Made by a program: the position numbers and the translations under genes
Source: a virus
DNA: 64,000 nt
Reading direction: 5' to 3' (one strand)
Virus record (IMG/VR): IMGVR_UViG_3300017706_001340
Location: 23,770 to 87,769 of that record
In this document: positions 1-64,000 of the stretch, piece after piece
How positions within the stretch are numbered: the stretch's first letter is position 1
Layout: every line of letters starts with the position of its first letter
The notes under the pieces: model-generated
What the model saw: the letters and a program-made list of their open reading frames with translations, nothing else
What the model was told of the DNA's origin: nothing
Database searches by the model: none

Positions 1-1
1 C

Positions 2-277
2 ATGTCAAATACATCAAAAGATGAGAATCTCATGCTAGAGCAGGCTTATATGAGAGTATATGAAGCTAGAATGTCTCAAATTGAGTCTGATGAGAGTGTG
101 GAGGAATCTACTGACGAGGAGCCTGAGAATGACAAGATGGCAGCAGCAGTAGCAGTACAGCAAACAGCTGATCAGGTTGAGGATGAAGGTGGAGAGATGA
201 CTCAGCAACTACAGAAGGCCAAGCAAGAGTCTGAAAAGTATGTAAGTAAGAAGATAAGTCAGTTCAAGAAGGACTAA
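2..277 (+). CDS. Small acidic hypothetical protein
   Basis: Reads as a complete 91-residue, Glu/Asp-rich protein starting at the ATG at base 2; its promoter lies outside the window. No known domain is recognised. Near the N-terminus it has LEQAYMRVYEA, similar in shape to NIEQAYDLLTEN in the acidic protein encoded at 32709-33569. Such short amphipathic stretches ending in x-x-E resemble the capsid-targeting peptides of T4 internal proteins, so a head-associated role is possible, but this is inference. It ends tail to tail with the leftward ligase-like gene, overlapping it by 4 bases. Confidence 0.7.
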   Translation: MSNTSKDENLMLEQAYMRVYEARMSQIESDESVEESTDEEPENDKMAAAVAVQQTADQVEDEGGEMTQQLQKAKQESEKYVSKKISQFKKD

Positions 278-1602
278 CGACTAAACTTCAGACTTCCTAG
301 TATTTGATTCACTGGTGCAAATATCCCGGTGAACTTATAGATCTTAGGTTTAGATTCACCGTCAGGTGTGTATGTAAACGTCAAACCTTCACTTGGAACG
401 ATAGTGTCTAAACCACCTAACTTATTTATCATCTTCAATTCATGTTGTAGTTTGTTCATCAACGTTAAATCACCAGTGGCTTCAATCTCTCTTGTGACTT
501 CTTCAATGCCTTGTCTTATCTCTTGTACAGCCTGTGAGGGATTCAATGTGAGAAGATTTGATATGTTGTTGTTCAACTCAACACCAAGCTTGAGAAACAA
601 CGCTTTGAGCGGTTCGATCATGTTATTGTAGTGTGTTTTGAGTTCCCCACTACGTTCTGTTGCACTTATCCATTGTAAAAATTCTTTGTTATCAACAATG
701 CCTTTAAGTTCCGGCAACCGGCTAAGTGCTACGGAATTGTAATCGCTAGGCCTTTTACCGGGTGTCAACATCTTGAATGCCCACCTATATGCGATACGTC
801 TCAACGTGTCTTGTTGAACATTGTAACCAAATTCACGCGCTCCATTCTGTATAACATTACTCATGTAACTAATCCAGTAGTCTCCTACGTTGTTGCTAGG
901 ATTTAGTTTATGCTCACCCATCAAACCACTCAGTATACCCATATACTCACCTATAGTTGTCTCAAAATTCTTAACTTCCGGTAACTTCATCAGCGGCATG
1001 CTCGTGATTGTGAACTTATCTTGTACGTGTTGGTTGATTTGCTCGATCATACCCGCCATCATGCGACCATATTCATTGAAATCACCATCTAAAGTGTTGC
1101 CATCCTCGTCATATTCTCGGAAGTTGTGTAAAACGATCAATTCATGGTTATAAGGTATGACATTCACTGTGGCTGGCCAGATTATCTCAATGTTGATCCA
1201 CCTCTTACCGTCCGCGAACAACAATTGCTTCTGTCGGTCGCTCAAAGCCATGATAGCCTTCTCTAGATCCTTGGCTGCAAACGTGAACGCTTCTTTCACG
1301 TTGTCATTTGGATGTTCTCTGAAGAATTCTGCAATACCTTTGGCTCCTTTTATAGCATTCTTACCAAAACCACGATAATGTCCTTTGTTACGAGCGAATA
1401 TCACGCGATTGGCACGATGACTCACTGCTAATGCTTGTCCATCGGTCTTTTCTTTGATCTCTCCTTTGATTCCACCGGTCAACGCTTGTTTGATGATGCG
1501 TTGCAGGTCTTCGAACTGTAAAGTGTAGTCTTCATGCACGTTCATCATATGGCCATATGCTCCACCTTCTTCTATCACTCTGTTGTATGTTTTAAAGTTC
1601 AT
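274..1602 (-). CDS. Ligase-like (KxDG nucleotidyltransferase) protein
   Basis: 442 residues. Around residues 51-55 it has EKTDG, which fits motif I (KxDG, nucleotidyl-accepting Lys) of the DNA/RNA ligase and capping-enzyme superfamily. Near residues 145-165 WINIEIIWP followed by a Tyr-rich strand fits the Glu-containing motif III/IIIa region of polynucleotide ligases. The remaining two-thirds is not recognised. The N-terminus MNFKTYNRVIEE-G looks like the T4 internal-protein targeting peptide (Lys-Thr-Tyr followed by a hydrophobic-x-E cleavage site), so the protein may be packaged in the head. It follows the 1604-3127 gene after one base and is probably co-transcribed with it. Family assignment is moderate; packaging is inference. 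Confidence 0.75.
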   Translation of the reverse strand: MNFKTYNRVIEEGGAYGHMMNVHEDYTLQFEDLQRIIKQALTGGIKGEIKEKTDGQALAVSHRANRVIFARNKGHYRGFGKNAIKGAKGIAEFFREHPNDNVKEAFTFAAKDLEKAIMALSDRQKQLLFADGKRWINIEIIWPATVNVIPYNHELIVLHNFREYDEDGNTLDGDFNEYGRMMAGMIEQINQHVQDKFTITSMPLMKLPEVKNFETTIGEYMGILSGLMGEHKLNPSNNVGDYWISYMSNVIQNGAREFGYNVQQDTLRRIAYRWAFKMLTPGKRPSDYNSVALSRLPELKGIVDNKEFLQWISATERSGELKTHYNNMIEPLKALFLKLGVELNNNISNLLTLNPSQAVQEIRQGIEEVTREIEATGDLTLMNKLQHELKMINKLGGLDTIVPSEGLTFTYTPDGESKPKIYKFTGIFAPVNQILGSLKFSR

Positions 1603-1603
1603 A

Positions 1604-3127
1604 TTAATTGTTCAATTTAATTGTAAATCCACCGCGACCAGGCTCTCCTGCTTTTGCACCAGTGCTAGCACCAATACTGGCATTAGACATCATGAGAACA
1701 TTAAACGATTTGATTATATTATCACCATATTCACCGGTCATCATTATTGGATATGTATTAGTATAATTCTCACCGGGTACCTCACACATAGCCGCATAAT
1801 ACGCAAAACCCTCCCCGACAGCATAATCAGTGATCTGTATCGCACTTAATATACGTAGACCTATCTCTGTGATATGTGTTTGTTGTAATAAGTTATCATG
1901 AATAGCTGAACTCAGTATCTTCGATATTGCACCCTTCGCGTGTTTTGGTTTACTTGCCATCTTAGAGAGATCAGTAGCGAACGCATCTTGCATCTTTATA
2001 TCTGTTTTAAATTTTCCGAACCCATATTTTGATAGATATGATGAGACGAAGCCAGCACCACCGGTCGGCTTTGATGTACGTGCTCTTAGTGTCTGTTTTA
2101 TATGATTAAATTTTGTTATGATATCTTCTAGATAACCAGCTTTATTATCTACTGTTATTGCATCTATAATCTTCTTGTTATACACTGCCTTGCCACTCAG
2201 TTGTTTAGTTATTTTGTTAGCCATCTCTAGAATCTCATTATAGTCACAGCAATCAGATCGCTGTAATCGTTGATATATATCCTTCAGTGCTTTATGTACA
2301 TCCGGTCTGCTTATATAATATGGGTATATGACTGAAATATCTCGCATCACCGGTTCTTTTATCTCAAATATCTCATTCTGTCTTCTATTTTCATCAAAAT
2401 CATCAAAGCGCTTCATGGCGTATTGTTCGAACTTACTTGCTCTACCAACCACATCTCCCTTCCCGGGTCTGCCGGCAGCTCCCTTAAGCTCGATCTCTTC
2501 ACCAGAAGGTAACATCAAGTCACCCTTCTTCGGGTTAACAGCTTCAGTAAATAAAGTTATTAACACTTCTCCATTACCTACACCGACATTACCTTCAGTG
2601 AAATCACTCAACGTGACTAGTGATTTTATAAACTCTGCATTACCAATCATCGGCATTGTACTTCCAAACTGATTTACAAATTCATTTATAATATTGAATC
2701 TATCTCTCTTCACAAGTGATGTTAAAACCCTGAGATTCTTGCTCTCTTTTAACTCAATAAGCTCATTAACCTCACTGGTTATTCTATCCACGATACTTAT
2801 ATCGTTGAGATCATACATCGTATCTAACCTCTCAACTATTCCTGTAGGTATAGCCTTCCTTGCAGTAGCACTATCCCATCCACCAGACGCACACCACCTA
2901 CCAAACAACTCCGGTAATCTCAACTTAGCTTCATGCGCACCTAATGATAATGCTAAGTCATCTGACATTTTAAATTTTTGATCTTTTAATTTAGAATCAT
3001 CAAACTTTATTCCAATTGTAGCCTCGTTTATCACCTTATTATATAGGTCCTGTTCACGCTCTGGGTGAGTGTAATGATCTCCTCTTCTAATACCTTTGTA
3101 GATATCACCTATCTCCCTGTTACTCAT
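1604..3127 (-). CDS. PD-(D/E)XK nuclease-like protein, 507 aa
   Basis: 507 residues with no close family I can name. Around residues 185-216 it reads GNGEVLITLF, then KKGDLMLPSGEEIELKG. The pattern G-(E), G-D, then E-x-K is the core of PD-(D/E)XK restriction-endonuclease-fold nucleases, preceded by the conserved upstream Glu. The rest is mixed alpha/beta and unassigned. The N-terminal part contains LYNKVINE-A, a possible prohead-protease-type site. Its ATG overlaps the end of the 115-residue upstream gene (TAATG type), and it abuts the ligase-like gene, so a nuclease-like and a ligase-like protein appear to be co-expressed late. Catalytic function is inferred from motif only. Confidence 0.75.
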   Translation of the reverse strand: MSNREIGDIYKGIRRGDHYTHPEREQDLYNKVINEATIGIKFDDSKLKDQKFKMSDDLALSLGAHEAKLRLPELFGRWCASGGWDSATARKAIPTGIVERLDTMYDLNDISIVDRITSEVNELIELKESKNLRVLTSLVKRDRFNIINEFVNQFGSTMPMIGNAEFIKSLVTLSDFTEGNVGVGNGEVLITLFTEAVNPKKGDLMLPSGEEIELKGAAGRPGKGDVVGRASKFEQYAMKRFDDFDENRRQNEIFEIKEPVMRDISVIYPYYISRPDVHKALKDIYQRLQRSDCCDYNEILEMANKITKQLSGKAVYNKKIIDAITVDNKAGYLEDIITKFNHIKQTLRARTSKPTGGAGFVSSYLSKYGFGKFKTDIKMQDAFATDLSKMASKPKHAKGAISKILSSAIHDNLLQQTHITEIGLRILSAIQITDYAVGEGFAYYAAMCEVPGENYTNTYPIMMTGEYGDNIIKSFNVLMMSNASIGASTGAKAGEPGRGGFTIKLNN

Positions 3128-3474
3128 TACAAATCAGTATGTGGGTAGTTGTTGCGCACGATGCGACTCACAAGTTCTTGCATCTCTTCTAAATTTTCTG
3201 TATCAACTAACTTGGTCAATCTAGCATAGTCAACATCATCGATGTGTTTGGGAGCCATGATCAAAGCTTTTCTGATCATCTCCACATAATCCACCTTGAG
3301 TTTAGCTGTATCATCATCACCAGTATCGTCACTCGGTATGGCACTCTCTGGTGTCTCAGTATCTGGTGGTGGAGCAATTCCTTCCGCATCCGGTTCTGCA
3401 GGAGGTGGTGGTACTGCTTCTTCTTCGCTCAGTACACTCAATTTTTCTTCGATCATTGATAAAAATTTGTCCAT
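3127..3474 (-). CDS. Acidic hypothetical late protein
   Basis: 115 residues; the first 60 are rich in Glu, Asp and Pro (PPPPAEPDAEG) and the remainder is a predicted helical segment. No family recognised. The N-terminus MDKFLSMIEE resembles FFSIIEE in the 29173-29622 protein and T4 internal-protein leaders. The late promoter octamer AATAAATA lies 5 bases before the ATG, so the start codon would be at or next to the transcript start. It begins the leftward operon that continues into the nuclease-like and ligase-like genes. Probable head or virion protein by context only. Confidence 0.7.
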   Translation of the reverse strand: MDKFLSMIEEKLSVLSEEEAVPPPPAEPDAEGIAPPPDTETPESAIPSDDTGDDDTAKLKVDYVEMIRKALIMAPKHIDDVDYARLTKLVDTENLEEMQELVSRIVRNNYPHTDL

Positions 3475-3479
3475 AATAG

Positions 3480-3487
3480 TATTTATT
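3480..3487 (-). promoter_or_regulatory. T4-type late promoter (AATAAATA)
   Basis: Octamer AATAAATA on the minus strand, 5 bases from the ATG at 3474. With T4 geometry the first transcribed base would be the A of ATG. It overlaps the stop region of the upstream gene 3483-4115. Confidence 0.65.
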
Positions 3488-4115
3488 GTGTGTTGTGTCT
3501 TTTAGCCCGAGACTTTTCTATGTCACCATATTTATTCATGTCATTACCATACAATTGCTTGTCTGTATCATCCATTCGACTCCATTGTGAAGCCACCCAT
3601 TGATCCCACTTGGCTTGATCACCAGTACCAGGTCTTCCTTGTTGTTGATTGACTGTCGTTTGTATTCCCATCTGACCTTTCTGGAAGCCTGGTTTGCTAG
3701 CTATCTGTTGTTCAGCGTGGTATCGTTGATAACCTTTGAGACCTTTCCAGTGTCTATATTTTGGGTCACTGTTTGCTTGTTGTTCCAACTCTTGATTCAC
3801 ATCTGACCACTGTGCTTGTTGAGCTGATGTCATCCGTTCCCATGAGCTCTTGATTCTCTTCTCAAGATCAATATCACCCTGATTTTTACCAACATCACCT
3901 AGATCTTGAACAACACCACCCACAGCACCAATCATGTCTCCACTCTTGGCTTTGTCCTTAAACGCCTTGCCAGCAGCAGCGAATTGATTCATACCACGCC
4001 CGATATTACCCATTATACCCTCTAGTATTTGATTGGTAGTGACTCGAGGAGCAGTTTCTTCTGGGAAATATTTTCCTTTCATCTCATGTAGTTTATTGAT
4101 GAACTTGTCAGTCAT
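3483..4115 (-). CDS. Hypothetical late protein, 210 aa
   Basis: 210 residues, Gln/Lys/Gly-rich. Residues about 30-75 contain an Ala/Gly-rich, possibly helical stretch; the C-terminal half holds several Trp and charged repeats (W-E-R-M, W-x-x-W) and looks soluble. No family recognised. A perfect late octamer TATAAATA sits 5 bases before the ATG, so it is likely a late gene whose message starts at the initiation codon. It lies in the leftward late block with the nuclease-like and ligase-like genes; a virion or internal protein is possible but unproved. Confidence 0.7.
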   Translation of the reverse strand: MTDKFINKLHEMKGKYFPEETAPRVTTNQILEGIMGNIGRGMNQFAAAGKAFKDKAKSGDMIGAVGGVVQDLGDVGKNQGDIDLEKRIKSSWERMTSAQQAQWSDVNQELEQQANSDPKYRHWKGLKGYQRYHAEQQIASKPGFQKGQMGIQTTVNQQQGRPGTGDQAKWDQWVASQWSRMDDTDKQLYGNDMNKYGDIEKSRAKRHNTQ

Positions 4116-4119
4116 ACTG

Positions 4120-4707
4120 TTATTTATATACCATACCCTTAATCTTCACACTATTAGTATAATGTTGATCAAGATATTTTAGTTTGTATTTTGACGTGAA
4201 TTTTTTAAATTTCTCCATGTTACATGGATGTATTCTTGTTTGTTTGATATCACATATCATCTCCGTATACTTGCCCTTGTTGTTATTATAATATTGTATG
4301 AATGTGTTGAATTTGACCGGAGCTACGAAAACACGTAGAGGTAGTATATTTTTTATTTGCTTCAGATAACGACTCATGAATTGTATGAACTCTGGTCTTG
4401 TGTCTCTCGTGGTACCCTTCCTTGTGCGTTGATTCTCACACTTCTTGAAGTCACACTTGATGTCCTTGTCGCTAAAATATGTCACAATCCTGTTGTCTGT
4501 GTTGATGGTAGACACTGTATCACATAATGTTTTAGTGATGTGATAGTAATATATCACCTTTGTGTCTTGAGACCTTATATTATAATCATTAAACTTGTCA
4601 TATGTATACAAATCTTGTACGATTTGCTTGTATGCATCATGAAACACATACTCAAAGTTTAGTAGATATAAATTATGATTGTTGAGCTCAACATGCCTTA
4701 GTTGCAT
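4120..4707 (-). CDS. Hypothetical protein, 195 aa
   Basis: 195 residues, rich in Tyr, Asn, Lys and Asp, with no signal peptide or membrane segment. Cys residues occur in KCDFKKCENQ near the middle, but no clear zinc site. It follows the RecB-type nuclease gene by 16 bases on the same strand, with no late octamer of its own, so the two are probably co-transcribed. No family recognised. Confidence 0.65.
   Translation of the reverse strand: MQLRHVELNNHNLYLLNFEYVFHDAYKQIVQDLYTYDKFNDYNIRSQDTKVIYYYHITKTLCDTVSTINTDNRIVTYFSDKDIKCDFKKCENQRTRKGTTRDTRPEFIQFMSRYLKQIKNILPLRVFVAPVKFNTFIQYYNNNKGKYTEMICDIKQTRIHPCNMEKFKKFTSKYKLKYLDQHYTNSVKIKGMVYK
4121..4128 (-). promoter_or_regulatory. T4-type late promoter (TATAAATA)
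   Basis: Exact T4 consensus TATAAATA on the minus strand, 5 bases before the ATG at 4115. It overlaps the stop codon of the upstream leftward gene 4120-4707. Confidence 0.7.
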
Positions 4708-4723
4708 GACTAATTATCAACAA

Positions 4724-5221
4724 TTAACTACAAATGCGCAACAATACATCCTTATACTTCTCAAAGAACCCATCAAGTGATGTGATGACATTTATCTCCT
4801 TGTACACAAGGTAGTTAGCTCCATCCAATCTATTACAACTCTCAAACACACTTGTATTGAACGCCACGAATTTACCCTGGTTGTTGATTTTAAATATTAA
4901 AAACCAGACTTTTTCATCAGAGTAGGATTGCTCCAACCAACTGTCGAGCATCTTATTCTCAGTATAAAATTTACTGAAAGATATATCTTTATGTGCCTTG
5001 CATTCAATCTTCATCTCGTGCATCTCATCCGGTGGAATCAAGTCCCCTTCTAATAATAGTTTTTGTGAGTTTGACAACCGCGCTAACACATCAGCATTCA
5101 TCCCACCGGTCATAGCACCACTGGTTGGCACGCGAGTAAAATTTAATCCGAACACATCTGATAAGTGCTTTGCGGTGTCTCTTTCAAATGCATTTCCTTT
5201 GGCTTTTTGAGGTGATGGCAT
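4724..5221 (-). CDS. RecB/Holliday-resolvase-like PD-(D/E)XK nuclease
   Basis: 165 residues, a size typical of single-domain PD-(D/E)XK nucleases. KGNAFERDTAKHL near residues 8-20 provides the conserved helix-1 Glu; PTSGAMTGGMNADV follows, then EGDLIPP and, near residue 75, IECKAH, giving the E...D...E-x-K active site. This arrangement matches RecB-family and archaeal Hjc-like resolvases. It could process recombination intermediates or branched DNA before packaging (T4 uses gp49 for this, and no gp49 is seen here); that role is inferred. A weak late-like octamer (TGTAAATA at 5226-5233) lies 4 bases before the ATG. Confidence 0.75.
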   Translation of the reverse strand: MPSPQKAKGNAFERDTAKHLSDVFGLNFTRVPTSGAMTGGMNADVLARLSNSQKLLLEGDLIPPDEMHEMKIECKAHKDISFSKFYTENKMLDSWLEQSYSDEKVWFLIFKINNQGKFVAFNTSVFESCNRLDGANYLVYKEINVITSLDGFFEKYKDVLLRICS

Positions 5222-5228
5222 ACTGTAT

Positions 5229-5501
5229 TTACATACTTGTATCGAAAGGTCTACGTTGTGTTGGTATCAAAACATCTAAACTACCATCCTTTTTCTTGGT
5301 TTTTTTAGATTTACGCTTGTCTTTCTTACCACCTGTAGGTGTTCTCATGTCTCCAGGTGCATAAAAATCTGTGACTGGTGTGACAGCACCTCCATTACCC
5401 ATGCTCCCTGCATCACCAAACACACCACCAGCACCTGCTGAATTGTCTTCTGATATATGCTTCATGAAGCATGTTTTATAATAATTTGTTTGCTTTTCCA
5501 T
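5229..5501 (-). CDS. Small Gly-rich conserved phage protein with basic tail
   Basis: About 90 residues. The centre is Gly/Ala/Ser-rich (SAGAGGVFGDAGSMGNGG), followed by DFYAPGDMRTP, a Lys-rich stretch (KKDKRKSKKTKKK) and IPTQRRPF. The same type of protein recurs in T4-like marine phages, with unknown function. An ATG 42 bases further upstream is open, but I choose 5501 because a late octamer CATAAATA lies at 5516-5523, inside the longer reading frame. A second possible start is Met at 5462 (MKHISED). The basic tail suggests nucleic acid or phosphate binding. Confidence 0.65.
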   Translation of the reverse strand: MEKQTNYYKTCFMKHISEDNSAGAGGVFGDAGSMGNGGAVTPVTDFYAPGDMRTPTGGKKDKRKSKKTKKKDGSLDVLIPTQRRPFDTSM

Positions 5502-5513
5502 TGAATGTATACT
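5486..5513 (+). promoter_or_regulatory. Possible sigma-70 promoter of uvsY
   Basis: TTGTTT, a 16-base spacer and TATACT lie upstream of uvsY; predicted start near 5520. The short leader contains GGAG (5523-5526), 8 bases before the ATG at 5535, one of the few clear Shine-Dalgarno sequences in the window. Confidence 0.4.
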
Positions 5514-5515
5514 AT

Positions 5516-5523
5516 TATTTATG
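5516..5523 (-). promoter_or_regulatory. T4-type late promoter (CATAAATA)
   Basis: CATAAATA on the minus strand, 14 bases before the chosen ATG at 5501, giving a leader of about 9 bases. Confidence 0.55.
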
Positions 5524-5534
5524 GAGTCACTTGC

Positions 5535-5930
5535 ATGAAACAATTAGAAGAATATATTAAAGAGATGGGTAAAGATGTCGATCTCGATGAATTCAATTTA
5601 AAAGAGTCACAACTGAAGCTACCTGCTATCAAGCATAAATGGGTTGGTAGGTTGATCAGGCATAAGAACGAATTGGAGAGATACAATACAAATAGAGATA
5701 ACATGATCAAACAGATCGCTCAAGAAGTGATCGATCAAGCAACATATCAAGTAACACTATTAACTGCTCAGAAGGCGGCTGAAAAACACCCAAGTATCAA
5801 GCAAATAAACGACTCAATACGTGAGCAAAAATTGATAATAGAGTTCTTGGAGAAAGGTGAGAGAATTTTTGGTGGAATGGGATTCGATATTAAGAATATT
5901 ATAGAAATAATGAAGCTCGAGACACTATGA
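5535..5930 (+). CDS. uvsY: UvsY recombination mediator
   Basis: 131 residues, close to T4 UvsY (137). The N-terminus resembles the UvsY pattern of a short acidic helix followed by a basic K-W segment (HKWVGRLIRHK); the C-terminal LEKGERIFGGMGFDIKN parallels the T4 segment ending in G-F-A-I-K-H. UvsY loads UvsX recombinase on gp32-coated single strands. Position directly before uvsW, sharing ATGA, matches T4 order and supports the call. The start at 5535 is preferred over an in-frame start 30 bases upstream because of the GGAG site 8 bases before it. Confidence 0.8.
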   Translation: MKQLEEYIKEMGKDVDLDEFNLKESQLKLPAIKHKWVGRLIRHKNELERYNTNRDNMIKQIAQEVIDQATYQVTLLTAQKAAEKHPSIKQINDSIREQKLIIEFLEKGERIFGGMGFDIKNIIEIMKLETL

Positions 5931-7384
5931 CGAAATCTACAGTAACATTTGATTATGATGCGAGAAAAAGATTGGCTCTCATGTCGGGAGATCACTTCGA
6001 GGAGATACGAGAACACTTTTCAGTTCATAATGATGCTGCAAAGTTTGCTAGATACAAGAACAGGTTCATACCAAGCAGACGTTATGTTATAACACCTCAA
6101 GGTCGGTTCGAACCCGGACTCTATCACACCATCAAGCAGTATATCCGGGACAACACCGAAGGGTGTAAGATACATATCACTGATAGCTTACGTGAGATAG
6201 TCAACCCGGGATATGACAGAGTGTATCATGAATCCCGTGCCAAGCTGAGCCTGGACTTACGAGACTATCAACAGAGCATTGTGAGTGCTTGTTTGAAATA
6301 TGGTCGTGGTGTGACTATACTGGCAACCGCTGGAGGAAAAACGCTAACAATTGCTAGCTTAATACAGAGTGTTTATCAGAGCTGCAAGCAATTGAAGTGT
6401 TTAATTTTGGTCCCGGATCTCGGTCTTGTGAACCAAACTAGTAGTGACTTTCATGAGTATAGTACAACATTCCTTCACAGTAAGTGGACCGGTAGTGATA
6501 AATTAAACCTGGGTAGCAACGTAATAATTGCCAACATGGGAATTTTACAGAGTAGTAAATCTGAGACAGATTGGATCAAGGACATAGACATGCTGATAAT
6601 TGACGAAGTGCACAAATTACGTAAAGATAACAAGATAAACAAATTGATCAAGACTATTCGAACACCACATAAGTTTGGGTTTACTGGGACCATGCCTGAA
6701 CAGCAGCTCGATCAATGGAATATAATAGGTAAGATAGGCAAAATACTATATGAACGTAACAGTTATCAATTACGTGAACAGCAGTATGTAGCGAAGGCAC
6801 GAGTACAGGTTATAAAAATACTATACAATGAAAAACCACCGGTGTTCCCTGCTGATAGATTTGACCCTTCCGCACGATTTCGACGAGAGCAACAATTCAT
6901 CGCGAAAAATACATTCCGGAACAGTGTCATATCAAAACTGTCCGGGTCGTTTGATAACAATTGTTTGATAATGATAGATTATATTGAACATGGTGAAGAG
7001 TTGTACGGTATATTGCGTTCACAATGTCCTCAAAAGCAGGTGTTTTTCATCCGAGGTGACGTAGCAGTTGAAGAGCGAGACAAAGTTAAAAAATTAATGG
7101 AAAAAACAAGTGATGTGGTGTGTATTGCTATATCAAAAATATTTTCTACAGGAATTAACATCAAAAACCTCCATTATATTGTATTTGCAGGAGGTGGAAA
7201 GGCTAAGGTCAAAATAATACAGAGTATTGGTAGAGGTTTAAGGTTGCATAAGGATAAAAAAGGTGTTATAATTATAGACATAGCAGATATGTTACATTAC
7301 GGATCACAACACTATACAAAGAGACTTAGTTTATATAAAGGAGAGAAAATTGATTATGGTATCAAAAAAATCGAACAAAAGTAA
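5927..7384 (+). CDS. uvsW: UvsW SF2 DNA/RNA helicase
   Basis: 485 residues, similar to T4 UvsW (about 500). Walker A is ATAGGKT near residue 135, the Walker B/DExH box is LIIDEVHKL near residue 224, motif III is FTGTMP, and motif VI is QSIGRGLRL near residue 425. The N-terminal part before the helicase core corresponds to the UvsW substrate-recognition domain. UvsW unwinds branched recombination intermediates and R-loops, driving the switch to recombination-dependent replication. It overlaps uvsY by 4 bases and the late sigma gene by about 29. Confidence 0.93.
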   Translation: MTKSTVTFDYDARKRLALMSGDHFEEIREHFSVHNDAAKFARYKNRFIPSRRYVITPQGRFEPGLYHTIKQYIRDNTEGCKIHITDSLREIVNPGYDRVYHESRAKLSLDLRDYQQSIVSACLKYGRGVTILATAGGKTLTIASLIQSVYQSCKQLKCLILVPDLGLVNQTSSDFHEYSTTFLHSKWTGSDKLNLGSNVIIANMGILQSSKSETDWIKDIDMLIIDEVHKLRKDNKINKLIKTIRTPHKFGFTGTMPEQQLDQWNIIGKIGKILYERNSYQLREQQYVAKARVQVIKILYNEKPPVFPADRFDPSARFRREQQFIAKNTFRNSVISKLSGSFDNNCLIMIDYIEHGEELYGILRSQCPQKQVFFIRGDVAVEERDKVKKLMEKTSDVVCIAISKIFSTGINIKNLHYIVFAGGGKAKVKIIQSIGRGLRLHKDKKGVIIIDIADMLHYGSQHYTKRLSLYKGEKIDYGIKKIEQK

Positions 7385-7808
7385 AAAACCGAAAAAGCCG
7401 CATTACGTCAACTCGAAAGAGTTCACTGAAGATATAAAAGAGTACTACGGTAGTGGTGATGATGATATTGGTGAGAAACTTGGAGAAAGTATTTTTAAAA
7501 TAGCAAAGGGTTTGAGTTATGCACCTAATTTCATCAACTATTCATACAAAGATGATATGGTTGGAGATGCAATTGTTAAGATGTTCTCAGCTCTACAGAG
7601 TAAGAAGTTCAATCTCGAGACCGGTAACAATCCATTCTCTTACTTCACAACAATTGCTTTTCATGCTTTTATCAACAGAATCAAAAAAGAAAAGAAACAG
7701 AGACAGGTTGTGAGTGATTATCAAGAGATGGTATATGAGGAGCTTGCCAGTGAGTATCAAATAGGCAATCAGACTCAATCTAGTGATAGTATAGAGAATG
7801 GTTCTTAA
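7356..7808 (+). CDS. gp55: Late-transcription sigma factor gp55
   Basis: 150 residues. The basic N-terminal stretch is followed by a region-2-like core: SYKDDMVGDAIVKMFSAL, then NPFSYFTTIAFHAFINRIKK, typical of gp55, the minimal sigma factor that recognises the late octamer TATAAATA. T4 gp55 is 185 residues, so this one is short; residues after the core are acidic. The start at 7356 lies inside the end of uvsW and is preceded by AAGGAG at 7338-7343. Its presence fits the many late octamers found across the window. Confidence 0.85.
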   Translation: MVSKKSNKSKKPKKPHYVNSKEFTEDIKEYYGSGDDDIGEKLGESIFKIAKGLSYAPNFINYSYKDDMVGDAIVKMFSALQSKKFNLETGNNPFSYFTTIAFHAFINRIKKEKKQRQVVSDYQEMVYEELASEYQIGNQTQSSDSIENGS

Positions 7809-8853
7809 TTTAAGGAACCGTAAGGTTTGTTGCGTTTCTGATATACATGTTGGTGTACATCAAAATTCAGCAATGTGGCATGATATCTCTATAGAATGGG
7901 CTCGGTGGTTACGGGATGAGCTGAAGGAAAAGGGTGTACAGGATATCATCATACCAGGAGATTTGTTTCATTACAGAGATGAGATAGCGGTTAACACAAT
8001 CCATGTTGTCACGGAAATATTGAGAATATGGAAGCAGTTTAATATAGTGTTACTTGTAGGAAATCATGATGCATTTTACAAAGACAAATCAGATATAAAC
8101 TCTCTAAGTATACTGAGTGGATGGGATAATATAACAGTTGTTGAAACGCCAACATTATACGAGTATAAAACACGAAAGATAATGATTTGTCCATGGGGTA
8201 CGACAGTCAAACAAATAGATCCATGTGACATCATATTCGGTCATTTTGAGATACAATCATTCAAATTCAATCAACACAAGGTGTGTGAGGAAGGAATAAA
8301 AAGTGATACACTTTTAAAGCGCGCTCCATTAGTGATAACAGGGCATTTTCACTTGAGAGAAGAGCGTAAGTATAAGAATGGAACTATATTATATGTCGGT
8401 AATCCATACCAGATGGATTTTGGTGATGTGTACAGTAGTAAAGGTTATTATATTTTAGATATGATGACTGGAGAGTATGATTTTCATGAGAATAACATAT
8501 CACCAACACACCAAAAAATAAAACTATCTCAAATAGTTCAACATGAATCCTTATCATCTGAAGTGATTCAGATTTTCAATAATAATATTGTCAAGTTGAT
8601 TGTGGATCTCCCGGTGGCTCCAGATGATATGGATGTACTTCTCAAAAAATTTATACAACTCAACGCGATGAGCATAACCGTCGATTATGATATCAACTTT
8701 AATAAATTTGGCCTGGAAGATAGTGATGATCACGACTTGTCCGGAGTTGATATACCAATCGCGATTGAGGAATTCGTCAATTTGCTAGAAGATGTGCCTA
8801 ATAAGCAGCAAATAATTGAATACACAGTGGATTTATACAAAAGAAATAGATGA
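7798..8853 (+). CDS. gp47: gp47 SbcD/Mre11-like nuclease subunit
   Basis: 351 residues, like T4 gp47 (339). All calcineurin-like phosphoesterase motifs are visible: SDIHVG, PGDLFHYRDE, LVGNHDAF, GHFE and TGHFHLRE, which bind two metals. With gp46 it forms the Mre11-Rad50-type complex that resects DNA ends for recombination-dependent replication and degrades host DNA. It overlaps gp55 by 11 bases and gp46 by 4, so translation is probably coupled. Confidence 0.95.
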   Translation: MVLNLRNRKVCCVSDIHVGVHQNSAMWHDISIEWARWLRDELKEKGVQDIIIPGDLFHYRDEIAVNTIHVVTEILRIWKQFNIVLLVGNHDAFYKDKSDINSLSILSGWDNITVVETPTLYEYKTRKIMICPWGTTVKQIDPCDIIFGHFEIQSFKFNQHKVCEEGIKSDTLLKRAPLVITGHFHLREERKYKNGTILYVGNPYQMDFGDVYSSKGYYILDMMTGEYDFHENNISPTHQKIKLSQIVQHESLSSEVIQIFNNNIVKLIVDLPVAPDDMDVLLKKFIQLNAMSITVDYDINFNKFGLEDSDDHDLSGVDIPIAIEEFVNLLEDVPNKQQIIEYTVDLYKRNR

Positions 8854-10664
8854 AATATGTTGATTTTAAGCGAGTTGAGATAAAAAACTTTTTGAGTGTT
8901 GGTGAGTCACCTGTTGTGATAGAGTTCAACAAGGGTTTGAACATCATAACAGGTAACAACAAAGATAAGCTCGACAGAAGAAATGGTGTTGGTAAGAGTA
9001 CTGTTGCTGACAGTGTGTATTTTGCTATTTTCGGTAGCACACTTAGAGAGTTGAAGAAAGATCACATTGTCAATAACATAACTCAACGAAATTGTTCAAT
9101 TGAGCTAGATTTCAATATAAACACAGATGGTGTTATTAGCGAATATAAGATATCACGCAGATTGAGCCCCACTAAGTGTAATTTGTATAAGGATGGTGAG
9201 GATATAACTCGTGACACCATACAGAATACCACTCAATATGTACAGGAGTTGTTAAACACTACACCTGAAGTGTTTCAGAACTGTGTGATCATGACTATAA
9301 ACAACACTGTACCGTTTATGGCCAAGAAAAAGCTTGAGAAACGGAAGTTTATCGAAGGTATCTTCAACTTACAGGTATTCAGCAACATGTTGACAGATGT
9401 AAGGGCAGAGTACAACAAGGTTAACAAGGATTTAGATATTGAGTGTGCTAGATATGAAGAAATATCAAACACACTGAGCAATCAGCAGAAGCAACAGTCA
9501 GATGCCGAGCAAGACATCATTCGTAACAAACAAAAACTGGTTCTCCGGAAAGCGAATTGTGAAAAGGATATAAAATCAATAGAATTGGAAATTGATGATG
9601 TATCGCCAATAAACACAGATGATATAACCGAGAAGATCAACAAGATAGACAGTATCATACCTAAAGCAGAAGCAAAGATGCAAGAATTGATAGGTACAGA
9701 GAGTAAACTATCTGCGATGGTTGAGGTTAACAAAACCAAACGATCAAAAATAAGTGATGAACACACAACATGCCCGACATGCTTACATAAACTTGATACT
9801 GAACATAAACATTTAATAAGGGAGGAAAAAGAACGTATAACAGATCAAATAGCAACATATCAAGAAGCTAGAGAGAAGGTGGCCGCTGAACTTAAAGAAT
9901 CAGTTGAGTTGAAGTCAAAGTTAACGACCGGGAGAAGAGAGTTAACAAGCAAATTACAACAAGCTCAGATCGAGAGACACAAACATAAGAATTTGAGAGA
10001 TCAACTTAGCAATCTACAATCTCAGATGAGTGATATTGATGATGATATCAAGTCAGTTGATAAAAATAGCGTGAGCTATGATAAAATGTTGAGTGACACA
10101 TCTGACCGGCTTGATAAGACACAAGTTGATATAGATCGAATAAAAACAGAACTAGCAAAGCTAGAGATAATTAAGTTTATTGTCAGTGAGGAGGGTGTCA
10201 AGTCGTATATCGTCAAGAAAATACTACAACTGTTCAATTCCAAGTTGGCGTATTATCTCAAGAGGATGGACAGTAACTGTATTTGTGTGTTCAATGAATA
10301 TTTTGAGGATGAAATTGTTGATGAAAAAGGCAAACCTTGCTCGTACTTCAACTTCAGTGGAGCTGAAAGAAAAAATATCGACCTGGCTTGCTTGTTCGCG
10401 TTTATGGACATAAGAAGATTGCAAGGTGATGTTGCGTTCAATTTCAGCATGTATGATGAGTTGTTTGATAGTAGTTTAGATGAACGAGGTGTAGAGCTCG
10501 TTATTGAGATTTTAAAGGAGCGAATAGATTCATTCAATGAATGTATCATGGTGATAAGTCACCGTAAAGAAAGTACCAAGCTGGCCACCGGTGAGGTTAT
10601 ATTTCTTGAGAAGCAAAACGGTGTGACGACACGAGTTGAAACACCAGAAAGTGAACTTAAATAA
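8850..10664 (+). CDS. gp46: gp46 SbcC/Rad50-like ATPase subunit
   Basis: 604 residues (T4 gp46 is 560). Walker A RRNGVGKST is near residue 47, preceded by a short insertion. A long coiled coil follows, interrupted near residue 306 by the zinc hook CPTC. The ABC signature FSGAERKNIDLA is near residue 500 and Walker B MYDELFDSSLD near 535. It pairs with gp47 in end resection. The operon context (uvsY, uvsW, 55, 47, 46) brings together the recombination-dependent replication functions and late sigma. Confidence 0.95.
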   Translation: MKYVDFKRVEIKNFLSVGESPVVIEFNKGLNIITGNNKDKLDRRNGVGKSTVADSVYFAIFGSTLRELKKDHIVNNITQRNCSIELDFNINTDGVISEYKISRRLSPTKCNLYKDGEDITRDTIQNTTQYVQELLNTTPEVFQNCVIMTINNTVPFMAKKKLEKRKFIEGIFNLQVFSNMLTDVRAEYNKVNKDLDIECARYEEISNTLSNQQKQQSDAEQDIIRNKQKLVLRKANCEKDIKSIELEIDDVSPINTDDITEKINKIDSIIPKAEAKMQELIGTESKLSAMVEVNKTKRSKISDEHTTCPTCLHKLDTEHKHLIREEKERITDQIATYQEAREKVAAELKESVELKSKLTTGRRELTSKLQQAQIERHKHKNLRDQLSNLQSQMSDIDDDIKSVDKNSVSYDKMLSDTSDRLDKTQVDIDRIKTELAKLEIIKFIVSEEGVKSYIVKKILQLFNSKLAYYLKRMDSNCICVFNEYFEDEIVDEKGKPCSYFNFSGAERKNIDLACLFAFMDIRRLQGDVAFNFSMYDELFDSSLDERGVELVIEILKERIDSFNECIMVISHRKESTKLATGEVIFLEKQNGVTTRVETPESELK

Positions 10665-10668
10665 AAAT

Positions 10669-11919
10669 ATGCGAACACAAATACCAAATGCATCTGTTAT
10701 AGGTCTGAACACTGTGCAAGGTACAGTGATAGGATCCAAACAAAATCAACCAACCTCTCCGATAGGTAAAAGACCTCAGAGTAATCGTATAACACCCCAA
10801 ACTAGACCGCGAGAAACTCAGATGCCTCGAGGTTTGAATTACTATGCTGATTTTAGTGGTTGTGGATTTTGGCGGATGTTGTGGCCAGAGCACACATTGA
10901 ATGCATATCAGAAGGCGGTCATTCATGGTAGTACGGTGATGGTGACTGATGAGAAATATTATACTAACGTCAAGTGTGTACGTATACAGCGCCAAGCAAC
11001 ACCCAGTCAAATGAAGTTTGTCAAGTATCTCAAGCAGTTGGGTGACAAGATGAACTTCAATGTTGTGTACGAGATTGATGATATTGTGTTTCATGAAGAC
11101 ATTCCAGATTACAACAAATTCAAAGGTGCGTTTGTTGATGATGATATAAGAAAGGCCACCACTAGTATGATGCAGATGTGTGATGAGATCACTGTCACGT
11201 GTGATTATATGAAGCAGTATTATATCGACAAAACTGGTAACAAGAATGTTAGTATAATACCTAATTATCCACCTAGATATTGGTTGGATCAATATGATGA
11301 ACAAATGACTGAGAAAAATTTCAGTAAAAGAAAGAAAAAACCTCGGGTATTGTATGCAGGTAGTGGCGCACACTTTGATGTTGACAATTTAGCTGGTCAA
11401 CGTGATGATTTTTATCATGTGGTTGAAACAGTCAAAAAGACAATCAACAAATATCAATGGGTGTTCATTGGTGCATTCCCAGTTGGTTTGAGATCACTGG
11501 TACAGCAGGGCAAGATAGAGTTTTATCCATGGACGTCACTGTATGATTATCCGAGATTAGTTAAGAAGATTCGCCCTAATGTGATGGTAGCACCGTTAAT
11601 CGATAATATATTCAATAGATCCAAGAGTGATCTAAAGTTTGTTGAGGGTTGTGCGTTGGGTGTACCAGCAATTTGTCAGGATATGTGCACATATGAAAAT
11701 GCACACTATAAATTCAATACAGGTGATGAGATGGTTGATCAGATAGACAATCTGATGAAAGATAAATCGATGTACATGAAAGCAGTGCGTCGCGGTCGGA
11801 TGGAAGCAGAACTCAGATGGTTAGAACATCCAGATAATCTACAAAAATATGTAGAGTTATACACATTACCGTATGGTCATAAGGACCGTGTGCAATTGAA
11901 CAAGCTAAATGGTTGCTAG
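10669..11919 (+). CDS. Glycosyltransferase, GT4/GT1-like (GT-B)
   Basis: 416 residues. ADFSGCGFWR lies at the substrate-binding N-terminal domain; VVYEIDDIVF, SIIPNYPP and the VLYAGSG strand starting the second Rossmann domain are typical of GT-B fold family 1/4 transferases, with a late KFVEGCALGVPAICQD segment equivalent to the E-x7-E donor-binding motif. The acceptor is unknown: virion protein, modified DNA base or host surface are all possible. The start at 10669 follows gp46 after 4 bases. Similar enzymes occur in marine T4-like phages. Confidence 0.8.
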   Translation: MRTQIPNASVIGLNTVQGTVIGSKQNQPTSPIGKRPQSNRITPQTRPRETQMPRGLNYYADFSGCGFWRMLWPEHTLNAYQKAVIHGSTVMVTDEKYYTNVKCVRIQRQATPSQMKFVKYLKQLGDKMNFNVVYEIDDIVFHEDIPDYNKFKGAFVDDDIRKATTSMMQMCDEITVTCDYMKQYYIDKTGNKNVSIIPNYPPRYWLDQYDEQMTEKNFSKRKKKPRVLYAGSGAHFDVDNLAGQRDDFYHVVETVKKTINKYQWVFIGAFPVGLRSLVQQGKIEFYPWTSLYDYPRLVKKIRPNVMVAPLIDNIFNRSKSDLKFVEGCALGVPAICQDMCTYENAHYKFNTGDEMVDQIDNLMKDKSMYMKAVRRGRMEAELRWLEHPDNLQKYVELYTLPYGHKDRVQLNKLNGC

Positions 11920-12267
11920 TATAGCAACTATGTTAATTTTTGTACCTTTAGAGTGTTTAAGTTTTAAAAATTGTTTCTTGTTTACCCACTTGTAATTTTT
12001 ATGTTCATTAGACAGATTCACCTTGAGTATCTTGGGTGTAGCTACAAACAACTCAAAATCATTTTGTCTTATTAATGTCTTGAGTTTTGCGATTTTGATA
12101 CCAGTTTCTTCAAAAACCTCTCGCTTCGCACCTTGTGTGAAATTTTCACCGACATTCAAGTGTCCACCCGGTAATTCCCAGCCATCACCGTTGATACGTT
12201 CGAGCATTAAGCACTTGTCTCTCCATAACATAATAACTTTTGCAACTTTATTGGTATCTACACTCAT
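11905..12267 (-). CDS. NUDIX hydrolase
   Basis: 120 residues. The NUDIX box is complete: G-x5-E-x7-REVFEETGI, beginning GHLNVGENF. Such enzymes hydrolyse nucleoside diphosphates linked to another moiety (for example dNTP derivatives, ADP-ribose, capped RNA). T4 NudE is a possible counterpart, but the substrate cannot be predicted. It converges with the glycosyltransferase, overlapping by 15 bases, and diverges from gp43. A late-like octamer ACTAAATA (12276-12283) lies 8 bases before the ATG. Confidence 0.9.
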   Translation of the reverse strand: MSVDTNKVAKVIMLWRDKCLMLERINGDGWELPGGHLNVGENFTQGAKREVFEETGIKIAKLKTLIRQNDFELFVATPKILKVNLSNEHKNYKWVNKKQFLKLKHSKGTKINIVAILATI

Positions 12268-12275
12268 ATGTCAAG

Positions 12276-12283
12276 TATTTAGT
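12276..12283 (-). promoter_or_regulatory. Possible late promoter of the NUDIX gene (ACTAAATA)
   Basis: ACTAAATA on the minus strand, 8 bases before the ATG at 12267. It differs from the T4 consensus at the first two positions and abuts the -35 element of the divergent gp43 promoter. Confidence 0.35.
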
Positions 12284-12311
12284 TGACTAAAATGACAATA
12301 ACAAGTATAAT
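12283..12311 (+). promoter_or_regulatory. Sigma-70 promoter of gp43
   Basis: TTGACT (12283-12288), a 17-base spacer and TATAAT (12306-12311). Only 6 bases separate the -10 box from the ATG at 12318, so the transcript probably starts at or within a base or two of the initiation codon. Confidence 0.75.
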
Positions 12312-12317
12312 ATAGCT

Positions 12318-14882
12318 ATGTACAGAAACGTTTGCTACAATCCTAGAGATGAAACAGTAACCCTATTTACTTGGGATGATAATGGAACACGTATCGCGGT
12401 CGATATGAGTTACAACCCGTACATCTATACAGAGACAACACTCAAAAGTGACGCTCAGAGTATATTCGAAACACCACTACGTAAGAAATTATTCAAAGAT
12501 ACGAGACATAGAAACAATTATATAAAGGAATGTGGAACCAACAGAGTTTTTGAGAACATCCGACCAGAACAACAGTTTCTGATAGATACATTCTGGAAGA
12601 AAAATGAGGAATTAGAATTCACACAACATCCACTCAAAATACATTATATAGATATTGAGGTTTATTGTCCGGATGTTTTTCCAACACCTGATGAAGCTGC
12701 ACAACCGATAAACATCATAACTGTGTATGATTCTATAGATAAGCGCTTCTACACTTGGGGTACCAGTCGATTGGAAAAGAATATTAAGGATTGTGATTAT
12801 GTGTTTTGTCAAACGGAGCAACAACTGCTGGAGTGTTATCTGAATTATGTGTGTAGATCACAACCAGATATTATATCCGGATGGAACAGTGAGGGTTTTG
12901 ATATACCTTATATTGTTAATCGATGTGTACGCATTTTAGGTGAGGATAGTATCAAGAAATTGAGTCCAGTGGAGAATATATACAGTAGAATGATGACTGG
13001 AGCCTTCGGTAAGGAACAGCAACGGTGGTATATAAGTGGTGTGTCGTGCGTTGATTACCTGGATATTTACAAGAAATTTAGTATTGGGTTGAGAGAAAGT
13101 TACAAGTTAGATGCAATAGCAGAACTAGAGTTAGGTTCCCGGAAGGTTGATTATGGTAACACAAATTTAAGCTCATTAGCTGATGAGGATTGGCAGACCT
13201 TTGTTGAGTATAACATACAGGATGTAAATCTACTTGTTGAGCTGGAGGATAAATTACGCTACCTTGAATTGCTTCGCATGTTAGCATATACAGGTTTAAC
13301 CACAATTGAAAGTGCCATGGGTACTTTGAGTGTGATAACCGGTGCCACTGTTATCAAGGCTCGGAGTAAGGACCTTGTTGTACCAACCTTCATAAAGGAC
13401 AATTCCAATGCAGCTAAGTATGAAGGAGCATATGTGGGTGAACCTCAACGTGGTTTTCAACATGCAGTTATAAGTTTTGATGCGAACAGCTTGTATCCTA
13501 ACACGATGATAAGTCTCAATTTAAGTCCAGAGACAAAAGTCGGTAGAATAACTCACAAGGATGACGAGTTTGTTTATCTTAAGCATGTCACCGGGAAGGA
13601 TTTTAAATTAACACATCAAGGATTTATGGATTTTGTGAGAAAGGAAGATATCGCCATATCCAAAGCTAAAATATTATTCACACAAAAGAAAAAAGGTATC
13701 ATGCCTGAGATCGTCGATGGTATCTATCAACAACGCGTTGAAGTGAAGAAGACACTCAAGAAACTGTTGATACAATTATCAAAAATGAGCTCAGAAGATC
13801 CGGATCGATCCGCCATACAGCGGCAGGCTGATCAATTAGACATAAAACAGTTCACATTAAAGATCTTGATCAATACTGTTTACGGTTATTTTGGTAACAA
13901 ACATGCTCCGATTGGTGATCCTGATATAGCACGTAGTATCACGTTGACAGGTCAAGCTGTTATCAAAAAATCTAACGATATCTTACGGGATTACGTTAAT
14001 ATTCACGGTTCACCTGGAGCTGACCCAGTTATATACAATGATACAGACAGTAGTTACATTTCTATTGATAGAATAATGGACAAGATAGGAGATGACTTTA
14101 GTACTGATGGTATTATTGCGAAATCTGCATATGAACAAGCACAATCAGTTGAGGATCACTTAAATGAAGAGATAACCAAATGGAGTGCCACTGCTTTGAA
14201 TAGTAAGGATAGTAGATTTGTGTTCAAGCGTGAATGTATGAGTGATGTCGGTGTGTTTCTACAGAAAAAACGCTACGTGCTACATGTTTTAGATGATGAG
14301 GGTATTCCTGTAAATAAATACAAGTATACAGGAGTAGAAGTTGTCAGGAGCACGATTCCTGCGCCTGTTAAACCGTATATCAAGAAGATAATCGAGACAA
14401 TGATGTCAACAGAGAGTAGATCAGAGACCAATGATGTATTTTTGAAAGCATATGACACATTCAAATCATTACCTATAGAGGATTATTCTTTTGTGATGGG
14501 TATATCAGATTATGATAAATATGCAACTCGATGTAACGGGTTTGTTACTGCAAAGGGCATGCCAGCACATGTAAAGGCTGCATATCACTACAATATGTTA
14601 CTAGAGAAGATAGGGTTATCAGGTTTATATGAAGCAATTGACACCGGTGATAAAGTTAGATACTTTTATGTAAATCAACCAAACAAGTACGGTATAAAAG
14701 CAGTCGCATACAAATATTATTATCCAGATGAATTCAAGAAGATATTTGAACCGGACAAAGAAAAGATGTTTGAAAAAATCATATACAGTATCATCGAGAG
14801 GTTCTATGAATCAGTGAAATGGAAGCTAAACAAACCGAGTGCACAGGTACAGACAGATTTATTCGATCTATTAGGCGTTTAA
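12318..14882 (+). CDS. gp43: DNA polymerase gp43 (family B)
   Basis: 854 residues (T4 gp43 is 898). Exonuclease motifs: YIDIEVY near residue 111, GWNSEGFDIPYI near 190 and YNIQDVNLLVEL near 300. Polymerase motifs: A, SFDANSLYPN near 387; B, ILINTVYGYFGNK near 516; C, YNDTDSS near 573. All catalytic Asp are present, so it should be a proofreading replicase. The C-terminal LFDLLGV is a clamp-binding (PIP-like) peptide for gp45. It is transcribed from a strong sigma-70 promoter with no room for a Shine-Dalgarno. Confidence 0.97.
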   Translation: MYRNVCYNPRDETVTLFTWDDNGTRIAVDMSYNPYIYTETTLKSDAQSIFETPLRKKLFKDTRHRNNYIKECGTNRVFENIRPEQQFLIDTFWKKNEELEFTQHPLKIHYIDIEVYCPDVFPTPDEAAQPINIITVYDSIDKRFYTWGTSRLEKNIKDCDYVFCQTEQQLLECYLNYVCRSQPDIISGWNSEGFDIPYIVNRCVRILGEDSIKKLSPVENIYSRMMTGAFGKEQQRWYISGVSCVDYLDIYKKFSIGLRESYKLDAIAELELGSRKVDYGNTNLSSLADEDWQTFVEYNIQDVNLLVELEDKLRYLELLRMLAYTGLTTIESAMGTLSVITGATVIKARSKDLVVPTFIKDNSNAAKYEGAYVGEPQRGFQHAVISFDANSLYPNTMISLNLSPETKVGRITHKDDEFVYLKHVTGKDFKLTHQGFMDFVRKEDIAISKAKILFTQKKKGIMPEIVDGIYQQRVEVKKTLKKLLIQLSKMSSEDPDRSAIQRQADQLDIKQFTLKILINTVYGYFGNKHAPIGDPDIARSITLTGQAVIKKSNDILRDYVNIHGSPGADPVIYNDTDSSYISIDRIMDKIGDDFSTDGIIAKSAYEQAQSVEDHLNEEITKWSATALNSKDSRFVFKRECMSDVGVFLQKKRYVLHVLDDEGIPVNKYKYTGVEVVRSTIPAPVKPYIKKIIETMMSTESRSETNDVFLKAYDTFKSLPIEDYSFVMGISDYDKYATRCNGFVTAKGMPAHVKAAYHYNMLLEKIGLSGLYEAIDTGDKVRYFYVNQPNKYGIKAVAYKYYYPDEFKKIFEPDKEKMFEKIIYSIIERFYESVKWKLNKPSAQVQTDLFDLLGV

Positions 14883-14920
14883 CAGTAGATTTCAGTAACA
14901 AAATAGTATATCATAACAAT

Positions 14921-15301
14921 ATGGACAAAATAATAACATTCGTAGATAATGTAGGTCGTGTAATCGTCGGTCAAAAAGTAAAGTCTAAGGACACTAGTAT
15001 ATGGAGTATCAAAGAACCTGCAGTAGTTAACGTGCAAGTCAGTCAAGAGAACGGTCAAATTTCTGTTCAACTACTACCATTTGTATTCAGGGAGTTCATT
15101 TCAGCAGAAGCGCGAGAAGCGGGTGTTGTTTGGGACTTCAACAAGAATAACATAGTCACAAGTAATAACTTAGTACTTGATGATAACATTAAAACCCAAT
15201 ATGAAAACATATTCACAAAGCCAGTTGCTGTTGCACAGAAGCAACCAGCCCCGGCTCCGGTTGAACCAGAAGTTGTAAAGTTATTTGATGACGAAGATTG
15301 A
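14921..15301 (+). CDS. Small conserved protein between gp43 and UvsX
   Basis: 126 residues. A beta-rich N-terminal part (VDNVGRVIVGQKVK) is followed by a Pro/Ala/Gln linker (APAPVEPE) and an acidic C-terminal tip (LFDDED), which resembles tails used for protein-protein contacts on single-strand-binding or clamp complexes. No family recognised. The start at 14921 is the first ATG after gp43; an upstream extension overlaps the gp43 end and is out of character. It overlaps UvsX by 14 bases. Confidence 0.7.
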   Translation: MDKIITFVDNVGRVIVGQKVKSKDTSIWSIKEPAVVNVQVSQENGQISVQLLPFVFREFISAEAREAGVVWDFNKNNIVTSNNLVLDDNIKTQYENIFTKPVAVAQKQPAPAPVEPEVVKLFDDED

Positions 15302-16373
15302 TAAAGATGTTCTCAAAGTTTTCGAAAAGCTCGAGAAACTAAATCCAGAAGCGAAATTTCTATCTGAAAGTGCACTAAGCACAGTAAGTGATTATGTTGA
15401 CACAGGATGTATGGTGTTGAATGCTATCATTTCCGGTAGTTTGTATGGAGGTGTACCTATGGGTCGTATCACAGGTTTCAGTGGACCTAGTGCCGCGGGA
15501 AAAACATACATTATAAACAAGATACTAGCTAATGGTCAGAAGAAGGGTATGATACCCGTGATATTTGATACTGAAGCTGCTGTTGATGCTAGTAGTACAG
15601 TAGGTGTGGGTTTAGATAACGAACAAGTCAAATATGTGCCTGTTCAGACAGTAGAGGATTGTAGGAATCAAATATCTGCTTTCTTGGACGGTGTGATCGA
15701 TACTAAGATGAGAGATAAATTCATCATCAGTATTGACAGTCTCGGGAACCTTGCAAGTCAAAAAGAGATTGATGATGCCGAGAAAGGCAAAACAGCAATG
15801 GACATGGGAACAAGAGCCAAAGGTCTCAAGAGTATGATGAGATTACTAACATTCAAAGCAGCTCAAGCTGGTGTCACTATATTATTTAGTAATCATACAT
15901 ATGATGACCCAAGCGCCATGTTCCCTACGCTCGTCAAGGCACAGAGTGGCGGTAAAGGTCCAGTGTATCTCGCAAGTGTACTTGTACAACTCGCTAAGCG
16001 TGATGAAAAGCATGATGCTAACAGAGGTGATTCGGATGAATTGCTACCAGAAGCCAATAAAGTTAGTGGAACAACATTACGTGCACTGACGGTCAAGAAT
16101 CGATTTGTACCGCCATTCCTAGAATGTGAGGCGTATCTAAACTTCCGTAAAGGTCTTGATAAATACAGCGGACTTAAGGAGATGGCTGTAAATCATGGAG
16201 TGATAATTCAGACTGGTAGTACATTCACCATGCCAGAATCAAAAGAAGGTGCACCTGGTAAAAAGTTAGGGTATTACAAGAACTGGAAGAGTGATGAATC
16301 ACTATGGGAAGAGTATATACTTCCGGAGTTAGAAAAAAAGCTCAAGGCGCAATATAGCTATAGTGTGGATTAA
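15288..16373 (+). CDS. uvsX: UvsX recombinase (RecA-like)
   Basis: 361 residues (T4 UvsX is 391). Walker A GPSAAGKTY lies near residue 66, Walker B FIISIDSLGNLAS near residue 145, and the DNA-binding loop L1/L2 region includes SNHTYDDP and KAQSGGKGPVY. It catalyses strand exchange on gp32-coated DNA with UvsY. The first frame codon TTG at 15285 is ignored in favour of ATG 15288. It converges with the leftward repeat-bearing gene, overlapping by 4 bases. Confidence 0.95.
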   Translation: MTKIDKDVLKVFEKLEKLNPEAKFLSESALSTVSDYVDTGCMVLNAIISGSLYGGVPMGRITGFSGPSAAGKTYIINKILANGQKKGMIPVIFDTEAAVDASSTVGVGLDNEQVKYVPVQTVEDCRNQISAFLDGVIDTKMRDKFIISIDSLGNLASQKEIDDAEKGKTAMDMGTRAKGLKSMMRLLTFKAAQAGVTILFSNHTYDDPSAMFPTLVKAQSGGKGPVYLASVLVQLAKRDEKHDANRGDSDELLPEANKVSGTTLRALTVKNRFVPPFLECEAYLNFRKGLDKYSGLKEMAVNHGVIIQTGSTFTMPESKEGAPGKKLGYYKNWKSDESLWEEYILPELEKKLKAQYSYSVD

Positions 16374-17902
16374 ATTGGTGTTTCAGCACTACTTAAATAC
16401 CGTCTAAAAGCTTGTTCATAGCCACGACTACCGGGTCTCATCTGCATTTTGTCGCGAGGTGATAAGGATTTCTCAAATTCATCTCTATGATACTCGTCCG
16501 CACCACTTCTCTGAAACATTGTCTCCTCTTGATCTGGGTTGTATGGTAACTCTTGTTCGGGTGGTGTTGCAGTAACTGTATCATCCGGAGTTTCTGGAGC
16601 GACTTCCGGAGGAGCGGTCACTGGCGCGGTAGTTGCGTTTGAATCTTGTGGTGGTACGCTTTGTGGATCAACCTCAGGGTTAGTGACAGCAGCTTCACCG
16701 CCACCCATCATTGCCTCGGCACCTCCAGCTAATGCCCCTGCTCCAGCGGCCATCGCACCGGTTTTACCAGCTTGGTTCAAGCCACCCATGACTCTGTCTC
16801 CGATTCCACCTTGTGTAGTTGCGGCACCCTTGACAAAACCAATCCCGGCACCGGCTATGCCAGTTTTTAATGCTGGTAATGCGATAGCTGCAGTTGCTGG
16901 GTTGGTCATCATCAAACCTAAGACACCAATAGCAACTGCGCCTGTTAAAATGCCTTTGTTATTTTTCAAAAAGCTCCATATTTTCCCTAATACACCTTGA
17001 CCTCCTTGAATAGCGTTCGGGTCAATTGGTGTAACATCTGCATCCGGTGTAGCTTGTGGTGGTCCACTCGTTGTTGGAACATCCGATGCAGGTGCTTCTG
17101 GTGCAGGTGCTTCTGGTGCAGGTGCTTCTGGTGCAGGTGCTTCTGGTGCAGGTGCTTCTGGTGCAGGTGTGGCTTGTGATTGTGTGGCCTGTGATTGTGC
17201 TTTTACAAAATTCTGAAACCTTTTGTTTATCTTGTATAGTTGTGGAAACACTTCTCCCTTGCTACCACCTGGAGCACTTTTAGCAAGCTGATCTATTTGC
17301 TTTGCTATTGTTTTATTCTCATTGATGGAATCTGACACTGGCATCCATGGACATTCGTCTGGCTGGTTCGCTTCACTAAAAAGTGTATTTATTGTGTTAG
17401 TATAGTATCTCTCTTGTATCACTTGTGAGTGTTGTGATGTAATCAAACCTGTATCAACAAGAGCTTCACAAATCATGTCATTCATTTGGAATTGATATGT
17501 ATATGCCTCTGCCGCAGTTCCGGCTTCCGTACCTGTTGGTGTTGATTGGATTTGTTGTTGTACACTCGGATCACCTTCAGTTTGAGCTAGTGCAGCAATC
17601 GCCTCTGGTCCCTGATCCACAGCACCTGCAACTTTTTGTGCTGCAGCCGGATCCTTCGCAAGTGCACCAACCAACATATCGATCACTGGTTTGAGTAGTT
17701 TCTGAGCCGCGAAATTTTTAACTTTACCAAATGCACCCTTGACACCATCCATCAATCCTTCGTTCATTAAAAATTGCTCTATATACTTGAGATCCGCTTC
17801 CAGTAAGTCCTCCATCTTATACTTGATTTTATGATCAACTCTGTTTTGAAGGCTCTCCCAGATCAGATCATTATCACTTGTATTGTATTTTTTTCTGTAC
17901 AT
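16370..17902 (-). CDS. Probable virion protein with PAPEA repeats and hydrophobic centre
   Basis: 510 residues. In order: a charged helical N-terminus (about 1-60), a helical Ala/Gln-rich section, five tandem EAPAP-type pentapeptides near residues 245-270, a hydrophobic Gly/Ala-rich stretch near 310-400 with one likely membrane segment (GAVAIGVLGLMM), and a Pro/acidic tail ending in charged residues. It looks like a structural or ejected protein rather than an enzyme. The start at 17902 is chosen over one 21 bases upstream because a late octamer CATAAATA at 17908-17915 lies 5 bases before it. No family recognised. Confidence 0.75.
   Translation of the reverse strand: MYRKKYNTSDNDLIWESLQNRVDHKIKYKMEDLLEADLKYIEQFLMNEGLMDGVKGAFGKVKNFAAQKLLKPVIDMLVGALAKDPAAAQKVAGAVDQGPEAIAALAQTEGDPSVQQQIQSTPTGTEAGTAAEAYTYQFQMNDMICEALVDTGLITSQHSQVIQERYYTNTINTLFSEANQPDECPWMPVSDSINENKTIAKQIDQLAKSAPGGSKGEVFPQLYKINKRFQNFVKAQSQATQSQATPAPEAPAPEAPAPEAPAPEAPAPEAPASDVPTTSGPPQATPDADVTPIDPNAIQGGQGVLGKIWSFLKNNKGILTGAVAIGVLGLMMTNPATAAIALPALKTGIAGAGIGFVKGAATTQGGIGDRVMGGLNQAGKTGAMAAGAGALAGGAEAMMGGGEAAVTNPEVDPQSVPPQDSNATTAPVTAPPEVAPETPDDTVTATPPEQELPYNPDQEETMFQRSGADEYHRDEFEKSLSPRDKMQMRPGSRGYEQAFRRYLSSAETPI
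17088..17162 (-). repeat. Five tandem 15-bp repeats encoding EAPAP units
   Basis: Five identical 15-base units (starting at 17088, 17103, 17118, 17133 and 17148; unit GCAGGTGCTTCTGGT on the plus strand), followed by a diverged sixth. In the leftward gene they encode a Pro-Ala-Glu-rich linker. Such perfect arrays change copy number easily. Confidence 0.95.
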
Positions 17903-17907
17903 ACATT

Positions 17908-17915
17908 TATTTATG
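17908..17915 (-). promoter_or_regulatory. T4-type late promoter (CATAAATA)
   Basis: CATAAATA on the minus strand, 5 bases before ATG 17902. It overlaps the -35 region of the divergent queC promoter. Confidence 0.65.
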
Positions 17916-17944
17916 TTGGACATTTCTATTTTATATAGTATAAT
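17916..17944 (+). promoter_or_regulatory. Sigma-70 promoter of queC
   Basis: TTGGAC (17916-17921), a 17-base spacer and TATAAT (17939-17944). The preferred ATG is at 17954, 9 bases after the -10 box, leaving a leader of about 2-3 bases. Confidence 0.7.
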
Positions 17945-17953
17945 ATGTGTTAT

Positions 17954-18667
17954 ATGGAAAAGTGTATTGTACCGATCAGTGGAGGTTTAGACTCAACAAC
18001 CATCTTATACATGGCCAAAGCAAGAAACATGCAAATACATGCAGTTAGTTTCAATTACGGTCAACGACACATGGACAGTGAATTAGCGTGTGCACAACAT
18101 CATGTGAATAAAGTGGGTGTGGAGAGTTGGAAAGTTCTAGATATCACCTTCTTCAAGGAAATTGCAAACACGAGCTCATTGACAAATAGCGATATAGATG
18201 TTGCTGATGCACGTGATGTTGTGGGTGATCCTCAGACAGTTAATTATGTCCCAAACCGCAACATGATGATGTTGAGTATATGTGCTGCATATGCTGAAAG
18301 TCTTCAAGCTGAAACTGTGTTTCACGGAGCTGCTCTTGTTGATAGCCAGGCTGGTTTCTGGGATGGTAGTGTAGAGTTCTTAGAGTATATAAACAATCTA
18401 CTGTCCTTGAATCGCCGAGATCGAGTCAAGGTGGAGTGTCCTTTGATTGAGCTATCTAAAGAGCAAATTATACACAAGGCTGTGTCACTTGGAGTTGATG
18501 TCTCTAAAACATGGACGTGTTACAGAGGTGGCGAACGACCATGTGGTTATTGTACGGCTTGTAGTTCTCGTATCGCTGGATTCATGTCTGCTGGCTATAT
18601 AGATCCATTGGATTATCAGAGAACAGACATACCATGGAGTGGTCAGCAACCAATATCAGCACTATAG
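17954..18667 (+). CDS. queC: QueC, 7-cyano-7-deazaguanine (preQ0) synthase
   Basis: 237 residues. The PP-loop PISGGLDSTT binds ATP near the N-terminus; FNYGQRH and PNRNMMM are conserved QueC segments; the C-terminal zinc site is TWTCYRGGERPCGYCTAC. QueC converts carboxy-deazaguanine to preQ0. In phages this pathway can feed 7-deazaguanine modification of DNA. The other synthesis genes (FolE, QueD, QueE) and the DNA transglycosylase DpdA are not in this window. An in-frame ATG at 17945 lies immediately after the -10 box, so 17954 is preferred. Confidence 0.95.
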   Translation: MEKCIVPISGGLDSTTILYMAKARNMQIHAVSFNYGQRHMDSELACAQHHVNKVGVESWKVLDITFFKEIANTSSLTNSDIDVADARDVVGDPQTVNYVPNRNMMMLSICAAYAESLQAETVFHGAALVDSQAGFWDGSVEFLEYINNLLSLNRRDRVKVECPLIELSKEQIIHKAVSLGVDVSKTWTCYRGGERPCGYCTACSSRIAGFMSAGYIDPLDYQRTDIPWSGQQPISAL

Positions 18668-18670
18668 TAT

Positions 18671-19396
18671 ATGTGTGGTATATTTGGTAGTTTCAACTTC
18701 CGGCGGTTCGAACAGCTGTACGAAGCAAACCGGAAGCGTGGTGACTTTGCGGTTGGTACGATGTATATAACTAAAAATGCATCCCCAGGTATGGCGAAAA
18801 ATACCTGGTTGAGAAAGAAGCAAGGTATAGTTGATCTCACTAGTCATTATTCTTTTAAGAATGATTACGATCAATACCTGGGTCACACACAAGCACCAAC
18901 AAGTATTAACCGTGAATTTAGTCCGGAGACAACACATCCATTTGATAGTATACATTATCAAGTAGCACATAACGGTGTACTGAGCAACCATAAGCAGCTT
19001 GGAGAGGATCTACTAGACGCGTGGTGGAGGGACGATTGTGTTGATAGTGAGATCATACCAGGATTATTATCCGTCAATGTTGAGTTTGATGAAGATATCA
19101 TATTGAGCTATCAAAATGATACCGGAAAAACTGAGGATGTGTTGACAGTTGAGAAAACATGCAGCATGCTGAAGGGTACATTTGGTTTGTGGGTGTACAG
19201 TAAACTAACAGGTGATACATTTATCGTTCGCAACGGTTGCACGTTATTTGGAAACATTGAATCTGGTGATTTTAGTAGTGTGCCTATCGCTGGTATTTGT
19301 GAAGAACCTCTGAAGGAAGGTGTAGTGTACTGCGTGACATGTGAAGGGTTAACAGAGTGTGGAGAGTTCGAATCAAGTAGTCCATTTTTTTTATGA
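18671..19396 (+). CDS. Class II glutamine amidotransferase
   Basis: 241 residues. The Met-Cys N-terminus (MCGIFGSF) puts the nucleophilic Cys at position 2. YLGHTQAPT and VAHNGVLSNH provide the conserved Ntn-amidotransferase glutamine-binding and oxyanion residues. No synthetase domain is attached, so it must donate ammonia to a partner. Lying 3 bases after queC, the pair resembles a split version of Gat-QueC, the fusion that converts preQ0 to archaeosine-type (G+) bases in archaeal tRNA and, in some phages, DNA. The partnership is inferred from adjacency. Confidence 0.85.
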   Translation: MCGIFGSFNFRRFEQLYEANRKRGDFAVGTMYITKNASPGMAKNTWLRKKQGIVDLTSHYSFKNDYDQYLGHTQAPTSINREFSPETTHPFDSIHYQVAHNGVLSNHKQLGEDLLDAWWRDDCVDSEIIPGLLSVNVEFDEDIILSYQNDTGKTEDVLTVEKTCSMLKGTFGLWVYSKLTGDTFIVRNGCTLFGNIESGDFSSVPIAGICEEPLKEGVVYCVTCEGLTECGEFESSSPFFL

Positions 19397-20076
19397 ATAA
19401 GAACAAGAAAATTTTAATTGTAACATGCTCGAAAGATGACGGTAAAAAGTCACAGCTAGTCCAATCACTAGATGCAATACGAGATGACATATCATTAATA
19501 ATAAACGCAAACAACAAGGCAGGATTGTCAGAAACTTACAACAGACAGCTAAAGCCGGAAAATCTCATAAAGCATGACATTGTGTTATTTGTACATGATG
19601 ATGTGTTCATTGATGATGTCAAGCTAAGAGGTAAATTGTATGTAGCGATGGAGTCATTAAAGTATGATATTGTAGGTCTAGCTGGTGCTAGTAAGATGAA
19701 GATAGGAAACCCGGCGTTATGGCATCAAATGTCGCCCCGGGAATCATGGAGCGGTGCCGTGTCACACCCTGTAGGTGATAAGCAATTGAATATAACTAGT
19801 TTCGGACCATGGCCAGCAAGATGTTTAGTATTGGACGGATTGTTTCTTGCAGTCAACTTGGCGAGAGTATTGGAGATTGGATGGAGATTTAACGAAGATT
19901 ATAAATATCATCATTATGATATAGCTAGTTGTTTAGATGCGAACAAAGTTAAGCTCAAGATGGGAACATATCCAATCAATGTGACTCACAGCAGCCCCGG
20001 ACTGAGAGACATCAACGACGAATCATTCCAAAGATCACAACAAACATTTATACGTAATTATTCAGATGTCAGTTAA
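19393..20076 (+). CDS. GT2-like (GT-A) glycosyltransferase
   Basis: 227 residues. LSETYNRQL and VLFVHDDVFIDD (DxD-like metal site near residue 75), GLAGASK, and the later HHYDIASCLDANK match small GT-A enzymes of the Glyco_tranf_2_5 type. The acceptor is unknown. ATGA overlap with the amidotransferase and an 11-base overlap with gp41 place it in one translational unit with queC; a role in further modifying a deazaguanine base is possible but speculative. It could equally decorate a virion protein. Confidence 0.75.
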   Translation: MNKNKKILIVTCSKDDGKKSQLVQSLDAIRDDISLIINANNKAGLSETYNRQLKPENLIKHDIVLFVHDDVFIDDVKLRGKLYVAMESLKYDIVGLAGASKMKIGNPALWHQMSPRESWSGAVSHPVGDKQLNITSFGPWPARCLVLDGLFLAVNLARVLEIGWRFNEDYKYHHYDIASCLDANKVKLKMGTYPINVTHSSPGLRDINDESFQRSQQTFIRNYSDVS

Positions 20077-21394
20077 TCAATTAGATAGTGAGTTCTATGA
20101 AACGATCATCGCATACAACATGTTGTTGGATGAACCATATCTCGCGAGTATAATTGACCATCTTGATGAAAGATTCTTCGAGAATAAAAATATAGCTAAT
20201 ATTGTTAAGATAATAACAGAGTTTTATAATCGCAGAAGTGTTGCTCCGACACTGACTGAGATCAAGAGCTATCTTATCGATGATAAACTCAAGATGAGTT
20301 TCAAATCTGTTGTTAGTATGTTTGATGAGATTGATAAGAACTTTAATAAGACTGAATTGTATGAAAACACAGAGAAATTTTTAAAAGAAAAGTCTGTGTA
20401 CCATACACTATTAGAGGTCGCAGATCAAACAGGTGATGAGATGAACACTGGTGAGATACTACATAAATTTGAGAAAGCTTGTAGTGTGACATTAGCCGCT
20501 GATTTAGGTTTAGATTATATTGATGAGATAGATAGACACATAAACGACTTGAAGACGATCGATAGTACAATCTCATGCGGATGGCCGTGGTTGGATAGAA
20601 AAATGGATGGTGGTTTCTTGGAACAAGGTCGAGCAATATATGTTTTCGCTGGTGAGACAAATATCGGTAAGAGTATATTTCTTGGTAACATCGCGAAAAA
20701 TATTGCCGATCAAGGGAAAACAGTACTGTTGATAAGCTTGGAGATGAGTGAGCTGGTTTACGCTAAAAGAATTACTACTAATTTGACACAGATACCAATA
20801 AGAGATTTACACTCCCGTACAGATGATATCGAGTCAGCGGTAAAACAATACAAACAACGTAACAGTAAATCCAAAGTCATCGTAAAGGAGTTTCCTCCGA
20901 GTACAGTAACATGCAAGCATCTCAAGGGATATATAAAAAAATTAACTGACCGAGGTGTGAAGTTAGATGCTATTGTGGTAGATTACGTAAATTTACTTAA
21001 AAGTGACCTAGGTACAAACAGCTATGAGCGGATAAAATATGCTACTGAAGAACTGCGAGCTTTAAGTTATGTGTTTGAGTGTCCCGTCATAACAGCAACA
21101 CAATTGAATCGCTCTGGTTATAGTGAGGTCAATCCAGGGTTGGATACCGTTGGAGAGAGTTATGGTTTAGCAGCAACAGCAGATGCAATCTTTAGTATAT
21201 GGAGAGAGGAAGAAGATATTGAAGCTGGTGTACTAAAATTAGGAGTCATGAAGAATAGATTTGGTGAGAATTACGGTAGTGTCATAATGGAGATTGATTA
21301 CGATACATTGACACTAAAGGAAGCTAGTGAACAGGTACAAAATATCGACATGACAGACACGATAAACAGCCTGGATCTACTCAATAACAGTTGA
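20066..21394 (+). CDS. gp41: gp41 replicative helicase (DnaB-like)
   Basis: 442 residues (T4 gp41 is 475). After a helical N-terminal domain, Walker A AGETNIGKS is near residue 196, the Walker B strand AIVVDYVNLL near 305, and TATQLNRSGY and the final arginine-finger region follow. It is the hexameric 5'-3' helicase of the replisome that works with primase gp61, encoded 7 kb downstream. I do not see a helicase loader gp59. Confidence 0.93.
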   Translation: MSVNQLDSEFYETIIAYNMLLDEPYLASIIDHLDERFFENKNIANIVKIITEFYNRRSVAPTLTEIKSYLIDDKLKMSFKSVVSMFDEIDKNFNKTELYENTEKFLKEKSVYHTLLEVADQTGDEMNTGEILHKFEKACSVTLAADLGLDYIDEIDRHINDLKTIDSTISCGWPWLDRKMDGGFLEQGRAIYVFAGETNIGKSIFLGNIAKNIADQGKTVLLISLEMSELVYAKRITTNLTQIPIRDLHSRTDDIESAVKQYKQRNSKSKVIVKEFPPSTVTCKHLKGYIKKLTDRGVKLDAIVVDYVNLLKSDLGTNSYERIKYATEELRALSYVFECPVITATQLNRSGYSEVNPGLDTVGESYGLAATADAIFSIWREEEDIEAGVLKLGVMKNRFGENYGSVIMEIDYDTLTLKEASEQVQNIDMTDTINSLDLLNNS

Positions 21395-21410
21395 TTGTTT
21401 TTTTACTGTT

Positions 21411-21418
21411 AATAAATA
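21411..21418 (+). promoter_or_regulatory. Possible late promoter (AATAAATA)
   Basis: AATAAATA, 9 bases before the GTG start at 21428. It is the only element seen in the 33-base gap after gp41; an imperfect AACAGT/ACTGTT inverted repeat with a T-run loop also lies here but is a poor terminator. Confidence 0.4.
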
Positions 21419-21427
21419 AATTAAATA

Positions 21428-22327
21428 GTGAAAAAGATAGCTGTATTTACTGATTGCGACCTGGATGGACTTAGCTGTATGTCTGTTTTCCGATGGTTTA
21501 CAAACACAAAGATGGATCACCAGATATGTTCTCAATCCAACTTCAGAAAAACATTTACCCGATGGTGTCAGAGAAATCGACCAGAGACGTTTGATAAGAT
21601 TTACATCTTTGATCTTGATGTGTCACAATCTAATATTGACCTTGTTGATCATCATAATTTCACTATAATAGATCACCATGACACACATGTGGCTAACAAG
21701 GATAAGTATAAAAATGCAAGTGTGATATTGAAGGACTATAGTAGTTGTTGTAAGCTGATATATCACCTCATGGTCAAGAAGTATCCAGATAAAGTTTTAG
21801 ATGATACTCAACGATTATTAGTTCTACTAGCAGATGATTATGATAGTTATGAGTTGAAATTAAAAGACTCGTATAGTCTGAATGTGATTGTGTGGAATTA
21901 TGTTGGAGATAGAGCAGAACAATTTCAACGAGATTTTGGTGACGGATTCAAGGGATTTAACGAATCACACTTGAACATGATACACTTGAACAACAAACAG
22001 GTCAATCGCATATTGTCGGAGCTTGAGATATACAGTGGAGAGATACCTATAAATGGTAGAATGTATAAAATATATGCCACGATGGCAGACAAGAGTCTGA
22101 ACGAGGTAGCACACCATGTAATCAACAGCTATGATTGTGAGATTTGTTTGGTGATGAATTTGAGAACAAAAAGGGTTAGCTTCAGAAAGAATAAAGAAAA
22201 AATTCCAGACCTGGATTTAGGTAAGCTGGCTCAAAACATTGCAGAAGGTGGAGGTCATGTACATTCATCCGGAGGGCAAATAACAGATAATATTTTAACA
22301 GTAACAAAAATGTTACAACCAGTATAA
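21428..22327 (+). CDS. DHH-family phosphoesterase (RecJ/NrnA-like)
   Basis: 299 residues with a GTG start. TDCDLDGLS (motif I), IFDLDVS (motif II), DHHNFTIIDHHDTH (motif III, DHH) and LADDYDSYE (motif IV) bind two metals; the C-terminal GGGHVHSSGG is the DHHA1 substrate-binding signature. The family includes RecJ exonuclease, nanoRNases and cyclic-dinucleotide phosphodiesterases. The size and lack of an OB domain favour an oligonucleotide or dinucleotide phosphodiesterase rather than full RecJ. Its position in the replication cluster suggests nucleic acid processing; a role against host cyclic-nucleotide signalling is an alternative. Confidence 0.88.
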   Translation: MKKIAVFTDCDLDGLSCMSVFRWFTNTKMDHQICSQSNFRKTFTRWCQRNRPETFDKIYIFDLDVSQSNIDLVDHHNFTIIDHHDTHVANKDKYKNASVILKDYSSCCKLIYHLMVKKYPDKVLDDTQRLLVLLADDYDSYELKLKDSYSLNVIVWNYVGDRAEQFQRDFGDGFKGFNESHLNMIHLNNKQVNRILSELEIYSGEIPINGRMYKIYATMADKSLNEVAHHVINSYDCEICLVMNLRTKRVSFRKNKEKIPDLDLGKLAQNIAEGGGHVHSSGGQITDNILTVTKMLQPV

Positions 22328-22638
22328 TGGCATCTTATATTAAAGGTTCAATCTCTCAAACAGATCCTGTTGAGGTAGCGTATGAAAATGAGTATGTACA
22401 TTTGTTCTTAAGCTTTTGCTCGTATGTATGTATTGTTAAAAATAAGAAGTTAAACCTACCTAACATATTTTTGTGTCTGTTGAGAGAACCGGAGTTGAGA
22501 GATATATTCAAGATGCTCGTCGATGTGGAGACTGATTATGATGTGCTGAAGTGTTTTCTTGATCATGACCCGACCTTACATCGCTCAAAATATATTCGCA
22601 ATTTCTTGATACAAAATCCGACTCTAAATGTTAAATGA
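22327..22638 (+). CDS. Hypothetical protein, 103 aa
   Basis: 103 residues, helical, Leu/Cys-rich in the centre (FLSFCSYVCIV), no recognised family. Coupled to the DHH gene by TAATG overlap and to the next gene by ATGA. Its position between helicase and gp32 suggests a replication accessory, but nothing in the sequence proves it. Confidence 0.65.
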   Translation: MASYIKGSISQTDPVEVAYENEYVHLFLSFCSYVCIVKNKKLNLPNIFLCLLREPELRDIFKMLVDVETDYDVLKCFLDHDPTLHRSKYIRNFLIQNPTLNVK

Positions 22639-22976
22639 CAGAATTAGAGAAGAGAATATATAACTGTTGGTTAGCGACTACGAGATCAAAAACAAACAAA
22701 CCATTTAAGCTGCGTAAAAAGTGGGATGGTTTTGAGGATAAGATTGAATACAATTATGTAAAAAAAGTTGCATCTATACTTAAGAGATACGATAATATTA
22801 ATATTGATGATTGGTTCAACGCACCTTATGACTTATACCCTGAACAACATGTTGCATACGACTTGCAATTTTACAGCACTATGAAAGCATTCGCATGCTA
22901 CAGAATCAACAAACAAAAAACAGAAAAACTAACACACGACGAATTCTATAAAACGATTAAAAAAACAAGTTGCTAA
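22635..22976 (+). CDS. Conserved phage hypothetical protein, 113 aa
   Basis: 113 residues, basic and aromatic-rich (IYNCWLATTRS, FNAPYDLYPEQH, FACYRI). The pattern recalls a small protein found beside gp32 and helicase genes of marine T4-like phages, function unknown. It overlaps the preceding gene by 4 bases. A role in loading helicase or primase would fit the place, but it is much smaller than gp59. Confidence 0.65.
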   Translation: MTELEKRIYNCWLATTRSKTNKPFKLRKKWDGFEDKIEYNYVKKVASILKRYDNINIDDWFNAPYDLYPEQHVAYDLQFYSTMKAFACYRINKQKTEKLTHDEFYKTIKKTSC

Positions 22977-23006
22977 AGAGACAAATATAATATAAAATAA
23001 ATTAAA

Positions 23007-23891
23007 ATGAGTACATTCACAAAATCCATGTTCGCGAGTATCAAAGATGCTCTAACAAAAGAAGGTAGTAGTAATAAGACTGCAGATATAATGAGAACCA
23101 AACCAGGTAATTCATATGAGGTAAGATTATTACCTAACGTTGAAGATCCAAGTAAGACCTTTTATCATTACTTTAGTCATGGTTGGACTAGTTTCAGTAC
23201 TGGTCAGTATGTCTCAGCATTGAGTCCTATGACTTGGGGTGATAGAGATCCAATTTCTGAATACAGGCTCAAAGTTTATAGAGGTGGTTCTCCGGAAGAA
23301 AAGGCTAAGTCGGATTCAATCTTCCGGAGAGAGAATTGGCTAGTTAATGCGTATGTTGTGAATGATCCTGATGATCCTGAGAACAATGATACAGTGAAAA
23401 TTTTGCGCTTTGGTAAACAATTACATAAGATCATCATGGAGGGTATTACTGGTGAGGATTCAGATCAGTTCGGTGAGAAAATTTTTGATCTATCTAGCAG
23501 TGGTTGTACATTCAGAGTGAGGTGTGAGAAGCAGGGTGATTATCCTACATATGTATCAAGTAAATTCTTGATGCCTGCGGAAATACCTGGCATGACTGAC
23601 TCGAGAATTAAAGATGTGTATGATAGCTGCCACACGCTTGATGATACGTTCAGATCAAAAACATATGAAGAGTTGAAGCAGATGTTAGATGAACATTTTC
23701 ATTGTAAGGATCCTAGTGCAGTGGAAGATTCTCCAACAGTCACAGTCCCGTCGAGTGTCAGAGAGGATACTGATACAGAGGAAGAGGTTCCTATGGATTT
23801 TGGTGATAAATCGTCAAAATCATCTAATGATGATGACCCACTTGAAGACGATAAGGTCAAGGAGTTGTTAGCTGGTTTAGATGATGTCTAA
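23007..23891 (+). CDS. gp32: gp32 single-stranded DNA-binding protein
   Basis: 294 residues (T4 gp32 is 301). A short basic N-terminus is followed by an OB-fold core with many aromatic residues (FYHYFSHGWTSF) and an acidic C-terminal tail (SSNDDDPLEDDKVKELLAGL), the protein-interaction arm of gp32. The Cys/His zinc ligands of T4 gp32 are not present in the expected spacing. An A/T-rich region with TATAAT at 22986-22991 lies upstream but lacks a good -35. Context with gp45 and gp41 supports the call. Confidence 0.85.
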   Translation: MSTFTKSMFASIKDALTKEGSSNKTADIMRTKPGNSYEVRLLPNVEDPSKTFYHYFSHGWTSFSTGQYVSALSPMTWGDRDPISEYRLKVYRGGSPEEKAKSDSIFRRENWLVNAYVVNDPDDPENNDTVKILRFGKQLHKIIMEGITGEDSDQFGEKIFDLSSSGCTFRVRCEKQGDYPTYVSSKFLMPAEIPGMTDSRIKDVYDSCHTLDDTFRSKTYEELKQMLDEHFHCKDPSAVEDSPTVTVPSSVREDTDTEEEVPMDFGDKSSKSSNDDDPLEDDKVKELLAGLDDV

Positions 23892-24459
23892 TACTGAAGA
23901 ACAGTCAAATCCATACAATTATAGGGATCATGAGAATGAATCCCCGATGGGTAGAGATGATGTATTGGCGGTTGCTAGTTTGTTTGGTCAGGTCGCTGGT
24001 TCTCTGAGTGAGATTGATAAAAATAATGTTGGTAGTGAGAGTGTGAATATAAAGGCAAAAAAAATTGACCCAAAAACAGCACTAAAGAATTACACTAATA
24101 GTGCAGTCGGTCAAACAACACCTCTACCAGCACATCAACCGATATCAATACCAACTGAACCACAACAGCATGTTCAACAGGCTCAACCAGTCCAACAACC
24201 CCTACCAGTCATAACACAACAACATGTTGATACTGAGAATAATCTAGAGCGACGAGTGATCGAACTAGAAAAAATTGTTGAGACGTATCGGAGCATCGTC
24301 AAATTTAAGCGTGGTATTAGCTACAACATAACAACAAGTAAGATATCTGGTACGTTCAAGGACATGAGTACAATTCTGGACATAATAACAGCAGAACTTG
24401 CAAAGCAGACAAAAAGCATTACAATAAAGCTTAATGACAACACTAAAAATAAGCGATAG
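23884..24459 (+). CDS. Hypothetical protein with Gln/Pro linker and coiled coil
   Basis: 191 residues from ATG 23884 (an adjacent ATG at 23881 is equally possible). Order: polar N-terminus, short helical part, a Pro/Gln-rich linker (QQAQPVQQPLPV), then a coiled coil and a C-terminal basic segment. No family recognised. Overlaps gp32 by 8 bases and gp45 by 26, so it belongs to the gp32-gp45 unit. Confidence 0.65.
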   Translation: MSNTEEQSNPYNYRDHENESPMGRDDVLAVASLFGQVAGSLSEIDKNNVGSESVNIKAKKIDPKTALKNYTNSAVGQTTPLPAHQPISIPTEPQQHVQQAQPVQQPLPVITQQHVDTENNLERRVIELEKIVETYRSIVKFKRGISYNITTSKISGTFKDMSTILDIITAELAKQTKSITIKLNDNTKNKR

Positions 24460-25171
24460 AGCAACATTTATAAATAACTTCCTCTCACCTATAGGTAAAC
24501 TGACTGAGAATACAGTCGTGAAAGTGAGAGAACAAGAACTAGCTGCCGTTAGCTCGAGTAGTGACGGTACATTGATTGTGAATTGCTCCTTACCACAGCA
24601 AAACAGTGTATCGGATACGTTATTCCTGAACATACCTGACATCAATAAGTTGATAAAGGTGTTAGGTTGTGTTGAATCAGAAGAGATTGAACTGTTGTAC
24701 AACAATAACAACTTAGAGTACAAGTCAGCAAATGTTGGTTTCAAATATCACCTACTTGAAGATGGTATAATCGATCTACCATCTGTTGATATTAATAAAA
24801 TACAAGGTATTGATTTTCCATTTAAATTTGATGTACAACCAGCAATAATAAATCAGCTGATCAAAGCGAGTACATTCGTGACAGATACTAACAAAATATA
24901 TTTCCATGTCAATGGTGATTCAGTTGATGCTACACTAACCGATAAACAGAGACATAACGTAGATAGTTACACTCAGCAGATATCCGATCAATTCACCGGT
25001 GCTCCACTCACAAAGAATCTCGCGATGAACTTCGAAACAATCCGGATAATCAGTACTTTGAGATTTGACAGTCTGAGCATCCATGTAAATCCGGATTTAA
25101 ACGTGTTTCTATTTCGTATAAATGTCAAGGGTTGTAATATAATCATTGTTTCTTCTGGTTACGTGGGATAA
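24434..25171 (+). CDS. gp45: gp45 sliding clamp
   Basis: 245 residues (T4 gp45 is 228). The pattern of short helices and strands, LTENTVVKVREQ, SVSDTLFLNIPDINKLIKVL and the C-terminal LRFDSLSIHVNPDLNVFLF, matches the T4 gp45 family of trimeric clamps. It tethers gp43 and also activates late transcription through gp55 and gp33. The 26-base overlap with the preceding gene is large. The loader gp44 is encoded far away at 51827. Confidence 0.85.
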   Translation: MTTLKISDRATFINNFLSPIGKLTENTVVKVREQELAAVSSSSDGTLIVNCSLPQQNSVSDTLFLNIPDINKLIKVLGCVESEEIELLYNNNNLEYKSANVGFKYHLLEDGIIDLPSVDINKIQGIDFPFKFDVQPAIINQLIKASTFVTDTNKIYFHVNGDSVDATLTDKQRHNVDSYTQQISDQFTGAPLTKNLAMNFETIRIISTLRFDSLSIHVNPDLNVFLFRINVKGCNIIIVSSGYVG

Positions 25172-25180
25172 ATCATATTA

Positions 25181-25510
25181 ATGAAGAATAAAATTTACAC
25201 ATTATCATACTTTAAGAAAAGACTTAAGGACTCAGGATACATTGTATGGGATATTATGAATAAGTATGCCATGGAGGATCCAAGGAAGTGGACTGTGCTT
25301 GTCAATCCTAGCATTGAGTCAGTATACATAACATGTATAGTCAATAGAAATGAGCTAGGTCAACTTCCGGAATTTGAGATAAACGACGGTGGTATGCGGT
25401 TTCAGAAAAATTTGACTTTAATGACTAGTAGTATGGAGGTTATTATAAACTTACTGTCGAGAAAAGGTATTGTGGCGGATGATTCTTTATTGTATAAGAA
25501 AGATAAATAA
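25181..25510 (+). CDS. Hypothetical protein, 109 aa
   Basis: 109 residues, basic, with YFKKRLKDSGYIVW at the N-terminus and a C-terminal helix. No family recognised. It sits where T4 has clamp-loader and regulatory genes near gp45, but it is too small to be gp62 and shows no similarity I can point to. Confidence 0.65.
   Translation: MKNKIYTLSYFKKRLKDSGYIVWDIMNKYAMEDPRKWTVLVNPSIESVYITCIVNRNELGQLPEFEINDGGMRFQKNLTLMTSSMEVIINLLSRKGIVADDSLLYKKDK
25502..25509 (+). promoter_or_regulatory. Possible late promoter (GATAAATA)
   Basis: GATAAATA overlapping the stop of the upstream gene, 7 bases before ATG 25517. Confidence 0.45.
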
Positions 25511-25516
25511 ATGTAC

Positions 25517-25888
25517 ATGACACAAGAAAACGATAAGTCACCTAAAAAACGGCAACCTGGTTCAACCGGTCCACGTAAGAAGAAGACATCAAAATCAAAG
25601 ACTAATCGTAAGGATGACGAGTACAAGAAAAAAATACATAATGCCATAAAAGTTAATCTTGACGAATATCTTAAGCAACGTAATATAAATCAAAAGCAGA
25701 TCACTTCCATCAATGCGATTATTGAGGAACACTTGAGTTGCTTTATTTTGGTCGGTTATACTGATGACGGTGAACCTGTCACACTTGTAAATGCTGCAAC
25801 ACAAAAAGATAGTGATTCATTAGGAACCATCTTACATAAGGTTATTAAAAAATATTCAGATCCTCCAAACAATCTACCACTACTTTAA
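25517..25888 (+). CDS. Hypothetical protein with basic N-terminus
   Basis: 123 residues. A Lys/Arg/Pro-rich N-terminus (KKRQPGSTGPRKKKTSKSK) suggests nucleic acid contact; the remainder is a compact alpha/beta domain (IEEHLSCFILVGYTDDGEP). No family recognised. The second in-frame ATG at 25517 is preferred over 25511 because of its spacing from the GATAAATA octamer. Confidence 0.65.
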   Translation: MTQENDKSPKKRQPGSTGPRKKKTSKSKTNRKDDEYKKKIHNAIKVNLDEYLKQRNINQKQITSINAIIEEHLSCFILVGYTDDGEPVTLVNAATQKDSDSLGTILHKVIKKYSDPPNNLPLL

Positions 25889-25891
25889 GTA

Positions 25892-26791
25892 ATGAAAATA
25901 TTGATATTAGGTAAAGGGTATGTAGGAACTGCCCTGGCAAAAAACTTATCTACATGTTACGAAATCGTACATGTATCACGTTCCGAACTAGACTATACTG
26001 ATAGAGGTACACTCTTCAGATATTTAACCGGTAACGACATCGAGTATATTATAAATACATGCGGTTACACTGGGAGACCCAATGTAGACGCCTGTGAAGA
26101 CAATACCAGTGATACCTGGCATTATAATGTTGTTGTACCTGTTAATATACAGAAGACGTGTAAGGATGCAGGTGTAAAAATGATACACATATCAAGTGGA
26201 TGTATCTATGACGGATACGCAAAGGATTACACTGAAGAGGATGAACCAAATTTTGGGTTACATAGTAATGACAGTAGCTGGTATAGTAAGACTAAGCATG
26301 CATGTGAGATGATGATGAAGGATAAAGATGTGTATATTTTCCGTATCCGCATGCCGTTTTGTGAGTCTTGGTCAGAGAGGAACGTACTAACAAAATTAAT
26401 AAAATATGATAATGTTATTGATCATTTAAACTCTGTCACAAATATAGAAGATCTCTGTGGATTTATAATGTATTTTATTGCTGATATAACCGAGGGTACA
26501 ATAGTTCATGAGTATGGTATTTACAATGTTGTGAATCCTTGTCCTGTAACAACAAGTGCTATTTGTGACCTTTTAAATACAACAGAATTGGGTAATAAAA
26601 ACTGGCAGCATATCGAGTTAGAGGAACTATATAAGACAACCAAAGCGAAACGTTCGAATTGTATACTCAGTGACGATAAAATTAAAAATTTAAACTTGAG
26701 ACTACCTGATACAATCGATAGCTTGAGACGATGCATTAAAAAGATGAAACAAGAGTTAGATGCTCAAGAGAATAACAAAGCTACTGGCTAG
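25892..26791 (+). CDS. dTDP-4-dehydrorhamnose reductase-like SDR protein
   Basis: 299 residues. N-terminal Rossmann motif LGKGYVGTALA, ISSGCIYDG, and the catalytic YSKTKH (YxxxK) are typical of extended short-chain dehydrogenases of the RmlD/epimerase group. It probably reduces or epimerises a nucleotide sugar using NAD(P)H. No other dTDP-rhamnose gene is visible, but two glycosyltransferases are encoded in the window and could use its product. It lies 3 bases after the preceding gene and overlaps the next by 32. Confidence 0.85.
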   Translation: MKILILGKGYVGTALAKNLSTCYEIVHVSRSELDYTDRGTLFRYLTGNDIEYIINTCGYTGRPNVDACEDNTSDTWHYNVVVPVNIQKTCKDAGVKMIHISSGCIYDGYAKDYTEEDEPNFGLHSNDSSWYSKTKHACEMMMKDKDVYIFRIRMPFCESWSERNVLTKLIKYDNVIDHLNSVTNIEDLCGFIMYFIADITEGTIVHEYGIYNVVNPCPVTTSAICDLLNTTELGNKNWQHIELEELYKTTKAKRSNCILSDDKIKNLNLRLPDTIDSLRRCIKKMKQELDAQENNKATG

Positions 26792-27104
26792 TAATAGTCA
26801 TAAACGGAAAATATTTGCTGTAAGAGAAGGTACCTACAAGGGTAACTTCATTGTTTGTGTGAATGTATCAGACGAAAAGTATGATTTCTTGATGTTACCA
26901 CATAATGAATCTATATCAATGTCTAGAGATGACTTTGATACCGGTATAAAAAATAAAATAGTTGACGTTATTGAGAAATTACCTCATAATGTATTTGAAA
27001 TCTGCTGTGCACAATATAATGAATCAAAAGCCAAAGACAATATTAATAGACTCAAGCAATCTGTTACACCGAGCGGTGTGGATCGCGGAGAACACGAGAA
27101 ATAA
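26760..27104 (+). CDS. Conserved hypothetical protein, 114 aa
   Basis: 114 residues. A beta-rich N-terminal half (FAVREGTYKGNFIVCVNV) is followed by KLPHNVFEICCAQYNES. No family is recognised, but the even pattern suggests a real folded protein. Its last 28 codons overlap the RNase H start in another frame, and its first 10 overlap the reductase end. The C-terminal overlap region may not be part of the fold. Confidence 0.6.
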   Translation: MLKRITKLLASNSHKRKIFAVREGTYKGNFIVCVNVSDEKYDFLMLPHNESISMSRDDFDTGIKNKIVDVIEKLPHNVFEICCAQYNESKAKDNINRLKQSVTPSGVDRGEHEK

Positions 27105-27939
27105 CGTACATCCAGCATCCATCTTCCTGGGTAGTATAAGGAAGTATGCAACGATGTTCAGTTGTTGTAATATATATTCAATTTGGGACAAGAGGCTCAT
27201 AAGAGGTGTCAAAAACTATCGTAGACTTGCTAAAAATGTTGAATATAAGGGTAACAGAGACGTAGTTAAGAATGAACATGTATTTAGTTACGAGGAATCA
27301 ACAACAGAGTTATTGAACTGTTTGGGTATTAAAAATATGTACCCTGGAATACTTGAAGCAGATGATGTAATTGCTTGGTTATGCAAGCAAGGTGATGACC
27401 GTAAGGTGATTGTAAGTGTTGATCAAGACATGCTACAATTGGTGAGTGAAAATGTTGATGTTTATAGTCCCATAAAGGATAAGCATATAAATCTAGACAA
27501 CTTTGAGGAACATACAAATGTATCAATTGATCAATTTTTGAGATACAAATCATTGATTGGTGACAAATCCGACAATTTACCTGGTCTAGATAAATGTGGA
27601 CCTAAGACAGCTAAAAAATTAATTACAGAGTGTCCGAATGACAATTTATTAATTGAAAAGGTAGGAAACGAGAGGTTGAGAAATTACTTTGTGAATTTAG
27701 AGATGATTGATCTCAAGCAAGGAGAGTTGAAGCACCCAGAGGATACAAAACTGTATATCAAACAGTATGATGAATTACAAGAACATCAACCGGATTTTGA
27801 TACCTTTAGATCGAAGTGTGAGTCACTTAATATGAATAGTATTGTTAATCGTATAGATGACTGGAAACAGATATTCACGAATAGTAATATAAATGATAAG
27901 CTTGAAAGCATTGTAAATAGTCTATCCTTGAATAAATAG
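27019..27939 (+). CDS. rnh: RNase H, FEN1-like 5' nuclease
   Basis: 306 residues, matching T4 RNase H (305). Acidic metal ligands appear in ILIDSSNLLHRA near residue 8, EADDVIAWL near 117, SVDQDML near 133 and GDKSDNLPG near 180, followed by the helix-hairpin-helix GPKTAKKL. It removes RNA primers from Okazaki fragments. Because the first catalytic Asp is near residue 9, the start must be this early, so the 86-base overlap with the previous gene is real. Confidence 0.9.
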   Translation: MNQKPKTILIDSSNLLHRAVWIAENTRNNVHPASIFLGSIRKYATMFSCCNIYSIWDKRLIRGVKNYRRLAKNVEYKGNRDVVKNEHVFSYEESTTELLNCLGIKNMYPGILEADDVIAWLCKQGDDRKVIVSVDQDMLQLVSENVDVYSPIKDKHINLDNFEEHTNVSIDQFLRYKSLIGDKSDNLPGLDKCGPKTAKKLITECPNDNLLIEKVGNERLRNYFVNLEMIDLKQGELKHPEDTKLYIKQYDELQEHQPDFDTFRSKCESLNMNSIVNRIDDWKQIFTNSNINDKLESIVNSLSLNK

Positions 27940-27943
27940 TGTT

Positions 27944-28129
27944 ATGAACAACATACCATTTGTACAACCAATCATAATACAGTCACCATTTAGTGGTAGT
28001 CCAATGAAACCTCAGATTAGAACTAGAGAGACAGAAGGTAACATCTATACCGAGGCACATTGGTATTGTCCTGATTCCGGTAGATTTGTGCGAAAAGGGG
28101 TCGTAAAGATTGACCCTGTGAAAAGATAG
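27944..28129 (+). CDS. Small conserved phage protein, 61 aa
   Basis: 61 residues, with SPFSGSPMKP, a central E-A-H-W-Y and CPDSGRFVRKGVV. This type of short protein recurs in marine T4-like phages near primase; function unknown. It follows RNase H by 4 bases. Confidence 0.65.
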   Translation: MNNIPFVQPIIIQSPFSGSPMKPQIRTRETEGNIYTEAHWYCPDSGRFVRKGVVKIDPVKR

Positions 28130-28158
28130 TTGTCAAACCTGATCTTATAGTTTATAAT
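28130..28158 (+). promoter_or_regulatory. Sigma-70 promoter of gp61
   Basis: TTGTCA (28130-28135), a 17-base spacer and TATAAT (28153-28158). The ATG at 28167 lies 8 bases after the -10, leaving a leader of only 1-2 bases. Confidence 0.7.
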
Positions 28159-28166
28159 AAACTGGT

Positions 28167-29180
28167 ATGATTATACCAGAAGAATTCATAATTCAAAAAT
28201 TCTATCAACATGCCGGTTATCCCAAGCATGTACGATCAACCAATACTTACATGGGAGGTTGTCCGATATGTAGAGAAGGTAAGAGTTGGGGAAGAAAGTC
28301 TAGATTATATTATATACCTAAAGATGGTGTGATATGTTGTCATAATTGTGGTTGGTATGGTAAGCCATTGCAATGGATATTAGAGGTTGAAAAAATACCA
28401 TATGATGAATTAATAAAACAGATAGATAAGTGTGATTATACATATGGAGTACCTGTTGAAGAGAAAGTGAAGCAACAGACAGCGGATTTACCGCTGGATA
28501 GTATAAATTTATTTGACAAGTCACAATTGTCATATTATGTTAATGAGAGTATCGTCCGGCAAGCCGCAGAAACTATCGTTAAACGTCGGTTAAATACAGC
28601 AATTAACAAACCAAAATCAATATATGTCTCACTAAATGACCCGGTGCATAAAAACAGACTGGTTATACCCTTCTATGATAAAACGAGGTCCATTCTGTTC
28701 TATCAGACGCGAACGATACTAGCGAGTGACGAGAGACCCAAATATTTATCTAAACAAAATAGTGAGAAGACACTGTTTAATTATGAGCAAATTGATTCTG
28801 GTACTGATAATGTATTTATAACTGAAGGACCGATAGATTCATTCTTCATCCGGAATTCTGTTGCAGTAGCTGGTATACAAGAGAAGAGTAAGAACACATT
28901 CACTACAACACAACAATCACAGATCGATCGACTGTTTTTAATGCAAAAGGTATGGGTGCTGGATAGTCAGTGGTTAGACTCTGCTAGTAGAATGAAAAGC
29001 GAGATGTTACTAAAATCAGATAACTGTGTATTTATATGGCCTAAAGATATAGGTATGAAGTTTAAGGATATTAATGACATGTGCATACACTTTAAAATAG
29101 ATGAGATCTCTAGCAATTTCTTGCTGGAAAACACTTACTGCGGACTTAAAGGTATTGTGAAACTTCGACAGGTCAGATAG
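28167..29180 (+). CDS. gp61: gp61 DNA primase
   Basis: 337 residues (T4 gp61 is 342). N-terminal zinc ribbon GCPIC...CCHNCGW near residues 30-60; TOPRIM motif VFITEGPIDSFF near residue 215 with the catalytic Glu, and later VWVLDSQW. It makes RNA primers on gp41 helicase. It converges with the leftward 29173 gene, overlapping by 8 bases. Confidence 0.93.
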   Translation: MIIPEEFIIQKFYQHAGYPKHVRSTNTYMGGCPICREGKSWGRKSRLYYIPKDGVICCHNCGWYGKPLQWILEVEKIPYDELIKQIDKCDYTYGVPVEEKVKQQTADLPLDSINLFDKSQLSYYVNESIVRQAAETIVKRRLNTAINKPKSIYVSLNDPVHKNRLVIPFYDKTRSILFYQTRTILASDERPKYLSKQNSEKTLFNYEQIDSGTDNVFITEGPIDSFFIRNSVAVAGIQEKSKNTFTTTQQSQIDRLFLMQKVWVLDSQWLDSASRMKSEMLLKSDNCVFIWPKDIGMKFKDINDMCIHFKIDEISSNFLLENTYCGLKGIVKLRQVR

Positions 29181-29622
29181 ATTCTGAACCAGACTCCTTA
29201 CGTCTTGCTAATAGTAGATATTGTTTGAGAGATTCACTCAACCCGGATAGATCTTGTGCTAACCTTGATATTTTTTTACTCTCACTACGTTGTATATCTG
29301 TGAGTATACTGTCACAATCTGCAGAATTAATTGTAAAGTTTATTGATCCTTGATCTGTACCGTTGAGATAATCAATAAAATTTTCAACTTCACCTATCCA
29401 TGTGTTTAATGTCTGTATGGTCCTAGCCGTCTGTTGTTGTTTCAATGCAATCTCCGGATTGTCCGGGATGGCCAGCTGATCAACGTTACCGGCATCCATT
29501 TGTGCACCTGCCGCGGCAACCTCTGCTTCTGGATCCTCCGGTAAAGGTGTTATTGGACCTGGCTGGAGATCTTCAGGAGCCTCCTCTATTATACTGAAAA
29601 ATTTTCTTTGAAATACGTTCAT
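29173..29622 (-). CDS. Small acidic helical protein, possible internal head protein
   Basis: 149 residues. The N-terminus MNVFQRKFFSIIEE-A closely resembles T4 internal-protein leader peptides that end in hydrophobic-x-E; next come a Pro/Glu stretch (EDLQPGPITPLPEDPE) and a helical remainder with several Gln. No family recognised. A CATAAATA late octamer lies 10 bases upstream, diverging from the 29666 gene. Confidence 0.65.
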   Translation of the reverse strand: MNVFQRKFFSIIEEAPEDLQPGPITPLPEDPEAEVAAAGAQMDAGNVDQLAIPDNPEIALKQQQTARTIQTLNTWIGEVENFIDYLNGTDQGSINFTINSADCDSILTDIQRSESKKISRLAQDLSGLSESLKQYLLLARRKESGSESI

Positions 29623-29632
29623 GATCTATGTT

Positions 29633-29640
29633 TATTTATG
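29633..29640 (-). promoter_or_regulatory. T4-type late promoter (CATAAATA)
   Basis: CATAAATA on the minus strand, 10 bases before ATG 29622. Confidence 0.6.
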
Positions 29641-29647
29641 CTAGTTG

Positions 29648-29655
29648 TATAAGTA
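29648..29655 (+). promoter_or_regulatory. Late promoter variant (TATAAGTA)
   Basis: TATAAGTA, one mismatch from the T4 octamer, 10 bases before ATG 29666. The same ATAAGTATTTAT string occurs before TerL. Confidence 0.45.
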
Positions 29656-29665
29656 TTTATTGAAC

Positions 29666-30100
29666 ATGTCACAAGAAAAAAACAAAAAAGAAACATTATT
29701 CGAAGATCTTCAAGCTGGATCAAATAACTTCATGGGTGTAGGTAAGGGTCCTGGTCAATCAGCTATGCAATTGAAGCCGGCTAAGATAACGTTGATGGAT
29801 CTAATAAGCCAGGCGAAAGATTGGGAGAATCAGATGGGTAAGGCACCCAACCGATTACCATACCCGTTGCAGGATGGTCTTGGTGATCAATTAGGGGATT
29901 TATATGTTAAATCAGTCGATATAAAGAATAAAGTTGCAGAAAGTGGAAAATTTAGTATAATTAAAGATAATGAAAAGGCATACAAAGCTGTACAGCGTAT
30001 ACATAAAAAATTATCTGCTATTGGCGCCGCGATACAAGATGTTGTTGATGATATTGACAACCTTGGAGTTGGTACCAGTACTACTGAATACCATGCATGA
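29666..30100 (+). CDS. Hypothetical late protein, 144 aa
   Basis: 144 residues, helical, Lys/Asp-rich, with FMGVGKGPGQSAM near the N-terminus. No family recognised. The ATG at 29666 is preferred over an upstream in-frame start because the late-like octamer is inside the longer frame. It overlaps the membrane protein gene by 4 bases. Confidence 0.65.
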   Translation: MSQEKNKKETLFEDLQAGSNNFMGVGKGPGQSAMQLKPAKITLMDLISQAKDWENQMGKAPNRLPYPLQDGLGDQLGDLYVKSVDIKNKVAESGKFSIIKDNEKAYKAVQRIHKKLSAIGAAIQDVVDDIDNLGVGTSTTEYHA

Positions 30101-30534
30101 TTAGAAGTATAGTAACATCAATCGCGATAACCAGTGTTGTTGCGGCAATAGGTGGATTACTATTCAATTATATTTTTGATTACCATCTAATCAAGTCAAT
30201 TATATGCACATTCCTGGTACAAATTGTTATATTCTATGTTTGGAACAGTATATCACAAATGATACTAACCATCCGAGTAGAGCAAGAGCAAACCCGCCAA
30301 GCTGAGATGTTGTCTCAACAGGGTATTGATGTCGTGTGTGCACACTGTAAGAGTGAGAACTTTGTACCTATAAGATTAGACGAATCAAACGAATTTGCAT
30401 GTGATAAGTGCGGTAAAGAGAATTCTATATACATTGATATATCAATTGCACAAAAGGCTCGTATACTTGATAGAGATCAACTATCTGTTAATTATATCAA
30501 AGATAAATTAGATGAATCAAAAAAAGTTAAGTAA
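30097..30534 (+). CDS. Membrane protein with zinc ribbon
   Basis: 145 residues. Two hydrophobic segments near residues 5-27 and 31-58 are likely membrane helices, followed by a soluble domain with CAHC and CDKC pairs, a rubredoxin-like zinc ribbon. A host-envelope role in the infected cell is suggested by topology, but no family is recognised. Overlaps the preceding gene by 4 and the following gene by 23 bases. Confidence 0.7.
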   Translation: MIRSIVTSIAITSVVAAIGGLLFNYIFDYHLIKSIICTFLVQIVIFYVWNSISQMILTIRVEQEQTRQAEMLSQQGIDVVCAHCKSENFVPIRLDESNEFACDKCGKENSIYIDISIAQKARILDRDQLSVNYIKDKLDESKKVK

Positions 30535-30955
30535 AGATAGCGAGATACAAAACATGCCGGTGACAAAACCCGCCTCAACCGTAAGTGATAAACCACCAAC
30601 TGAGCGTATGACGTTCGATCAACTGTGTGAGTGTATGAACAATTTCTTCAATGATAGAGATTTCGAGAGCAAACAGGCATTTAAAAAAGGATACACATGC
30701 ACTGTTGGTGAGGATTATACAAATATTGATTTGTTGTGCAACATGAACGATCTAGTATATAATTACTGTAACAACAATGAGAATATATCCAAGACAGAAA
30801 AACGGAACCTCAAGACTTTATGTAGTGGTATCAACTCTGTAACGATGAGCATGGAGCAATACAACATTACAACACAAATGGATAAAGTCCTGATCTCAAC
30901 ACTAATGGGATACATATTAAAAATAACAAGAAATTACTTTCATGATAGACATTGA
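30512..30955 (+). CDS. Hypothetical protein, 147 aa
   Basis: 147 residues, with several Cys and Asn and an apparently helical C-terminal half. No recognised family. It overlaps both neighbours and is part of a run of small rightward genes between primase and the neck gene. Confidence 0.6.
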   Translation: MNQKKLSKDSEIQNMPVTKPASTVSDKPPTERMTFDQLCECMNNFFNDRDFESKQAFKKGYTCTVGEDYTNIDLLCNMNDLVYNYCNNNENISKTEKRNLKTLCSGINSVTMSMEQYNITTQMDKVLISTLMGYILKITRNYFHDRH

Positions 30956-31217
30956 TAAACACAAAAAAACAAAGGTCGAATTGACCACACCTAAAGGCGC
31001 CAAACATGTTATGTCAGAGTATGAAATCAGCAGATGGTTCTCCATGATAGAGGCGGTTGATATCATAGATCAGAAGGCAAATCAACTAGGAATAAAAGGC
31101 AAGGGTGTTAATTGGGTGAAACCAATCGCAATACAAAAGTATATTGATGAACGAACAGAGAGTATGTTGTTCGAAGTCAAGGATGATCTAAGTAAAGAGA
31201 AGAGATGCACTACATAG
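30942..31217 (+). CDS. Hypothetical protein, 91 aa
   Basis: 91 residues, basic, containing YEISRWFSMIEAVDIIDQKA. No family recognised; gp33-like small late coactivators are of this size, but I see no supporting motif. Overlaps the preceding gene by 14 bases. Confidence 0.6.
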   Translation: MIDIDKHKKTKVELTTPKGAKHVMSEYEISRWFSMIEAVDIIDQKANQLGIKGKGVNWVKPIAIQKYIDERTESMLFEVKDDLSKEKRCTT

Positions 31218-31537
31218 TAGGTACACATTTACAATTACCTGCATCTAAATCCGGGCAACAGATTCGCCCCGGGATGACCAGTCAACAAATTCGTGCGAAT
31301 AGCCGGGGACCGGCCGGTTTTGCTGAGCAGCGACAGTTACTCACTCCAGGTACACAATACACACTTATACGGATATTAAAGGTGGATGATGGTGTGAATT
31401 ATATCTTCTCATCCAGCGTTGGTGATCGAGTCACACTATCATTCAGTAGTGTATCAGAAGCAGAAAAGTTTATATCTAGTGTTATAGGTGAAGCGGTCCC
31501 GGATTATTCATCTGCATATATAGATCAAACGGATTAA
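31205..31537 (+). CDS. Hypothetical protein, 110 aa
   Basis: 110 residues. The N-terminal third is Gln/Arg/Gly-rich and the rest forms a beta-rich domain (YTLIRILKVDDGVNYIF; VTLSFSSVSEAEKFI). Similar small proteins occur in T4-like marine phages, function unknown. Converges with the neck gene, overlapping by 4 bases. Confidence 0.6.
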   Translation: MHYIVGTHLQLPASKSGQQIRPGMTSQQIRANSRGPAGFAEQRQLLTPGTQYTLIRILKVDDGVNYIFSSSVGDRVTLSFSSVSEAEKFISSVIGEAVPDYSSAYIDQTD

Positions 31538-32259
31538 TCATCATATCCACCGTATATATCGTCATAGTCCCCATATACACTATAATCAAAAATATTCCGG
31601 CCTTGCCGGTCAATATCATTGAAATATAGACTATCATCTTCCATCTGCTCATCACCACTCAATCCACCGTGGTAAGTATCATCAGTTGGTTGCTGCAACC
31701 CAGGTTCTTTATCAATACCGAGCTCATAACTATAGTCGAAACGCTTGCCTTTTATCAGCCAGACATAATGACCTAGTAATGGATTGAGTTGTTCAACATC
31801 TTGGTCCAATCTTTCAGTTATTTCGAACTTTTTAGCACCTCTCCCACCTGGTCTGGATGATCCGAATTCACTGAGCTCTATAACATCGCCAGCATTTGGT
31901 TCTGGATTAGGATTATCCTCAGAGCTCATAGCTAATGTGTAACTCTCGATGGGTATAAACCCAGTCAGTTCATCATCAGCCATAAGACCAAACTTTTGAA
32001 GTACAACTGAATTTTCATTCAATGTCATAGCAAATATCAATTTCTTTGGATCTTGAAACTGTTGAGCAGGTGACTCTCCGTATAGTGGATCAACATTCTG
32101 TAGTGTGGTGCCATTAACATAATAGTCTACTATTGTACCATATTGATAGATCTGCTCGACCCACCACCCTTTGTAATTGTTTATCTCATTGCAATTAGCA
32201 TGCTTGTCTAAAAATCGCAAACTATTACTATGCTTGAATATATCATCAATCTCACTCAT
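31534..32259 (-). CDS. gp14: gp14-like neck (head completion) protein
   Basis: 241 residues (T4 gp14 is 256). The run YGTIVDYYVN, NVDPLYGESP, LQKFGLMADDE, PNAGDVIELS, FEIT and a later FDYSYE follows the order of conserved blocks in gp14 neck proteins of T4-like phages. It should form part of the head-to-tail neck. The C-terminus is Tyr/Asp/Gly-rich. Similarity is recalled by pattern, not alignment. Confidence 0.6.
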   Translation of the reverse strand: MSEIDDIFKHSNSLRFLDKHANCNEINNYKGWWVEQIYQYGTIVDYYVNGTTLQNVDPLYGESPAQQFQDPKKLIFAMTLNENSVVLQKFGLMADDELTGFIPIESYTLAMSSEDNPNPEPNAGDVIELSEFGSSRPGGRGAKKFEITERLDQDVEQLNPLLGHYVWLIKGKRFDYSYELGIDKEPGLQQPTDDTYHGGLSGDEQMEDDSLYFNDIDRQGRNIFDYSVYGDYDDIYGGYDD

Positions 32260-32638
32260 ATCTTTTGAGAATATAACAATCTTTGACAGGGTCCCAAATT
32301 ATACCAACACCTGAGAATAATGTCTTCGGTTTATCTTTAGGTAGTTCCTTTATTTTATAATTCTTCATTATGTGCTTTATATCAACATCGGATAACATTT
32401 TCATTTTAGATGTACCATTACGGAGAGCCTCGATCTTGTGATTCAATTCTCCAGCGAATGCGAACTCACCCCCACCGGTATGTCGCCCCTGATACCTCTT
32501 GGCAACTTGATGTTGATTCATCGCTCCACCACCTCTTGACACCTTACGATGCCATGGACTCTTCGCATTATCTCTCTTTCGTTGCTGATAATCCTGAAAC
32601 TCAAGGATCACGTGAAATCTATCTCTATAAACTGACAT
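32252..32638 (-). CDS. Hypothetical late protein, 128 aa
   Basis: 128 residues, basic, Gln/Gly-rich in the middle (RGGGAMNQHQVAKRYQG), with HTGGGEFAFAGELNHK and a C-terminal FSGVGIIWDPVK. No family recognised; location before the gp14-like neck gene (8-base overlap) suggests a head or neck role. The ATG 32638 is used rather than the TTG one codon upstream, as a TATAAATA octamer lies 6 bases away. Confidence 0.65.
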   Translation of the reverse strand: MSVYRDRFHVILEFQDYQQRKRDNAKSPWHRKVSRGGGAMNQHQVAKRYQGRHTGGGEFAFAGELNHKIEALRNGTSKMKMLSDVDIKHIMKNYKIKELPKDKPKTLFSGVGIIWDPVKDCYILKRYE

Positions 32639-32644
32639 CAACAG

Positions 32645-32652
32645 TATTTATA
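32645..32652 (-). promoter_or_regulatory. T4-type late promoter (TATAAATA)
   Basis: Exact consensus TATAAATA on the minus strand, 6 bases before ATG 32638. It directly abuts the T-run of the terminator at 32653-32683. Confidence 0.75.
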
Positions 32653-32683
32653 AAAAAAGCCGTTCAAATGAACGGCTCTTTTT
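32653..32683 (-). terminator. Rho-independent terminator, possibly bidirectional
   Basis: Inverted repeat AGCCGTTC (58-65) / GAACGGCT (70-77) with loop AAAT, giving an 8-bp stem. On the minus strand it is followed by a T-run, ending the acidic repeat gene transcript; on the plus strand by CTTTTT. Confidence 0.85.
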
Positions 32684-32708
32684 GTGATTTGGGGGGTTAA
32701 ATTGAAAA

Positions 32709-33275
32709 TTAATCTCCGATCGCCTTACTTTTAGGGTTGTTGATCTTGTTGCTACCGGATCCAGTGTTACCTGCATCTGGATGTGTACGATCACCATGTC
32801 CACCTAAAGGTTTTGGATCTGGATCTTCTTTTACAGTACCACCGTCAGCAGTTCCACCGTCAGTACTACCTGTTTTTGAGCTCTTAACCTTATTACTCTT
32901 GTTACCTGCGTAAGGATGTTGACGATCACCGTGTCCACCTAGGGGCTTTGGATCTGGCTCACTAACAACACTATCACCTAACATCTCATCATCATTACCA
33001 AAAGGATTATCACTCTCACTATCCTCTAGTTCATCACCAAGCTCATCTTCACTATCTTCTAGTTGATCCATCAAAGCTTCATGAAGCTTTTCTGCTAGGT
33101 CACGAGGAAGACTAATTGTAATTTCATCACCGCCGATTTCAAGCTCGTCATCACCGAACTCTTCATCGCCTCCTGTGTCTTCATCACCCATTCCACCTAT
33201 ATCGGCAAAAGGATCATCACCTTCCATGATTGTTGAGTATAATTTGTCAAAGATATTTGTAGGTTCGTTGCTCAT
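32709..33275 (-). CDS. Internal in-frame short form of the acidic repeat protein
   Basis: An ATG at 33275 lies in frame inside the longer gene and is preceded, 11 bases upstream, by a late octamer AATAAATA (33287-33294). It would give a 188-residue protein beginning MSNEPTNIFDKLYSTIME-G. Either this is a second product from an internal promoter, or it is the main start and the upstream 98 codons form a separate read-through form. Confidence 0.5.
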   Translation of the reverse strand: MSNEPTNIFDKLYSTIMEGDDPFADIGGMGDEDTGGDEEFGDDELEIGGDEITISLPRDLAEKLHEALMDQLEDSEDELGDELEDSESDNPFGNDDEMLGDSVVSEPDPKPLGGHGDRQHPYAGNKSNKVKSSKTGSTDGGTADGGTVKEDPDPKPLGGHGDRTHPDAGNTGSGSNKINNPKSKAIGD

Positions 33276-33569
33276 AATTGTAGAAGTATTTATTTGCTCC
33301 TTGGCAATTTTCCCGTGTTTTTCTTTGTTTTCTTTTAATCTATCACTTATTTTTTTCATGTAATAGTCACTATCCTCACCAGAATTCTCTGGAGTCACTA
33401 CATCTTCGACACCATCTGGAGTGTTCTCCTCTGGTTTCAAATCACCTGCAAGCTCAGAATCTCCGAGTGCTGATGGACAATCTCCGGATTTCCAGACCTT
33501 GTTATCTTCATTTTCTGTTAACAAGTCGTACGCTTGCTCAATGTTCTTGATATCTCTTGACTCATTCAC
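32709..33569 (-). CDS. Acidic repeat protein (long form)
   Basis: 286 residues from a GTG start. Order: NIEQAYDLLTE helix, acidic linker, basic KEKHGK section, then internal Met (33275) beginning NIFDKLYSTIMEGDDPF, a very acidic Gly/Asp/Glu stretch, a helix SLPRDLAEKLHEALMDQLE, and two copies of PDPKPLGGHGDR-HP-AGN. High acidity and position beside TerL suggest a prohead-core or internal head protein, as in T4 gp67/gp68, but no homology is established. A CATAAATA octamer lies 5 bases from the GTG. Confidence 0.7.
   Translation of the reverse strand: MNESRDIKNIEQAYDLLTENEDNKVWKSGDCPSALGDSELAGDLKPEENTPDGVEDVVTPENSGEDSDYYMKKISDRLKENKEKHGKIAKEQINTSTIMSNEPTNIFDKLYSTIMEGDDPFADIGGMGDEDTGGDEEFGDDELEIGGDEITISLPRDLAEKLHEALMDQLEDSEDELGDELEDSESDNPFGNDDEMLGDSVVSEPDPKPLGGHGDRQHPYAGNKSNKVKSSKTGSTDGGTADGGTVKEDPDPKPLGGHGDRTHPDAGNTGSGSNKINNPKSKAIGD
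32769..32957 (-). repeat. Imperfect direct repeat encoding GGHGDR units
   Basis: Two imperfect copies of about 54 bases (32769-32822 and 32904-32957) encode the PDPKPLGGHGDR-HP-AGN peptide twice, separated by a Ser/Thr/Gly-rich spacer. Confidence 0.85.
33287..33294 (-). promoter_or_regulatory. Internal late promoter (AATAAATA)
   Basis: AATAAATA on the minus strand within the coding region, 11 bases before the in-frame ATG 33275. Confidence 0.5.
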
Positions 33570-33576
33570 ATAAGTA
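33569..33576 (+). promoter_or_regulatory. Late promoter variant (CATAAGTA) of TerL
   Basis: CATAAGTA, two mismatches from TATAAATA, 11 bases before ATG 33588. It overlaps the divergent octamer by 2 bases. Confidence 0.4.
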
Positions 33577-33582
33577 TTTATG
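33575..33582 (-). promoter_or_regulatory. T4-type late promoter (CATAAATA)
   Basis: CATAAATA on the minus strand, 5 bases before the GTG start at 33569. It overlaps the promoter-like octamer of TerL on the other strand. Confidence 0.6.
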
Positions 33583-33587
33583 TTAAC

Positions 33588-35327
33588 ATGTCAACAAAAC
33601 AAACCACAACACCAAAAAAACCGAAAGTAGATCCAAAACATGTATACATGGGTAATCAAAACCTACCCACGAGCAAGGCTGAGTTTGAGTGGACACCTAC
33701 TATGGTCAGAGATCTTAAGAAGTGCCAGAAAAACTTACTATATTTCGCTGAAAATTTCTTTACAATCATAAATCTTGATCGCGGTAGGGAGAAGATAACA
33801 CTATTTAAATGTCAGAAGAAGGTATTACGAGCACTACGAGACAACAGATTCAACATTGTGTTAGCCTCTCGACAGGTAGGTAAAACGACAATGATGACCA
33901 TATACACTTTATGGGTAGCTTGTTTCCTCGAGGATCAACGTATACTTGTTGTAGCAAATAAAGAGCAGACAGCAATAAACATTTTCAAGCGAATCAGACT
34001 GGCGTACGAACAACTACCAAACTGGATTAAACCTGGTGTAGTTGAGTACGGTAAGACAAGCATGACATTAACCAACGGTAGTAGTATCGGAATCAGCACT
34101 ACCAGTAGTGATGCTGGTCGAGGTGATAGTTGTAATTGTTTGGTACTAGATGAGCTAGCATTTATTGACAATCATCTTGTTGAGAGTTTCTGGAAGTCAG
34201 TGTATCCGATAATATCATCTAGTAAGAAGAGTAAGATCTTCATCGCTAGTACACCAAATGGAACAGGTAACTTGTTTCACGATCTATATAGTAATGCAAT
34301 CCGAGGAAAAAATAATTGGTGTGCGAGTCGCATCGACTGGTGGGAAATTCCTGGTAGGGACGAGAAGTGGAAACAGGACACAGTACAGTCACTCGGAAGT
34401 ACAGACATTTTTGATCAGGAGTTTGGATGTCAGTTCATAGAAACTGGTGAGAGTGTGTTGGATGAGGAGTTGATACGTAAGAGCTCACTGTCCATACAAG
34501 ATCCGGAGCATCTATTCGATGATGGTAAATATAAAGTATGGTCCTTGCCTGATGAAACACGATCTTATGCAATTGGCGTGGATATATCAGAAGGTGTAGG
34601 TGAGGCTGCTAGTGTCATACAGGTAATTGACATAACAGACTTGACAGAGATTGAACAGGTAGCAGTATATCACAGCAATACTATCAGTCCGTACAACTTC
34701 ACAACAAAATTATTAGAGGTACTACAACAATGGGGGTCTCCACCCGCGTTGATAGAGAGGAACAATTGCGGTGCACAAGTTGTAGATACATTAAAGAATG
34801 TATATGGTTACGAGAATATAGTCAATTATACCCCAAGTAAAAATCAAGCAATTGAACGTCCTGGAGTAATAGCACATACAAACACCAAATATAAAGGTGT
34901 TGTCAACATGAAATATTGGTTGAGTGAAGTTTATTCGGTTGTGTTGCGAGACACTAACACATTAGAGGAGTTGAAAACATTCGTAAGATATCCTAATGGT
35001 ACATGGAAAGCGATTAAAGGTACAAATGTGCATGATGACAGAGTCATGAGTTTGATCTGGTCACTCATGATACTTGAAACATCAATAACCGAACAGTTTT
35101 TTGAGATTTTACAGGTGGATAAAAATAACAAGCCGGCAGAATTAGGTCGTTTGGACTTTGGTTATCGACAGTTCAGTGACACACTCTCACTTTATAGTAA
35201 CGAGAAACAACAAAATAAATACAGTGCACTGCCCATATATATGGATAGTGAGAACTTCGATAATACAAGCGAAGCAAACAACCCGGAGCTTGAAGAAATG
35301 CAAGAACAAGGATGGACAACAGTATGA
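33588..35327 (+). CDS. gp17: gp17 terminase large subunit
   Basis: 579 residues (T4 gp17 is 610). ATPase: Walker A ASRQVGKTT near residue 90, Walker B CLVLDELAF near 183, coupling motif ASTPNGTGN near 220. Nuclease: GVDISEGVG near 329 with the first catalytic Asp, IERNNCG near 388, and HDDRVMSL near 483. It packages DNA into the prohead and cuts concatemers. A small-terminase candidate is at 50729, 17 kb away. Confidence 0.96.
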   Translation: MSTKQTTTPKKPKVDPKHVYMGNQNLPTSKAEFEWTPTMVRDLKKCQKNLLYFAENFFTIINLDRGREKITLFKCQKKVLRALRDNRFNIVLASRQVGKTTMMTIYTLWVACFLEDQRILVVANKEQTAINIFKRIRLAYEQLPNWIKPGVVEYGKTSMTLTNGSSIGISTTSSDAGRGDSCNCLVLDELAFIDNHLVESFWKSVYPIISSSKKSKIFIASTPNGTGNLFHDLYSNAIRGKNNWCASRIDWWEIPGRDEKWKQDTVQSLGSTDIFDQEFGCQFIETGESVLDEELIRKSSLSIQDPEHLFDDGKYKVWSLPDETRSYAIGVDISEGVGEAASVIQVIDITDLTEIEQVAVYHSNTISPYNFTTKLLEVLQQWGSPPALIERNNCGAQVVDTLKNVYGYENIVNYTPSKNQAIERPGVIAHTNTKYKGVVNMKYWLSEVYSVVLRDTNTLEELKTFVRYPNGTWKAIKGTNVHDDRVMSLIWSLMILETSITEQFFEILQVDKNNKPAELGRLDFGYRQFSDTLSLYSNEKQQNKYSALPIYMDSENFDNTSEANNPELEEMQEQGWTTV

Positions 35328-35905
35328 ATGACACTATACAGCAATCAATTTTAAACAAAAGCAAGAAGGATAAATTTGTATTCATCCTCACACTACCTGA
35401 GGCTATGAAGGAAATCGCATACACACAATCAGAGAACCGAGATGATGATCACGTGCTACCTGATACATTACAATTCAGCGTGTATGGCGCTCTGTTACCA
35501 TCTGTGCGAGTAGATAGTGGGAACATACGATATGGCGGACAAGCTGTGAAGTTCAGTGCACATAGCCGTCCGGAATATGATAATGTTAGAGTAAACTTTA
35601 CTGTTGACAATAGATTCAACAACTACTGGGTAATATGGAAGTGGCTAAACATCATGAATGATGATGAATCCGCTGTTTTTATGTCAACACGTGACATAAC
35701 AACACAAGAATCCATATTTAAACAATATCAAGGCACAGCAACAATGTATGCACTAGATGAATATAACAAACAAGTGGCAAGATTCGACTATCAGGGGGTT
35801 GTCCCTGTTAGTTTAGGTGAGATAGACTACAATTACAGGACTACAGACGAGATTGATACCACGTTTGAGTTCTCTTTTTCGAAGCTCACTCCAACTTTGT
35901 TATGA
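35324..35905 (+). CDS. Tail-tube-fold protein between gp17 and gp18
   Basis: 193 residues. PDTLQFSVYGALLPS, VRVNFTVDNRFNNYWVIW and the C-terminal PVSLGEIDYNY parallel positions in the tube protein gp19 (PTSVGDVSYD), suggesting a paralogue of the tube fold. It may be a tail completion or tube-associated protein. ATGA overlap with TerL; the ATG at 35324 is preferred over 35312 for that coupling. Confidence 0.65.
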   Translation: MNDTIQQSILNKSKKDKFVFILTLPEAMKEIAYTQSENRDDDHVLPDTLQFSVYGALLPSVRVDSGNIRYGGQAVKFSAHSRPEYDNVRVNFTVDNRFNNYWVIWKWLNIMNDDESAVFMSTRDITTQESIFKQYQGTATMYALDEYNKQVARFDYQGVVPVSLGEIDYNYRTTDEIDTTFEFSFSKLTPTLL

Positions 35906-35932
35906 AAATCTTCTAAAAGCTGGTCATGGATC

Positions 35933-35940
35933 AATAAATA
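35933..35940 (+). promoter_or_regulatory. Late promoter (AATAAATA) of gp18
   Basis: AATAAATA, 18 bases before the ATG 35959, leaving about 13 leader bases that contain a Shine-Dalgarno AGAGG at 35946-35950, 8 bases before the ATG. Confidence 0.65.
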
Positions 35941-35958
35941 ATTCCAGAGGTAACAATT

Positions 35959-38900
35959 ATGGCACGTACAATACAATCACCAGGAGTAGAGGTCAAGGAA
36001 GTCGATCTTTCTTTGCGCCCACAATTACCAATTGGAACTACGGTATTTATACCAGGTTTCGCTAACCAAGGACCGACAGACGAGTTGCTGACACTCAGCA
36101 GTCTGAGCGAGTTTGAGCAGATCTACGGTTTGCCTCAAAACGCTGCAGAGAGGTACATGTACCACACCGTCAAAGCAGTGTTTCAAAGCCCTGCTAATGT
36201 TCTGGTATCCAGGTTACCATACGGTCAAGGAGCTGGTGCAACTGTTGCTGATAAATACAGTGTTCAAGTGTTCCCCGTTATACCACGTCCGATTATGATT
36301 GATCTCGGTGATTACGAAGGTGAGATTAACACAATCGCGACAGACACACGAAAAATTGCATGGTATCCAACAGATAGCAGAACATTATCTGCTGAAGGGT
36401 CAGATTTCGTGCTACCAGTGGCAGCAACATTTACAGGAGAAGTAGGAGGAGCTACATATACTATAACAGCTGATGTATCCGGTGAGGAAGGTAACATCAC
36501 TCTTGTGGGTAACAGTTTATCTTCAGTAGGACAACTTATAACTGAATCCGGTGTCTCAGTATCTGTATTAACAGGTGATGATACATACACATTACCAACC
36601 GGTGAAAGCATAACCTTAGCAGGTGGTCAGTCAGGTTTCAGTACCAAAGTAGTACCAACAGATCAATGGATCTTTGGTACATCCGCACCAGCAGGTGATT
36701 ATACATCAACAACACTTAAAGATGCCGTTGATAGTGTGTTGGCATCATTGAGTAGTGTAGAACTTTACGGTCAACCATTAAGCTCATATGCACAAGGTGA
36801 TACATTTTGGACGGAATCAATTGCAGATGACATATTAAGTGTACCTGCTTTAAAGGCGTATCAAATACCAGAGGTTGCAGAGCTTGTATCTCAGGCTGTT
36901 AATGCAGTTGGATGGGATCTAGGATCAAGTGACAGGTATTACTTAGGTGAACCTAGCAACATTGAGTTGTCGAATGACGAGTTTCAGAAGACCATCAAAG
37001 GTGAGATTAAAATGAAAGAGTCTGAGGCTGGTAAGCTTGAGAACCAAAAATTCACATCATATAACGACTTGTTAACCAAAGGTGGTGCTGGTCTAATGAT
37101 TGTCAATGATAAGAAGTTTGTTATTAACGAAAAATTTGAAGGTTACTACATCGGAGTGAGTGACAACACAAATCTCAATCCAGCAAGTGATTTTGATAGT
37201 GTTGGAAAGCTCAAGTCATTGAGTAAGAAGCTCGGTGGTACCACTGGTGGTTATGTTGATGTACCGGATCAGAGTGATGGTACACGTAGTCGATTGACAT
37301 TCTCTTTGAGTGCCGGATTTTTGTTCGATCAATTTGGAAACAAGCAACAGGTCGGATTAGATGGTAGCATGAGTGAAGTGCTTGAGAATTTGAGTGAGTT
37401 TGATTTGAATACTGAAGAGTTCAGCGATGTTCTAACATTGGCTGTATTCAAAGTGAGACAATCAACATTAGAGCCAGATGCTACCAAGCTAGATTACCTA
37501 GTTGCTGACAGCGTTATTGGTAGTGTTAATTACTTCAGGGAACGCTTCTTATCAACAGGTGGTACAGCTGTATCATACTACATTGAGAGTGAGGCTGAAA
37601 ATAGTAATAACTTGTACCTCAAGATGAACGAGGGTATCGCTAAAACAGCTGGTAACTGGCAAGATGAGAACGGATATCCTACAAGGAAGATACGTATTTT
37701 ACCTGCTAAGGATACACGATACTACGATGAATTGGATGGTGCTGAGCAAGCCGCTCTTCAGGGTGAGACTGTTGAAGAGAAAAAAGAAGTCAATGACTTC
37801 AAAGTGAGTCAGAGTTTCCTCAACGGAAAGGAAGAAGCTGAAGATAGATTGTACATCAAATCATGGCAAGATTTACAGAGAGCCGGTGCTGCTGCTATCA
37901 AACATGGTAACAACGTATATCCACACGGAGTGTATCGCAAGCAAATGGCTGAAGCCAAAGAAACTGGTAACATACCATCAAAGCTTGATCGTATATTTGA
38001 GCTTGCTGATAACTTTGACCTGTTTCCGATCGACATAACTGTTGAAGGTGGTCTAGGTACTGTGTATGTAGGATCAGAAGGTGGTACTAAGGGTCATTTC
38101 GATGATGAAGAGTTCTTCCCGATTGGTGAACATGTTGTTAGTAGTACAGGATTGAGTGGAAGTGGTCTGTATCAAACAAAAATAATTGATAATCGTAATG
38201 AAATCAAATTCTTAACCGATTATGACACAATTTTTGATACATTCAAGAGTTTCAGTCAATTTGCACGTAAAGATAATATTTTTATCGCCGATCCATTACG
38301 TTACATATTTGTACAGGGCCGAAATAGTAAAACATTGACAAGTAAGCAGCGTGAAGCAGGAGTAAACTTCTCTCAACACATATACTGGCCGTTGCGTCAC
38401 ATGATGACAGGTGGTACCAAGAACAGTAGTTATTGTACAACATACGCCAATTGGGGATTCACAAACGATAAGGCCATGAACAGGCCAGTTTGGGTACCAA
38501 TGAGTGGTTTTGCAGCAGCAGCCATGGCTAATACGGACAGTAACTTCTATCCATGGATAGCCCCTGCTGGTTTCACAAGAGGGCTTGTGAGCGGTGTTCA
38601 AGATTTAGCGTTTTATCCTAAACAGAAAGAGCGTGACCAGTTGTACAAAATCGGATTGAATCCAATTGCTAATTTTCCTAATGAAGGATTTGCAATATTC
38701 GGTCAGAAAACAATGCAAGCAAAACCAAGTGCTTTTGATAGAATTAATGTGAGAAGATTGTTCTTGTATCTGCAAAAGGCAGTGATGAACACTATCAAGT
38801 ACTTTGTATTTGAACCAAACACATTGTTCACTCGTACACAAGTTATAAACGTTTTAAGACCTATATTTGAAGAGGTGAAGAACACGCAAGGATTATATGA

Positions 38901-39063
38901 CTATCTATTAGTATGTGATGAGCGTAACAATTCACCTGATGTTATTGACCGTAACGAGCTTGTAGTTGATATTTATATCAAACCTACACGTGCTGCGGAG
39001 TTCATCTTAGTGAACTTTTATGCTACCCGAACTGGTCAAGACTTCAGCGAATTAGTGTCGTAA
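35959..39063 (+). CDS. gp18: gp18 contractile tail sheath protein, oversized
   Basis: 1034 residues, much longer than T4 gp18 (659). The N-terminus ARTIQSPGVEVKEVDLS and the IGTTVFIPGFANQGP segment are typical; the C-terminal third (FIADPLRYIFVQGRN to DIYIKPTRAAEFI) contains the conserved sheath core that contacts the tube. The additional residues lie in the middle, about 150-750, presumably surface-exposed insertions. High expression is suggested by the late octamer plus a Shine-Dalgarno. Confidence 0.93.
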   Translation: MARTIQSPGVEVKEVDLSLRPQLPIGTTVFIPGFANQGPTDELLTLSSLSEFEQIYGLPQNAAERYMYHTVKAVFQSPANVLVSRLPYGQGAGATVADKYSVQVFPVIPRPIMIDLGDYEGEINTIATDTRKIAWYPTDSRTLSAEGSDFVLPVAATFTGEVGGATYTITADVSGEEGNITLVGNSLSSVGQLITESGVSVSVLTGDDTYTLPTGESITLAGGQSGFSTKVVPTDQWIFGTSAPAGDYTSTTLKDAVDSVLASLSSVELYGQPLSSYAQGDTFWTESIADDILSVPALKAYQIPEVAELVSQAVNAVGWDLGSSDRYYLGEPSNIELSNDEFQKTIKGEIKMKESEAGKLENQKFTSYNDLLTKGGAGLMIVNDKKFVINEKFEGYYIGVSDNTNLNPASDFDSVGKLKSLSKKLGGTTGGYVDVPDQSDGTRSRLTFSLSAGFLFDQFGNKQQVGLDGSMSEVLENLSEFDLNTEEFSDVLTLAVFKVRQSTLEPDATKLDYLVADSVIGSVNYFRERFLSTGGTAVSYYIESEAENSNNLYLKMNEGIAKTAGNWQDENGYPTRKIRILPAKDTRYYDELDGAEQAALQGETVEEKKEVNDFKVSQSFLNGKEEAEDRLYIKSWQDLQRAGAAAIKHGNNVYPHGVYRKQMAEAKETGNIPSKLDRIFELADNFDLFPIDITVEGGLGTVYVGSEGGTKGHFDDEEFFPIGEHVVSSTGLSGSGLYQTKIIDNRNEIKFLTDYDTIFDTFKSFSQFARKDNIFIADPLRYIFVQGRNSKTLTSKQREAGVNFSQHIYWPLRHMMTGGTKNSSYCTTYANWGFTNDKAMNRPVWVPMSGFAAAAMANTDSNFYPWIAPAGFTRGLVSGVQDLAFYPKQKERDQLYKIGLNPIANFPNEGFAIFGQKTMQAKPSAFDRINVRRLFLYLQKAVMNTIKYFVFEPNTLFTRTQVINVLRPIFEEVKNTQGLYDYLLVCDERNNSPDVIDRNELVVDIYIKPTRAAEFILVNFYATRTGQDFSELVS

Positions 39064-39064
39064 G

Positions 39065-39072
39065 ACTAAATA
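39065..39072 (+). promoter_or_regulatory. Late promoter variant (ACTAAATA) and SD of gp19
   Basis: ACTAAATA lies 17 bases before ATG 39090; AGGAGG (39076-39081), 8 bases before the ATG, is the strongest Shine-Dalgarno in the window. Confidence 0.5.
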
Positions 39073-39089
39073 ATTAGGAGGACAAATTT

Positions 39090-39638
39090 ATGCCAGATGT
39101 AAGACAGACAATATCAGATTTCTATAGAGTAGCACAAGAACGGGATTTCAGCCGTGATTTCCAGTTCCGTGTTCTCAATATTCAAAACGGTGACAGTAGT
39201 GTTACCATAAATGAGGACGATCTAGTGTACGCCAAGGGTGGTAGTATACCGGGCCGGACGATCAATGTATCCGAGATACCATTTATGGGACTAAACTTCA
39301 GGGTACCTGGTGGAGCCACATATACAGGTGAGTATACACTCAGCTTTTATAGTGACCGAGTCGATAGCTTGAGAACATTGTTGTTAAACTGGACTAGAGA
39401 CACATTCGATGATGCGACTAGTACCGGTAATTACTTCATTGCAAAAGAAACATCGATTGTTGACTTAGTACAACTAGACACACAGTTGAATCGAGTGAGT
39501 CAATACACACTCGTTGGTGCATTTCCTACAAGTGTTGGTGATGTATCATACGATCCATCTGGTAGTGGTGCTCCTGTTGAGTTTGAAGTCACATTAGGTT
39601 ATCAATACGTTCGTAACCAGAGCTTCCAGTCTTTGTAA
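39090..39638 (+). CDS. gp19: gp19 tail tube protein
   Basis: 182 residues (T4 gp19 is 163). FSRDFQFRVLNI, MGLNFRVPGGATY, LRTLLLNWTRDTFDD and VGAFPTSVGDVSYD follow the gp19 tube fold, and the position directly after gp18 is as in T4. It polymerises into the inner tail tube. It has a strong Shine-Dalgarno and is followed by a terminator. Confidence 0.92.
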   Translation: MPDVRQTISDFYRVAQERDFSRDFQFRVLNIQNGDSSVTINEDDLVYAKGGSIPGRTINVSEIPFMGLNFRVPGGATYTGEYTLSFYSDRVDSLRTLLLNWTRDTFDDATSTGNYFIAKETSIVDLVQLDTQLNRVSQYTLVGAFPTSVGDVSYDPSGSGAPVEFEVTLGYQYVRNQSFQSL

Positions 39639-39661
39639 TATTTTTAACATATTATACCATC

Positions 39662-39688
39662 AGAAAGCCGCTTTCGAGCGGCTTTTCT
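39662..39688 (+). terminator. Rho-independent terminator after gp19
   Basis: GCCGCT / AGCGGC (39667-39672 and 39677-39682) with a TTCG loop, extended by A/T pairs, followed by TTTTCT. The UUCG loop is notably stable. It separates the sheath-tube unit from the baseplate genes. Confidence 0.9.
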
Positions 39689-39698
39689 GTGTTTGGGT

Positions 39699-39706
39699 AT
39701 TAAATA
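39699..39706 (+). promoter_or_regulatory. Late promoter variant (ATTAAATA)
   Basis: ATTAAATA, 9 bases before ATG 39716, restarting transcription after the gp19 terminator. Confidence 0.45.
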
Positions 39707-39715
39707 TTATTGTAT

Positions 39716-40828
39716 ATGTTTGATGATATTAGAAGAGTTGGAGAAAAAGTCGATGATTTACTCGGTACAGATATATTCCCGTTTAATTATCCATTCAGTC
39801 ACACTGAAAACTTCTTACAACATATGGACAAGTGGGAGTTCGCAATACCAAACAAGTTTTTATGGTTGATTAACATAGAAGAGGCTGTACATCCCAACAG
39901 GATGACAAGTAAAAACTTCTCATCACTACACCCGATACCCAAATTTATACGCTCTTCTAACATGCACGCTTTGGAACCAGGTGATAATGGTCAACATTCA
40001 GGATCCATCAATGCACCCGGTTCACAAACAAAAGGATGGGACATAGATCAGGCTAGAGTTGAGATAACTCAGGATACATACATGAAGACCGGTGGTGGTA
40101 AGCATGGATGCTTGCTTGCTCAAGGTGTAGTCTTACCAGGTGAAAACTACGAAATACGAGATGTACCCATTCAAAACAACATGGGGTTTCTTCCTGGTAA
40201 AGTGGGAGGAAATCGTTCCGGCATGCAACCACTCGTTATACAATGGAGAGAAACTAATAGAAGCTTTACAGATATGGTGATTCGACCATGGCTTATACTC
40301 GCCTCGCACCTAGGACTTGTTGCTAGACATTCATCTGACAATAGAAACATTAAAGCTAACATCAGTATCGTGCAGCTCGCCAAAACATATCAATACACAC
40401 CACTAGTTGAAAGAAAAATCTGGAGATTTTACAATTGTGTACCAGCGAGTATAAACTCCAATGAGCTAACATATCAAGATGGTAACAATTTTGATATATA
40501 CACAACTCATTGGCACTACACACACTATACAATAGAGAGTCTACCTGACCAAAACATGAATGATTACCTAAACAAACAAGGATTCAAGAGATTTGTCATG
40601 GGTATGGCTGATAAATTGTTGAGTAAGAGTAGAGCTTACCGTAAGTTGAAGGGTAAAATAGCAAAAGTGGAAGAATTTGTGGATAAAGCAGCAAACATCA
40701 AAAAGAAAATAAACAAGGTTGTTGGTTTTCTCGGTGGCAATAAAGGACCCAGACCACAACAGGGTCCACGTGGTAGATTGTCTGGTAGAGGTGGATCCGC
40801 TCGATTTACATCTGATGATATAGAGTAA
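39716..40828 (+). CDS. gp54: gp54-like baseplate tube initiator
   Basis: 370 residues (T4 gp54 is 320). The middle and C-terminal part (VIQWRETNRSFTDMVIRPWL; ERKIWRFYNCVPASI; TTHWHYTHYTIES) has the strand and K-I-W-x-F pattern of tube-fold baseplate proteins gp54/gp48. It probably starts tube polymerisation on the baseplate. The C-terminal 90 residues are basic, with Gly/Arg (GPRGRLSGRGG). Choice between gp54 and gp48 is uncertain. Confidence 0.6.
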   Translation: MFDDIRRVGEKVDDLLGTDIFPFNYPFSHTENFLQHMDKWEFAIPNKFLWLINIEEAVHPNRMTSKNFSSLHPIPKFIRSSNMHALEPGDNGQHSGSINAPGSQTKGWDIDQARVEITQDTYMKTGGGKHGCLLAQGVVLPGENYEIRDVPIQNNMGFLPGKVGGNRSGMQPLVIQWRETNRSFTDMVIRPWLILASHLGLVARHSSDNRNIKANISIVQLAKTYQYTPLVERKIWRFYNCVPASINSNELTYQDGNNFDIYTTHWHYTHYTIESLPDQNMNDYLNKQGFKRFVMGMADKLLSKSRAYRKLKGKIAKVEEFVDKAANIKKKINKVVGFLGGNKGPRPQQGPRGRLSGRGGSARFTSDDIE

Positions 40829-40832
40829 TATA

Positions 40833-41741
40833 ATGTCGGATTTTACGTATAAAACATATCTACCCACAAAAAAGGTATATCTGAGCTTCCGGTTGCTATC
40901 TGGTCGAGAATATTTAATCATAGGTAAATATCTACAGAACAACGATACATCCTCCTTGATCAAGGAGTTTACACAATTAATTAATGGATGTTGCTTGAGT
41001 GATATATGTGTAAATGAACTATCAACAGTGGATATTTTTTGTATCCTGTTGAACATGCGAATCATGAGTGTGTCCCAAACATTCGACTTCGAAGGCACTA
41101 TACGCAAAGGAAGGGAAGTAATGAAAGGTACTCAAAAGTTAGATTTATACGATATATTAGACAAAGTGACAAATCATAATTCAGAATGTATTCGAAGTGT
41201 GCAGTTTGACGATAAGTATACTATAAAGCTGGGTGTACCTCGTGGGTTTCAAGTTGAAAATGTAGATAGTTTAGTTGTTGATGTTATCGAGAGTATCAAC
41301 GTATTGGGCAATGAGCACAGCATGCAGGGACTCACCAGTGATGAGAAGAGTATAATATTAGATGAACTATCTGGTGATGTGTTATCTGAGATTGTCAGAT
41401 ACATACGTGATCTAGATCAAGAGTATAGAATAAAAGTATTTGAGGGTGTAGTTGATGATGAGCTCAGTAGAATAGAGTTAAAATTATTTGACAACAGTCT
41501 ATTCGAATTTATCAAAGCTATGTTTAACTGCAATTTGCAGGAGCAGTATTACATCAGATATATAATGGTCAAAAGACTTAATTTTAACCTACAGGACGTC
41601 GAGGATATCACGCCAATCGACACACAGAACTACATCAATTTATACAAGGAAGAACTAGAGGAGGAACGCAAGGCTAATGAGAAGCAATCCAGTGAGCAAA
41701 AGCCTGGGATGTCGCTACCCAACCCAGGATTTGAGCAGTAG
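40833..41741 (+). CDS. T4 baseplate hub protein, gp51/gp26-like
   Basis: 302 residues. The pattern STVDIFCILLNMRIMSVS near residue 70 (a D-x-x-x-h-h-h-x-h-R-x-x-S motif) and the helical remainder resemble the T4_baseplate family (gp26/gp51), proteins needed to assemble the hub. A paralogue follows at 41776. The C-terminus is charged. It lies 4 bases after the gp54-like gene. Confidence 0.6.
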   Translation: MSDFTYKTYLPTKKVYLSFRLLSGREYLIIGKYLQNNDTSSLIKEFTQLINGCCLSDICVNELSTVDIFCILLNMRIMSVSQTFDFEGTIRKGREVMKGTQKLDLYDILDKVTNHNSECIRSVQFDDKYTIKLGVPRGFQVENVDSLVVDVIESINVLGNEHSMQGLTSDEKSIILDELSGDVLSEIVRYIRDLDQEYRIKVFEGVVDDELSRIELKLFDNSLFEFIKAMFNCNLQEQYYIRYIMVKRLNFNLQDVEDITPIDTQNYINLYKEELEEERKANEKQSSEQKPGMSLPNPGFEQ

Positions 41742-41761
41742 TTGATACAGATACCAACTTA

Positions 41762-41769
41762 AATAAATA
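41762..41769 (+). promoter_or_regulatory. T4-type late promoter (AATAAATA)
   Basis: AATAAATA, 6 bases before ATG 41776; predicted leader about 1 base. Confidence 0.6.
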
Positions 41770-41775
41770 TAATAT

Positions 41776-42582
41776 ATGAGCGAAGAACAGCAACCGGTGG
41801 AAGCGAGTAAACCTAATGTTAATGATATATTAGCTAGCTTGAGTGAGTTAAACAAAAAGCAGATAATAAAAATATATGTACCAAGCATGCAGGAAGACAT
41901 ATCGTTTAGACCATTGACAGTAAAGCAGCAGAAAAATCTACTATCCAGTGGTGTTGATGTTGAGATAGAAAATCTAACATTCAGTAACACTATAAATAGT
42001 ATAATCACTGAAAATTGTCTGTCAAACAAAGATCAGATAAGACTAACAGACAGATCCATGATAGTTTATCAATTGAGATGCAATTCTGTTGGTGAGACGT
42101 TAAGTTTTATAGATGATGACGTTACATACACAGTAAATTTACGTGAACATATTGATAACATCAAGCAAAACGATCTGAATCCACCCACAAAATTCAAAGT
42201 GAGTGTGGAAGATCTTGTAGTAGAGGGTGAAGTACCTGGTTTGGATAGAGACACTAAATATAATAAGCAATTCACGAAAACGATGAAAGGTAATAAAACA
42301 GTTGATGGTATAAAATTGACTGACATTGTAGGTGACATATACATACATGAGATGATGAAGTATGTCACAACCATACAGGCACAGGATCAAATTTTGAATC
42401 TAGATGATGTCAAGATTTCACAAGCTATATCCATATTTGAAAGTTTGCCTATGACTGTTAGTAGTCAGGTTGCTAAGGAAATAAAAAATTGCCGGGAACT
42501 GGAACTAATGGCCATGTCCGCTGATCAACTACCAGAGGATGTACAGCTACCGTTTGATGCAAGTATGTTTACTGGTGAATAG
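41776..42582 (+). CDS. gp26: gp26-like baseplate hub protein
   Basis: 268 residues. IYVPSMQEDISFRPLTVKQQ, FSNTINSIITENC and LTDRSMIVYQLRCNSVGE fit the T4_baseplate family, in which a conserved R-P-h-T and a D-x-x-x-h-h-h-x-h-R motif recur. T4 gp26 (208 residues) is a hub component. It precedes the tape measure gene, as in the hub cluster. Confidence 0.65.
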   Translation: MSEEQQPVEASKPNVNDILASLSELNKKQIIKIYVPSMQEDISFRPLTVKQQKNLLSSGVDVEIENLTFSNTINSIITENCLSNKDQIRLTDRSMIVYQLRCNSVGETLSFIDDDVTYTVNLREHIDNIKQNDLNPPTKFKVSVEDLVVEGEVPGLDRDTKYNKQFTKTMKGNKTVDGIKLTDIVGDIYIHEMMKYVTTIQAQDQILNLDDVKISQAISIFESLPMTVSSQVAKEIKNCRELELMAMSADQLPEDVQLPFDASMFTGE

Positions 42583-42593
42583 ATGATTAGAGT

Positions 42594-42601
42594 CATAAAT
42601 A
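42594..42601 (+). promoter_or_regulatory. T4-type late promoter (CATAAATA)
   Basis: CATAAATA, 10 bases before ATG 42612 of the tape measure gene. Confidence 0.6.
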
Positions 42602-42611
42602 ATTATGACTC

Positions 42612-45600
42612 ATGGAAGAAAACATAACAGAGCTCGTAACCACATTAACATCACTCGTAGAGAAGTTAGACGACAAGTCAACGAAGCAGGGAGTTAGTGA
42701 TGCACGTAACTCATATAATCCTGATGATGCGTTTGACAGTGAAGAGAAGCATTTAAAAGATCAACAAAAACAACAAGCGAAGTTAAATGCCGAGGAATCT
42801 GAAAAACTCGACAAAAAGAGGAAGAATCCAAGAAAAATTTTACAGACCGTGATGCCTATCAAGGTGATGGAGTTTGATAAGAGAGCAATCAAGCAATTGC
42901 AGTCAATCATGATCTCACCTGTACAGATAGAGGAAGAGCAAGATAAGAAGCCCAATAAATCCAGCTGGTGGCCGGCATTATTGGCGGGTGTAGTGGTTGT
43001 GTGGGACAAGCTCAAAGATGCTTGGCTTGTAATACGTACAACAGTTGGTGATTGGGCAACTGCCATGAGTAAATGGTGGAAAAAATTCAAGAAAACTATG
43101 AACATCAGATGGTCACGCTTAAAAGGATGGTTTAATAAGTTTAAGGTGGGTGATTTGATACCACAATCGATCAAAAAATGGTGGATACAATTCCGCAAGG
43201 GTGTGTCCACGAAGTGGTTGGGAGTTAAGAGCTGGTTTAATAAATTTAAAGTCAGTAGTCTAATTCCGGAATCGGTCAAAAAGTGGTGGAAGAACATGAA
43301 CAAATCGATGGTGAAGAGATGGTCCGGTATCAAGACATGGTTCACAAATTTCAGTCCCAAGAAATTGATACCTCAATCGATACGTGGTTGGTGGAGCAAG
43401 CTGAACTTCAGCAAGAAGTGGACCGGTATCAAGACATGGTTCACAAATTTCAGTCCCAAAAAATTGATACCAAGTGGAATACGCAATTGGTGGAAAGGTT
43501 TCGATATGGGTAAAAAATGGCTCAGCTTTAAAACATTTTTTGTTGATCTCCCAGGGAAAGTTAAAGCATTGATACCACAGTCTATAAGGACAGCATTGAG
43601 CACTGTAGTTAAGACGATGAAAGCAGCTTTGCTCCCAATTACAGCATTCTTCACCGGTCTAAGTGGACTGTTTGGTGGTGGTAAGGGAGCAAATAGTACG
43701 AGCATATTCACTAAAATCGCGAAGTTTTTCGGTCCCACTAATCCTGTAATCAAAGGTATCTTCACATTCTTAAAAACTGCCGGATCGGTACTAGGTAAGC
43801 TGTTTTTACCAATAACTATAATAATGGAAGCTTTTAACTTTGTGACTGGCTTCATGGAGGGTTTCAAGAAGGATGGTATAATAGGAGGAATAAGAGAAGG
43901 TGTAAAGTCGGTATTCAACAGTCTGGTCGCATTTCCATTAGATCTACTCAAGAGTGGTGTTTCATGGATAGCAGGTAAATTAGGATTTAAGGAAGTTGAG
44001 AAAACGTTAGATGAATTCTCATTCAAAGAGTTGTTCACTGACTTGTTCGACAAGTTGTTTGGTGTGATTGATATGTCTATTGGCTTTATAAAGAATCTAA
44101 TAAACGATGGAGCTGAGAGAGTGAAAGATATGTTTAGGTCTGAAGAAGAGATCAAAGCCAGAAAGGCTGCCGGTGCTCGAGCCAAAAATAAAGAAGCAGC
44201 CATGAAAGAAACTTTCCAGCGATCTGTAAGTTCAGATGGCATGAACAAGATATTAGCAGCCAAAAAGACGAGTGATGAGAATGAGGCTGAGATAATAGAG
44301 TCACAAACAGCTCGATGGAGAGATGCTATGGCTTCCGCAGCTAGACAGACCAAAGATGAGAAAGAATTCCGGGAATTGGTTATAAAACAACTTGAAAATG
44401 ACAAGAAGGGTAGTTCCAGGACGTTTCTCGCCATGCAACAAAAAGCGGTGGGTAGTGATTGGGAGAAAAATGCTCTTAAGAACTTTAAGAAGGTCCGAGG
44501 TCAGAATGTTGTTGATACGAATGCCATGGGTGATTTGGCACAAACATTGGCAAATCAGCGTGCACAAACACGCAGATTCAATGATACTGTCAAGGTGGTT
44601 ACTGATGATTGGAAAAAATCTGGTAGTTTAAAACTCGGTGACATGAAGATTGATCTCACGGCTCTTAAGAATGATAAGAGTAAAATTGATCCTAAGATTG
44701 TTGAACATTACGAGTCCCTGATCCGCATGCGGGATGAAACGAATAACAATGAGCTCAAGATACAGTATGGCGCGATGATCAAGAGTCTTGACAATGTAGG
44801 TGTGAAAGAGGCTGTGGATCACATCAAAGCACAACAAGCAGAGACGGAAAAATTTAAAGCGGATCTAGAGGATTACGATCGCGCAATTAAACAGGGAGGT
44901 CCCCAACGTATATTGCAGACTCCAGAGAAACTCGACCTGATTTCAACTAATTACGAGATGCCCCAAGAAGAGAGGTTGAAGGAATGGAAATTAACAGCTG
45001 GTCCTCAACCGACAAAACCTACCAGATCATTAGAAGAAACCAAAGCGTATCTCAACGCCATATCAAGTGTGAATGTTGATCAATTAAAGGTGAATGAACA
45101 AGTCAAGGCCGCCGAAGCAGCCGCTATCAAGCAGACTAAACTTGTATCACCAGTTGTACCACAACCATCAAAGCAGACATCAATAGATCCCGGGAGATTA
45201 TCTGAATTAGAGCTCACGTTGGAACAACCGTTACCAGAACTAAATACAAAGCAAGCATCTGATCATATCAAACAATCCGGCGACAAGATAAATCAAGGAG
45301 CACAGTCCTTGCATTTCGAAACATTAGAAGGATGGCCCAGACCTCAAAGTCCATACGCGTGGGATTATGTCAAGATGGCCGGTGAGTCTATAACAAGAGG
45401 TAGTAAACAATTACACGAACAGGCGATCCAATATGAAAAGGCAGCAAGTAACACCAACAAATCCGCACAGAAAAACAATCAGAATATCGAGAAGAAGATG
45501 AGTGAGATGGTTAATATAATGACGGAGACTGTTGGTATACAGAAGAAGACACTCAACGCACTAGAACAACATGGATTGATCGACAAACAAGGTAATACAA

Positions 45601-45704
45601 CTGTAAACAGTGGCGGAAACAACACTACAGTTAACAACGTCACGGTCGATTCAGACATAATGAAATTTAGAGACAAGGTTGTAGGGAGACTATACAACAA
45701 GTGA
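42612..45704 (+). CDS. Tail tape measure-like protein
   Basis: 1030 residues. A charged coiled-coil N-terminus is followed by tandem Trp-rich repeats of about 33-36 residues (near residues 165-310; core W-x-GIKTWFTNF...LIP-x-SI-x-x-WW), hydrophobic segments near 330-470, long Lys/Glu/Ala-rich helices, and an Asn/Thr/Val-rich C-terminal section. Large size, helical character, and placement among hub genes fit a tape measure (T4 gp29 position), although that protein is only 590 residues. The C-terminus ends in FRDKVVGRLYNK. Confidence 0.75.
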   Translation: MEENITELVTTLTSLVEKLDDKSTKQGVSDARNSYNPDDAFDSEEKHLKDQQKQQAKLNAEESEKLDKKRKNPRKILQTVMPIKVMEFDKRAIKQLQSIMISPVQIEEEQDKKPNKSSWWPALLAGVVVVWDKLKDAWLVIRTTVGDWATAMSKWWKKFKKTMNIRWSRLKGWFNKFKVGDLIPQSIKKWWIQFRKGVSTKWLGVKSWFNKFKVSSLIPESVKKWWKNMNKSMVKRWSGIKTWFTNFSPKKLIPQSIRGWWSKLNFSKKWTGIKTWFTNFSPKKLIPSGIRNWWKGFDMGKKWLSFKTFFVDLPGKVKALIPQSIRTALSTVVKTMKAALLPITAFFTGLSGLFGGGKGANSTSIFTKIAKFFGPTNPVIKGIFTFLKTAGSVLGKLFLPITIIMEAFNFVTGFMEGFKKDGIIGGIREGVKSVFNSLVAFPLDLLKSGVSWIAGKLGFKEVEKTLDEFSFKELFTDLFDKLFGVIDMSIGFIKNLINDGAERVKDMFRSEEEIKARKAAGARAKNKEAAMKETFQRSVSSDGMNKILAAKKTSDENEAEIIESQTARWRDAMASAARQTKDEKEFRELVIKQLENDKKGSSRTFLAMQQKAVGSDWEKNALKNFKKVRGQNVVDTNAMGDLAQTLANQRAQTRRFNDTVKVVTDDWKKSGSLKLGDMKIDLTALKNDKSKIDPKIVEHYESLIRMRDETNNNELKIQYGAMIKSLDNVGVKEAVDHIKAQQAETEKFKADLEDYDRAIKQGGPQRILQTPEKLDLISTNYEMPQEERLKEWKLTAGPQPTKPTRSLEETKAYLNAISSVNVDQLKVNEQVKAAEAAAIKQTKLVSPVVPQPSKQTSIDPGRLSELELTLEQPLPELNTKQASDHIKQSGDKINQGAQSLHFETLEGWPRPQSPYAWDYVKMAGESITRGSKQLHEQAIQYEKAASNTNKSAQKNNQNIEKKMSEMVNIMTETVGIQKKTLNALEQHGLIDKQGNTTVNSGGNNTTVNNVTVDSDIMKFRDKVVGRLYNK
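43107..43540 (+). repeat. Trp-rich tandem repeats in tape measure gene
   Basis: Four to five units of about 99-108 bases. The best pair, 43324-43372 and 43423-43471, is 49 bases with one mismatch at a 99-base period, encoding GIKTWFTNFSPKKLIP. Confidence 0.85.
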
Positions 45705-45710
45705 TAAATA
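45703..45710 (+). promoter_or_regulatory. T4-type late promoter (GATAAATA)
   Basis: GATAAATA overlapping the tape measure stop codon, 5 bases before ATG 45716. Confidence 0.6.
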
Positions 45711-45715
45711 TTGAC

Positions 45716-46150
45716 ATGCTTACTAACGATACAACAGTAACATTGATGAATGGTAATGACCGGGTATCAACAAAACTTCCAGAGATATTAGAGATGATAT
45801 GCACTGATGATGAGCTGATAATCGAATCATATGAATCAAAAATAACTACAGCGACGATCTCCAGTATACGTACATCAGATAGTAAGGATTTCCTGTACTT
45901 AAAAACGTGTTGTGATAATACGTTAATGTTGACACCAGATCATAAAATATATCTACCAGAAACCAAAGAATGGATTCGAGCTGAAAACATGAGTAAAGGG
46001 TTGTGCGTGTTGATGTCTGATGGATCTACATCAGAGATACTATCGACACACATAGTAGCAGATAATACAGCCAGTAGAGTGTATTCTCTTGCTATAACAC
46101 CAACACAATGTTATTTTGCAAACAACATACTAGTACATAACGAGAGTTAA
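45716..46150 (+). CDS. Freestanding Hint (intein-like) domain protein
   Basis: 144 residues consisting of little more than a Hint fold. Block A is MLTNDTTVTLMNG, with the initiator Met at the place of intein Cys1; block B is LTPDHKIYL with T-x-x-H; blocks F/G are VYSLAITPTQCYFANNILVHN, shown here in parts: VYSLAITP then YFANNILVHN, followed by only Glu-Ser and stop. Terminal His-Asn is retained, so C-terminal Asn cyclisation is conceivable, while Cys1 chemistry is lost. Start 45716 is preferred over GTG 45701 because of the late octamer 5 bases away. Function unknown. Confidence 0.85.
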   Translation: MLTNDTTVTLMNGNDRVSTKLPEILEMICTDDELIIESYESKITTATISSIRTSDSKDFLYLKTCCDNTLMLTPDHKIYLPETKEWIRAENMSKGLCVLMSDGSTSEILSTHIVADNTASRVYSLAITPTQCYFANNILVHNES

Positions 46151-46152
46151 TT

Positions 46153-47439
46153 ATGGATATAACGAACAGAAAATTTAAGGAGAATACCAACACTGGGCAG
46201 ATCGAAGAGTACGATGATTTGCAAATCGCAAAGGCAACTGAAACCACCAGTTTCTATTGGTCGATGTCATATCCCAGAAGAGCCACAATACAACCTCCAA
46301 AACCTAAAAAGGGTGAAAAGATAGCCGCCACCGGCGCATGGTTGAAGAGTGTGGGAGGATACGGGCCCGCACCTACATTGTTACCAATAAATCAGAAGGG
46401 TGAACCTAATGAAGTTAATAAAAACACACCGAAGCCATCAGTACCTGTGAATGTTAGAGACAGTCATCACTGGACCGAGTCGCCTATCTCGTCTCGTCGA
46501 GAGGTACCCATGTTGAACATAAAGGAAAATAAGATTTTAACAAACACATCATTGAATCAGATGCTCAACATGGGAATGGCAGCTGCGACATCAGCTGGAT
46601 CTGCAGTTGAGAATGTAGAAAAGGTGATGAAAATGGTGAAGGAGGGTAGTTATGATGAAGCGCTAAAAAATTTGGGAGTGAATTCTGATAATGTTTCTCA
46701 GCTAGCTGCAGAAACAACATATTATGACCCCATGAATCCGTACAACATGCTATACAGCACAATACCGACAGGTTTTAAGTATGTGTTCCCATACATGCAA
46801 GACAGCTATATAAACAATAACAGTAATTTTGGCAGTGTAGATTCAGGCTCTGTAGTCATGGATGCACTTAAGGATTACGCAGAAGGTGCCAATGAAGTGT
46901 TTGCCATGGCAAATCTCTCAAAACAATTAGCTCCTGGTAGGATGATAGAGACACCCAAGGGGTTCACATTTGATGGTCGTGAAAAATCATACACCGTTAC
47001 ATTTCCACTATTCAACACAAAATCATATAGCGAGATCGTTAGAAACTGGCAATTCATCTATTTACTGTCATATCAGAACACTCCAAACAGAGTATCACGT
47101 GATTTGATTGATCCTCCATGTATTTACGAAGCGTACATACCCGGTGTGTGGTACAGTAAGTATTCAGCACTCACCAACATGACTGTGGATTTCATAGGAG
47201 CTCGCAGAGAGATGTATATACCTGTAAAAATAATAGATCACGCAGACAGTGGTAAGAATCGAGCAACCGCGGAAGGTAATTGGGTTGAATCACAGAAAAA
47301 AACACTCGCAGTGATACCGGATGCATATAATATCACACTAACATTCACGGAGTTGTTTTCTGAGACACAGAACTTTAAATATCAGATGTTGAGGGAGTCG
47401 ATGAATGATATTATAACTACAGGAACAAAGGTTAATTGA
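46153..47439 (+). CDS. gp48: gp48-like baseplate tube cap protein
   Basis: 428 residues (T4 gp48 is 364). A polar N-terminal extension is followed by a tube-like domain: REKSYTVTFPLFNTKSY, NWQFIYLLSYQN, PVKIIDHADS and AVIPDAYNITLTFTELFSE match the order of elements in gp48/gp54. It likely caps or starts the tail tube on the hub. It begins 2 bases after the Hint gene. Confidence 0.6.
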   Translation: MDITNRKFKENTNTGQIEEYDDLQIAKATETTSFYWSMSYPRRATIQPPKPKKGEKIAATGAWLKSVGGYGPAPTLLPINQKGEPNEVNKNTPKPSVPVNVRDSHHWTESPISSRREVPMLNIKENKILTNTSLNQMLNMGMAAATSAGSAVENVEKVMKMVKEGSYDEALKNLGVNSDNVSQLAAETTYYDPMNPYNMLYSTIPTGFKYVFPYMQDSYINNNSNFGSVDSGSVVMDALKDYAEGANEVFAMANLSKQLAPGRMIETPKGFTFDGREKSYTVTFPLFNTKSYSEIVRNWQFIYLLSYQNTPNRVSRDLIDPPCIYEAYIPGVWYSKYSALTNMTVDFIGARREMYIPVKIIDHADSGKNRATAEGNWVESQKKTLAVIPDAYNITLTFTELFSETQNFKYQMLRESMNDIITTGTKVN

Positions 47440-47822
47440 TGAGCAGCGAAGCTATAAAATATAATAAGTATGAAGTTGAGATGTTGCTCAAATTGTCAAA
47501 GAGTCAGGAATTCAAGTTGGAGAGAATATTTGATGTGTATAAACAACGCGAATCAAAGCATTTTTATTACAACATCTTCAACACCATCAACTTCCCGGAC
47601 AATATGAACACAAGTATTTTTGATGTTTATTACACAAAAGCGGAAGAACCATGGACATTGATATCATATAAGCATTTTGGAAGGATTGATTTGTGGTGGT
47701 TGATCGCATGCTTGAATAAAGTGAAGAATACATTTATATTACCACAAGCCGGAACTAGACTGTTAATACCTACTGGAGAGACGATCAGAACAATTATAGA
47801 TGAAATAAAAGCTAAGATATGA
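47439..47822 (+). CDS. gp53: gp53-like baseplate wedge protein (LysM-like)
   Basis: 127 residues. EEPWTLISYKHFGRIDLWWLI, then AGTRLLIP, is a LysM-like pattern used by wedge protein gp53 and by short tail LysM proteins. The start codon ATG 47439 overlaps the previous stop (TGATG). T4 gp53 is 196 residues; this is a short version. Confidence 0.6.
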   Translation: MSSEAIKYNKYEVEMLLKLSKSQEFKLERIFDVYKQRESKHFYYNIFNTINFPDNMNTSIFDVYYTKAEEPWTLISYKHFGRIDLWWLIACLNKVKNTFILPQAGTRLLIPTGETIRTIIDEIKAKI

Positions 47823-49477
47823 CAGCGATACATGATTTTTATGACGGTGTTATTAAGACACTGAATCTAGATGTGGGTAATGAGAAATCAATTGAACAGT
47901 TTGATGATAGGAGATTTCAGTTTGGTGTTTATCTGGTAAATCCGGATGGTAGAGCTATCAAAATACGTAAAGGTTTTATAGAGGAACTAATAATTGAGGA
48001 TGATATGCTTGAGTGGTTTCATAAAGGTCACATAGTTTTCAAAAACCCGGATGACGTGATAGAGAGAGTAACGAGTCAACTGGCTGGAGAAATACCTAGT
48101 GCTGATCGTGTACCAATAAGGTCATATCGTTTCCGTGGTGATGCGAGAGATATGTTATATATAAAAATGGAACCGCATTTATCTAGTGATTCAACAAGAC
48201 AACCAGAGGCGGAGCTAGAGAGTATGGTACACTCTATGAAGTTTTTGTTTAGTGTATATGCAATTGAGGATATAACACCGACAGCTAACAAGAAAGACAA
48301 ATTACAGAAATTATACTTTCATGATTATAGATTGCAGATGTTAAGAGAGAAGAATTTATACTACAGCACAGCTAAAACAATAAACAACAAGCTCGGTACC
48401 ACAGTTACACGGCAAACGCATGTCAATCATTTGAATGATAGAGATCGAAGCAAGGTAACAGGTGAGATTGTTCAAGACTTGTTAAGTTCGGCGCTATTAA
48501 CAGAGGACACTAAAGGTTTATTCTCATCACATTGGGAATTTGGTGATGAGATGATGTTTTACACGAGTCCATCAGAGAATAAAGCGATTGACGATTTAAA
48601 TTATGTACTTGACAGACATGTAAGTACACTAGAGCATGACAATCAACCATGTCTGCTTAAGCTCCAGAGATATACAGAGAGATGGGAGTTGTTACCTATA
48701 TCAAAATACTTCGATAGAGCGGTCAGTACAGATGGTGGTCCTGGTCCATATCAATCTGAGTACTTCACACTATCGTTTGATTCTGAATCGACTCCCAATG
48801 AAATACCACCATCATCAAAAACATTCGGAGGAGATCTAACTTCTCCTATGATAAACTACCATTTCGCAGATGTATCCATAATAGACAGCTACACGTTCAA
48901 TGAGATCAACGGTGTTGACTGTCAAGAGATATTGAACAGCGTTATAACTCATAGATATAGTGAAGACACTAAAACATTCAGTGTAGACGTTGAATCCGGT
49001 AACCTTGCGACCGTGTATTCAAAGTTTCAGAAGTTATTCATAGATAGTACATATGGTGGTGTTAATGGCCATGGCCATGTCGGGTGGTTACCGGATAATT
49101 CTAGAATTGAAAATTATAATATTAGCATAGCCACTAGTTGGACACCTGACAAAAATGCTAGCTTGAGTGTTGGAAGAAACAAAAAATTATTAGCAGCATT
49201 CTTACTAGGCAACTCGATACAATTCACCTCCAAGGGAAATACAGCTCGAAGATCTGGCGTGTGGATAGCTATCGACCGGTCTAATAATTATATTGACAAT
49301 GATTATGAGAGTAAATTATTGGGTCAATATTTTGTGACAAGGGTGACACACAGAATAACTGCTGCTGGTTATGAGAACACAATATTAGGTGTTAAACCCT
49401 ATCTATATGATATACCGGAGCAAAGATTTAACAATAATGATGTATTCATGAAGAATACAGAGTCAATACAAGTATAA
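47819..49477 (+). CDS. gp27/gpD-like baseplate hub protein
   Basis: 552 residues. The N-terminal half is unassigned; the C-terminal LLGQYFVTRVTHRITAAG followed by YENTILGVKPY is typical of the hub proteins of the gp27/late-control-D fold, which form the trimeric tube extension under the tail tube. T4 gp27 is 391 residues. It overlaps the gp53-like gene by 4 bases and precedes a further structural gene. Confidence 0.6.
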   Translation: MTAIHDFYDGVIKTLNLDVGNEKSIEQFDDRRFQFGVYLVNPDGRAIKIRKGFIEELIIEDDMLEWFHKGHIVFKNPDDVIERVTSQLAGEIPSADRVPIRSYRFRGDARDMLYIKMEPHLSSDSTRQPEAELESMVHSMKFLFSVYAIEDITPTANKKDKLQKLYFHDYRLQMLREKNLYYSTAKTINNKLGTTVTRQTHVNHLNDRDRSKVTGEIVQDLLSSALLTEDTKGLFSSHWEFGDEMMFYTSPSENKAIDDLNYVLDRHVSTLEHDNQPCLLKLQRYTERWELLPISKYFDRAVSTDGGPGPYQSEYFTLSFDSESTPNEIPPSSKTFGGDLTSPMINYHFADVSIIDSYTFNEINGVDCQEILNSVITHRYSEDTKTFSVDVESGNLATVYSKFQKLFIDSTYGGVNGHGHVGWLPDNSRIENYNISIATSWTPDKNASLSVGRNKKLLAAFLLGNSIQFTSKGNTARRSGVWIAIDRSNNYIDNDYESKLLGQYFVTRVTHRITAAGYENTILGVKPYLYDIPEQRFNNNDVFMKNTESIQV

Positions 49478-49478
49478 C

Positions 49479-50732
49479 ATGTCAAAACAAACAACGGATC
49501 CTCACTTCATAGATATAAATCTAGCAACATCACTAGATCTGCAAATACATATGTCTGACTATATAGACCTGATAACAGATCTAACTGATGAAGTGACCAC
49601 AAATCTCAATTACTGGCACCGCTTTTCGCATAGTGATCCAACCACAAGTAAGACTAATTTTTACAAAGATTTAAACAATAAAACATTAAAGTTGAAGGAC
49701 AGTAATGACGGTACAGTCAAGCGTGATGTAACTAGTGACAAGCTGATGAATAAAAACTATAGAGATCAGTTACCTGACAACATGCAGATCGCGACATCAT
49801 CTGGCAACAAGTATAGTAAACCAACACTAGAGTCCGGCGGCACGATGGTCGCAGCGAGTCGCAATGTTAAGACCAGATACTGGAAGGGTGATAAGGATAT
49901 ACAATCAACCGGTGAGTGGGTTATCGAGACGAAATCAGAAAACACTAGTGCTAAAGTTACACCTGTGTTAGACATACAAAAATCACCACCATCACCGTCA
50001 GATGTGTTTGGAATGAAGGATATGTCAGCTTGGTTTAAAATGTGGTGGATTGAGAAATTCAACACATCACACAGTGTTATAAAAAGTGATTTGATAGAGC
50101 TTCTTGGAGATGATAATGAGTTCTTCGTTGAGTTTAGTGAGAGTGTAGGTCAACTTAAGAATATAGCTGACACATACGATACTAGCACGTTACCTGTATG
50201 GGATGTCAACGTGAGCTCATACGGTGATACATACTCAATCCCCTCAACGACTGCAGGTGTCGCGAAATATTGTATGAAACCGGAATCTATTGTTTTCAGC
50301 GATCAAATATCAAAGCAAACCAACATGGTATATAGAAAAAATCTTTCAAACATGATGGAAGATCCAAGTAGAGATAGTTTAATCACCGGTACACTACCAA
50401 GCTTTCCAGGAAACAGTCATGGTAATAATTTCGTTAATGACATGCAACATTTCAGTCGGATGTATCAGAATGCTGAGACTGTCGATTCAGCCATAAGAGA
50501 TCATTTGAAAGGTTTATATGATGTGTTGACACTATTAAGTGATCGTGAAAATTATATGATAGTGAATAAACCCAAACAAATAATGCTTAAGGTAGAGGAT
50601 TTTACTATATCTGTTGACATGTTTAAGAACAGAATAAAATCATCTTTACTGGATGATGATAATATCACATCCAGCCGATATGGTAAATACGTCAAATACA
50701 ACACCTATAAAAGTAACGATACATTAGGTTAA
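49479..50732 (+). CDS. Probable structural protein in hub cluster, 417 aa
   Basis: 417 residues, polar (Ser, Thr, Asn, Asp-rich), helical C-terminus; no family recognised. Adjacency to the hub gene (1 base apart) suggests a virion protein. It converges with the small terminase candidate, overlapping by 4 bases. Confidence 0.7.
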   Translation: MSKQTTDPHFIDINLATSLDLQIHMSDYIDLITDLTDEVTTNLNYWHRFSHSDPTTSKTNFYKDLNNKTLKLKDSNDGTVKRDVTSDKLMNKNYRDQLPDNMQIATSSGNKYSKPTLESGGTMVAASRNVKTRYWKGDKDIQSTGEWVIETKSENTSAKVTPVLDIQKSPPSPSDVFGMKDMSAWFKMWWIEKFNTSHSVIKSDLIELLGDDNEFFVEFSESVGQLKNIADTYDTSTLPVWDVNVSSYGDTYSIPSTTAGVAKYCMKPESIVFSDQISKQTNMVYRKNLSNMMEDPSRDSLITGTLPSFPGNSHGNNFVNDMQHFSRMYQNAETVDSAIRDHLKGLYDVLTLLSDRENYMIVNKPKQIMLKVEDFTISVDMFKNRIKSSLLDDDNITSSRYGKYVKYNTYKSNDTLG

Positions 50733-51187
50733 TCAGTATCTTTTATTTCTGCATCTATCAAATCACCAGAGCTGAACAATTGTTCCATTATCTCTTCCCT
50801 TGTGAATGTACTCTTATCATCCCGCTTTTCCGCCAGAGCTTGTTTCGATTGTATATCCATTGTTTTTATTGTAACTTGAGCATCCGCACGCTGCTGCTGT
50901 ATCAGTATCTTATTGAGAGTTTCAATAGCACCAGTACTAGCTTTGTATAGTTCAGCTAATGAGTGTACATCCTCTGGTTCCGGTGCACTGATAATATATT
51001 CTTTTATACTATCAATTGTTTGCATACTATCCTGTATGAGCCTGCCGGTGTTATTCAGAACAAACTGCTCTAAATCCTTTCTCTCGAGAGTGAATGGTTG
51101 TTTCTGTATTTGTTTGGCAGTTTTTGTTGTGTCCTTCAATTGATCTAACAATGAGCGTACATCTTGTTTGTCTTGTGGTTCGTCCAT
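50729..51187 (-). CDS. gp16: gp16-like terminase small subunit (candidate)
   Basis: 152 residues (T4 gp16 is 164). Predicted all-helical with a central helical pair (DLEQFVLNNTGRLIQDSMQT; ELYKASTGAIETLNKI) and a charged C-terminus, the layout of T4-like TerS, which forms ring oligomers and stimulates the large subunit. A perfect TATAAATA octamer is 9 bases before the ATG. The gene is separated by about 17 kb from TerL, unlike T4, so the identification needs alignment. Confidence 0.55.
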   Translation of the reverse strand: MDEPQDKQDVRSLLDQLKDTTKTAKQIQKQPFTLERKDLEQFVLNNTGRLIQDSMQTIDSIKEYIISAPEPEDVHSLAELYKASTGAIETLNKILIQQQRADAQVTIKTMDIQSKQALAEKRDDKSTFTREEIMEQLFSSGDLIDAEIKDTD

Positions 51188-51196
51188 ACGTTTAAT

Positions 51197-51204
51197 TATT
51201 TATA
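51197..51204 (-). promoter_or_regulatory. T4-type late promoter (TATAAATA)
   Basis: Exact TATAAATA on the minus strand, 9 bases before ATG 51187. Confidence 0.7.
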
Positions 51205-51209
51205 ATAAG

Positions 51210-51238
51210 TTGTGGAAAATCAAAGCCGATTATATTAT
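51210..51238 (+). promoter_or_regulatory. Possible sigma-70 promoter
   Basis: TTGTGG (51210-51215), a 17-base spacer and TATTAT (51233-51238), 9 bases before ATG 51248; an overlapping TATAAT (51236-51241) gives a 20-base spacer. It would drive the 49-aa gene, dut and gp44. Confidence 0.45.
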
Positions 51239-51247
51239 AATAGAAAG

Positions 51248-51397
51248 ATGATAACAGTACAAATACAAGGTCACGGTTCATTTGTTATACATAGTGAAAA
51301 ACTAAATGATTTATTAGGATGGTTGAGAGCTAATTCGATGCCTGTTGAAGTTAACAGTAGACCACTAAAAGATGACGATACACTTTTGAACGGATGA
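51248..51397 (+). CDS. Small hypothetical protein, 49 aa
   Basis: 49 residues: a beta hairpin-like start (ITVQIQGHGSFVI), a helix and an acidic end. A longer frame from 51212 contains the promoter, so the ATG 51248 is used. No family recognised. It overlaps dut by 4 bases. Confidence 0.6.
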   Translation: MITVQIQGHGSFVIHSEKLNDLLGWLRANSMPVEVNSRPLKDDDTLLNG

Positions 51398-51834
51398 TAA
51401 ATATAAAATTCAAAAAAACACATCCAGACGCGGTGTTACCCAGTGCTAATAACAAGCAGCTCAATACTGGAGATACAGGGTATGATCTAGTAGCTGTAGA
51501 GGATGTTACTATCAATCAACGCGATTCATCGACAGTGCCAGTAGGTTTAACATTAGCAGATTTGACACCAGGTTTTTGGTTCCGGATCGAACCCCGGAGC
51601 GGACTAGGTTTCAAACATAGTATACAACCACATCTAGGTGTTATTGACAATGGATACAGGGGGGATTTAGGCGTCAAGCTATACAACTTTGGTGAAAAAA
51701 CATACACAGTACACAAGGGTGATAAGATTGCTCAACTAGTCGTATATCCGCTGCTACAGGCTGAATGTTCATGGTCTGATAGTGTATCAGACAGTTCCCG
51801 TGGAAGTAAGGGATTTGGAAGCAGTGATGTTTGA
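51394..51834 (+). CDS. dut: dUTPase
   Basis: 146 residues. All five trimeric dUTPase motifs are present: DTGYDLVA, PRSGLGF, GVIDNGYRGDLGV, GDKIAQLVVYP and the C-terminal RGSKGFGSSD. It hydrolyses dUTP to dUMP, keeping uracil out of phage DNA. T4 itself uses a different enzyme (gp56, dCTPase-dUTPase). It overlaps gp44 by 8 bases. Confidence 0.95.
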   Translation: MINIKFKKTHPDAVLPSANNKQLNTGDTGYDLVAVEDVTINQRDSSTVPVGLTLADLTPGFWFRIEPRSGLGFKHSIQPHLGVIDNGYRGDLGVKLYNFGEKTYTVHKGDKIAQLVVYPLLQAECSWSDSVSDSSRGSKGFGSSDV

Positions 51835-52753
51835 TAACCTATGGGTTGAAAAATATCGACCTCGAGATCTTGAGGAGATAGTTTTATCTGATACCAACAT
51901 CAGAGTATTATCTAAATTTAAAGATCAAAAGGAGATACCTAATTTGTTGTTTGTCGGTCATGCCGGGATAGGTAAGACGAGTCTAGCTAAGCTATTATGT
52001 TTAAATGTACTGGATTGTCAGTATCTATATATAAATGCTAGTGATGAGAATGGCATTGATACTATTCGAACTAAGGTGACCAATTTCGCTCGCACAAAAA
52101 GCTTTGATGGTAATGTTAAGTGTATTATTCTAGATGAAACTGACGGATTGAGTTTGGATGCACAAAGAGCACTACGTAACACGATGGAAGAACATGCATC
52201 TATCACTAGATTCATACTGACCGCCAATTATAAACATCGCATAATACCTCCATTGTTGAGCAGATGTCAATCGTTAGACTTGACGCCACCTATAGATAAG
52301 TGTTGTGATCGAATTGAGTTTATCCTGAATAACGAAGATGTACAGTTACCAGATAGTGATAGACCCAGGTTGATTGAGTTTATTAAAACAGCATACCCGG
52401 ATCTCCGGAAGTGTATAAACGAGATACAAAAAAATGTAAACAAAAATACATTATATCTTGACGATCTAGTGAAGATAAAGGATGCATTTGTTGAAAATCT
52501 TTATAAGATCACAACACAGGGCTTAGCTATGAAAGCTAGAAAAAAAGTGATAGAGAACGAGCATGTGTTCGGAGGTGATTATAATGAGCTGTTACGCAGC
52601 TTGTTCAATCATATTGATGCATCATCTACACCATCTGATAAAAAATCACAACAACTCTTAGTTGTTTCAGAGCATATATACAGGTCTGTGTTCGTCGCAG
52701 ATCCTGAGATAAATTTTTATGCTTGTCTGCTCAGTCTAACGACCGATAATTGA
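51827..52753 (+). CDS. gp44: gp44 clamp loader ATPase
   Basis: 308 residues (T4 gp44 is 319). Starts MFDNLWVEKYRPRDLEEIV, typical of RFC-type loaders; Walker A GHAGIGKTS near residue 45, Walker B CIILDETDGLS near 105, and LSRCQ (SRC motif) near 147. It loads gp45. A separate gp62 partner is not seen beside it. An upstream in-frame ATG at 51782 lies inside dut and is rejected. Confidence 0.93.
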   Translation: MFDNLWVEKYRPRDLEEIVLSDTNIRVLSKFKDQKEIPNLLFVGHAGIGKTSLAKLLCLNVLDCQYLYINASDENGIDTIRTKVTNFARTKSFDGNVKCIILDETDGLSLDAQRALRNTMEEHASITRFILTANYKHRIIPPLLSRCQSLDLTPPIDKCCDRIEFILNNEDVQLPDSDRPRLIEFIKTAYPDLRKCINEIQKNVNKNTLYLDDLVKIKDAFVENLYKITTQGLAMKARKKVIENEHVFGGDYNELLRSLFNHIDASSTPSDKKSQQLLVVSEHIYRSVFVADPEINFYACLLSLTTDN

Positions 52754-52960
52754 CTTTAAGAAGCCACCTACACATCGAATCATGCTACACACACATAGCA
52801 TAGGTGCACAACAACTTTTAGTGTTATCACAACATTCTGATTTCTTCACAACTGGTTTCTTTGTTGGTCTCTTTTTAGGTGCTGTCGCTTTAGCTTGTGT
52901 GACGGCTTTTTTTGGTCGACCTCTAGGTCTCTTCGGTTTTGTTGTCTTTTTCTCACTCAT
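52736..52960 (-). CDS. AT-hook protein with Cys-rich tail
   Basis: 74 residues from ATG 52960. KPKRPRGRPKKA is an AT-hook (GRP core) with basic flanks; a second K/P-rich segment follows; the C-terminus is Cys-rich (ECCDNTKSCCAP, MLCVCSMIRC). It should bind the minor groove of AT-rich DNA and may form disulphides or bind a metal. No family recognised. It ends converging with gp44 and follows the 52962 gene after 1 base. Confidence 0.65.
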   Translation of the reverse strand: MSEKKTTKPKRPRGRPKKAVTQAKATAPKKRPTKKPVVKKSECCDNTKSCCAPMLCVCSMIRCVGGFLKSIIGR

Positions 52961-52961
52961 A

Positions 52962-53537
52962 TTATGAAATATATTTTGCAGTGTATGAATTTGCACCGGT
53001 GACACCGGGTAATTTGGTGTTTTTATCTGCTAACCGCCGGTTAGTCTTATCACTCATACCAGTTTGTTTGACCGGGTCATTCATCAAATCTTCAGTTTGA
53101 CTATCCTCCGTATCCTCTCCAGTCAGCTCTTTAGGTTTCAGGTCGACATCATCTTTACGCTTGAGTGATTCAGGTACCTCTGGTGGTCCCTCAACGTTAC
53201 CAAGTTCAACCAGCTGTTGTGGTACAGTTAGAAAATGACCGTTCCAGTAACCTGGGGCAGTCTCTTGCGCGATATCTAGAAAAAAGCCATCAACACCTGA
53301 TGCCTGATCAACACTTGAATTTACTGAAGGTCTCACTGCTTGTACGCTACTTACTCGGAGAATTAGATCAGATGCAGCTAATTCTCTTATCTTGTCGAGC
53401 ACCTGTGCCGGTGCATCTTTACACCAATCTTCCGACTCCCAACCTTCTTTAAACTTTATAATATCACCAGTGAGATACCCTCCACCCTGCATTCTAGTGA
53501 AATTACTCTCAAATATTGTATCAAATCTACTTGTCAT
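52962..53537 (-). CDS. Conserved T4-like phage protein, 191 aa
   Basis: 191 residues. N-terminal SRFDTIFESNFTRMQGGGYL and GDIIKFK, a central alpha/beta domain ending in FLTVPQQLVELG, then a Pro/Asp/Glu linker. The pattern matches a conserved hypothetical protein of marine T4-like phages. A GATAAATA late octamer lies 6 bases from the ATG. Probably virion or assembly-related, from context only. Confidence 0.65.
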   Translation of the reverse strand: MTSRFDTIFESNFTRMQGGGYLTGDIIKFKEGWESEDWCKDAPAQVLDKIRELAASDLILRVSSVQAVRPSVNSSVDQASGVDGFFLDIAQETAPGYWNGHFLTVPQQLVELGNVEGPPEVPESLKRKDDVDLKPKELTGEDTEDSQTEDLMNDPVKQTGMSDKTNRRLADKNTKLPGVTGANSYTAKYIS

Positions 53538-53543
53538 CGTAAT

Positions 53544-53551
53544 TATTTATC
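53544..53551 (-). promoter_or_regulatory. T4-type late promoter (GATAAATA)
   Basis: GATAAATA on the minus strand, 6 bases before ATG 53537. Confidence 0.6.
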
Positions 53552-53578
53552 AATCCTCCGCTCATTTCCAGCCTCCAT

Positions 53579-53586
53579 TATAAATA
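53579..53586 (+). promoter_or_regulatory. T4-type late promoter (TATAAATA)
   Basis: Exact TATAAATA, 7 bases before ATG 53594, driving the gp25-gp6 wedge operon. Confidence 0.75.
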
Positions 53587-53593
53587 ATTATGT

Positions 53594-54085
53594 ATGTCTA
53601 TAAACATTAACAGAGTAGGAGCACCAACTCCAGTGGATTCTGTATCCAAAAATCAGTACAGAGATCTGTACTTGGATCTTGCTGAAAACACAAAACCTTC
53701 GAATAACGCTTCATACGGCAAAACAACTCAGACTGACATACATGCATCTATTGATGAAGGTTGTATCATGAACAGTTTAACAAATCTGTTCAACACAGTA
53801 CCAGGACAAAAAATATTGAATCCCGAGTTCGGTATAAATCTTATGCAATGGTTGTTCGAACCTGTTAATGAGTTCACAGCGCGTGAGATAGGTGAGGCGA
53901 TACAATTCGGTATAACAAAATTTGAACCCAGGATACAACTCACGCATGTATCAGTAATTTCAGATCAAGAAAAAAATCAGTACATAATCAAGCTAGCTAT
54001 ACAGATTCCTAGCTTAAATATAAGTACAACCCATGATGCAGCCTTGAATCAATTTGGATTTGAATTTTTAACAGAAAATGAGTAA
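53594..54085 (+). CDS. gp25: gp25 baseplate wedge protein
   Basis: 163 residues (T4 gp25 is 132; the N-terminus is extended). PGQKILNPEFGINLMQWLFEP and KFEPRIQL (EPR motif) are hallmarks of the gp25/gpW baseplate family that nucleates sheath attachment. It overlaps gp6 by 8 bases. Confidence 0.93.
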   Translation: MSININRVGAPTPVDSVSKNQYRDLYLDLAENTKPSNNASYGKTTQTDIHASIDEGCIMNSLTNLFNTVPGQKILNPEFGINLMQWLFEPVNEFTAREIGEAIQFGITKFEPRIQLTHVSVISDQEKNQYIIKLAIQIPSLNISTTHDAALNQFGFEFLTENE

Positions 54086-55886
54086 GAACTTAACAGAATA
54101 CAACTTACCGGAAACGGCATACACAACATTTGATGCAGAGAGTCTCAAATCTTTGATTATCGAGCGATTGACCGAACAAGGTACATTCACGGATCAGATA
54201 TACGAGGGTAGTAACTTGTCGTCATTTATCGATGTAATCGCTTACAGTTATCATGTGTTGCTCTTTTATTTGAATCAAACTGCTAGTGAAAGTGTGTTTA
54301 CAGAGTCAACAATATATGAGAATGTAAACAGGATAGTGAAAGTCTTGAATTATAGCCCTCTAGGTTATCAGACATGCTCATTATCATTCGAGACAACAGC
54401 AACTGAAGACCTTGTTCCAGGTACGTATACAATACCAAGATACACATTCATAAACAACAACGGGATAGCCTACTCATTGAACAAGGATATATCGTTCACA
54501 AAGTATACCACTGGTGAGGAAAAAATTGATGTTATCGGTGACAATTATTTATTGTATCAAGGCAAGTGGATCGAGAGTGTTCCGGTGGAATCTACTGGTG
54601 CTGATTTCGAGACAATTGCACTGGCAGTTAACGGTGAAGATAAGAAAATAGATCACTTTAATGTCAATGTGTATGTGATGAGTAAAAATGATGGTAAGTA
54701 TTATGAGTATAGTGAGACAACATCACTATATCTGCATAAATCTACTGATCATGTGTTCGAGAAGAGGTTGAGTGAGGATATGTCATATGAGATAAAGTTT
54801 GGTAACAACATAAACGGCCGAAGGCTGGAACCTGGCGATAGTATACAGGTATACTACCTTGAATCGATTGGTGATGAGGGTAGAGTTGGTTCTAATTTCC
54901 TAGATGATAGCAAGTTTGTATTGATGGGTACAACGAAATACAATGACATAATGAAGGACACCCGTGCTGAAAACATTAATTATATAACACTGGATAGTAT
55001 AGAGATGTTGCAGTTGACAAACAATTCTCCCAGTACATTCGCACAAGAACGGGAATCCATTGAAGATATAAAACGTAAAGCTCCTATACACTATATTAGC
55101 CAAGATAGACTCGTGACATTAACCGACTTCAAGACACACATCTCAAAGAATTTTGATGCATTACTCTCATCATCCGATGTTGTGGATAACAACACATATC
55201 TAGATGGTCATTTCAAATATTTAGCTGAAGAGTTAGGGTTGAACAATCCTTTGACTGAGAGTAGGGTGATGCAGAGTCACCTGGATTATGCCTCCACTAG
55301 TACAGGAAACAACATCTACATATACGGTGTACCTAAAATAACACAAAATACATCACTCCTACCAATGACGACCTTTCTCAATCCAGCTCAAAAGACCTTA
55401 ATTACAAATGAAGTGAGTCGATTGATGATGGTGTCACACCAACCCATAATGATGGATCCAGTGTATGTTGCAGTGAGTATATCGACTCGAACCGCCTCAG
55501 AGCCTGAAGTGATAGATCATATTGAGAACACAACACTCGAGGTCAAGCGTGCTAGTGCTGTATCACGTGATGATTCAGCGATAGTGAATCAGATTATACA
55601 AGTGATGACAGACTATTTTGCTAATGGTCAAGTGACGCTCGGTCACTTGATCGATCTACCAGAATTAAGTCAGCAATTACTGAGTATACCTGGTGTTGAT
55701 GAGATAACAACAGTTCGTACGGACACTGGTCAGAGAACACCAGGTATTAGTTTATGTGTATGGAACCCGGTATATTCTGAGATGGATGTCAATATAACCA
55801 ATCAGAGTATTAAACTACCATATTTTAAATATCCATATTTGAATGATGCATTCGGATTGAAGGACAAAATAACAATAGTCAAATAG
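54078..55886 (+). CDS. gp6: gp6 baseplate wedge protein
   Basis: 602 residues (T4 gp6 is 660). The N-terminus with FDAESLKSLIIERLTEQGTF and SFIDVIAYSYHVLLFYLNQ, then central DRLVTLTDFK, is typical of the gp6/gpJ family, which forms the ring of dimers in the inner baseplate. Directly follows gp25 as expected. Confidence 0.9.
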   Translation: MSKNLTEYNLPETAYTTFDAESLKSLIIERLTEQGTFTDQIYEGSNLSSFIDVIAYSYHVLLFYLNQTASESVFTESTIYENVNRIVKVLNYSPLGYQTCSLSFETTATEDLVPGTYTIPRYTFINNNGIAYSLNKDISFTKYTTGEEKIDVIGDNYLLYQGKWIESVPVESTGADFETIALAVNGEDKKIDHFNVNVYVMSKNDGKYYEYSETTSLYLHKSTDHVFEKRLSEDMSYEIKFGNNINGRRLEPGDSIQVYYLESIGDEGRVGSNFLDDSKFVLMGTTKYNDIMKDTRAENINYITLDSIEMLQLTNNSPSTFAQERESIEDIKRKAPIHYISQDRLVTLTDFKTHISKNFDALLSSSDVVDNNTYLDGHFKYLAEELGLNNPLTESRVMQSHLDYASTSTGNNIYIYGVPKITQNTSLLPMTTFLNPAQKTLITNEVSRLMMVSHQPIMMDPVYVAVSISTRTASEPEVIDHIENTTLEVKRASAVSRDDSAIVNQIIQVMTDYFANGQVTLGHLIDLPELSQQLLSIPGVDEITTVRTDTGQRTPGISLCVWNPVYSEMDVNITNQSIKLPYFKYPYLNDAFGLKDKITIVK

Positions 55887-55889
55887 CAC

Positions 55890-58800
55890 ATGGCAACATA
55901 CTCACAGTTAGTTGGATCAAGCTACACGGATGTTGTAGTACCGATCACATCAGATAATGGATTAGGTACCATAGATACATGCAAAACAACACTAACCGGA
56001 TACACACTACCCCAAACACAATTCACATTCACAGCAGAGTTATCCTCGCTAGATAACACTTATATCGGTGCTAGTATGGATAAATTGATCTGGGATCTCG
56101 GGGACGGTACATACAGCACCGGTGTGAGTGTGACAAAACACTACCCATACCCAGGTGAATTTCAAATCACAACAATTTTTACAGATCAAAACGGAGTGAC
56201 ACATCGCAACAGATTGTCACAAACAATCCGAGTGTTGAATTATATACCAGACAGTCTAGTGTGGTACACACCCACTATTGCTGATCCATTTGGTGGTAGA
56301 CCAGAACGAGCTGTGTGTGGTGCACCTAGTGAAGATTTATCAATATACAGAATGAACAGCTGGCAGAGCTGGCCGATGGTTAGCGGTGATGGTGGGTATT
56401 ATATCAATCTATATTCCACTGGTAGTAAGAGTCGACCACTATCCACCAGGCAGTATGAATCAAACCCGGATACACATTTCATTCCTAGTTGGAGATTCGT
56501 GGAGAATAAAGAGAGTAAGTTGCCGGTTGAGCGTGTGCAAACTGATAATGAGTTTGTATACGTCAAGGTGGTGGACAGCGAACTTGTGCGGGTCCCTAGT
56601 GATGATATAGATGCAATTTTCGCCGGGACCTCCGGCATGATGACAGTCAATTATATTGACGATAACCCGAACAGATTGACAAGTGCAAGAAGTGTGGAGG
56701 CATCAAAGAATAACGCTGGTGCTACACAATCTAACACCAATGTAACTACAGAAGAAGCGGAGATGATGAATTTAGGATTGGAGGATAGAGACATAATATT
56801 ATACGCATCATTTGATACATCCAAATTCCCGGTTTCCAATGGTGACAGAGACATTGATAAGTTTGAGTTGATGAAGAGTAACTATTTTCAGGTATATGAA
56901 ACTCAAAAGGTTGGTTTACCTATACAGATAAAATTTAATAGTCCGAGAGAGTTGTCGTTAACCACCACCGGAATACATGAAGATGGCTTTCAGATATCTG
57001 GTAACAAATTTGTAAACTCACCGCTGCCGCTTGTGGTGAGCACGATGGATTTATCAAGCAACACACTCAACACCGAGGAATTGGCACCACTATCTTCACG
57101 ATGGACTGCCGAGAGTCAGCACTTCTCTGGTGGCGACATAACCACCGATGTGCTCACTGCGCAGGGGTTCGTAACATTGTACCTATCCGGTAATGACAGT
57201 AGCTTCACACAACTCAAATCTGTGTATCGAACAGATGATGATTTCAAGGTGTGGGATATAGGTCAGATCCTTCCGGAGCAAGTAGAGAACAAACAATTGA
57301 GAATACTCCTGGCCGACAGGCGTGACAATACATTACTAACCACACCATTTGAGGATAACACACGGAACCGAATAGTATCATTATTGTACAGTGAGATACA
57401 TCCTGATCAGCAAGAGGAGCTAATCTATACAAATATATCGGACCACAGTTACCCGGGTGGCAAGCCTCGTGAGTGGCAAACTCGTGCCGGTTTGAAGTAT
57501 TACGGATTTGTTTTACCGACGTCAAACTTCACAGAATCAGGATACGTTGATATGGAACTCAAAGACGCAACAGAGAAGTTCGATCACACCGGCAGTTGGC
57601 TCACATATGTTAATTTTAATGTCGAGGAGAGTAGTTTTGACTTTGATAAAACAAAATATAGATTTTACGCACATACACTGATCGATCCACCAGAAACTTT
57701 TACATACGATGTGGCATATTACTATATAACCAACCCTACTAATGATAGACTCTGGCAGATAAAGCCTGTGTATCATCGGGAGTATAGTTATGGTGATGAT
57801 GGGTTCACTCAGACATACACACCACCCATATCAACACAAACTCCAGGTAACAGCGGCATGTATGGTTTGGCGGTTGATACACTTGGTGATGTGATTGCTG
57901 TTGATGGTGACACGGACAAGGTCATCAGATACTGGCGCAACAGAACCAGCAGATCAGAACATGCGCTATCTGATATTTTACCGGAAGATGTAACATGTAA
58001 TCATTGGCCTAAAGATCCAGATGCATATGGATACACTCCTAGTAGTGTGTCATTGGATAAAAAATTAGATTATTGGGTCACTTTGTATGACGCTGTGTCA
58101 ACAGTAAAATTTTCCGGTGAGACCAATCTACCCATTGCTTATGCTGTACCATCCACCCCCAATTATCTAGCAGATGTCCGCACAACATCTCCATCCTCAC
58201 ACTGGACAATAGATCCTGAATATCAAATGAATATTGTGGGTGGACGACCCGGGGAGTACGGTGAGAATATAATCAATCCATCGATGGTAGAGACTTGTGT
58301 CAATAATGATATTGTCGTGACATATACAAACCCTCTGTGTAGCTTCATAGCCAGATACGACTCAACCGGACAGTTGAAGAACAAATATGAATTTCCTGGT
58401 GAGGATCGATATTTCTCCGGAGATGTATGTGTTGATGTTAGTGATCATGTGTGGGCGATAACTGAGAGTACCGGGTTGACTTTTGATGGTCAACCAGATG
58501 ATCAGGTGGCAAGCATGCTATATGCATTTGATGAGGAACTGACACTCAGATTTGTTGTCAGTTCACTCGAGGGTACAGATTATCAGGACATGCTCAAACC
58601 GGCTCCACCAAAACGTGAAGAGATTGATATCATTATAAACATGGAACAAGAGTATAATTATGATACTCAAGAGTACTATGAAACTGCAATTCTAGTTGAT
58701 GGTTATGGTGACAGTGTAAATCCACAATTGACATTATATGAGGGTAATGTATATCATTTTGAAAATCAGTATTACAACAGAGGCAAACACAATTTAAAAT

Positions 58801-61361
58801 TTCAATATATAATACCAGAAAATTCAACATTACCAGCTAGTGCAGTTCCATTCGAGTATGCAAAATCTGGAGATGTAATCACACAGGATGTATCTGGTAA
58901 CGATTCTTCTAGAGTCTCAATTGAGATCACTGATGAGACACCTAAGAGGTTTTTGTATGTTGATAGAAATTACCCTAACACCATCGCGCTAGTTGTAAAC
59001 GTGATACCTAAACCCAAGATTGACAGCCGGCAAGCAGATACATTCAAATATATGAACAACGCTAGCTTCATCACACCTGATGTTAAAAACAACATTTGGA
59101 TATCATGGGGGAAGAGATTCTGCTCGAGATACAACACTATGAAGAACGAGATAGACATGACTGTTGCTGTTGGCTCAGCATATGATGACCCAAGATATCA
59201 TCCACTGTCTGCTGAAACTCATGACCGAAGAGACAACGCCGGGAGGAGATCGGTGGTTGAAGGTTTAGCGATGGACACCGCGAACAATCTACTGATCATA
59301 AACAACAACGAAAAAGTGTTATATTCACTAAACTCCGATCAACCTACGTTGAGTTCATTTATAAAGATAGAGGATTATCAGATACCATATGAAGAGTTTA
59401 ACTGGGTGGAGAGCATCTCTAGTGATGATGAGGCCACAAGAGATGATTTTATGTTGTATCCTGAGAGTCATATGACTAAGGAACAGATCAAGGTGTTTTT
59501 AAACAACGTCAATTTCTCCGGGACGGAAGAAGAGAAAATGCAAGCGTTCATCAACTATAATAACACGATGACGATATCCGGAGGAGATAGTAAATTCCGC
59601 ACTGCCCATGGAGCTAACCCTGTATCTGCTACTGGATTTGAGTCTGAAATTTGCGCGTTTGGAGACTGGACTGGTTTCCGGTGGATCAACAAATATGATG
59701 ATAGAGCAGTGGCAAGTGATGAGACCACAGGGTTTGTAAGTGTCACTGGATCATCAAATGAATTTGATTTGATTAAATCCACAGGCACAAATGAAATAGT
59801 TAAGGTTAATGAAGATATTGATTTCGCGGGTGTGTTGAGATCATATATGAAGCAACCAAGTCTGGTGAATAGCCCTAAGTTGTATGAAGAGTTATTAACA
59901 GCAGTTTTCGGTACAAACACGTCATCAGTCAACTCTTTAGGTAAGCGAGTATATGAAAGAATTTCAAATTATATCGAAAACACAGTTGATATAGACACAT
60001 GCACTATAACAGCACTACACGGCCTGGCGGAGATGGTCAATTATAACCTAACCGGTGTTGGTTACACCTTCCCGGCAGACATGCAAAGATTATTAGACAT
60101 ACTGTCAATAAGTTACACACGACTGAGAGGAACAGCTGTAACTGAAGAACTAGATTTTGAGAAGTATGGCAATTGGACGCAACAGACTGCGGGTGTGAAT
60201 TTAGGTCATGAACTGTTGTTTGTATTTGATTATAGAGCAGACCATGGCTATTCAACTGGTGATTATGTTAAGTATGGTAAAAATTATTATGAGTGTGTAG
60301 AGAGCATATCAAATGTAACACCCAGCAAACTGTCTGAATACTGGATACATCACCCACGTGGTGAGATTAGAGCTATAACCCCATCGCGTGGTAGAATAGT
60401 ATATAATAAGATGTCTGAAGATCAACAACTAGAATATGATGGTTTTGAGGACTTTTATCAGCAAGAGGTCAACTTACGAATACAATTGATACAAAATCTA
60501 GATCTGGCGGTGGATAAAAAGGTAGTGTTACATAACGAGACTACAGGTGAATTTAATCTCGTACAAGGTCGGACGATCCGCTTGGAAGATGGCCGGACAT
60601 ACAAGATGACGCTGCATGATTCTAATCATATCAAAATAACGACACCTAATCTGTCTCGACCACTACACCCCGAGCATGTCGCGACAGTTGATGATTATGA
60701 ACCACTGTATACTGAAACAGATGATGGTGTTATCACTGTTATAGGTCAAGATAATCACAACATGACAATAGTTTTGTTCAGGAACCGGAATTATAGATTT
60801 GAAGTTGAGAGTTTAGACCACCCTATCATAATAACAGAATCACCCGGACCTAGCGCTGTACCGACAACATATGTAAATGATCAATTTGTAGAACTAGGTA
60901 AAATAAACATAAGCACCATGGATGACCCGGTACATGGTTTGCTTCCAACAAAACTATATTATCAAAGCACAAAGGATCACACCATATCTGGAACTATCAT
61001 AATAAAAGATGTAGATGCCACTATTGGTTACTCAACACTGTATGATGGATTGACATCATATTCATTGAACCTGTCGGTTAGTGGCCATCGAGAATTGGAT
61101 CAACTTGGATGGGGTATGGATTTTCCTGCTAATGGAAGTGCATGGCAGTATTATAGTCTGTTTGAATATGTTGAACCAACTGTAGATCAAGTAAAATATA
61201 TAAACAATGTTATAGACTGGGACAGCAATCAAACAACAGTCAAGCAAGACACACCATTTGCGTCTTGGTATGAAGAGGGTGGTATCGCACAAACTATGAT
61301 AGAAAAAACATTGAGAGAAGGTTTAGGTATGATGGATGGTATGGACTCAATAAGTAAATGA
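55890..61361 (+). CDS. Giant baseplate/virion protein with PKD-like, propeller-like and carbohydrate-binding modules
   Basis: 1823 residues. Near residues 40-110 a PKD-like domain (LIWDLGDGTYSTG...HYPYPGEF) is seen; segments such as MYGLAVDTLGDVIAVDG (about 656), GDVCVDVSDHVWAI (about 845), NNIWISWG and GLAMDTANNLLIINN (about 1055-1130) look like beta-propeller blades; near 1445-1490 STGDYVKYGKNYYEC followed by SEYWI resembles carbohydrate-binding CBM5/12 modules. It occupies the gp7 position after gp6 but is far larger than T4 gp7 (1032). It may join wedge assembly to surface recognition. Domain calls are by pattern. Confidence 0.75.
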   Translation: MATYSQLVGSSYTDVVVPITSDNGLGTIDTCKTTLTGYTLPQTQFTFTAELSSLDNTYIGASMDKLIWDLGDGTYSTGVSVTKHYPYPGEFQITTIFTDQNGVTHRNRLSQTIRVLNYIPDSLVWYTPTIADPFGGRPERAVCGAPSEDLSIYRMNSWQSWPMVSGDGGYYINLYSTGSKSRPLSTRQYESNPDTHFIPSWRFVENKESKLPVERVQTDNEFVYVKVVDSELVRVPSDDIDAIFAGTSGMMTVNYIDDNPNRLTSARSVEASKNNAGATQSNTNVTTEEAEMMNLGLEDRDIILYASFDTSKFPVSNGDRDIDKFELMKSNYFQVYETQKVGLPIQIKFNSPRELSLTTTGIHEDGFQISGNKFVNSPLPLVVSTMDLSSNTLNTEELAPLSSRWTAESQHFSGGDITTDVLTAQGFVTLYLSGNDSSFTQLKSVYRTDDDFKVWDIGQILPEQVENKQLRILLADRRDNTLLTTPFEDNTRNRIVSLLYSEIHPDQQEELIYTNISDHSYPGGKPREWQTRAGLKYYGFVLPTSNFTESGYVDMELKDATEKFDHTGSWLTYVNFNVEESSFDFDKTKYRFYAHTLIDPPETFTYDVAYYYITNPTNDRLWQIKPVYHREYSYGDDGFTQTYTPPISTQTPGNSGMYGLAVDTLGDVIAVDGDTDKVIRYWRNRTSRSEHALSDILPEDVTCNHWPKDPDAYGYTPSSVSLDKKLDYWVTLYDAVSTVKFSGETNLPIAYAVPSTPNYLADVRTTSPSSHWTIDPEYQMNIVGGRPGEYGENIINPSMVETCVNNDIVVTYTNPLCSFIARYDSTGQLKNKYEFPGEDRYFSGDVCVDVSDHVWAITESTGLTFDGQPDDQVASMLYAFDEELTLRFVVSSLEGTDYQDMLKPAPPKREEIDIIINMEQEYNYDTQEYYETAILVDGYGDSVNPQLTLYEGNVYHFENQYYNRGKHNLKFQYIIPENSTLPASAVPFEYAKSGDVITQDVSGNDSSRVSIEITDETPKRFLYVDRNYPNTIALVVNVIPKPKIDSRQADTFKYMNNASFITPDVKNNIWISWGKRFCSRYNTMKNEIDMTVAVGSAYDDPRYHPLSAETHDRRDNAGRRSVVEGLAMDTANNLLIINNNEKVLYSLNSDQPTLSSFIKIEDYQIPYEEFNWVESISSDDEATRDDFMLYPESHMTKEQIKVFLNNVNFSGTEEEKMQAFINYNNTMTISGGDSKFRTAHGANPVSATGFESEICAFGDWTGFRWINKYDDRAVASDETTGFVSVTGSSNEFDLIKSTGTNEIVKVNEDIDFAGVLRSYMKQPSLVNSPKLYEELLTAVFGTNTSSVNSLGKRVYERISNYIENTVDIDTCTITALHGLAEMVNYNLTGVGYTFPADMQRLLDILSISYTRLRGTAVTEELDFEKYGNWTQQTAGVNLGHELLFVFDYRADHGYSTGDYVKYGKNYYECVESISNVTPSKLSEYWIHHPRGEIRAITPSRGRIVYNKMSEDQQLEYDGFEDFYQQEVNLRIQLIQNLDLAVDKKVVLHNETTGEFNLVQGRTIRLEDGRTYKMTLHDSNHIKITTPNLSRPLHPEHVATVDDYEPLYTETDDGVITVIGQDNHNMTIVLFRNRNYRFEVESLDHPIIITESPGPSAVPTTYVNDQFVELGKINISTMDDPVHGLLPTKLYYQSTKDHTISGTIIIKDVDATIGYSTLYDGLTSYSLNLSVSGHRELDQLGWGMDFPANGSAWQYYSLFEYVEPTVDQVKYINNVIDWDSNQTTVKQDTPFASWYEEGGIAQTMIEKTLREGLGMMDGMDSISK

Positions 61362-61362
61362 T

Positions 61363-64000
61363 ATGACCTATGATTTAACAAGTCTAACGACGTTTGTACC
61401 GGAAAACAGTATAATCAATGAGATTCATGGTGGTGATGCAATCAAGCCTTATAGTTATACACAGTGGCTCGAGCAGTCAAACTTCACAGGAAACCAAAAT
61501 CGAAACCACTCAACAGAATACAACAAATATATACGTGAATGGAATGATCGTGTGATTAGAAGGAAAACAAAGTACAGCAAGCAAGACAGATACAAGTTGT
61601 TGATTAAGAATATATCATTAAATTATACCACAGATGAAGAGAAGAGGTTTCTCACAAACATTGACTACGATAACGAGCGACATGTTGCTGCAGCAACCAC
61701 CTTTTTCGCGAAAAAAATTCAAGAAATATCCACGTATTATTCAGCTGCTCGACAAAACATAAAACAATCTAGTACCCGTGCTGGAACAACAGGATCAATA
61801 ACATCAATTGAAAGATTGATATATAATGAAATACCTAAGCTTGTTTCTGAGAGGAGTATTATAGGCAATCAAAAAGTAGAATCAATTAGAGTAAGTAAGA
61901 CCAAAGTTAGTGTAAATGACTTGTATGAAGTTGATGCACATACACAAACAAAAATACCGATTGTATTTGACAAGGATATATTCATAGATATACAACAATC
62001 GATCGAAAATCTGGTTAATGAGTGTCTGCCAGTATTAGAAATATCTCCAGGAATATCCTTGACATTGAGTAATCAAATTGAAGCTACCGACACAACTATA
62101 AATCTACTTGATTACGAAAACTTCATCGATTATACAAAATCTCCTGACAATTTAAACATTTATAATGTAGAGAAGTATCTACCTAAATTAACAGGAGCTG
62201 ATATGTACACTATTTCAGATGGTGAGTTGAGTTTGTTGTTTGTCGGAGAAAATAAACATAGAAACATTTTACACACCGGTGGACCACATGTGATCACGTC
62301 TAGTTCTAAGAGTTATAAGACTAGGTCTCAACTGGGAAGATTGTTTGTACCGAGTAATATGGGCGTGTTGTCTTATTATAGTCACAAGCCAATTACAACC
62401 ATTTCAACGGATACTGATATACAGGCATTACCAGACCCGTACAGAATAAACACAACCAACGTCACGTTGATTGAAGATAATGTTGAATGGGTGAAGGCTT
62501 CATCAGCTAATGACGGATTGGCTGGAGATATAGTGGATGCCAACAGATTACCTAAATTCTTTTCATATAGGTCTGATGAAGAGACCAAGTTGTACACCGG
62601 ATTGGGAACCAGCAGGTCCTATGATCCTGTTGGGTTCTTCACAGGTTATGCCAATTCTAATTGGGCCAATGCAGATGTATTTTCGGTGGATGCAGCGAAC
62701 ATATATGATATTGATTCTAGACAGGATACGTTGATGATAGGTGATCATACTGTCACGAGTTGGAGTTCAGATATATATGGCAATCAATATGCTTTATACA
62801 AGAAAACACCAACAAAAAATCCGAGCGCATTCATATTTGGAGAATCAGAAGAAGATTATGAAACTAATAGTGTTTGTGTGATAATTGATGGTGGTAATAC
62901 ATTGAAACCACGTCCAAAATATTGGTCTGATGGTGTTTCATTCAAGATATATGAAGGTGGTCGGAGATGGGGTATAGATTCTAAAATAGAGCAACAGATA
63001 AACATGACACTATTTGAAGACCTCCGGCAAATGATACGGATTGTAAATTCCGACGGTACAACACGCGAGGTGATTGAAGAGAAGAACGCGTGGGACTTCC
63101 AACCAAACAAAACGAGAACGGAAATGGTTTCCACGCGGTTGACGTATCATGGATTTAAGAAAAAAGGTCTGGAGCCAGTGTATGACGAGCAAGCGTATGG
63201 TGGATTGTTCACTGATCAGACATGTGGGCAGATAGACCCGAGCAACCGAGAGTGTGTGATTAGAGACAACTATGCGTTCAGTACGTTTAGTGATGTGATC
63301 AGTGCATTGAGTGGTGAGAACTATTATGTATCTGCATCTGAACCCCTCACCGGGAGAAAGGATGCGTTTGAAGTGTATTTCAACACTGGTTATAGTGAAG
63401 ATGTAACATTTTCTGACACCACAGTAAATAGTGCCACTGAATTGTTTGTGAGTGAGGATGTTGATGCTGGTAATTTCACTGGTAGTAATTGTTTTGATGA
63501 GCTACAAGCTGAGTTTGTTTATGAGATTGAAAGTGACACACAATTTTATAACAAACCGTTGAATATAAGCAGAACCAAATTGACAGAAACGGAAGATGTT
63601 GAAGATATTGACACAACACAATACACAAGAGATCAACTGGGCGGTGAAATATACTACAGATCGTATAATGATGCGATCATCAAACCACTCACTGAAATAT
63701 TAGCCGAGCTAGCAGTGGATTTTGGAGATTCAACCGGAACTGATCGAGAAAGATTCATCAAGCAGGTTGATGGAGGTGTGTTGAACATGGAGATGTTTTT
63801 TGATGTGATATACATACAGACCGAAGAATTTATATATCTTGAAAAGGTTAAATTTGATGAAGATACCAACAAGATGCTCAAGAGTGATTATCCGAGTGTG
63901 TTAGTTCGTACAGAAATTGGTCCTGTTTCAAGACATGTGCAACCCATATATAATAAGAGAACACATGAACTAGTCTATGGTCAGATAATGAATGATGAGA
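61363..64000 (+). CDS. Large structural protein, partial (right edge)
   Basis: Open from ATG 61363 to the window end: 879 codons without stop. It starts MTYDLTSLTTFVPENS one base after the preceding stop. Mixed alpha/beta, polar, with aspartate- and threonine-rich segments; recurring turns such as ISDGELSLLFVG and VCVIIDGGN. No family recognised. By position after gp25, gp6 and the giant protein it is likely a baseplate wedge protein (gp8-gp10 zone of T4) or tail structure. Confidence 0.7.
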   Translation, partial: MTYDLTSLTTFVPENSIINEIHGGDAIKPYSYTQWLEQSNFTGNQNRNHSTEYNKYIREWNDRVIRRKTKYSKQDRYKLLIKNISLNYTTDEEKRFLTNIDYDNERHVAAATTFFAKKIQEISTYYSAARQNIKQSSTRAGTTGSITSIERLIYNEIPKLVSERSIIGNQKVESIRVSKTKVSVNDLYEVDAHTQTKIPIVFDKDIFIDIQQSIENLVNECLPVLEISPGISLTLSNQIEATDTTINLLDYENFIDYTKSPDNLNIYNVEKYLPKLTGADMYTISDGELSLLFVGENKHRNILHTGGPHVITSSSKSYKTRSQLGRLFVPSNMGVLSYYSHKPITTISTDTDIQALPDPYRINTTNVTLIEDNVEWVKASSANDGLAGDIVDANRLPKFFSYRSDEETKLYTGLGTSRSYDPVGFFTGYANSNWANADVFSVDAANIYDIDSRQDTLMIGDHTVTSWSSDIYGNQYALYKKTPTKNPSAFIFGESEEDYETNSVCVIIDGGNTLKPRPKYWSDGVSFKIYEGGRRWGIDSKIEQQINMTLFEDLRQMIRIVNSDGTTREVIEEKNAWDFQPNKTRTEMVSTRLTYHGFKKKGLEPVYDEQAYGGLFTDQTCGQIDPSNRECVIRDNYAFSTFSDVISALSGENYYVSASEPLTGRKDAFEVYFNTGYSEDVTFSDTTVNSATELFVSEDVDAGNFTGSNCFDELQAEFVYEIESDTQFYNKPLNISRTKLTETEDVEDIDTTQYTRDQLGGEIYYRSYNDAIIKPLTEILAELAVDFGDSTGTDRERFIKQVDGGVLNMEMFFDVIYIQTEEFIYLEKVKFDEDTNKMLKSDYPSVLVRTEIGPVSRHVQPIYNKRTHELVYGQIMNDE

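Follow-up and report, generated by a model that had tools for sequence, protein, structure and literature searches.

Promoters abut the start codons in an uncultured T4-like phage and related phages, and the early and late messages begun at them are very probably leaderless or carry a leader of only 1–6 nt. This is the explanation that best fits the sequences, and it is still an inference because the 5′ ends have not been mapped in any member of the group. The window under study is a stretch of 64,000 nt with a GC content of 38%, taken from the 87.8-kb IMG/VR record IMGVR_UViG_3300017706_001340 (record positions 23,770–87,769). Coordinates are window positions, and the gap is the number of bases between the octamer, or the −10 box, and the start codon.

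Late octamers next to start codons

The first-pass annotation had listed 17 late octamers lying 5–11 bases from start codons on both strands, and all 17 gaps were reproduced. ATAAATA is present in 14 of the 17, the remaining three being the variants TATAAGTA, CATAAGTA, and ATTAAATA, upstream of 29666, 33588, and 39716, respectively. A gap of 5 is observed on the minus strand for AATAAATA at 3480–3487 (ATG 3474), TATAAATA at 4121–4128 (ATG 4115), and CATAAATA at 17908–17915 (ATG 17902) and 33575–33582 (GTG 33569), and on the plus strand for GATAAATA at 45703–45710 (ATG 45716). To these we add an octamer absent from the earlier list, at 27931–27938 on the plus strand, with a gap of 5 to ATG 27944 of a 61-aa ORF; window base 2 (gap 5) and 21428 (GTG, gap 9) had also been overlooked. 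The gap is 6 for TATAAATA at 32645–32652 (minus, ATG 32638), AATAAATA at 41762–41769 (plus, ATG 41776 of a baseplate hub-like gene), and GATAAATA at 53544–53551 (minus, ATG 53537). The last of these stands back to back with TATAAATA at 53579–53586 (plus), which has a gap of 7 to ATG 53594 of a baseplate wedge gene, and the same gap separates GATAAATA at 25502–25509 (plus) from ATG 25517.

The longer gaps are 9 for TATAAATA at 51197–51204 (minus, ATG 51187) and for ATTAAATA at 39699–39706 (plus, ATG 39716 of a tail tube-like gene), and 10 for CATAAATA at 29633–29640 (minus, ATG 29622), TATAAGTA at 29648–29655 (plus, ATG 29666), and CATAAATA at 42594–42601 (plus, ATG 42612). They reach 11 for AATAAATA at 33287–33294 (minus, ATG 33275) and for CATAAGTA at 33569–33576 (plus, ATG 33588 of the terminase large subunit), the latter overlapping the start codon of the gene on the opposite strand. 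The start at 33275 sits within the ORF starting at 33569, and the N terminus of its product, NIFDKLY, resembles the proteins of relatives. The cases at gaps 9–11 are short-leader ones (about 4–6 nt) and not strictly leaderless. Octamers resembling TATAAATA thus precede late genes, several of them baseplate, tube, and terminase genes. Two plus-strand genes are exceptions: the tail sheath gene at 35959 is preceded by an octamer at gap 18 and a GAGG leader (35934–35958), and the tail tube-like gene at 39090 by CTAAATA at gap 17 and an AGGAGG leader (39066–39089).

Recurrence of the register and a second promoter class

The T4 late octamer spans −13 to −6, according to PMC1524935, so that a gap of 5 places +1 on the start codon. 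In the source record itself, the gaps spread over 5–11 with no peak at 5 alone, which counts against the leaderless explanation. The first-pass annotation had named a peak at 5–7 bases in related genomes as support, and the peak is observed at exactly 5. Among relatives with 54–62% terminase identity, ATG lies at exactly 5 in 73 of 180 ATAAATA sites. In 69 further viral loci, the nearest octamer is exactly 5 from the called start in 76/180 cases and within 12 in 160/180. The 16 whole records behind such loci hold 142 ATAAATA-N5-ATG matches versus 14 for the reversed pattern. No short-gap peak was found in the far group (terminase identity of 35–38%). AUG is the usual start, as ATG begins 220 of 267 gap-5 ORFs and GTG the other 47. 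In 249 of these 267 ORFs, no ATG lies upstream in frame, and the median distance to the following one downstream is 54 codons.

The contrast with T4, also claimed at first pass, holds as well: octamers lie within 11 of a start in 0/46 cases in T4, Syn9, S-PM2, and phiM9. In the terminase tree, the 10 rows of the clade form a branch of their own with full support, subject to a long-branch warning; the tree did not place the clade within Kyanoviridae or Straboviridae.

A gp55-type late sigma factor is encoded at 7356–7808 on the plus strand (phrog_234 match at 7350–7808, E 1.6e-32), and 12 of 15 clade records, which are fragments, yielded a gp55. The C-terminal tail of T4 gp55 binds the clamp and provides gp45 coupling. 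Inspected by eye, this T4-type tail is absent from all seven clade gp55 sequences aligned, that of the source phage included, nor was it visible in the phiM9, P10VF, Syn9, S-PM2, and P-SSM2 rows of the alignment. The late-promoter register is therefore assumed from T4, and the position of +1 in the clade is inferred. A gp45 search with PF02916 matched T4 only, not even Syn9, and is uninformative for the clade.

Confining the effect to late promoters, as the first-pass annotation did, proved too narrow; the late octamers stand in the register predicted to be leaderless, but host-type sigma-70 promoters do likewise. When the 565 clade genes that lack a short-gap octamer were searched de novo, TATAAT at gap 6 emerged as the top signal (25 seen, 0.66 expected), and in 20 of these 25 genes the −35 box matches at 4/6 positions or more, mostly at a spacing of 16–17. 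Full sigma-70 promoters at gap 6 were counted in 20/62 cases in the clade and 35/95 in eight held-out records, versus 2/53 in other phages. From the promoter register, we infer that gap 6 is the leaderless register proper to sigma-70. Within the window, on the plus strand, the early-type promoter TTGACT-17-TATAAT at 12283–12311 has a gap of 6 to ATG 12318 of the DNA polymerase gene, and the −10 box TATAAT at 51236–51241 has the same gap to ATG 51248 of a 49-aa ORF before the dUTPase gene. Only this gene-start test of TATAAT at gap 6 separates the clade from other phages. Raw TATAAT-N6-ATG counts do not discriminate (120 versus 71 for the control in 16 clade records; 47 versus 31 in ten named phages). 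The signal was weak in TATAAT histograms built on raw ATG.

The tRNA scans gave no hint of the host, and no relative was found in genome_contigs with the terminase or, after it, a terminase alignment. A Bacteroidetes-type host is disfavored since the early promoters are TTGACA/TATAAT-like and such hosts use a different −10 box.

Ribosome-binding motifs, unit heads, and alternative explanations

A deficit of Shine-Dalgarno motifs is observed. Shine-Dalgarno 4-mers precede 8 of 72 genes in the source record, near the background of 7, versus 106/199 genes in T4 (background 11). Clade genes with an octamer at gap 0–11 can be regarded as motif-free, with a 4-mer in 16/537; the figure is 131/1102 for clade genes without an octamer within 40 nt. 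Loss of the motif alone is no proof of leaderlessness because operon-internal genes without a promoter lack it too. Octamer genes also tend to head transcription units: a divergent neighbor is observed for 8/20 octamer genes versus 10/70 other genes in the source record, and for 26/52 versus 20/196 in the mid group.

The short gaps could have arisen by chance in AT-rich DNA, together with start codons chosen to fit the motif. The composition of the window speaks for this, as does the statement of the first-pass annotation that the motif had helped to choose starts. The controls contradict it, and we consider it refuted, with next to no likelihood left. An enrichment over shuffled sequence, on which the leaderless interpretation had been staked, was found: ATAAATA is followed by ATG at 5–7 ten times in the window, versus a shuffled mean of 1.76 and a maximum of 6 (none of 500 shuffles reaches 10), and at 5–11 17 times, versus a mean of 3.86 and a maximum of 12 (500 shuffles). 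In the whole 87.8-kb record, the count at 5–7 is 16 (mean 2.4, maximum 8, 200 shuffles), and by this measure ATAAATA is the best among 21 letter permutations of the motif. With a motif-blind start caller applied to the whole record, the nearest octamer is no more than 60 nt from a start in 24 cases, and 18 of these have gaps of 5–11. In the independent GenBank annotation of HTVC008M (1–50000) all seven gap-5 sites fall on annotated starts; the gap-5 genes of this phage lie at 6280, 7562, 16007, 18916, 19456, 31132, and 49760. The reversed patterns and the replication in further loci point the same way.

A second possibility is that the octamer by the start codon acts in the RNA, as an AU-rich translation-initiation element, with the true promoters further upstream. 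AU-rich start signals have been described in groups without Shine-Dalgarno motifs (PMC3160421), and the source record lacks these motifs too. We nevertheless hold this to be very unlikely. The octamer is the T4 late promoter motif and occurs in phages with gp55, and in T4, cyanophages, and phiM9 it lies 12–60 nt, mostly 20–30, before the start. The tie to divergent unit heads and the sigma-70 class, a different promoter with a −35 box that is shifted the same way, disfavor an RNA-level element. Alternatively, the octamers may be late promoters, but the bulk of the message could have leaders because it originates at promoters further upstream or at a displaced +1. The spread of gaps over 5–11 in the source record would suit this, and 6/20 octamer genes there lie less than 10 nt behind a same-strand gene, making read-through possible. 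Against it stand the sharp peaks at exactly 5 in the relatives and exactly 6 for sigma-70, and divergent pairs whose two starts are only about 38 bp apart, which leave no room for a leader; we judge it improbable, too.

Leaderless or nearly leaderless late messages remain the best reading in view of the gap peak on the +1 register, its recurrence in the clade, the lack of Shine-Dalgarno motifs in octamer genes, their position at unit heads, and the presence of gp55. The first-pass annotation had proposed them as a general effect, which is supported but too broad, since a Shine-Dalgarno motif and a short leader to hold it persist at the sheath gene (35959) and at the tube-like gene at 39090.

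Proposed mechanism and comparison with known systems

We propose that gp55-type late promoters have been brought right next to the genes. Transcription would then begin on the start codon itself (gap 5) or 1–6 nt before it (gaps 6–11), and late messages would be leaderless or nearly so. The sigma-70 promoters would be shifted likewise (gap 6), making the early messages from them leaderless too. How the ribosomes initiate is inferred: translation would follow the leaderless route, from an AUG that lies on the 5′ end or close to it, operon-internal genes without a Shine-Dalgarno motif may be read by coupling to the preceding gene, and a few major virion genes (sheath and tube) would have retained a minimal leader with the motif.

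Late transcription in T4 is a textbook case, and its messages have leaders and Shine-Dalgarno motifs. The source phage resembles T4 in having the octamer of the gp55-dependent T4 late promoters (TATAAATA), in encoding a gp55-type sigma, and in carrying the octamer before structural genes. It differs in that the leaders of T4 have space for a Shine-Dalgarno motif (nearest octamer 20–30 nt from the start, 15/18), whereas its own gaps are mostly 5–11, without the motif. The pelagimyophages HTVC008M and Mosig EXVC030M, which infect SAR11, and the methylophage Melnitz EXVC044M carry, like the clade, the gap-5 late octamer on some genes, with 9, 8, and 4 whole-record matches, respectively, whereas the reversed control gives 1, 0, and 0. 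They differ by keeping Shine-Dalgarno motifs on other genes (81/166, 70/161, and 80/164) and by having longer gaps too, and they fall apart from the clade in the terminase tree. In bacterial leaderless genes, a TA-like −10 box lies about 10–12 bp before the start and the message has no leader, as reported in PMC3160421. The logic of a −10 box near the start is the same, but those are host genes of some bacteria, whereas the clade would apply it with both the sigma of the host and a late sigma of its own. Leaderless phage mRNA exists, for example that of lambda cI (PMC3160421 and PMC9031893); it is a single message, in contrast to the genome-wide pattern inferred for the clade. No description of leaderless late messages in T4-like phages was found by title or abstract start in the open-licence literature.

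For clade genomes, the start-adjacent arrangement supplies a rule by which start codons can be chosen and promoters located. Late-promoter prediction was unsuccessful in pelagimyophages, according to PMC7029224, and start-adjacent promoters may explain this failure. Because HTVC008M and Mosig have been isolated, the late half of the claim is already testable. If the claim is true, leaderless translation would be able to carry a lytic infection, in T4 relatives seemingly without leaders both early and late. We lean, with some reservation, toward a broader view in which a large lineage runs all its gene expression on leaderless messages, with early promoters (host sigma) and late promoters (phage sigma) alike firing on the start codon, and has nearly abandoned Shine-Dalgarno initiation, kept only by a few major virion genes. 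Such a lineage would either live in hosts with dominant leaderless translation or shift the host ribosomes toward leaderless initiation during infection, favoring its own messages.

Octamer-to-start distances in the window

The T4-like genes recognized by family searches include DNA polymerase, UvsX, UvsY, a DNA helicase, SbcC/SbcD-like nuclease subunits, a DnaB-like helicase, primase, clamp loader, terminase, sheath, tube, and baseplate parts, together with the late sigma factor gp55 (7350–7808, also delimited as 7356–7808). Three tail-tube-like genes (phrog_45) lie in one region (35312–35905, 39090–39638, and 39716–40828). QueC-, QueE-, and QueD-like genes, probably of the 7-deazaguanine pathway and perhaps serving DNA modification, are found in the window (17945–18667) and in the related locus L002 (6450–7244 and 7232–7840). 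The terminase is ∼38% identical to the nearest annotated phage terminases (phiM9) and, in a tree subject to a long-branch warning, forms with its relatives (the clade) a branch separate from T4 and from the rhizobial and cyanophage groups. The clade is large, with at least 527 terminase relatives in IMG/VR, a figure that includes more distant ones.

The first-pass annotation had named 17 gaps between late octamers (the T4-type motif with core ATAAATA) and start codons, and all 17 are present in the sequence. The short gaps also withstand a shuffle control: within the window, ATG follows ATAAATA by 5–7 bases in 10 cases, whereas 500 dinucleotide shuffles average 1.76 and never exceed 6, and by 5–11 bases in 17 cases (mean 3.86, maximum 12, 500 dinucleotide shuffles). 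In the whole 87,769-base IMG/VR record, whose bases 23,770–87,769 form the window, the 5–7 count is 16 (mean 2.4, maximum 8, 200 shuffles), and ATAAATA ranks first among 21 letter permutations, ahead of the other 20. When starts are called blind to the motif, the nearest octamer is at gap 5–11 in 18 of 24 genes of this record. At 33275 and 33569, on the minus strand, two nested starts share a single frame and have one late octamer each; the shorter product is the one resembling the relatives' proteins, and both long and short forms may be made.

The T4 octamer occupies positions −13 to −6 (PMC1524935). By that register, a gap of 5 would make the initial base of the start codon +1, and the arithmetic proposed earlier is valid. 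In an alignment, the clade gp55 (window and loci L141–L146) ends short of a C-terminal motif present in T4, HTVC008M, and KVP40, which is likewise missing from the phiM9, P10VF, and cyanophage rows. Since the T4-type tail is lacking, the exact late register is assumed; late transcription in the clade may be less coupled to the sliding clamp.

Recurrence in relatives and cultured phages

Related loci were binned by terminase identity into close (about ≥80%), mid (54–62%), and far (35–38%) groups. Octamer-to-start distances in relatives, to which the first-pass annotation had looked for support, do provide it: in the mid group, ATG is at exactly 5 bases in 73 of 180 deduplicated ATAAATA sites, with no comparable neighboring gap. 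The far group has just 5 such cases in 81 ATAAATA sites. The same genes, such as sheath, keep an identical gap across contigs. In 69 later-fetched loci, which are separate contigs yet homologous to the earlier set, the gap to the nearest octamer is exactly 5 in 76/180 and at most 12 in 160/180, and the 16 whole records behind such loci contain the gap-5 pattern 142 times versus 14 for the reversed pattern. In contrast, with starts called blind to the motif, none of 46 nearest octamers in T4, Syn9, S-PM2, and phiM9 is at gap 0–11, the gaps there being mostly 20–30.

Gap-5 matches also exceed the reversed control in the SAR11 pelagimyophages HTVC008M (9 versus 1) and Mosig (8 versus 0) and in the methylophage Melnitz (4 versus 0). 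They fall on annotated starts in 7/7 cases in HTVC008M (1–50000) and 4/5 in Mosig (70001–118000); in the 2 kb of Melnitz annotation, one site spans the region edge and agrees with the start of the gene there. These phages retain Shine-Dalgarno motifs on other genes, so that both modes are mixed. They belong to another branch of the terminase tree, and the late arrangement thus had two origins or was lost elsewhere. One pelagimyophage study reports no success in predicting late promoters (PMC7029224); we infer that octamers adjoining the starts may be the reason.

Shine-Dalgarno signals and early promoters

Among genes without a short-gap octamer, Shine-Dalgarno 4-mers precede only 8/72 in this record (background window, 7), whereas they precede 106/199 in T4 (background 11) and 81/166 in HTVC008M (background 20). 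Pooled over the clade, they are found in 16/537 octamer genes (gap 0–11) versus 131/1102 genes without an octamer within 40 nt. The sheath (35959) and tube-like (39090) genes differ from the other late genes of the window in that their octamers are 17–18 bases away and the short leader carries GAGG or AGGAGG. Capsid genes have an AAAGGA-like leader in three related records (G004, G010, and G005), which is absent in a fourth (G006), and at gaps of 15–20 the motif is found in 4/22 clade cases, a small sample. On these small numbers, the Shine-Dalgarno motif occurs where the leader has room for it.

Across the 565 clade genes that lack a short-gap octamer, no hexamer at any position stands out more than TATAAT at gap 6, with 25 cases where 0.66 are expected; in T4 and the pelagiphages, Shine-Dalgarno hexamers rank highest instead. 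A −35 box matching at least 4/6 bases, with a spacing of mostly 16–17, accompanies 20/25 TATAAT sites (control, 23/75 positions), and one matching at least 5/6 accompanies 9/25 (control, 1/75); the DNA polymerase promoter, for example, reads TTGACT-17-TATAAT-6-ATG (ATG at 12318). In a full sigma-70 scan, gap 6 is found in 20/62 promoters of the first seven records and in 35/95 of eight records outside the hexamer analysis, one of which, G004, had contributed a 21.7 kb piece to an earlier TATAAT histogram; in seven other phages it is found in only 2/53. At the end of a relative's record (G014:C1:218781–228385), ten TATAAT-N6-ATG matches lie close together on a single strand and may mark a run of small early genes. 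The sigma-70 −10 element spans −12 to −7. The same −10-to-start logic is applied in PMC3160421. Judged from sequence, the late and sigma-70 promoters, with different registers, would each bring +1 to the start codon, an agreement for which another explanation is difficult to find.

Probable promoter function and proposed initiation at the start codon

An octamer so close to ATG could be a promoter or an RNA-level element. Divergent upstream neighbors are more frequent for octamer genes than for others in this record (8/20 versus 10/70, Fisher p = 0.017), in the close group (16/31 versus 18/113, p = 1e-4), and in the mid group (26/52 versus 20/196, p = 2e-9). Octamers lie back to back in 23 divergent pairs of clade loci, with several start-to-start distances of only 38–40 bp; such pairs share about 38–62 bp, as at window 53535–53596, L041 4133–4170, and L057 3486–3523. 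Among 267 gap-5 ORFs, 249 have no upstream in-frame ATG, and the next in-frame ATG is a median of 54 codons downstream. On this sequence evidence, the octamers are most likely promoters rather than RNA-level elements.

Most likely, transcription by both the gp55 polymerase and the host sigma-70 polymerase would begin at the start codon or immediately upstream of it, and translation would begin at the 5′ AUG, a route inferred from sequence alone. In this record, 39 of 70 non-octamer genes start <10 nt past the end of the preceding same-strand gene or overlap it, and translational coupling may therefore serve the operon-internal genes.

Follow-up and report, generated by a model that had tools for sequence, protein, structure and literature searches.

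A queC-amidotransferase-glycosyltransferase gene module and a putative glutamine-fed preQ0 synthase in an uncultured marine-type phage

Phages shield their DNA from host restriction by replacing guanine with 7-deazaguanine derivatives. Bacterial QueC, the preQ0 synthase of the 7-deazaguanine pathway, works on free ammonium, while GMP, NAD, and asparagine synthetases, which belong to the same ATP-pyrophosphatase superfamily, work with glutaminase partners. In archaea and in phage 9g, a class II glutamine amidotransferase (GAT) domain is fused to QueC (Gat-QueC), and dG+ has been shown as a product only for this fused form. A QueC-GAT pair made of separate genes is already present in Schizotequatrovirus/Mylasvirus phages, the KVP40-type Vibrio phages among them (KVP40.0124-0125, exsB-ORF392 of nt-1, and 6E35.1a), in which a separate class II GAT of ~202 aa with the motif H-x-Q-A-P-T comes immediately after QueC in a preQ0 pathway. 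These phages encode DpdA2 near the pair and have no glycosyltransferase (GT) gene there, and their GAT is annotated as hypothetical or as a nucleophile aminohydrolase. The nt-1-type GAT was found in 51 cultured-phage records (49 of Vibrio and 2 of Pseudomonas phages), and it was located directly 3' of queC in the records read. In 6E35.1a DNA, 15% of dG carried a modification whose mass fits dPreQ1 (PMC12028318), and nt-1 DNA contained mainly dPreQ0 with a little dG+ and dADG (PMC6884629).

The window analyzed here is a stretch of 64,000 nucleotides, corresponding to bases 23770-87769 of a linear, 87,769-base IMG/VR virus record. T4-type replication and virion genes (DNA polymerase B, UvsX/RecA-like protein, replicative helicase, SbcCD, primase, clamp loader, terminase, baseplate hub, and tail tube) were found in the window, and its source phage is marine-type. 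The 87.8-kb record probably covers only part of a larger myovirus genome. The features discussed are collected in Table 1.

Table 1. Coordinates of the features in the window, in the rest of its record, and in two uncultured relatives (G004 and G012).
Feature	Position	Strand	Evidence
queC, 7-cyano-7-deazaguanine (preQ0) synthase	window 17954..18667	+	TIGR00364 178.6 bits; PF06508 4e-57; phrog_1550 3.6e-58
Predicted stand-alone class II glutamine amidotransferase (GAT), Cys2	window 18671..19396	+	profile against PDB; AlphaFold/Foldseek; invariant residues
Predicted GT-A family glycosyltransferase, third gene of the module	window 19393..20076	+	PF13712 31.2 bits; AlphaFold fold match
QueE	record 19244-18450 (outside the window, same contig)		1e-14
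QueD	record 19840-19232 (outside the window, same contig)		3.5e-8
FolE2	record 21889-22929 (outside the window, same contig)		275.6 bits against 215
P-loop kinase (AAA_28/deoxynucleoside-kinase-like), beside QueE	record 17712-18416	-	
Second glycosyltransferase	window 10636-11919		phrog_7162, 1.3e-27
RmlD-like dTDP-sugar reductase homologue	window 25892-26791		
Low-complexity gene with a repeated PAPEA stretch	window 16370-17923	-	
Run of sugar-related genes upstream of the window	record 9129-16500	-	translations judged by eye
DpdA3, Formyl_trans_N, kinase, QueF cluster	G004 L086:16541-19414; G012 L196:13907-18303		
IMP dehydrogenase/GMP reductase family gene within the DpdA3-formyltransferase-QueF cluster	G012 L196:15354-16337		

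The queC product comprises 237 aa, and an alternative in-frame ATG at 17945 would add three residues. Its TIGR00364 score exceeds the curated cut-off of 150.3 bits, and both the SGGLDS P-loop and the zinc cysteine cluster CxxxxxxxCGYCTAC are present, identifying the protein as QueC. The next gene starts 3 bases past the queC stop codon and encodes a protein of 241 aa with the N-terminus Met-Cys-Gly. Single-family models matched it weakly (Pfam GATase_6, 1.5e-4, below the cut-off; GlmS, 1.6e-7). A profile of 22 GAT relatives compared with the PDB retrieved the GlmS glutaminase domain (1.7e-14) and PurF (4e-10). The AlphaFold model (pLDDT 91) was also matched by Foldseek to the GlmS glutaminase domain, which was the best match among solved structures in both sequence and fold. 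Cys2, H100-N101-G102, and Asp125 were invariant across the 22 relatives. With a cysteine after the initiator methionine, the HNG motif, the catalytic-site aspartate, and a modeled Ntn fold, the protein is predicted to be a class II glutamine amidotransferase, and the initial annotation, which had described queC, a 3-base gap, and a stand-alone class II GAT with Cys2, was correct on these points.

The window GAT differs from GlmS in having no isomerase domain and in a residue of the glutamine site. Arg73 of GlmS binds the alpha-carboxylate of glutamine, and the matching residue is Gln74 in the window GAT and Gln in 20 of the 22 relatives; glutaminase activity is therefore not assured. The arginine is retained in the relatives at loci L039 and L040, where the neighboring genes differ and queC, GAT, and GT are still found together. 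The GATs of the Schizotequatrovirus and Mylasvirus phages (phrog_12378) are homologous to the window GAT and only distantly similar to it.

The third gene shares 4 bases with the 3' end of the GAT gene, including the stop codon, and is part of the queC-GAT unit. Its product passed the PF13712 cut-off of 27 bits, and its AlphaFold model (pLDDT 94) had majastridin in complex with UDP as the best fold match (E 2e-12); it is thus predicted to be a GT-A glycosyltransferase. Other candidate sugar genes were also observed. The second glycosyltransferase gene adjoins the SbcCD and DNA polymerase genes and was kept in all longer relatives examined, and the RmlD-like gene lies within the replication gene block and has RmlD-like counterparts in most relatives. 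The minus-strand run upstream of the window, composed of cytidylyl-/nucleotidyltransferase-like, GT2-/GT25-like, and aldolase-like genes, suggests a phage-encoded glycan pathway. The low-complexity gene, located between the UvsX-like gene and queC, is fast evolving and was present only in some relatives.

FolE2, QueD, and QueE were found just upstream of the window on the same contig. QueE and QueD scored below the NCBI curated cut-offs, but their matches were essentially only to QueE- and QueD-type models. The set for preQ0 synthesis (FolE2, QueD, QueE, and QueC) is thus predicted to be complete on the 87.8-kb contig, and the co-occurrence of these genes makes a phage-encoded 7-deazaguanine pathway well supported, as had been expected from the initial annotation, which placed DpdA and the other pathway genes beyond the window or in the host. 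Kinases related to the AAA_28 P-loop protein recur beside QueE or DpdA3 in relatives and in phages CP220 and immuto.

The dpdA gene, sought together with folE, queD, and queE in the rest of the genome, was the part of this set that was not recovered. No member of DpdA1, DpdA2, or DpdA3 was found on the fragment with the respective models, and DpdA3 was found in two relatives. QueF was likewise not seen on the fragment, and neither DpdA nor QueF was seen in the 98-kb close relative G001. The silence of PF01702 (TGT) on the contig has no weight as the model also failed to detect the known DpdA of phage 9g. Comparison of all long ORFs with small DpdA1 and DpdA2 alignments using hhalign gave no match, and this test was insensitive because DpdA1 and DpdA2 scored only 0.4% against each other; it placed the DpdA3 of G004, recognized later, first at 12.7%. 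Two further kinds of candidate were rejected: genes that separate QueC from GAT in other contigs, which, where read, looked like virion genes or a dCMP deaminase gene, and a weak DpdA2-like match in L038, which falls in a short ORF between the UvsX-like gene and virion-like genes and was regarded as chance.

Relatives of the window GAT were encoded in 439 matched stretches of IMG/VR, of which 76 distinct GATs were read for their neighborhood. In 27 distinct uncultured loci the sequence reached 4.5 kb or more upstream of GAT, and QueC was located upstream in all 27; the adjacency is therefore not due to chance. In 72 distinct uncultured loci the sequence extended 2 kb or more downstream of GAT, and in all 72 GT was directly or closely 3' of GAT, mostly overlapping it. 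The queC-GAT-GT trio was present in dozens of related uncultured phages, while no match to the GT gene was found among 50,697 cultured-phage records, and the three-gene module is considered new because it was absent from the cultured-phage records and the literature searched. The 32 further QueC loci that were read (L041-L072) all lacked a GAT. A single-sequence search with the window GAT retrieved nothing from viral contigs or cultured phages, the family being reached only by alignment. A cellular origin of GAT was rejected, as a scan of GTDB genomes returned mostly GlmS-type proteins of ~600 aa and none with QueC nearby.

QueF was encoded alongside QueC-GAT in KVP40, 6E35.1a, 2.275.O, and pf16 and likewise on the long contigs of two uncultured relatives, G004 (218 kb) and G012 (140 kb). 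The QueF family of these phages occurred in 46 Vibrio and 2 Pseudomonas records, a count made independently of the GAT records. In G004 and G012, the trio was accompanied by a DpdA3-formyltransferase-kinase-QueF cluster. This cluster predicts a formylated preQ1 in DNA, in line with the 2023 literature and with record annotations. Its gene order in G004 is the same as in Flavobacterium phage immuto, and Campylobacter phage CP220 has a DpdA3 of the same family as G004 and G012; no window-type GAT was observed in the CP220 record or in those stretches of immuto that were read. The cluster is absent from the contig of the window as far as the contig reaches.

The initial annotation interpreted the pair as a Gat-QueC cut in two that makes preQ0 or G+. 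The window pair does resemble the fused protein in tying a class II GAT to QueC, functionally or physically, in a 7-deazaguanine pathway, but in the window the two are separate ORFs with a stop codon between them. With one split-GAT profile, E. coli GlmS scored 57 bits and PurF 43 bits, whereas the Gat domains of five Gat-QueC proteins, all from phages, scored 15-38 bits; with a similar GAT profile, cellular GlmS-type proteins scored 46-79 bits. The GAT thus scores closer to GlmS and PurF than to the Gat domains of phage Gat-QueC. Where GlmS, PurF, and the fused Gat domains share an arginine, the window GAT has glutamine in the motif QAPT; the fused form has RAEPT with an extra Glu. In a QueC tree built without archaeal Gat-QueC, the QueCs with a separate GAT formed one clade (97/96) and the fused ones formed another (100/100). 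A direct split from Gat-QueC is not favored by these sequence comparisons, although the tree did not reject it.

A true split Gat-QueC would be expected to add ammonia to the preQ0 nitrile group, whether the base is free or part of DNA, giving G+ and phage DNA with 2'-deoxyarchaeosine like that of phage 9g. Its plausibility comes from the class II GAT beside QueC, which functionally resembles the Gat-QueC domain order, and from hhalign, which relates the split GATs and the fused Gat domains at 98.5%. A QueC tree constrained to join the fused clade and the uncultured split clade cost 10 log units and was not rejected (p-AU 0.128), QueF was seen neither on the fragment nor on G001, and traces of dG+ were reported in nt-1 (PMC6884629). 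Against these points stand the greater proximity of GAT to GlmS and PurF with the altered motif, the co-occurrence of QueF with the QueC-GAT pair in most genomes, and the measured products, which were dPreQ1 or mainly dPreQ0; we therefore regard a true split as unlikely. Of the two products named in the initial annotation, preQ0 fits the pathway genes, while G+ is less likely as the pair usually occurs with QueF and the products measured are dPreQ1 or mainly dPreQ0.

We consider it probable that QueC and GAT are the two subunits of a preQ0 synthase fed by glutamine, and that this enzyme serves a 7-deazaguanine DNA-modification pathway encoded by the phage. FolE2, QueD, and QueE would produce 7-carboxy-7-deazaguanine (CDG), GAT would release ammonia from glutamine next to QueC, and QueC would use the ammonia and ATP to convert CDG into the amide and then into preQ0. 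A DNA transglycosylase would then insert preQ0 or a derivative into phage DNA, blocking restriction. This enzyme would be DpdA2 or DpdA3 in the relatives, and in the phage of the window it is presumably encoded in the part of the genome that the record does not cover. The sequences establish the genes, their families, and their strict linkage; ammonia feeding, complex formation, and DNA insertion in this phage are inferred. Where QueF reduces preQ0 to preQ1, a G+ synthase would be unneeded and an ammonia source for QueC would be useful. GAT would stay with QueC whatever the later chemistry because a glutaminase would feed ammonia to QueC.

The trio with its DpdA3, formyltransferase, kinase, and QueF cluster in G004 and G012 counts for the glutamine-fed synthase, as do the GAT-less state of the other QueC loci and the single clade of GAT-paired QueCs. 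Neither the QueF co-occurrence nor the published products suggest that the pair usually makes G+, the co-encoded genes being the strongest clue. On the other side, a glutaminase is not strictly required because bacterial QueC uses free ammonium, no DpdA was found on the contig of the window, and QueC and GAT are 0.6-3 kb apart in many contigs while GAT and GT remain together. Phage nt-1 also counts against the synthase: it carries the pair and has a little dG+ (PMC6884629), and the stretches read contained no QueF and a DUF5591 gene, which is probably the ArcS homologue named in the same study. A comparable division of labor is seen in GMP synthetase (GMPS) with a separate GATase, NAD synthetase, and asparagine synthetase B, all of which combine an ATP-pyrophosphatase domain with a glutaminase. 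The separate GATase of archaeal GMPS is encoded by a neighboring gene in some archaea (PMC13329287); unlike the window GAT, the GMPS GATase is class I, and the substrate differs.

The spacing of the genes can also be read as a sign that GAT is the partner of GT and that the two perform a side-chain tailoring step, e.g., on a deazaguanine base or a sugar, with QueC as a mere operon neighbor. GAT and GT are indeed more tightly linked than QueC and GAT, but KVP40-type phages have QueC-GAT without GT and QueC preceded GAT wherever the locus was long enough to tell, which makes this partnership improbable. Least probable is that the genes raise queuosine in host tRNA while the phage DNA is unmodified. 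The published grouping permits a tRNA role for phages without DpdA (PMC6884629), and none was found on the contig of the window; this contig, however, is an incomplete fragment, relatives with longer contigs have DpdA3, and the clusters of formyltransferase and DpdA3 are DNA-modification genes.

Ammonia feeding alone does not account for the tight GAT-GT link, which is the lead of greatest interest. The link allows, and does not show, a sugar-bearing deazaguanine. QueC with GAT would produce preQ0, QueF and formyltransferase may elaborate it, as in the clusters of the relatives, and GT would add a sugar to the side chain of the base. Such a glycosylated 7-deazaguanine in phage DNA is a tentative and rather doubtful reading of the trio, and to our knowledge no sugar-bearing 7-deazaguanine has been reported in DNA.

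The pathway itself is known, and the separate GAT is an overlooked, though not unique, partner of QueC. As it accompanies QueC in cultured Vibrio phages and in many uncultured ones and is unnamed in annotation, it suggests a glutamine-dependent preQ0 synthase, and a neighborhood of QueC plus Gat should not be taken as archaeosine. The GT, which is firmly linked to the pair in uncultured phages, offers a concrete lead towards a DNA base not yet described.

Follow-up and report, generated by a model that had tools for sequence, protein, structure and literature searches.

Some uncultured T4-like phages keep a stand-alone, splicing-dead intein fold as an ordinary conserved gene of the tail cluster. 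Inteins are usually regarded as parasites, either splicing or lost. The gene described here lies in a 64,000-nucleotide stretch of viral DNA (IMG/VR record IMGVR_UViG_3300017706_001340, positions 23,770 to 87,769; hereafter, the window) and appears to be a former selfish element that now serves the phage as a working protein. It encodes a real, conserved, splicing-dead and freestanding Hint domain; the fold family is already known, and this form of it is new. The splicing fold thus persists as an independent, selected gene while the splicing residues vanish, which raises the question of what a Hint fold does without chemistry. Fold and selection can be read directly from sequences and searches, while a role for the protein would be read from its synteny. 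Since the gene is small and syntenic, that role is amenable to testing in a cultured relative.

An earlier note on this DNA, made from its letters alone, had delimited the gene exactly: reading frame, coordinates, the start at Met1 and the end H141-N142-E143-S144-stop all stand (Table 1). The product reads MLTNDTTVTLM...LTPDHKIYLPETKEWIRAE...SRVYSLAITPTQCYFANNILVHNES-stop. The claim that the whole of this 144-residue protein is a Hint fold is borne out by Pfam, a profile search of the PDB, Foldseek and VIA-align, which agree. The window protein matches Pfam Intein_splicing at E 3e-7 and PT-HINT at E 3e-4 (21.4 bits, against a curated cut-off of 27.7 bits), in both cases below the curated cut-off, and the orthologues in L003 and L008 exceed the PT-HINT (PF07591) cut-off with 33.7 and 42.5 bits (4.9e-8 and 9.8e-11, respectively). 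A profile built from four orthologues has 30 matches in the PDB, including intein, BIL and other Hint chains. The shuffle z against intein splicing domains is 10-12; the match is not due to chance. The AlphaFold model of the window protein, made with five orthologues as input, is weak (pLDDT 59), and its top Foldseek matches are all inteins, BIL domains and hedgehog Hint domains. Structure prediction did not refute the fold, the models of the window protein and of its most divergent orthologue (L030) both matching Hint domains. By its fold and by the order of blocks A, B, F and G, the protein is a member of the Hint superfamily.

Table 1. Features of the Hint gene and its surroundings in the window, and members of a second freestanding family in Aeromonas phages.
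Feature	Position	Strand	Basis
Tape-measure gene, upstream, 1030 aa	42612..45704	+	PHROG tape-measure matches of orthologues; conserved C-terminus
GLIDKQGN segment near tape-measure C-terminus	45573..45596	+	weak, single contrast
Late-promoter-like octamer GATAAATA, 5 nt before ATG	45703..45710	+	NATAARTA at the same place in five lineages
Freestanding Hint-domain gene, 144 aa and stop	45716..46150	+	ORF; profile and structure searches
Initiator Met1, in the alignment column of intein Cys1 (start of block A)	45716..45718	+	alignment with phage NrdA-type inteins
Block B, T73-x-x-H76 kept	45932..45943	+	alignment; TGKQ in L030
Block F, VYSLAITPTQCYFANN; VYD Asp is Ser124, block-F His is Gln131	46079..46126	+	alignment
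Block G, ILVH141N142, then E143 S144 and stop	46127..46147	+	HNES/HNDS ends in three lineages
Tail gene, downstream, 428 aa	46153..47439	+	tube-associated by gene order only
CC2_244 family, phage CC2	98437-98952 (L108:5438-5953)	-	
CC2_244 family, phage 65 p014	L109:2501-3025		
CC2_244 family, Aswh_1	L110:1501-2019		

Can such a protein splice? Active-site columns were read from an alignment with minimal and endonuclease-interrupted phage inteins. Class 1 inteins begin with Cys or Ser, and here Met1 matches Cys1 of the phage NrdA-type inteins column for column, in the window as in L003, L008, L009 and L030. The TxxH and His-Asn of this class are present in the window and missing from L030. The residue after the terminal Asn is Glu in the window and Asp in L008, followed by Ser and the stop, and not the Cys, Ser or Thr of a +1 nucleophile. 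The gene is a separate open reading frame in four lineages, with differing frame offsets from the gene before it, and not an in-frame insertion between exteins. Blocks A, B, F and G had all been claimed: blocks B and G, and block A minus its Cys1, do look intact, but block F is degenerate. All copies with the His-Asn end lack Cys1, both block-F residues (Asp and His) and a +1 nucleophile.

Because the initiator Met1 leaves no N-extein and only two residues follow the Asn, splicing is excluded by the sequence, as the earlier note had expected. A class 2 intein (Ala1, with the +1 nucleophile attacking the N-extein junction) was rejected in the absence of an N-extein and of a +1 nucleophile, and a class 3 intein was rejected with Ser124 and Val140 occupying the signature positions. 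We take these positions to be a Cys at the VYD site of block F and a Thr before the His-Asn. Class 3 inteins are defined by this WCT motif (PMC7664689). Catalysis of any kind looks dispensable, although blocks B and G are intact in three lineages and chemistry could still be in use there.

The same gene occupies the identical slot in several IMG/VR contigs: L003/L004 (57% identity to the window protein), L008 and L009/L010 (40-43%), and L030 (20%). Both the start at position 1 and the HN-(E/D)-S end recur in two of these three further lineages. In carriers, the gene starts 11-19 nt past the tape-measure stop and, on its 3' side, abuts the following tail gene or overlaps it by 1 nt. The Hint frame is offset from that of the tape-measure gene by 2 in the window and L003 but by 1 in L008 and L030. 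Because the offset varies between lineages, fusion with the tape measure through a frameshift or read-through was rejected. Relatives in which the Hint segment is an intein within a continuous gene were looked for, as the finding that would speak against a freestanding module, and no relative has one. In a Hint tree, the orthologues form one side of a branch whose support is only 70/70. Ordinary phage inteins and other Hint-bearing proteins, of the NrdA type and from DNA polymerases (L011-L019, L035 and L020-L026), were set aside as orthologues and served for comparison only.

Searches beyond these contigs were negative: tblastn of the window protein and its neighbours found no match in 50,697 phage records, nor did a search of genome_contigs, and the records of the window and its relatives hold no other intein match. 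Scanning with the tail gene upstream gave 27 loci; in the records searched from this and other scans, no Hint copy besides that of L030 turned up. This result is uninformative on presence: of 12 scan records checked, a single one includes some of the downstream gene, and an intact junction from the tape-measure to the downstream gene is seen in none (0/12).

One relative, L029, lacks the gene, its tail gene starting 12 nt after the tape-measure gene. Thus, tail building in these phages does not require the Hint protein. A concatenated tree of four flanking genes groups L029 with the window and L003 (98/99), and the single-gene trees conflict; the grouping favours loss in L029 as the simpler story.

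The Hint gene is maintained as a protein under purifying selection. Between L008 and L009, 10 of 420 bases differ with a single amino-acid change, and a dN of 0.003 against a dS of 0.11 means that selection keeps the protein. For the window and L003, dN is 0.385 and dS 1.98, the latter near saturation; by comparison, dN is lower in the downstream tail genes (0.14-0.27) and twice as high in the tape measure (0.76).

The copy in L030 shows how far the erosion has gone. Its homology to the other copies is supported by hhalign (E 4.5e-9) and a shuffle z of 7-8, and it has lost both the block-B His (TGKQ) and the terminal His-Asn (its end is NNILTRT-stop). Its predicted Hint fold reaches pLDDT 95.5, with inteins among the rows of the input alignment, so that the prediction is less independent than the pLDDT suggests. 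The best matches of this model by Foldseek and VIA-align are all Hint domains (Z 19.4 to NrdJ-1). In the L030 lineage, the predicted fold outlives the chemistry, and the loss of even the residues for Asn cyclisation gives a natural series from a working intein to a dead, domesticated fold.

The earlier note had also given the gene a late octamer of its own. As a sequence motif this holds, with typical spacing and presence in all five lineages: GATAAATA is one base off TATAAATA, and NATAARTA is kept at this spot in five of five lineages, including L029, which lacks the gene. In L008 and L009, the motif lies wholly outside the tape-measure gene. Across the window, NATAARTA stands 0-9 nt before 13 ATGs, where 0.48 are expected, and a Shine-Dalgarno-like core precedes only 8 of the 68 genes. 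In T4, late transcripts begin about 6 nt downstream of the octamer. If the start site is as in T4, late mRNAs would be leaderless. A GTG start at 45701 would overlap both the tape-measure stop and the octamer and shares the Hint frame only in the window and L003, so the ATG is preferred. Other T4-like late octamers are found, for example, at 53579-53586, 51197-51204 (-), 4121-4128 (-), 53544-53551 (-) and 25502-25509.

The upstream gene is the tape measure, as proposed, a label backed by PHROG matches of its orthologues. The downstream gene, called a tube-cap gene in the earlier note, is a candidate for that function by gene order. Near the tape-measure C-terminus, Hint carriers have GLIDKQGN (GLVDKQGN in L030), against GKNEPAGS in L029; this one contrast would fit binding of the Hint protein at the tape-measure C-terminus. 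The tape-measure gene also contains tandem Trp-rich repeats (IPQSIRGWW...KTWFTNFSPKKL) at 43000-43700 of the window.

What, then, might the protein do? We favour, at a probability of roughly 0.5, a domesticated, splicing-incompetent, separate Hint protein that acts as a non-catalytic late partner of tape-measure or tail-tube proteins. An intein splicing domain, resembling most closely those of phage ribonucleotide reductases, would have settled between the tape-measure gene and the tail gene that follows it. With a start codon at domain position 1 and a stop two codons past the His-Asn, it has no exteins to join, and selection keeps the fold while the catalytic residues erode. The protein would be made late and work without chemistry, possibly as a small, beta-rich protein that binds the adjacent tape-measure or tail-tube proteins or helps to assemble them. 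Domestication, one of two origins suggested at the outset, is well supported, and a role in tail assembly is plausible from the gene's position and late-type motif. Within the same reading, the protein might instead be a late accessory protein; tail operons may also harbour late-expressed genes of this kind. It is rather unlikely that it is an accessory (moron) Hint protein, expressed late and acting on the host or other phages, that resides in the tail operon but takes no part in assembly. In favour of this, L029 lacks the gene, and other phages' freestanding degenerate Hint proteins do have non-tail neighbourhoods; against it, the same slot in four lineages is not a scattered distribution, and proteins of this kind are not known to have a phage-host function.

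An active C-terminal Hint domain is improbable. Here H141 and the block-B His would drive cyclisation of Asn142, freeing Glu-Ser or Asp-Ser and leaving a C-terminal succinimide; this could serve as a timing switch or supply an electrophile for a Lys of a tail protein. Three lineages keep TxxH and HN and share an invariant HN-(E/D)-S-stop terminus, and A-type BIL domains cleave C-terminally through Asn (PMC7765530). The window protein resembles these domains in its HN end without a +1 nucleophile; unlike these domains, which cleave and are embedded in larger, variable proteins, it is a whole protein, without Cys1. Against activity, block F has lost its Asp and His, and it is not obvious what removing two residues would serve. 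Moreover, L030 keeps the gene and, as modelled, the fold without the HN and the block-B His, and thus cyclisation, which had been thought conceivable and for which three lineages keep the residues, cannot be a function common to all lineages. A decaying remnant of an intein that once lay inside the tape measure or the following tail gene, the other origin suggested in the earlier note, is largely refuted and very improbable as the current state of a gene that several lineages keep syntenic, at full length and under purifying selection. Kinship to phage inteins and the lost catalytic residues would be expected of a remnant; purifying selection is strong, however, the reading frames are intact in four lineages, no relative has an in-frame intein allele or a continuous-gene version, and the gene boundaries coincide exactly with the Hint ends.

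Among known systems, the protein is like the class 1 phage NrdA/NrdJ-type mini-inteins (NrdJ-1, PDB 8ubs) in its Hint fold of about 140 residues, a DT motif in block A, TxxH in block B, ILVHN in block G and a near-identical block F/G stretch. Unlike these inteins, it lies outside any host protein and lacks exteins, with Met for Cys1; these Hint proteins also have Ser or Asn for the block-F Asp, an acid instead of Cys, Ser or Thr at +1, and a stop two codons past the Asn. The orthologues exceed the family cut-off of the pretoxin Hint domains (PT-HINT), but the window Hint carries no attached toxin or secretion domain.

A description of freestanding inteins was not found in the open-access literature searched. 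A structure search of viral proteins returned further Hint-fold proteins of similar length, among them members of two families from cultured phages that are annotated as hypothetical. The family of Lactobacillus phage P1 g075 (143 aa) has Gly for Cys1, an HD-stop end and a place in an accessory region; P1 g075 (L095:4322-4753) is 59% identical to its counterpart in Maenad (L111:1501-1929). The Aeromonas CC2_244 family (171 aa), whose members are predicted to be Hint proteins, lies between gp40 and gp41, with relatives at 60% and 32% identity. In the P1 family, and by predicted structure in the CC2_244 family, the Hint fold spans the entire protein and catalytic residues have been lost, as in the window; both families differ from the window protein in having little sequence similarity past the fold and different gene neighbourhoods. 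This suggests that the freestanding degenerate Hint is a recurrent, undescribed kind of phage protein. Tentatively, and at somewhat less than even odds, we extend this to the proposal that an intein splicing domain has become an independent protein that serves a contractile phage tail, without catalysis, as a structural component or in assembly, one case of such a recurrent kind. In Erwinia phage pEa_SNUABM_3 (L048:3882-5324), a collagen-like virion structural protein has a Hint domain near its C-terminus, with an ILVHN-like end (VLVHNTDIVAKAEKN).
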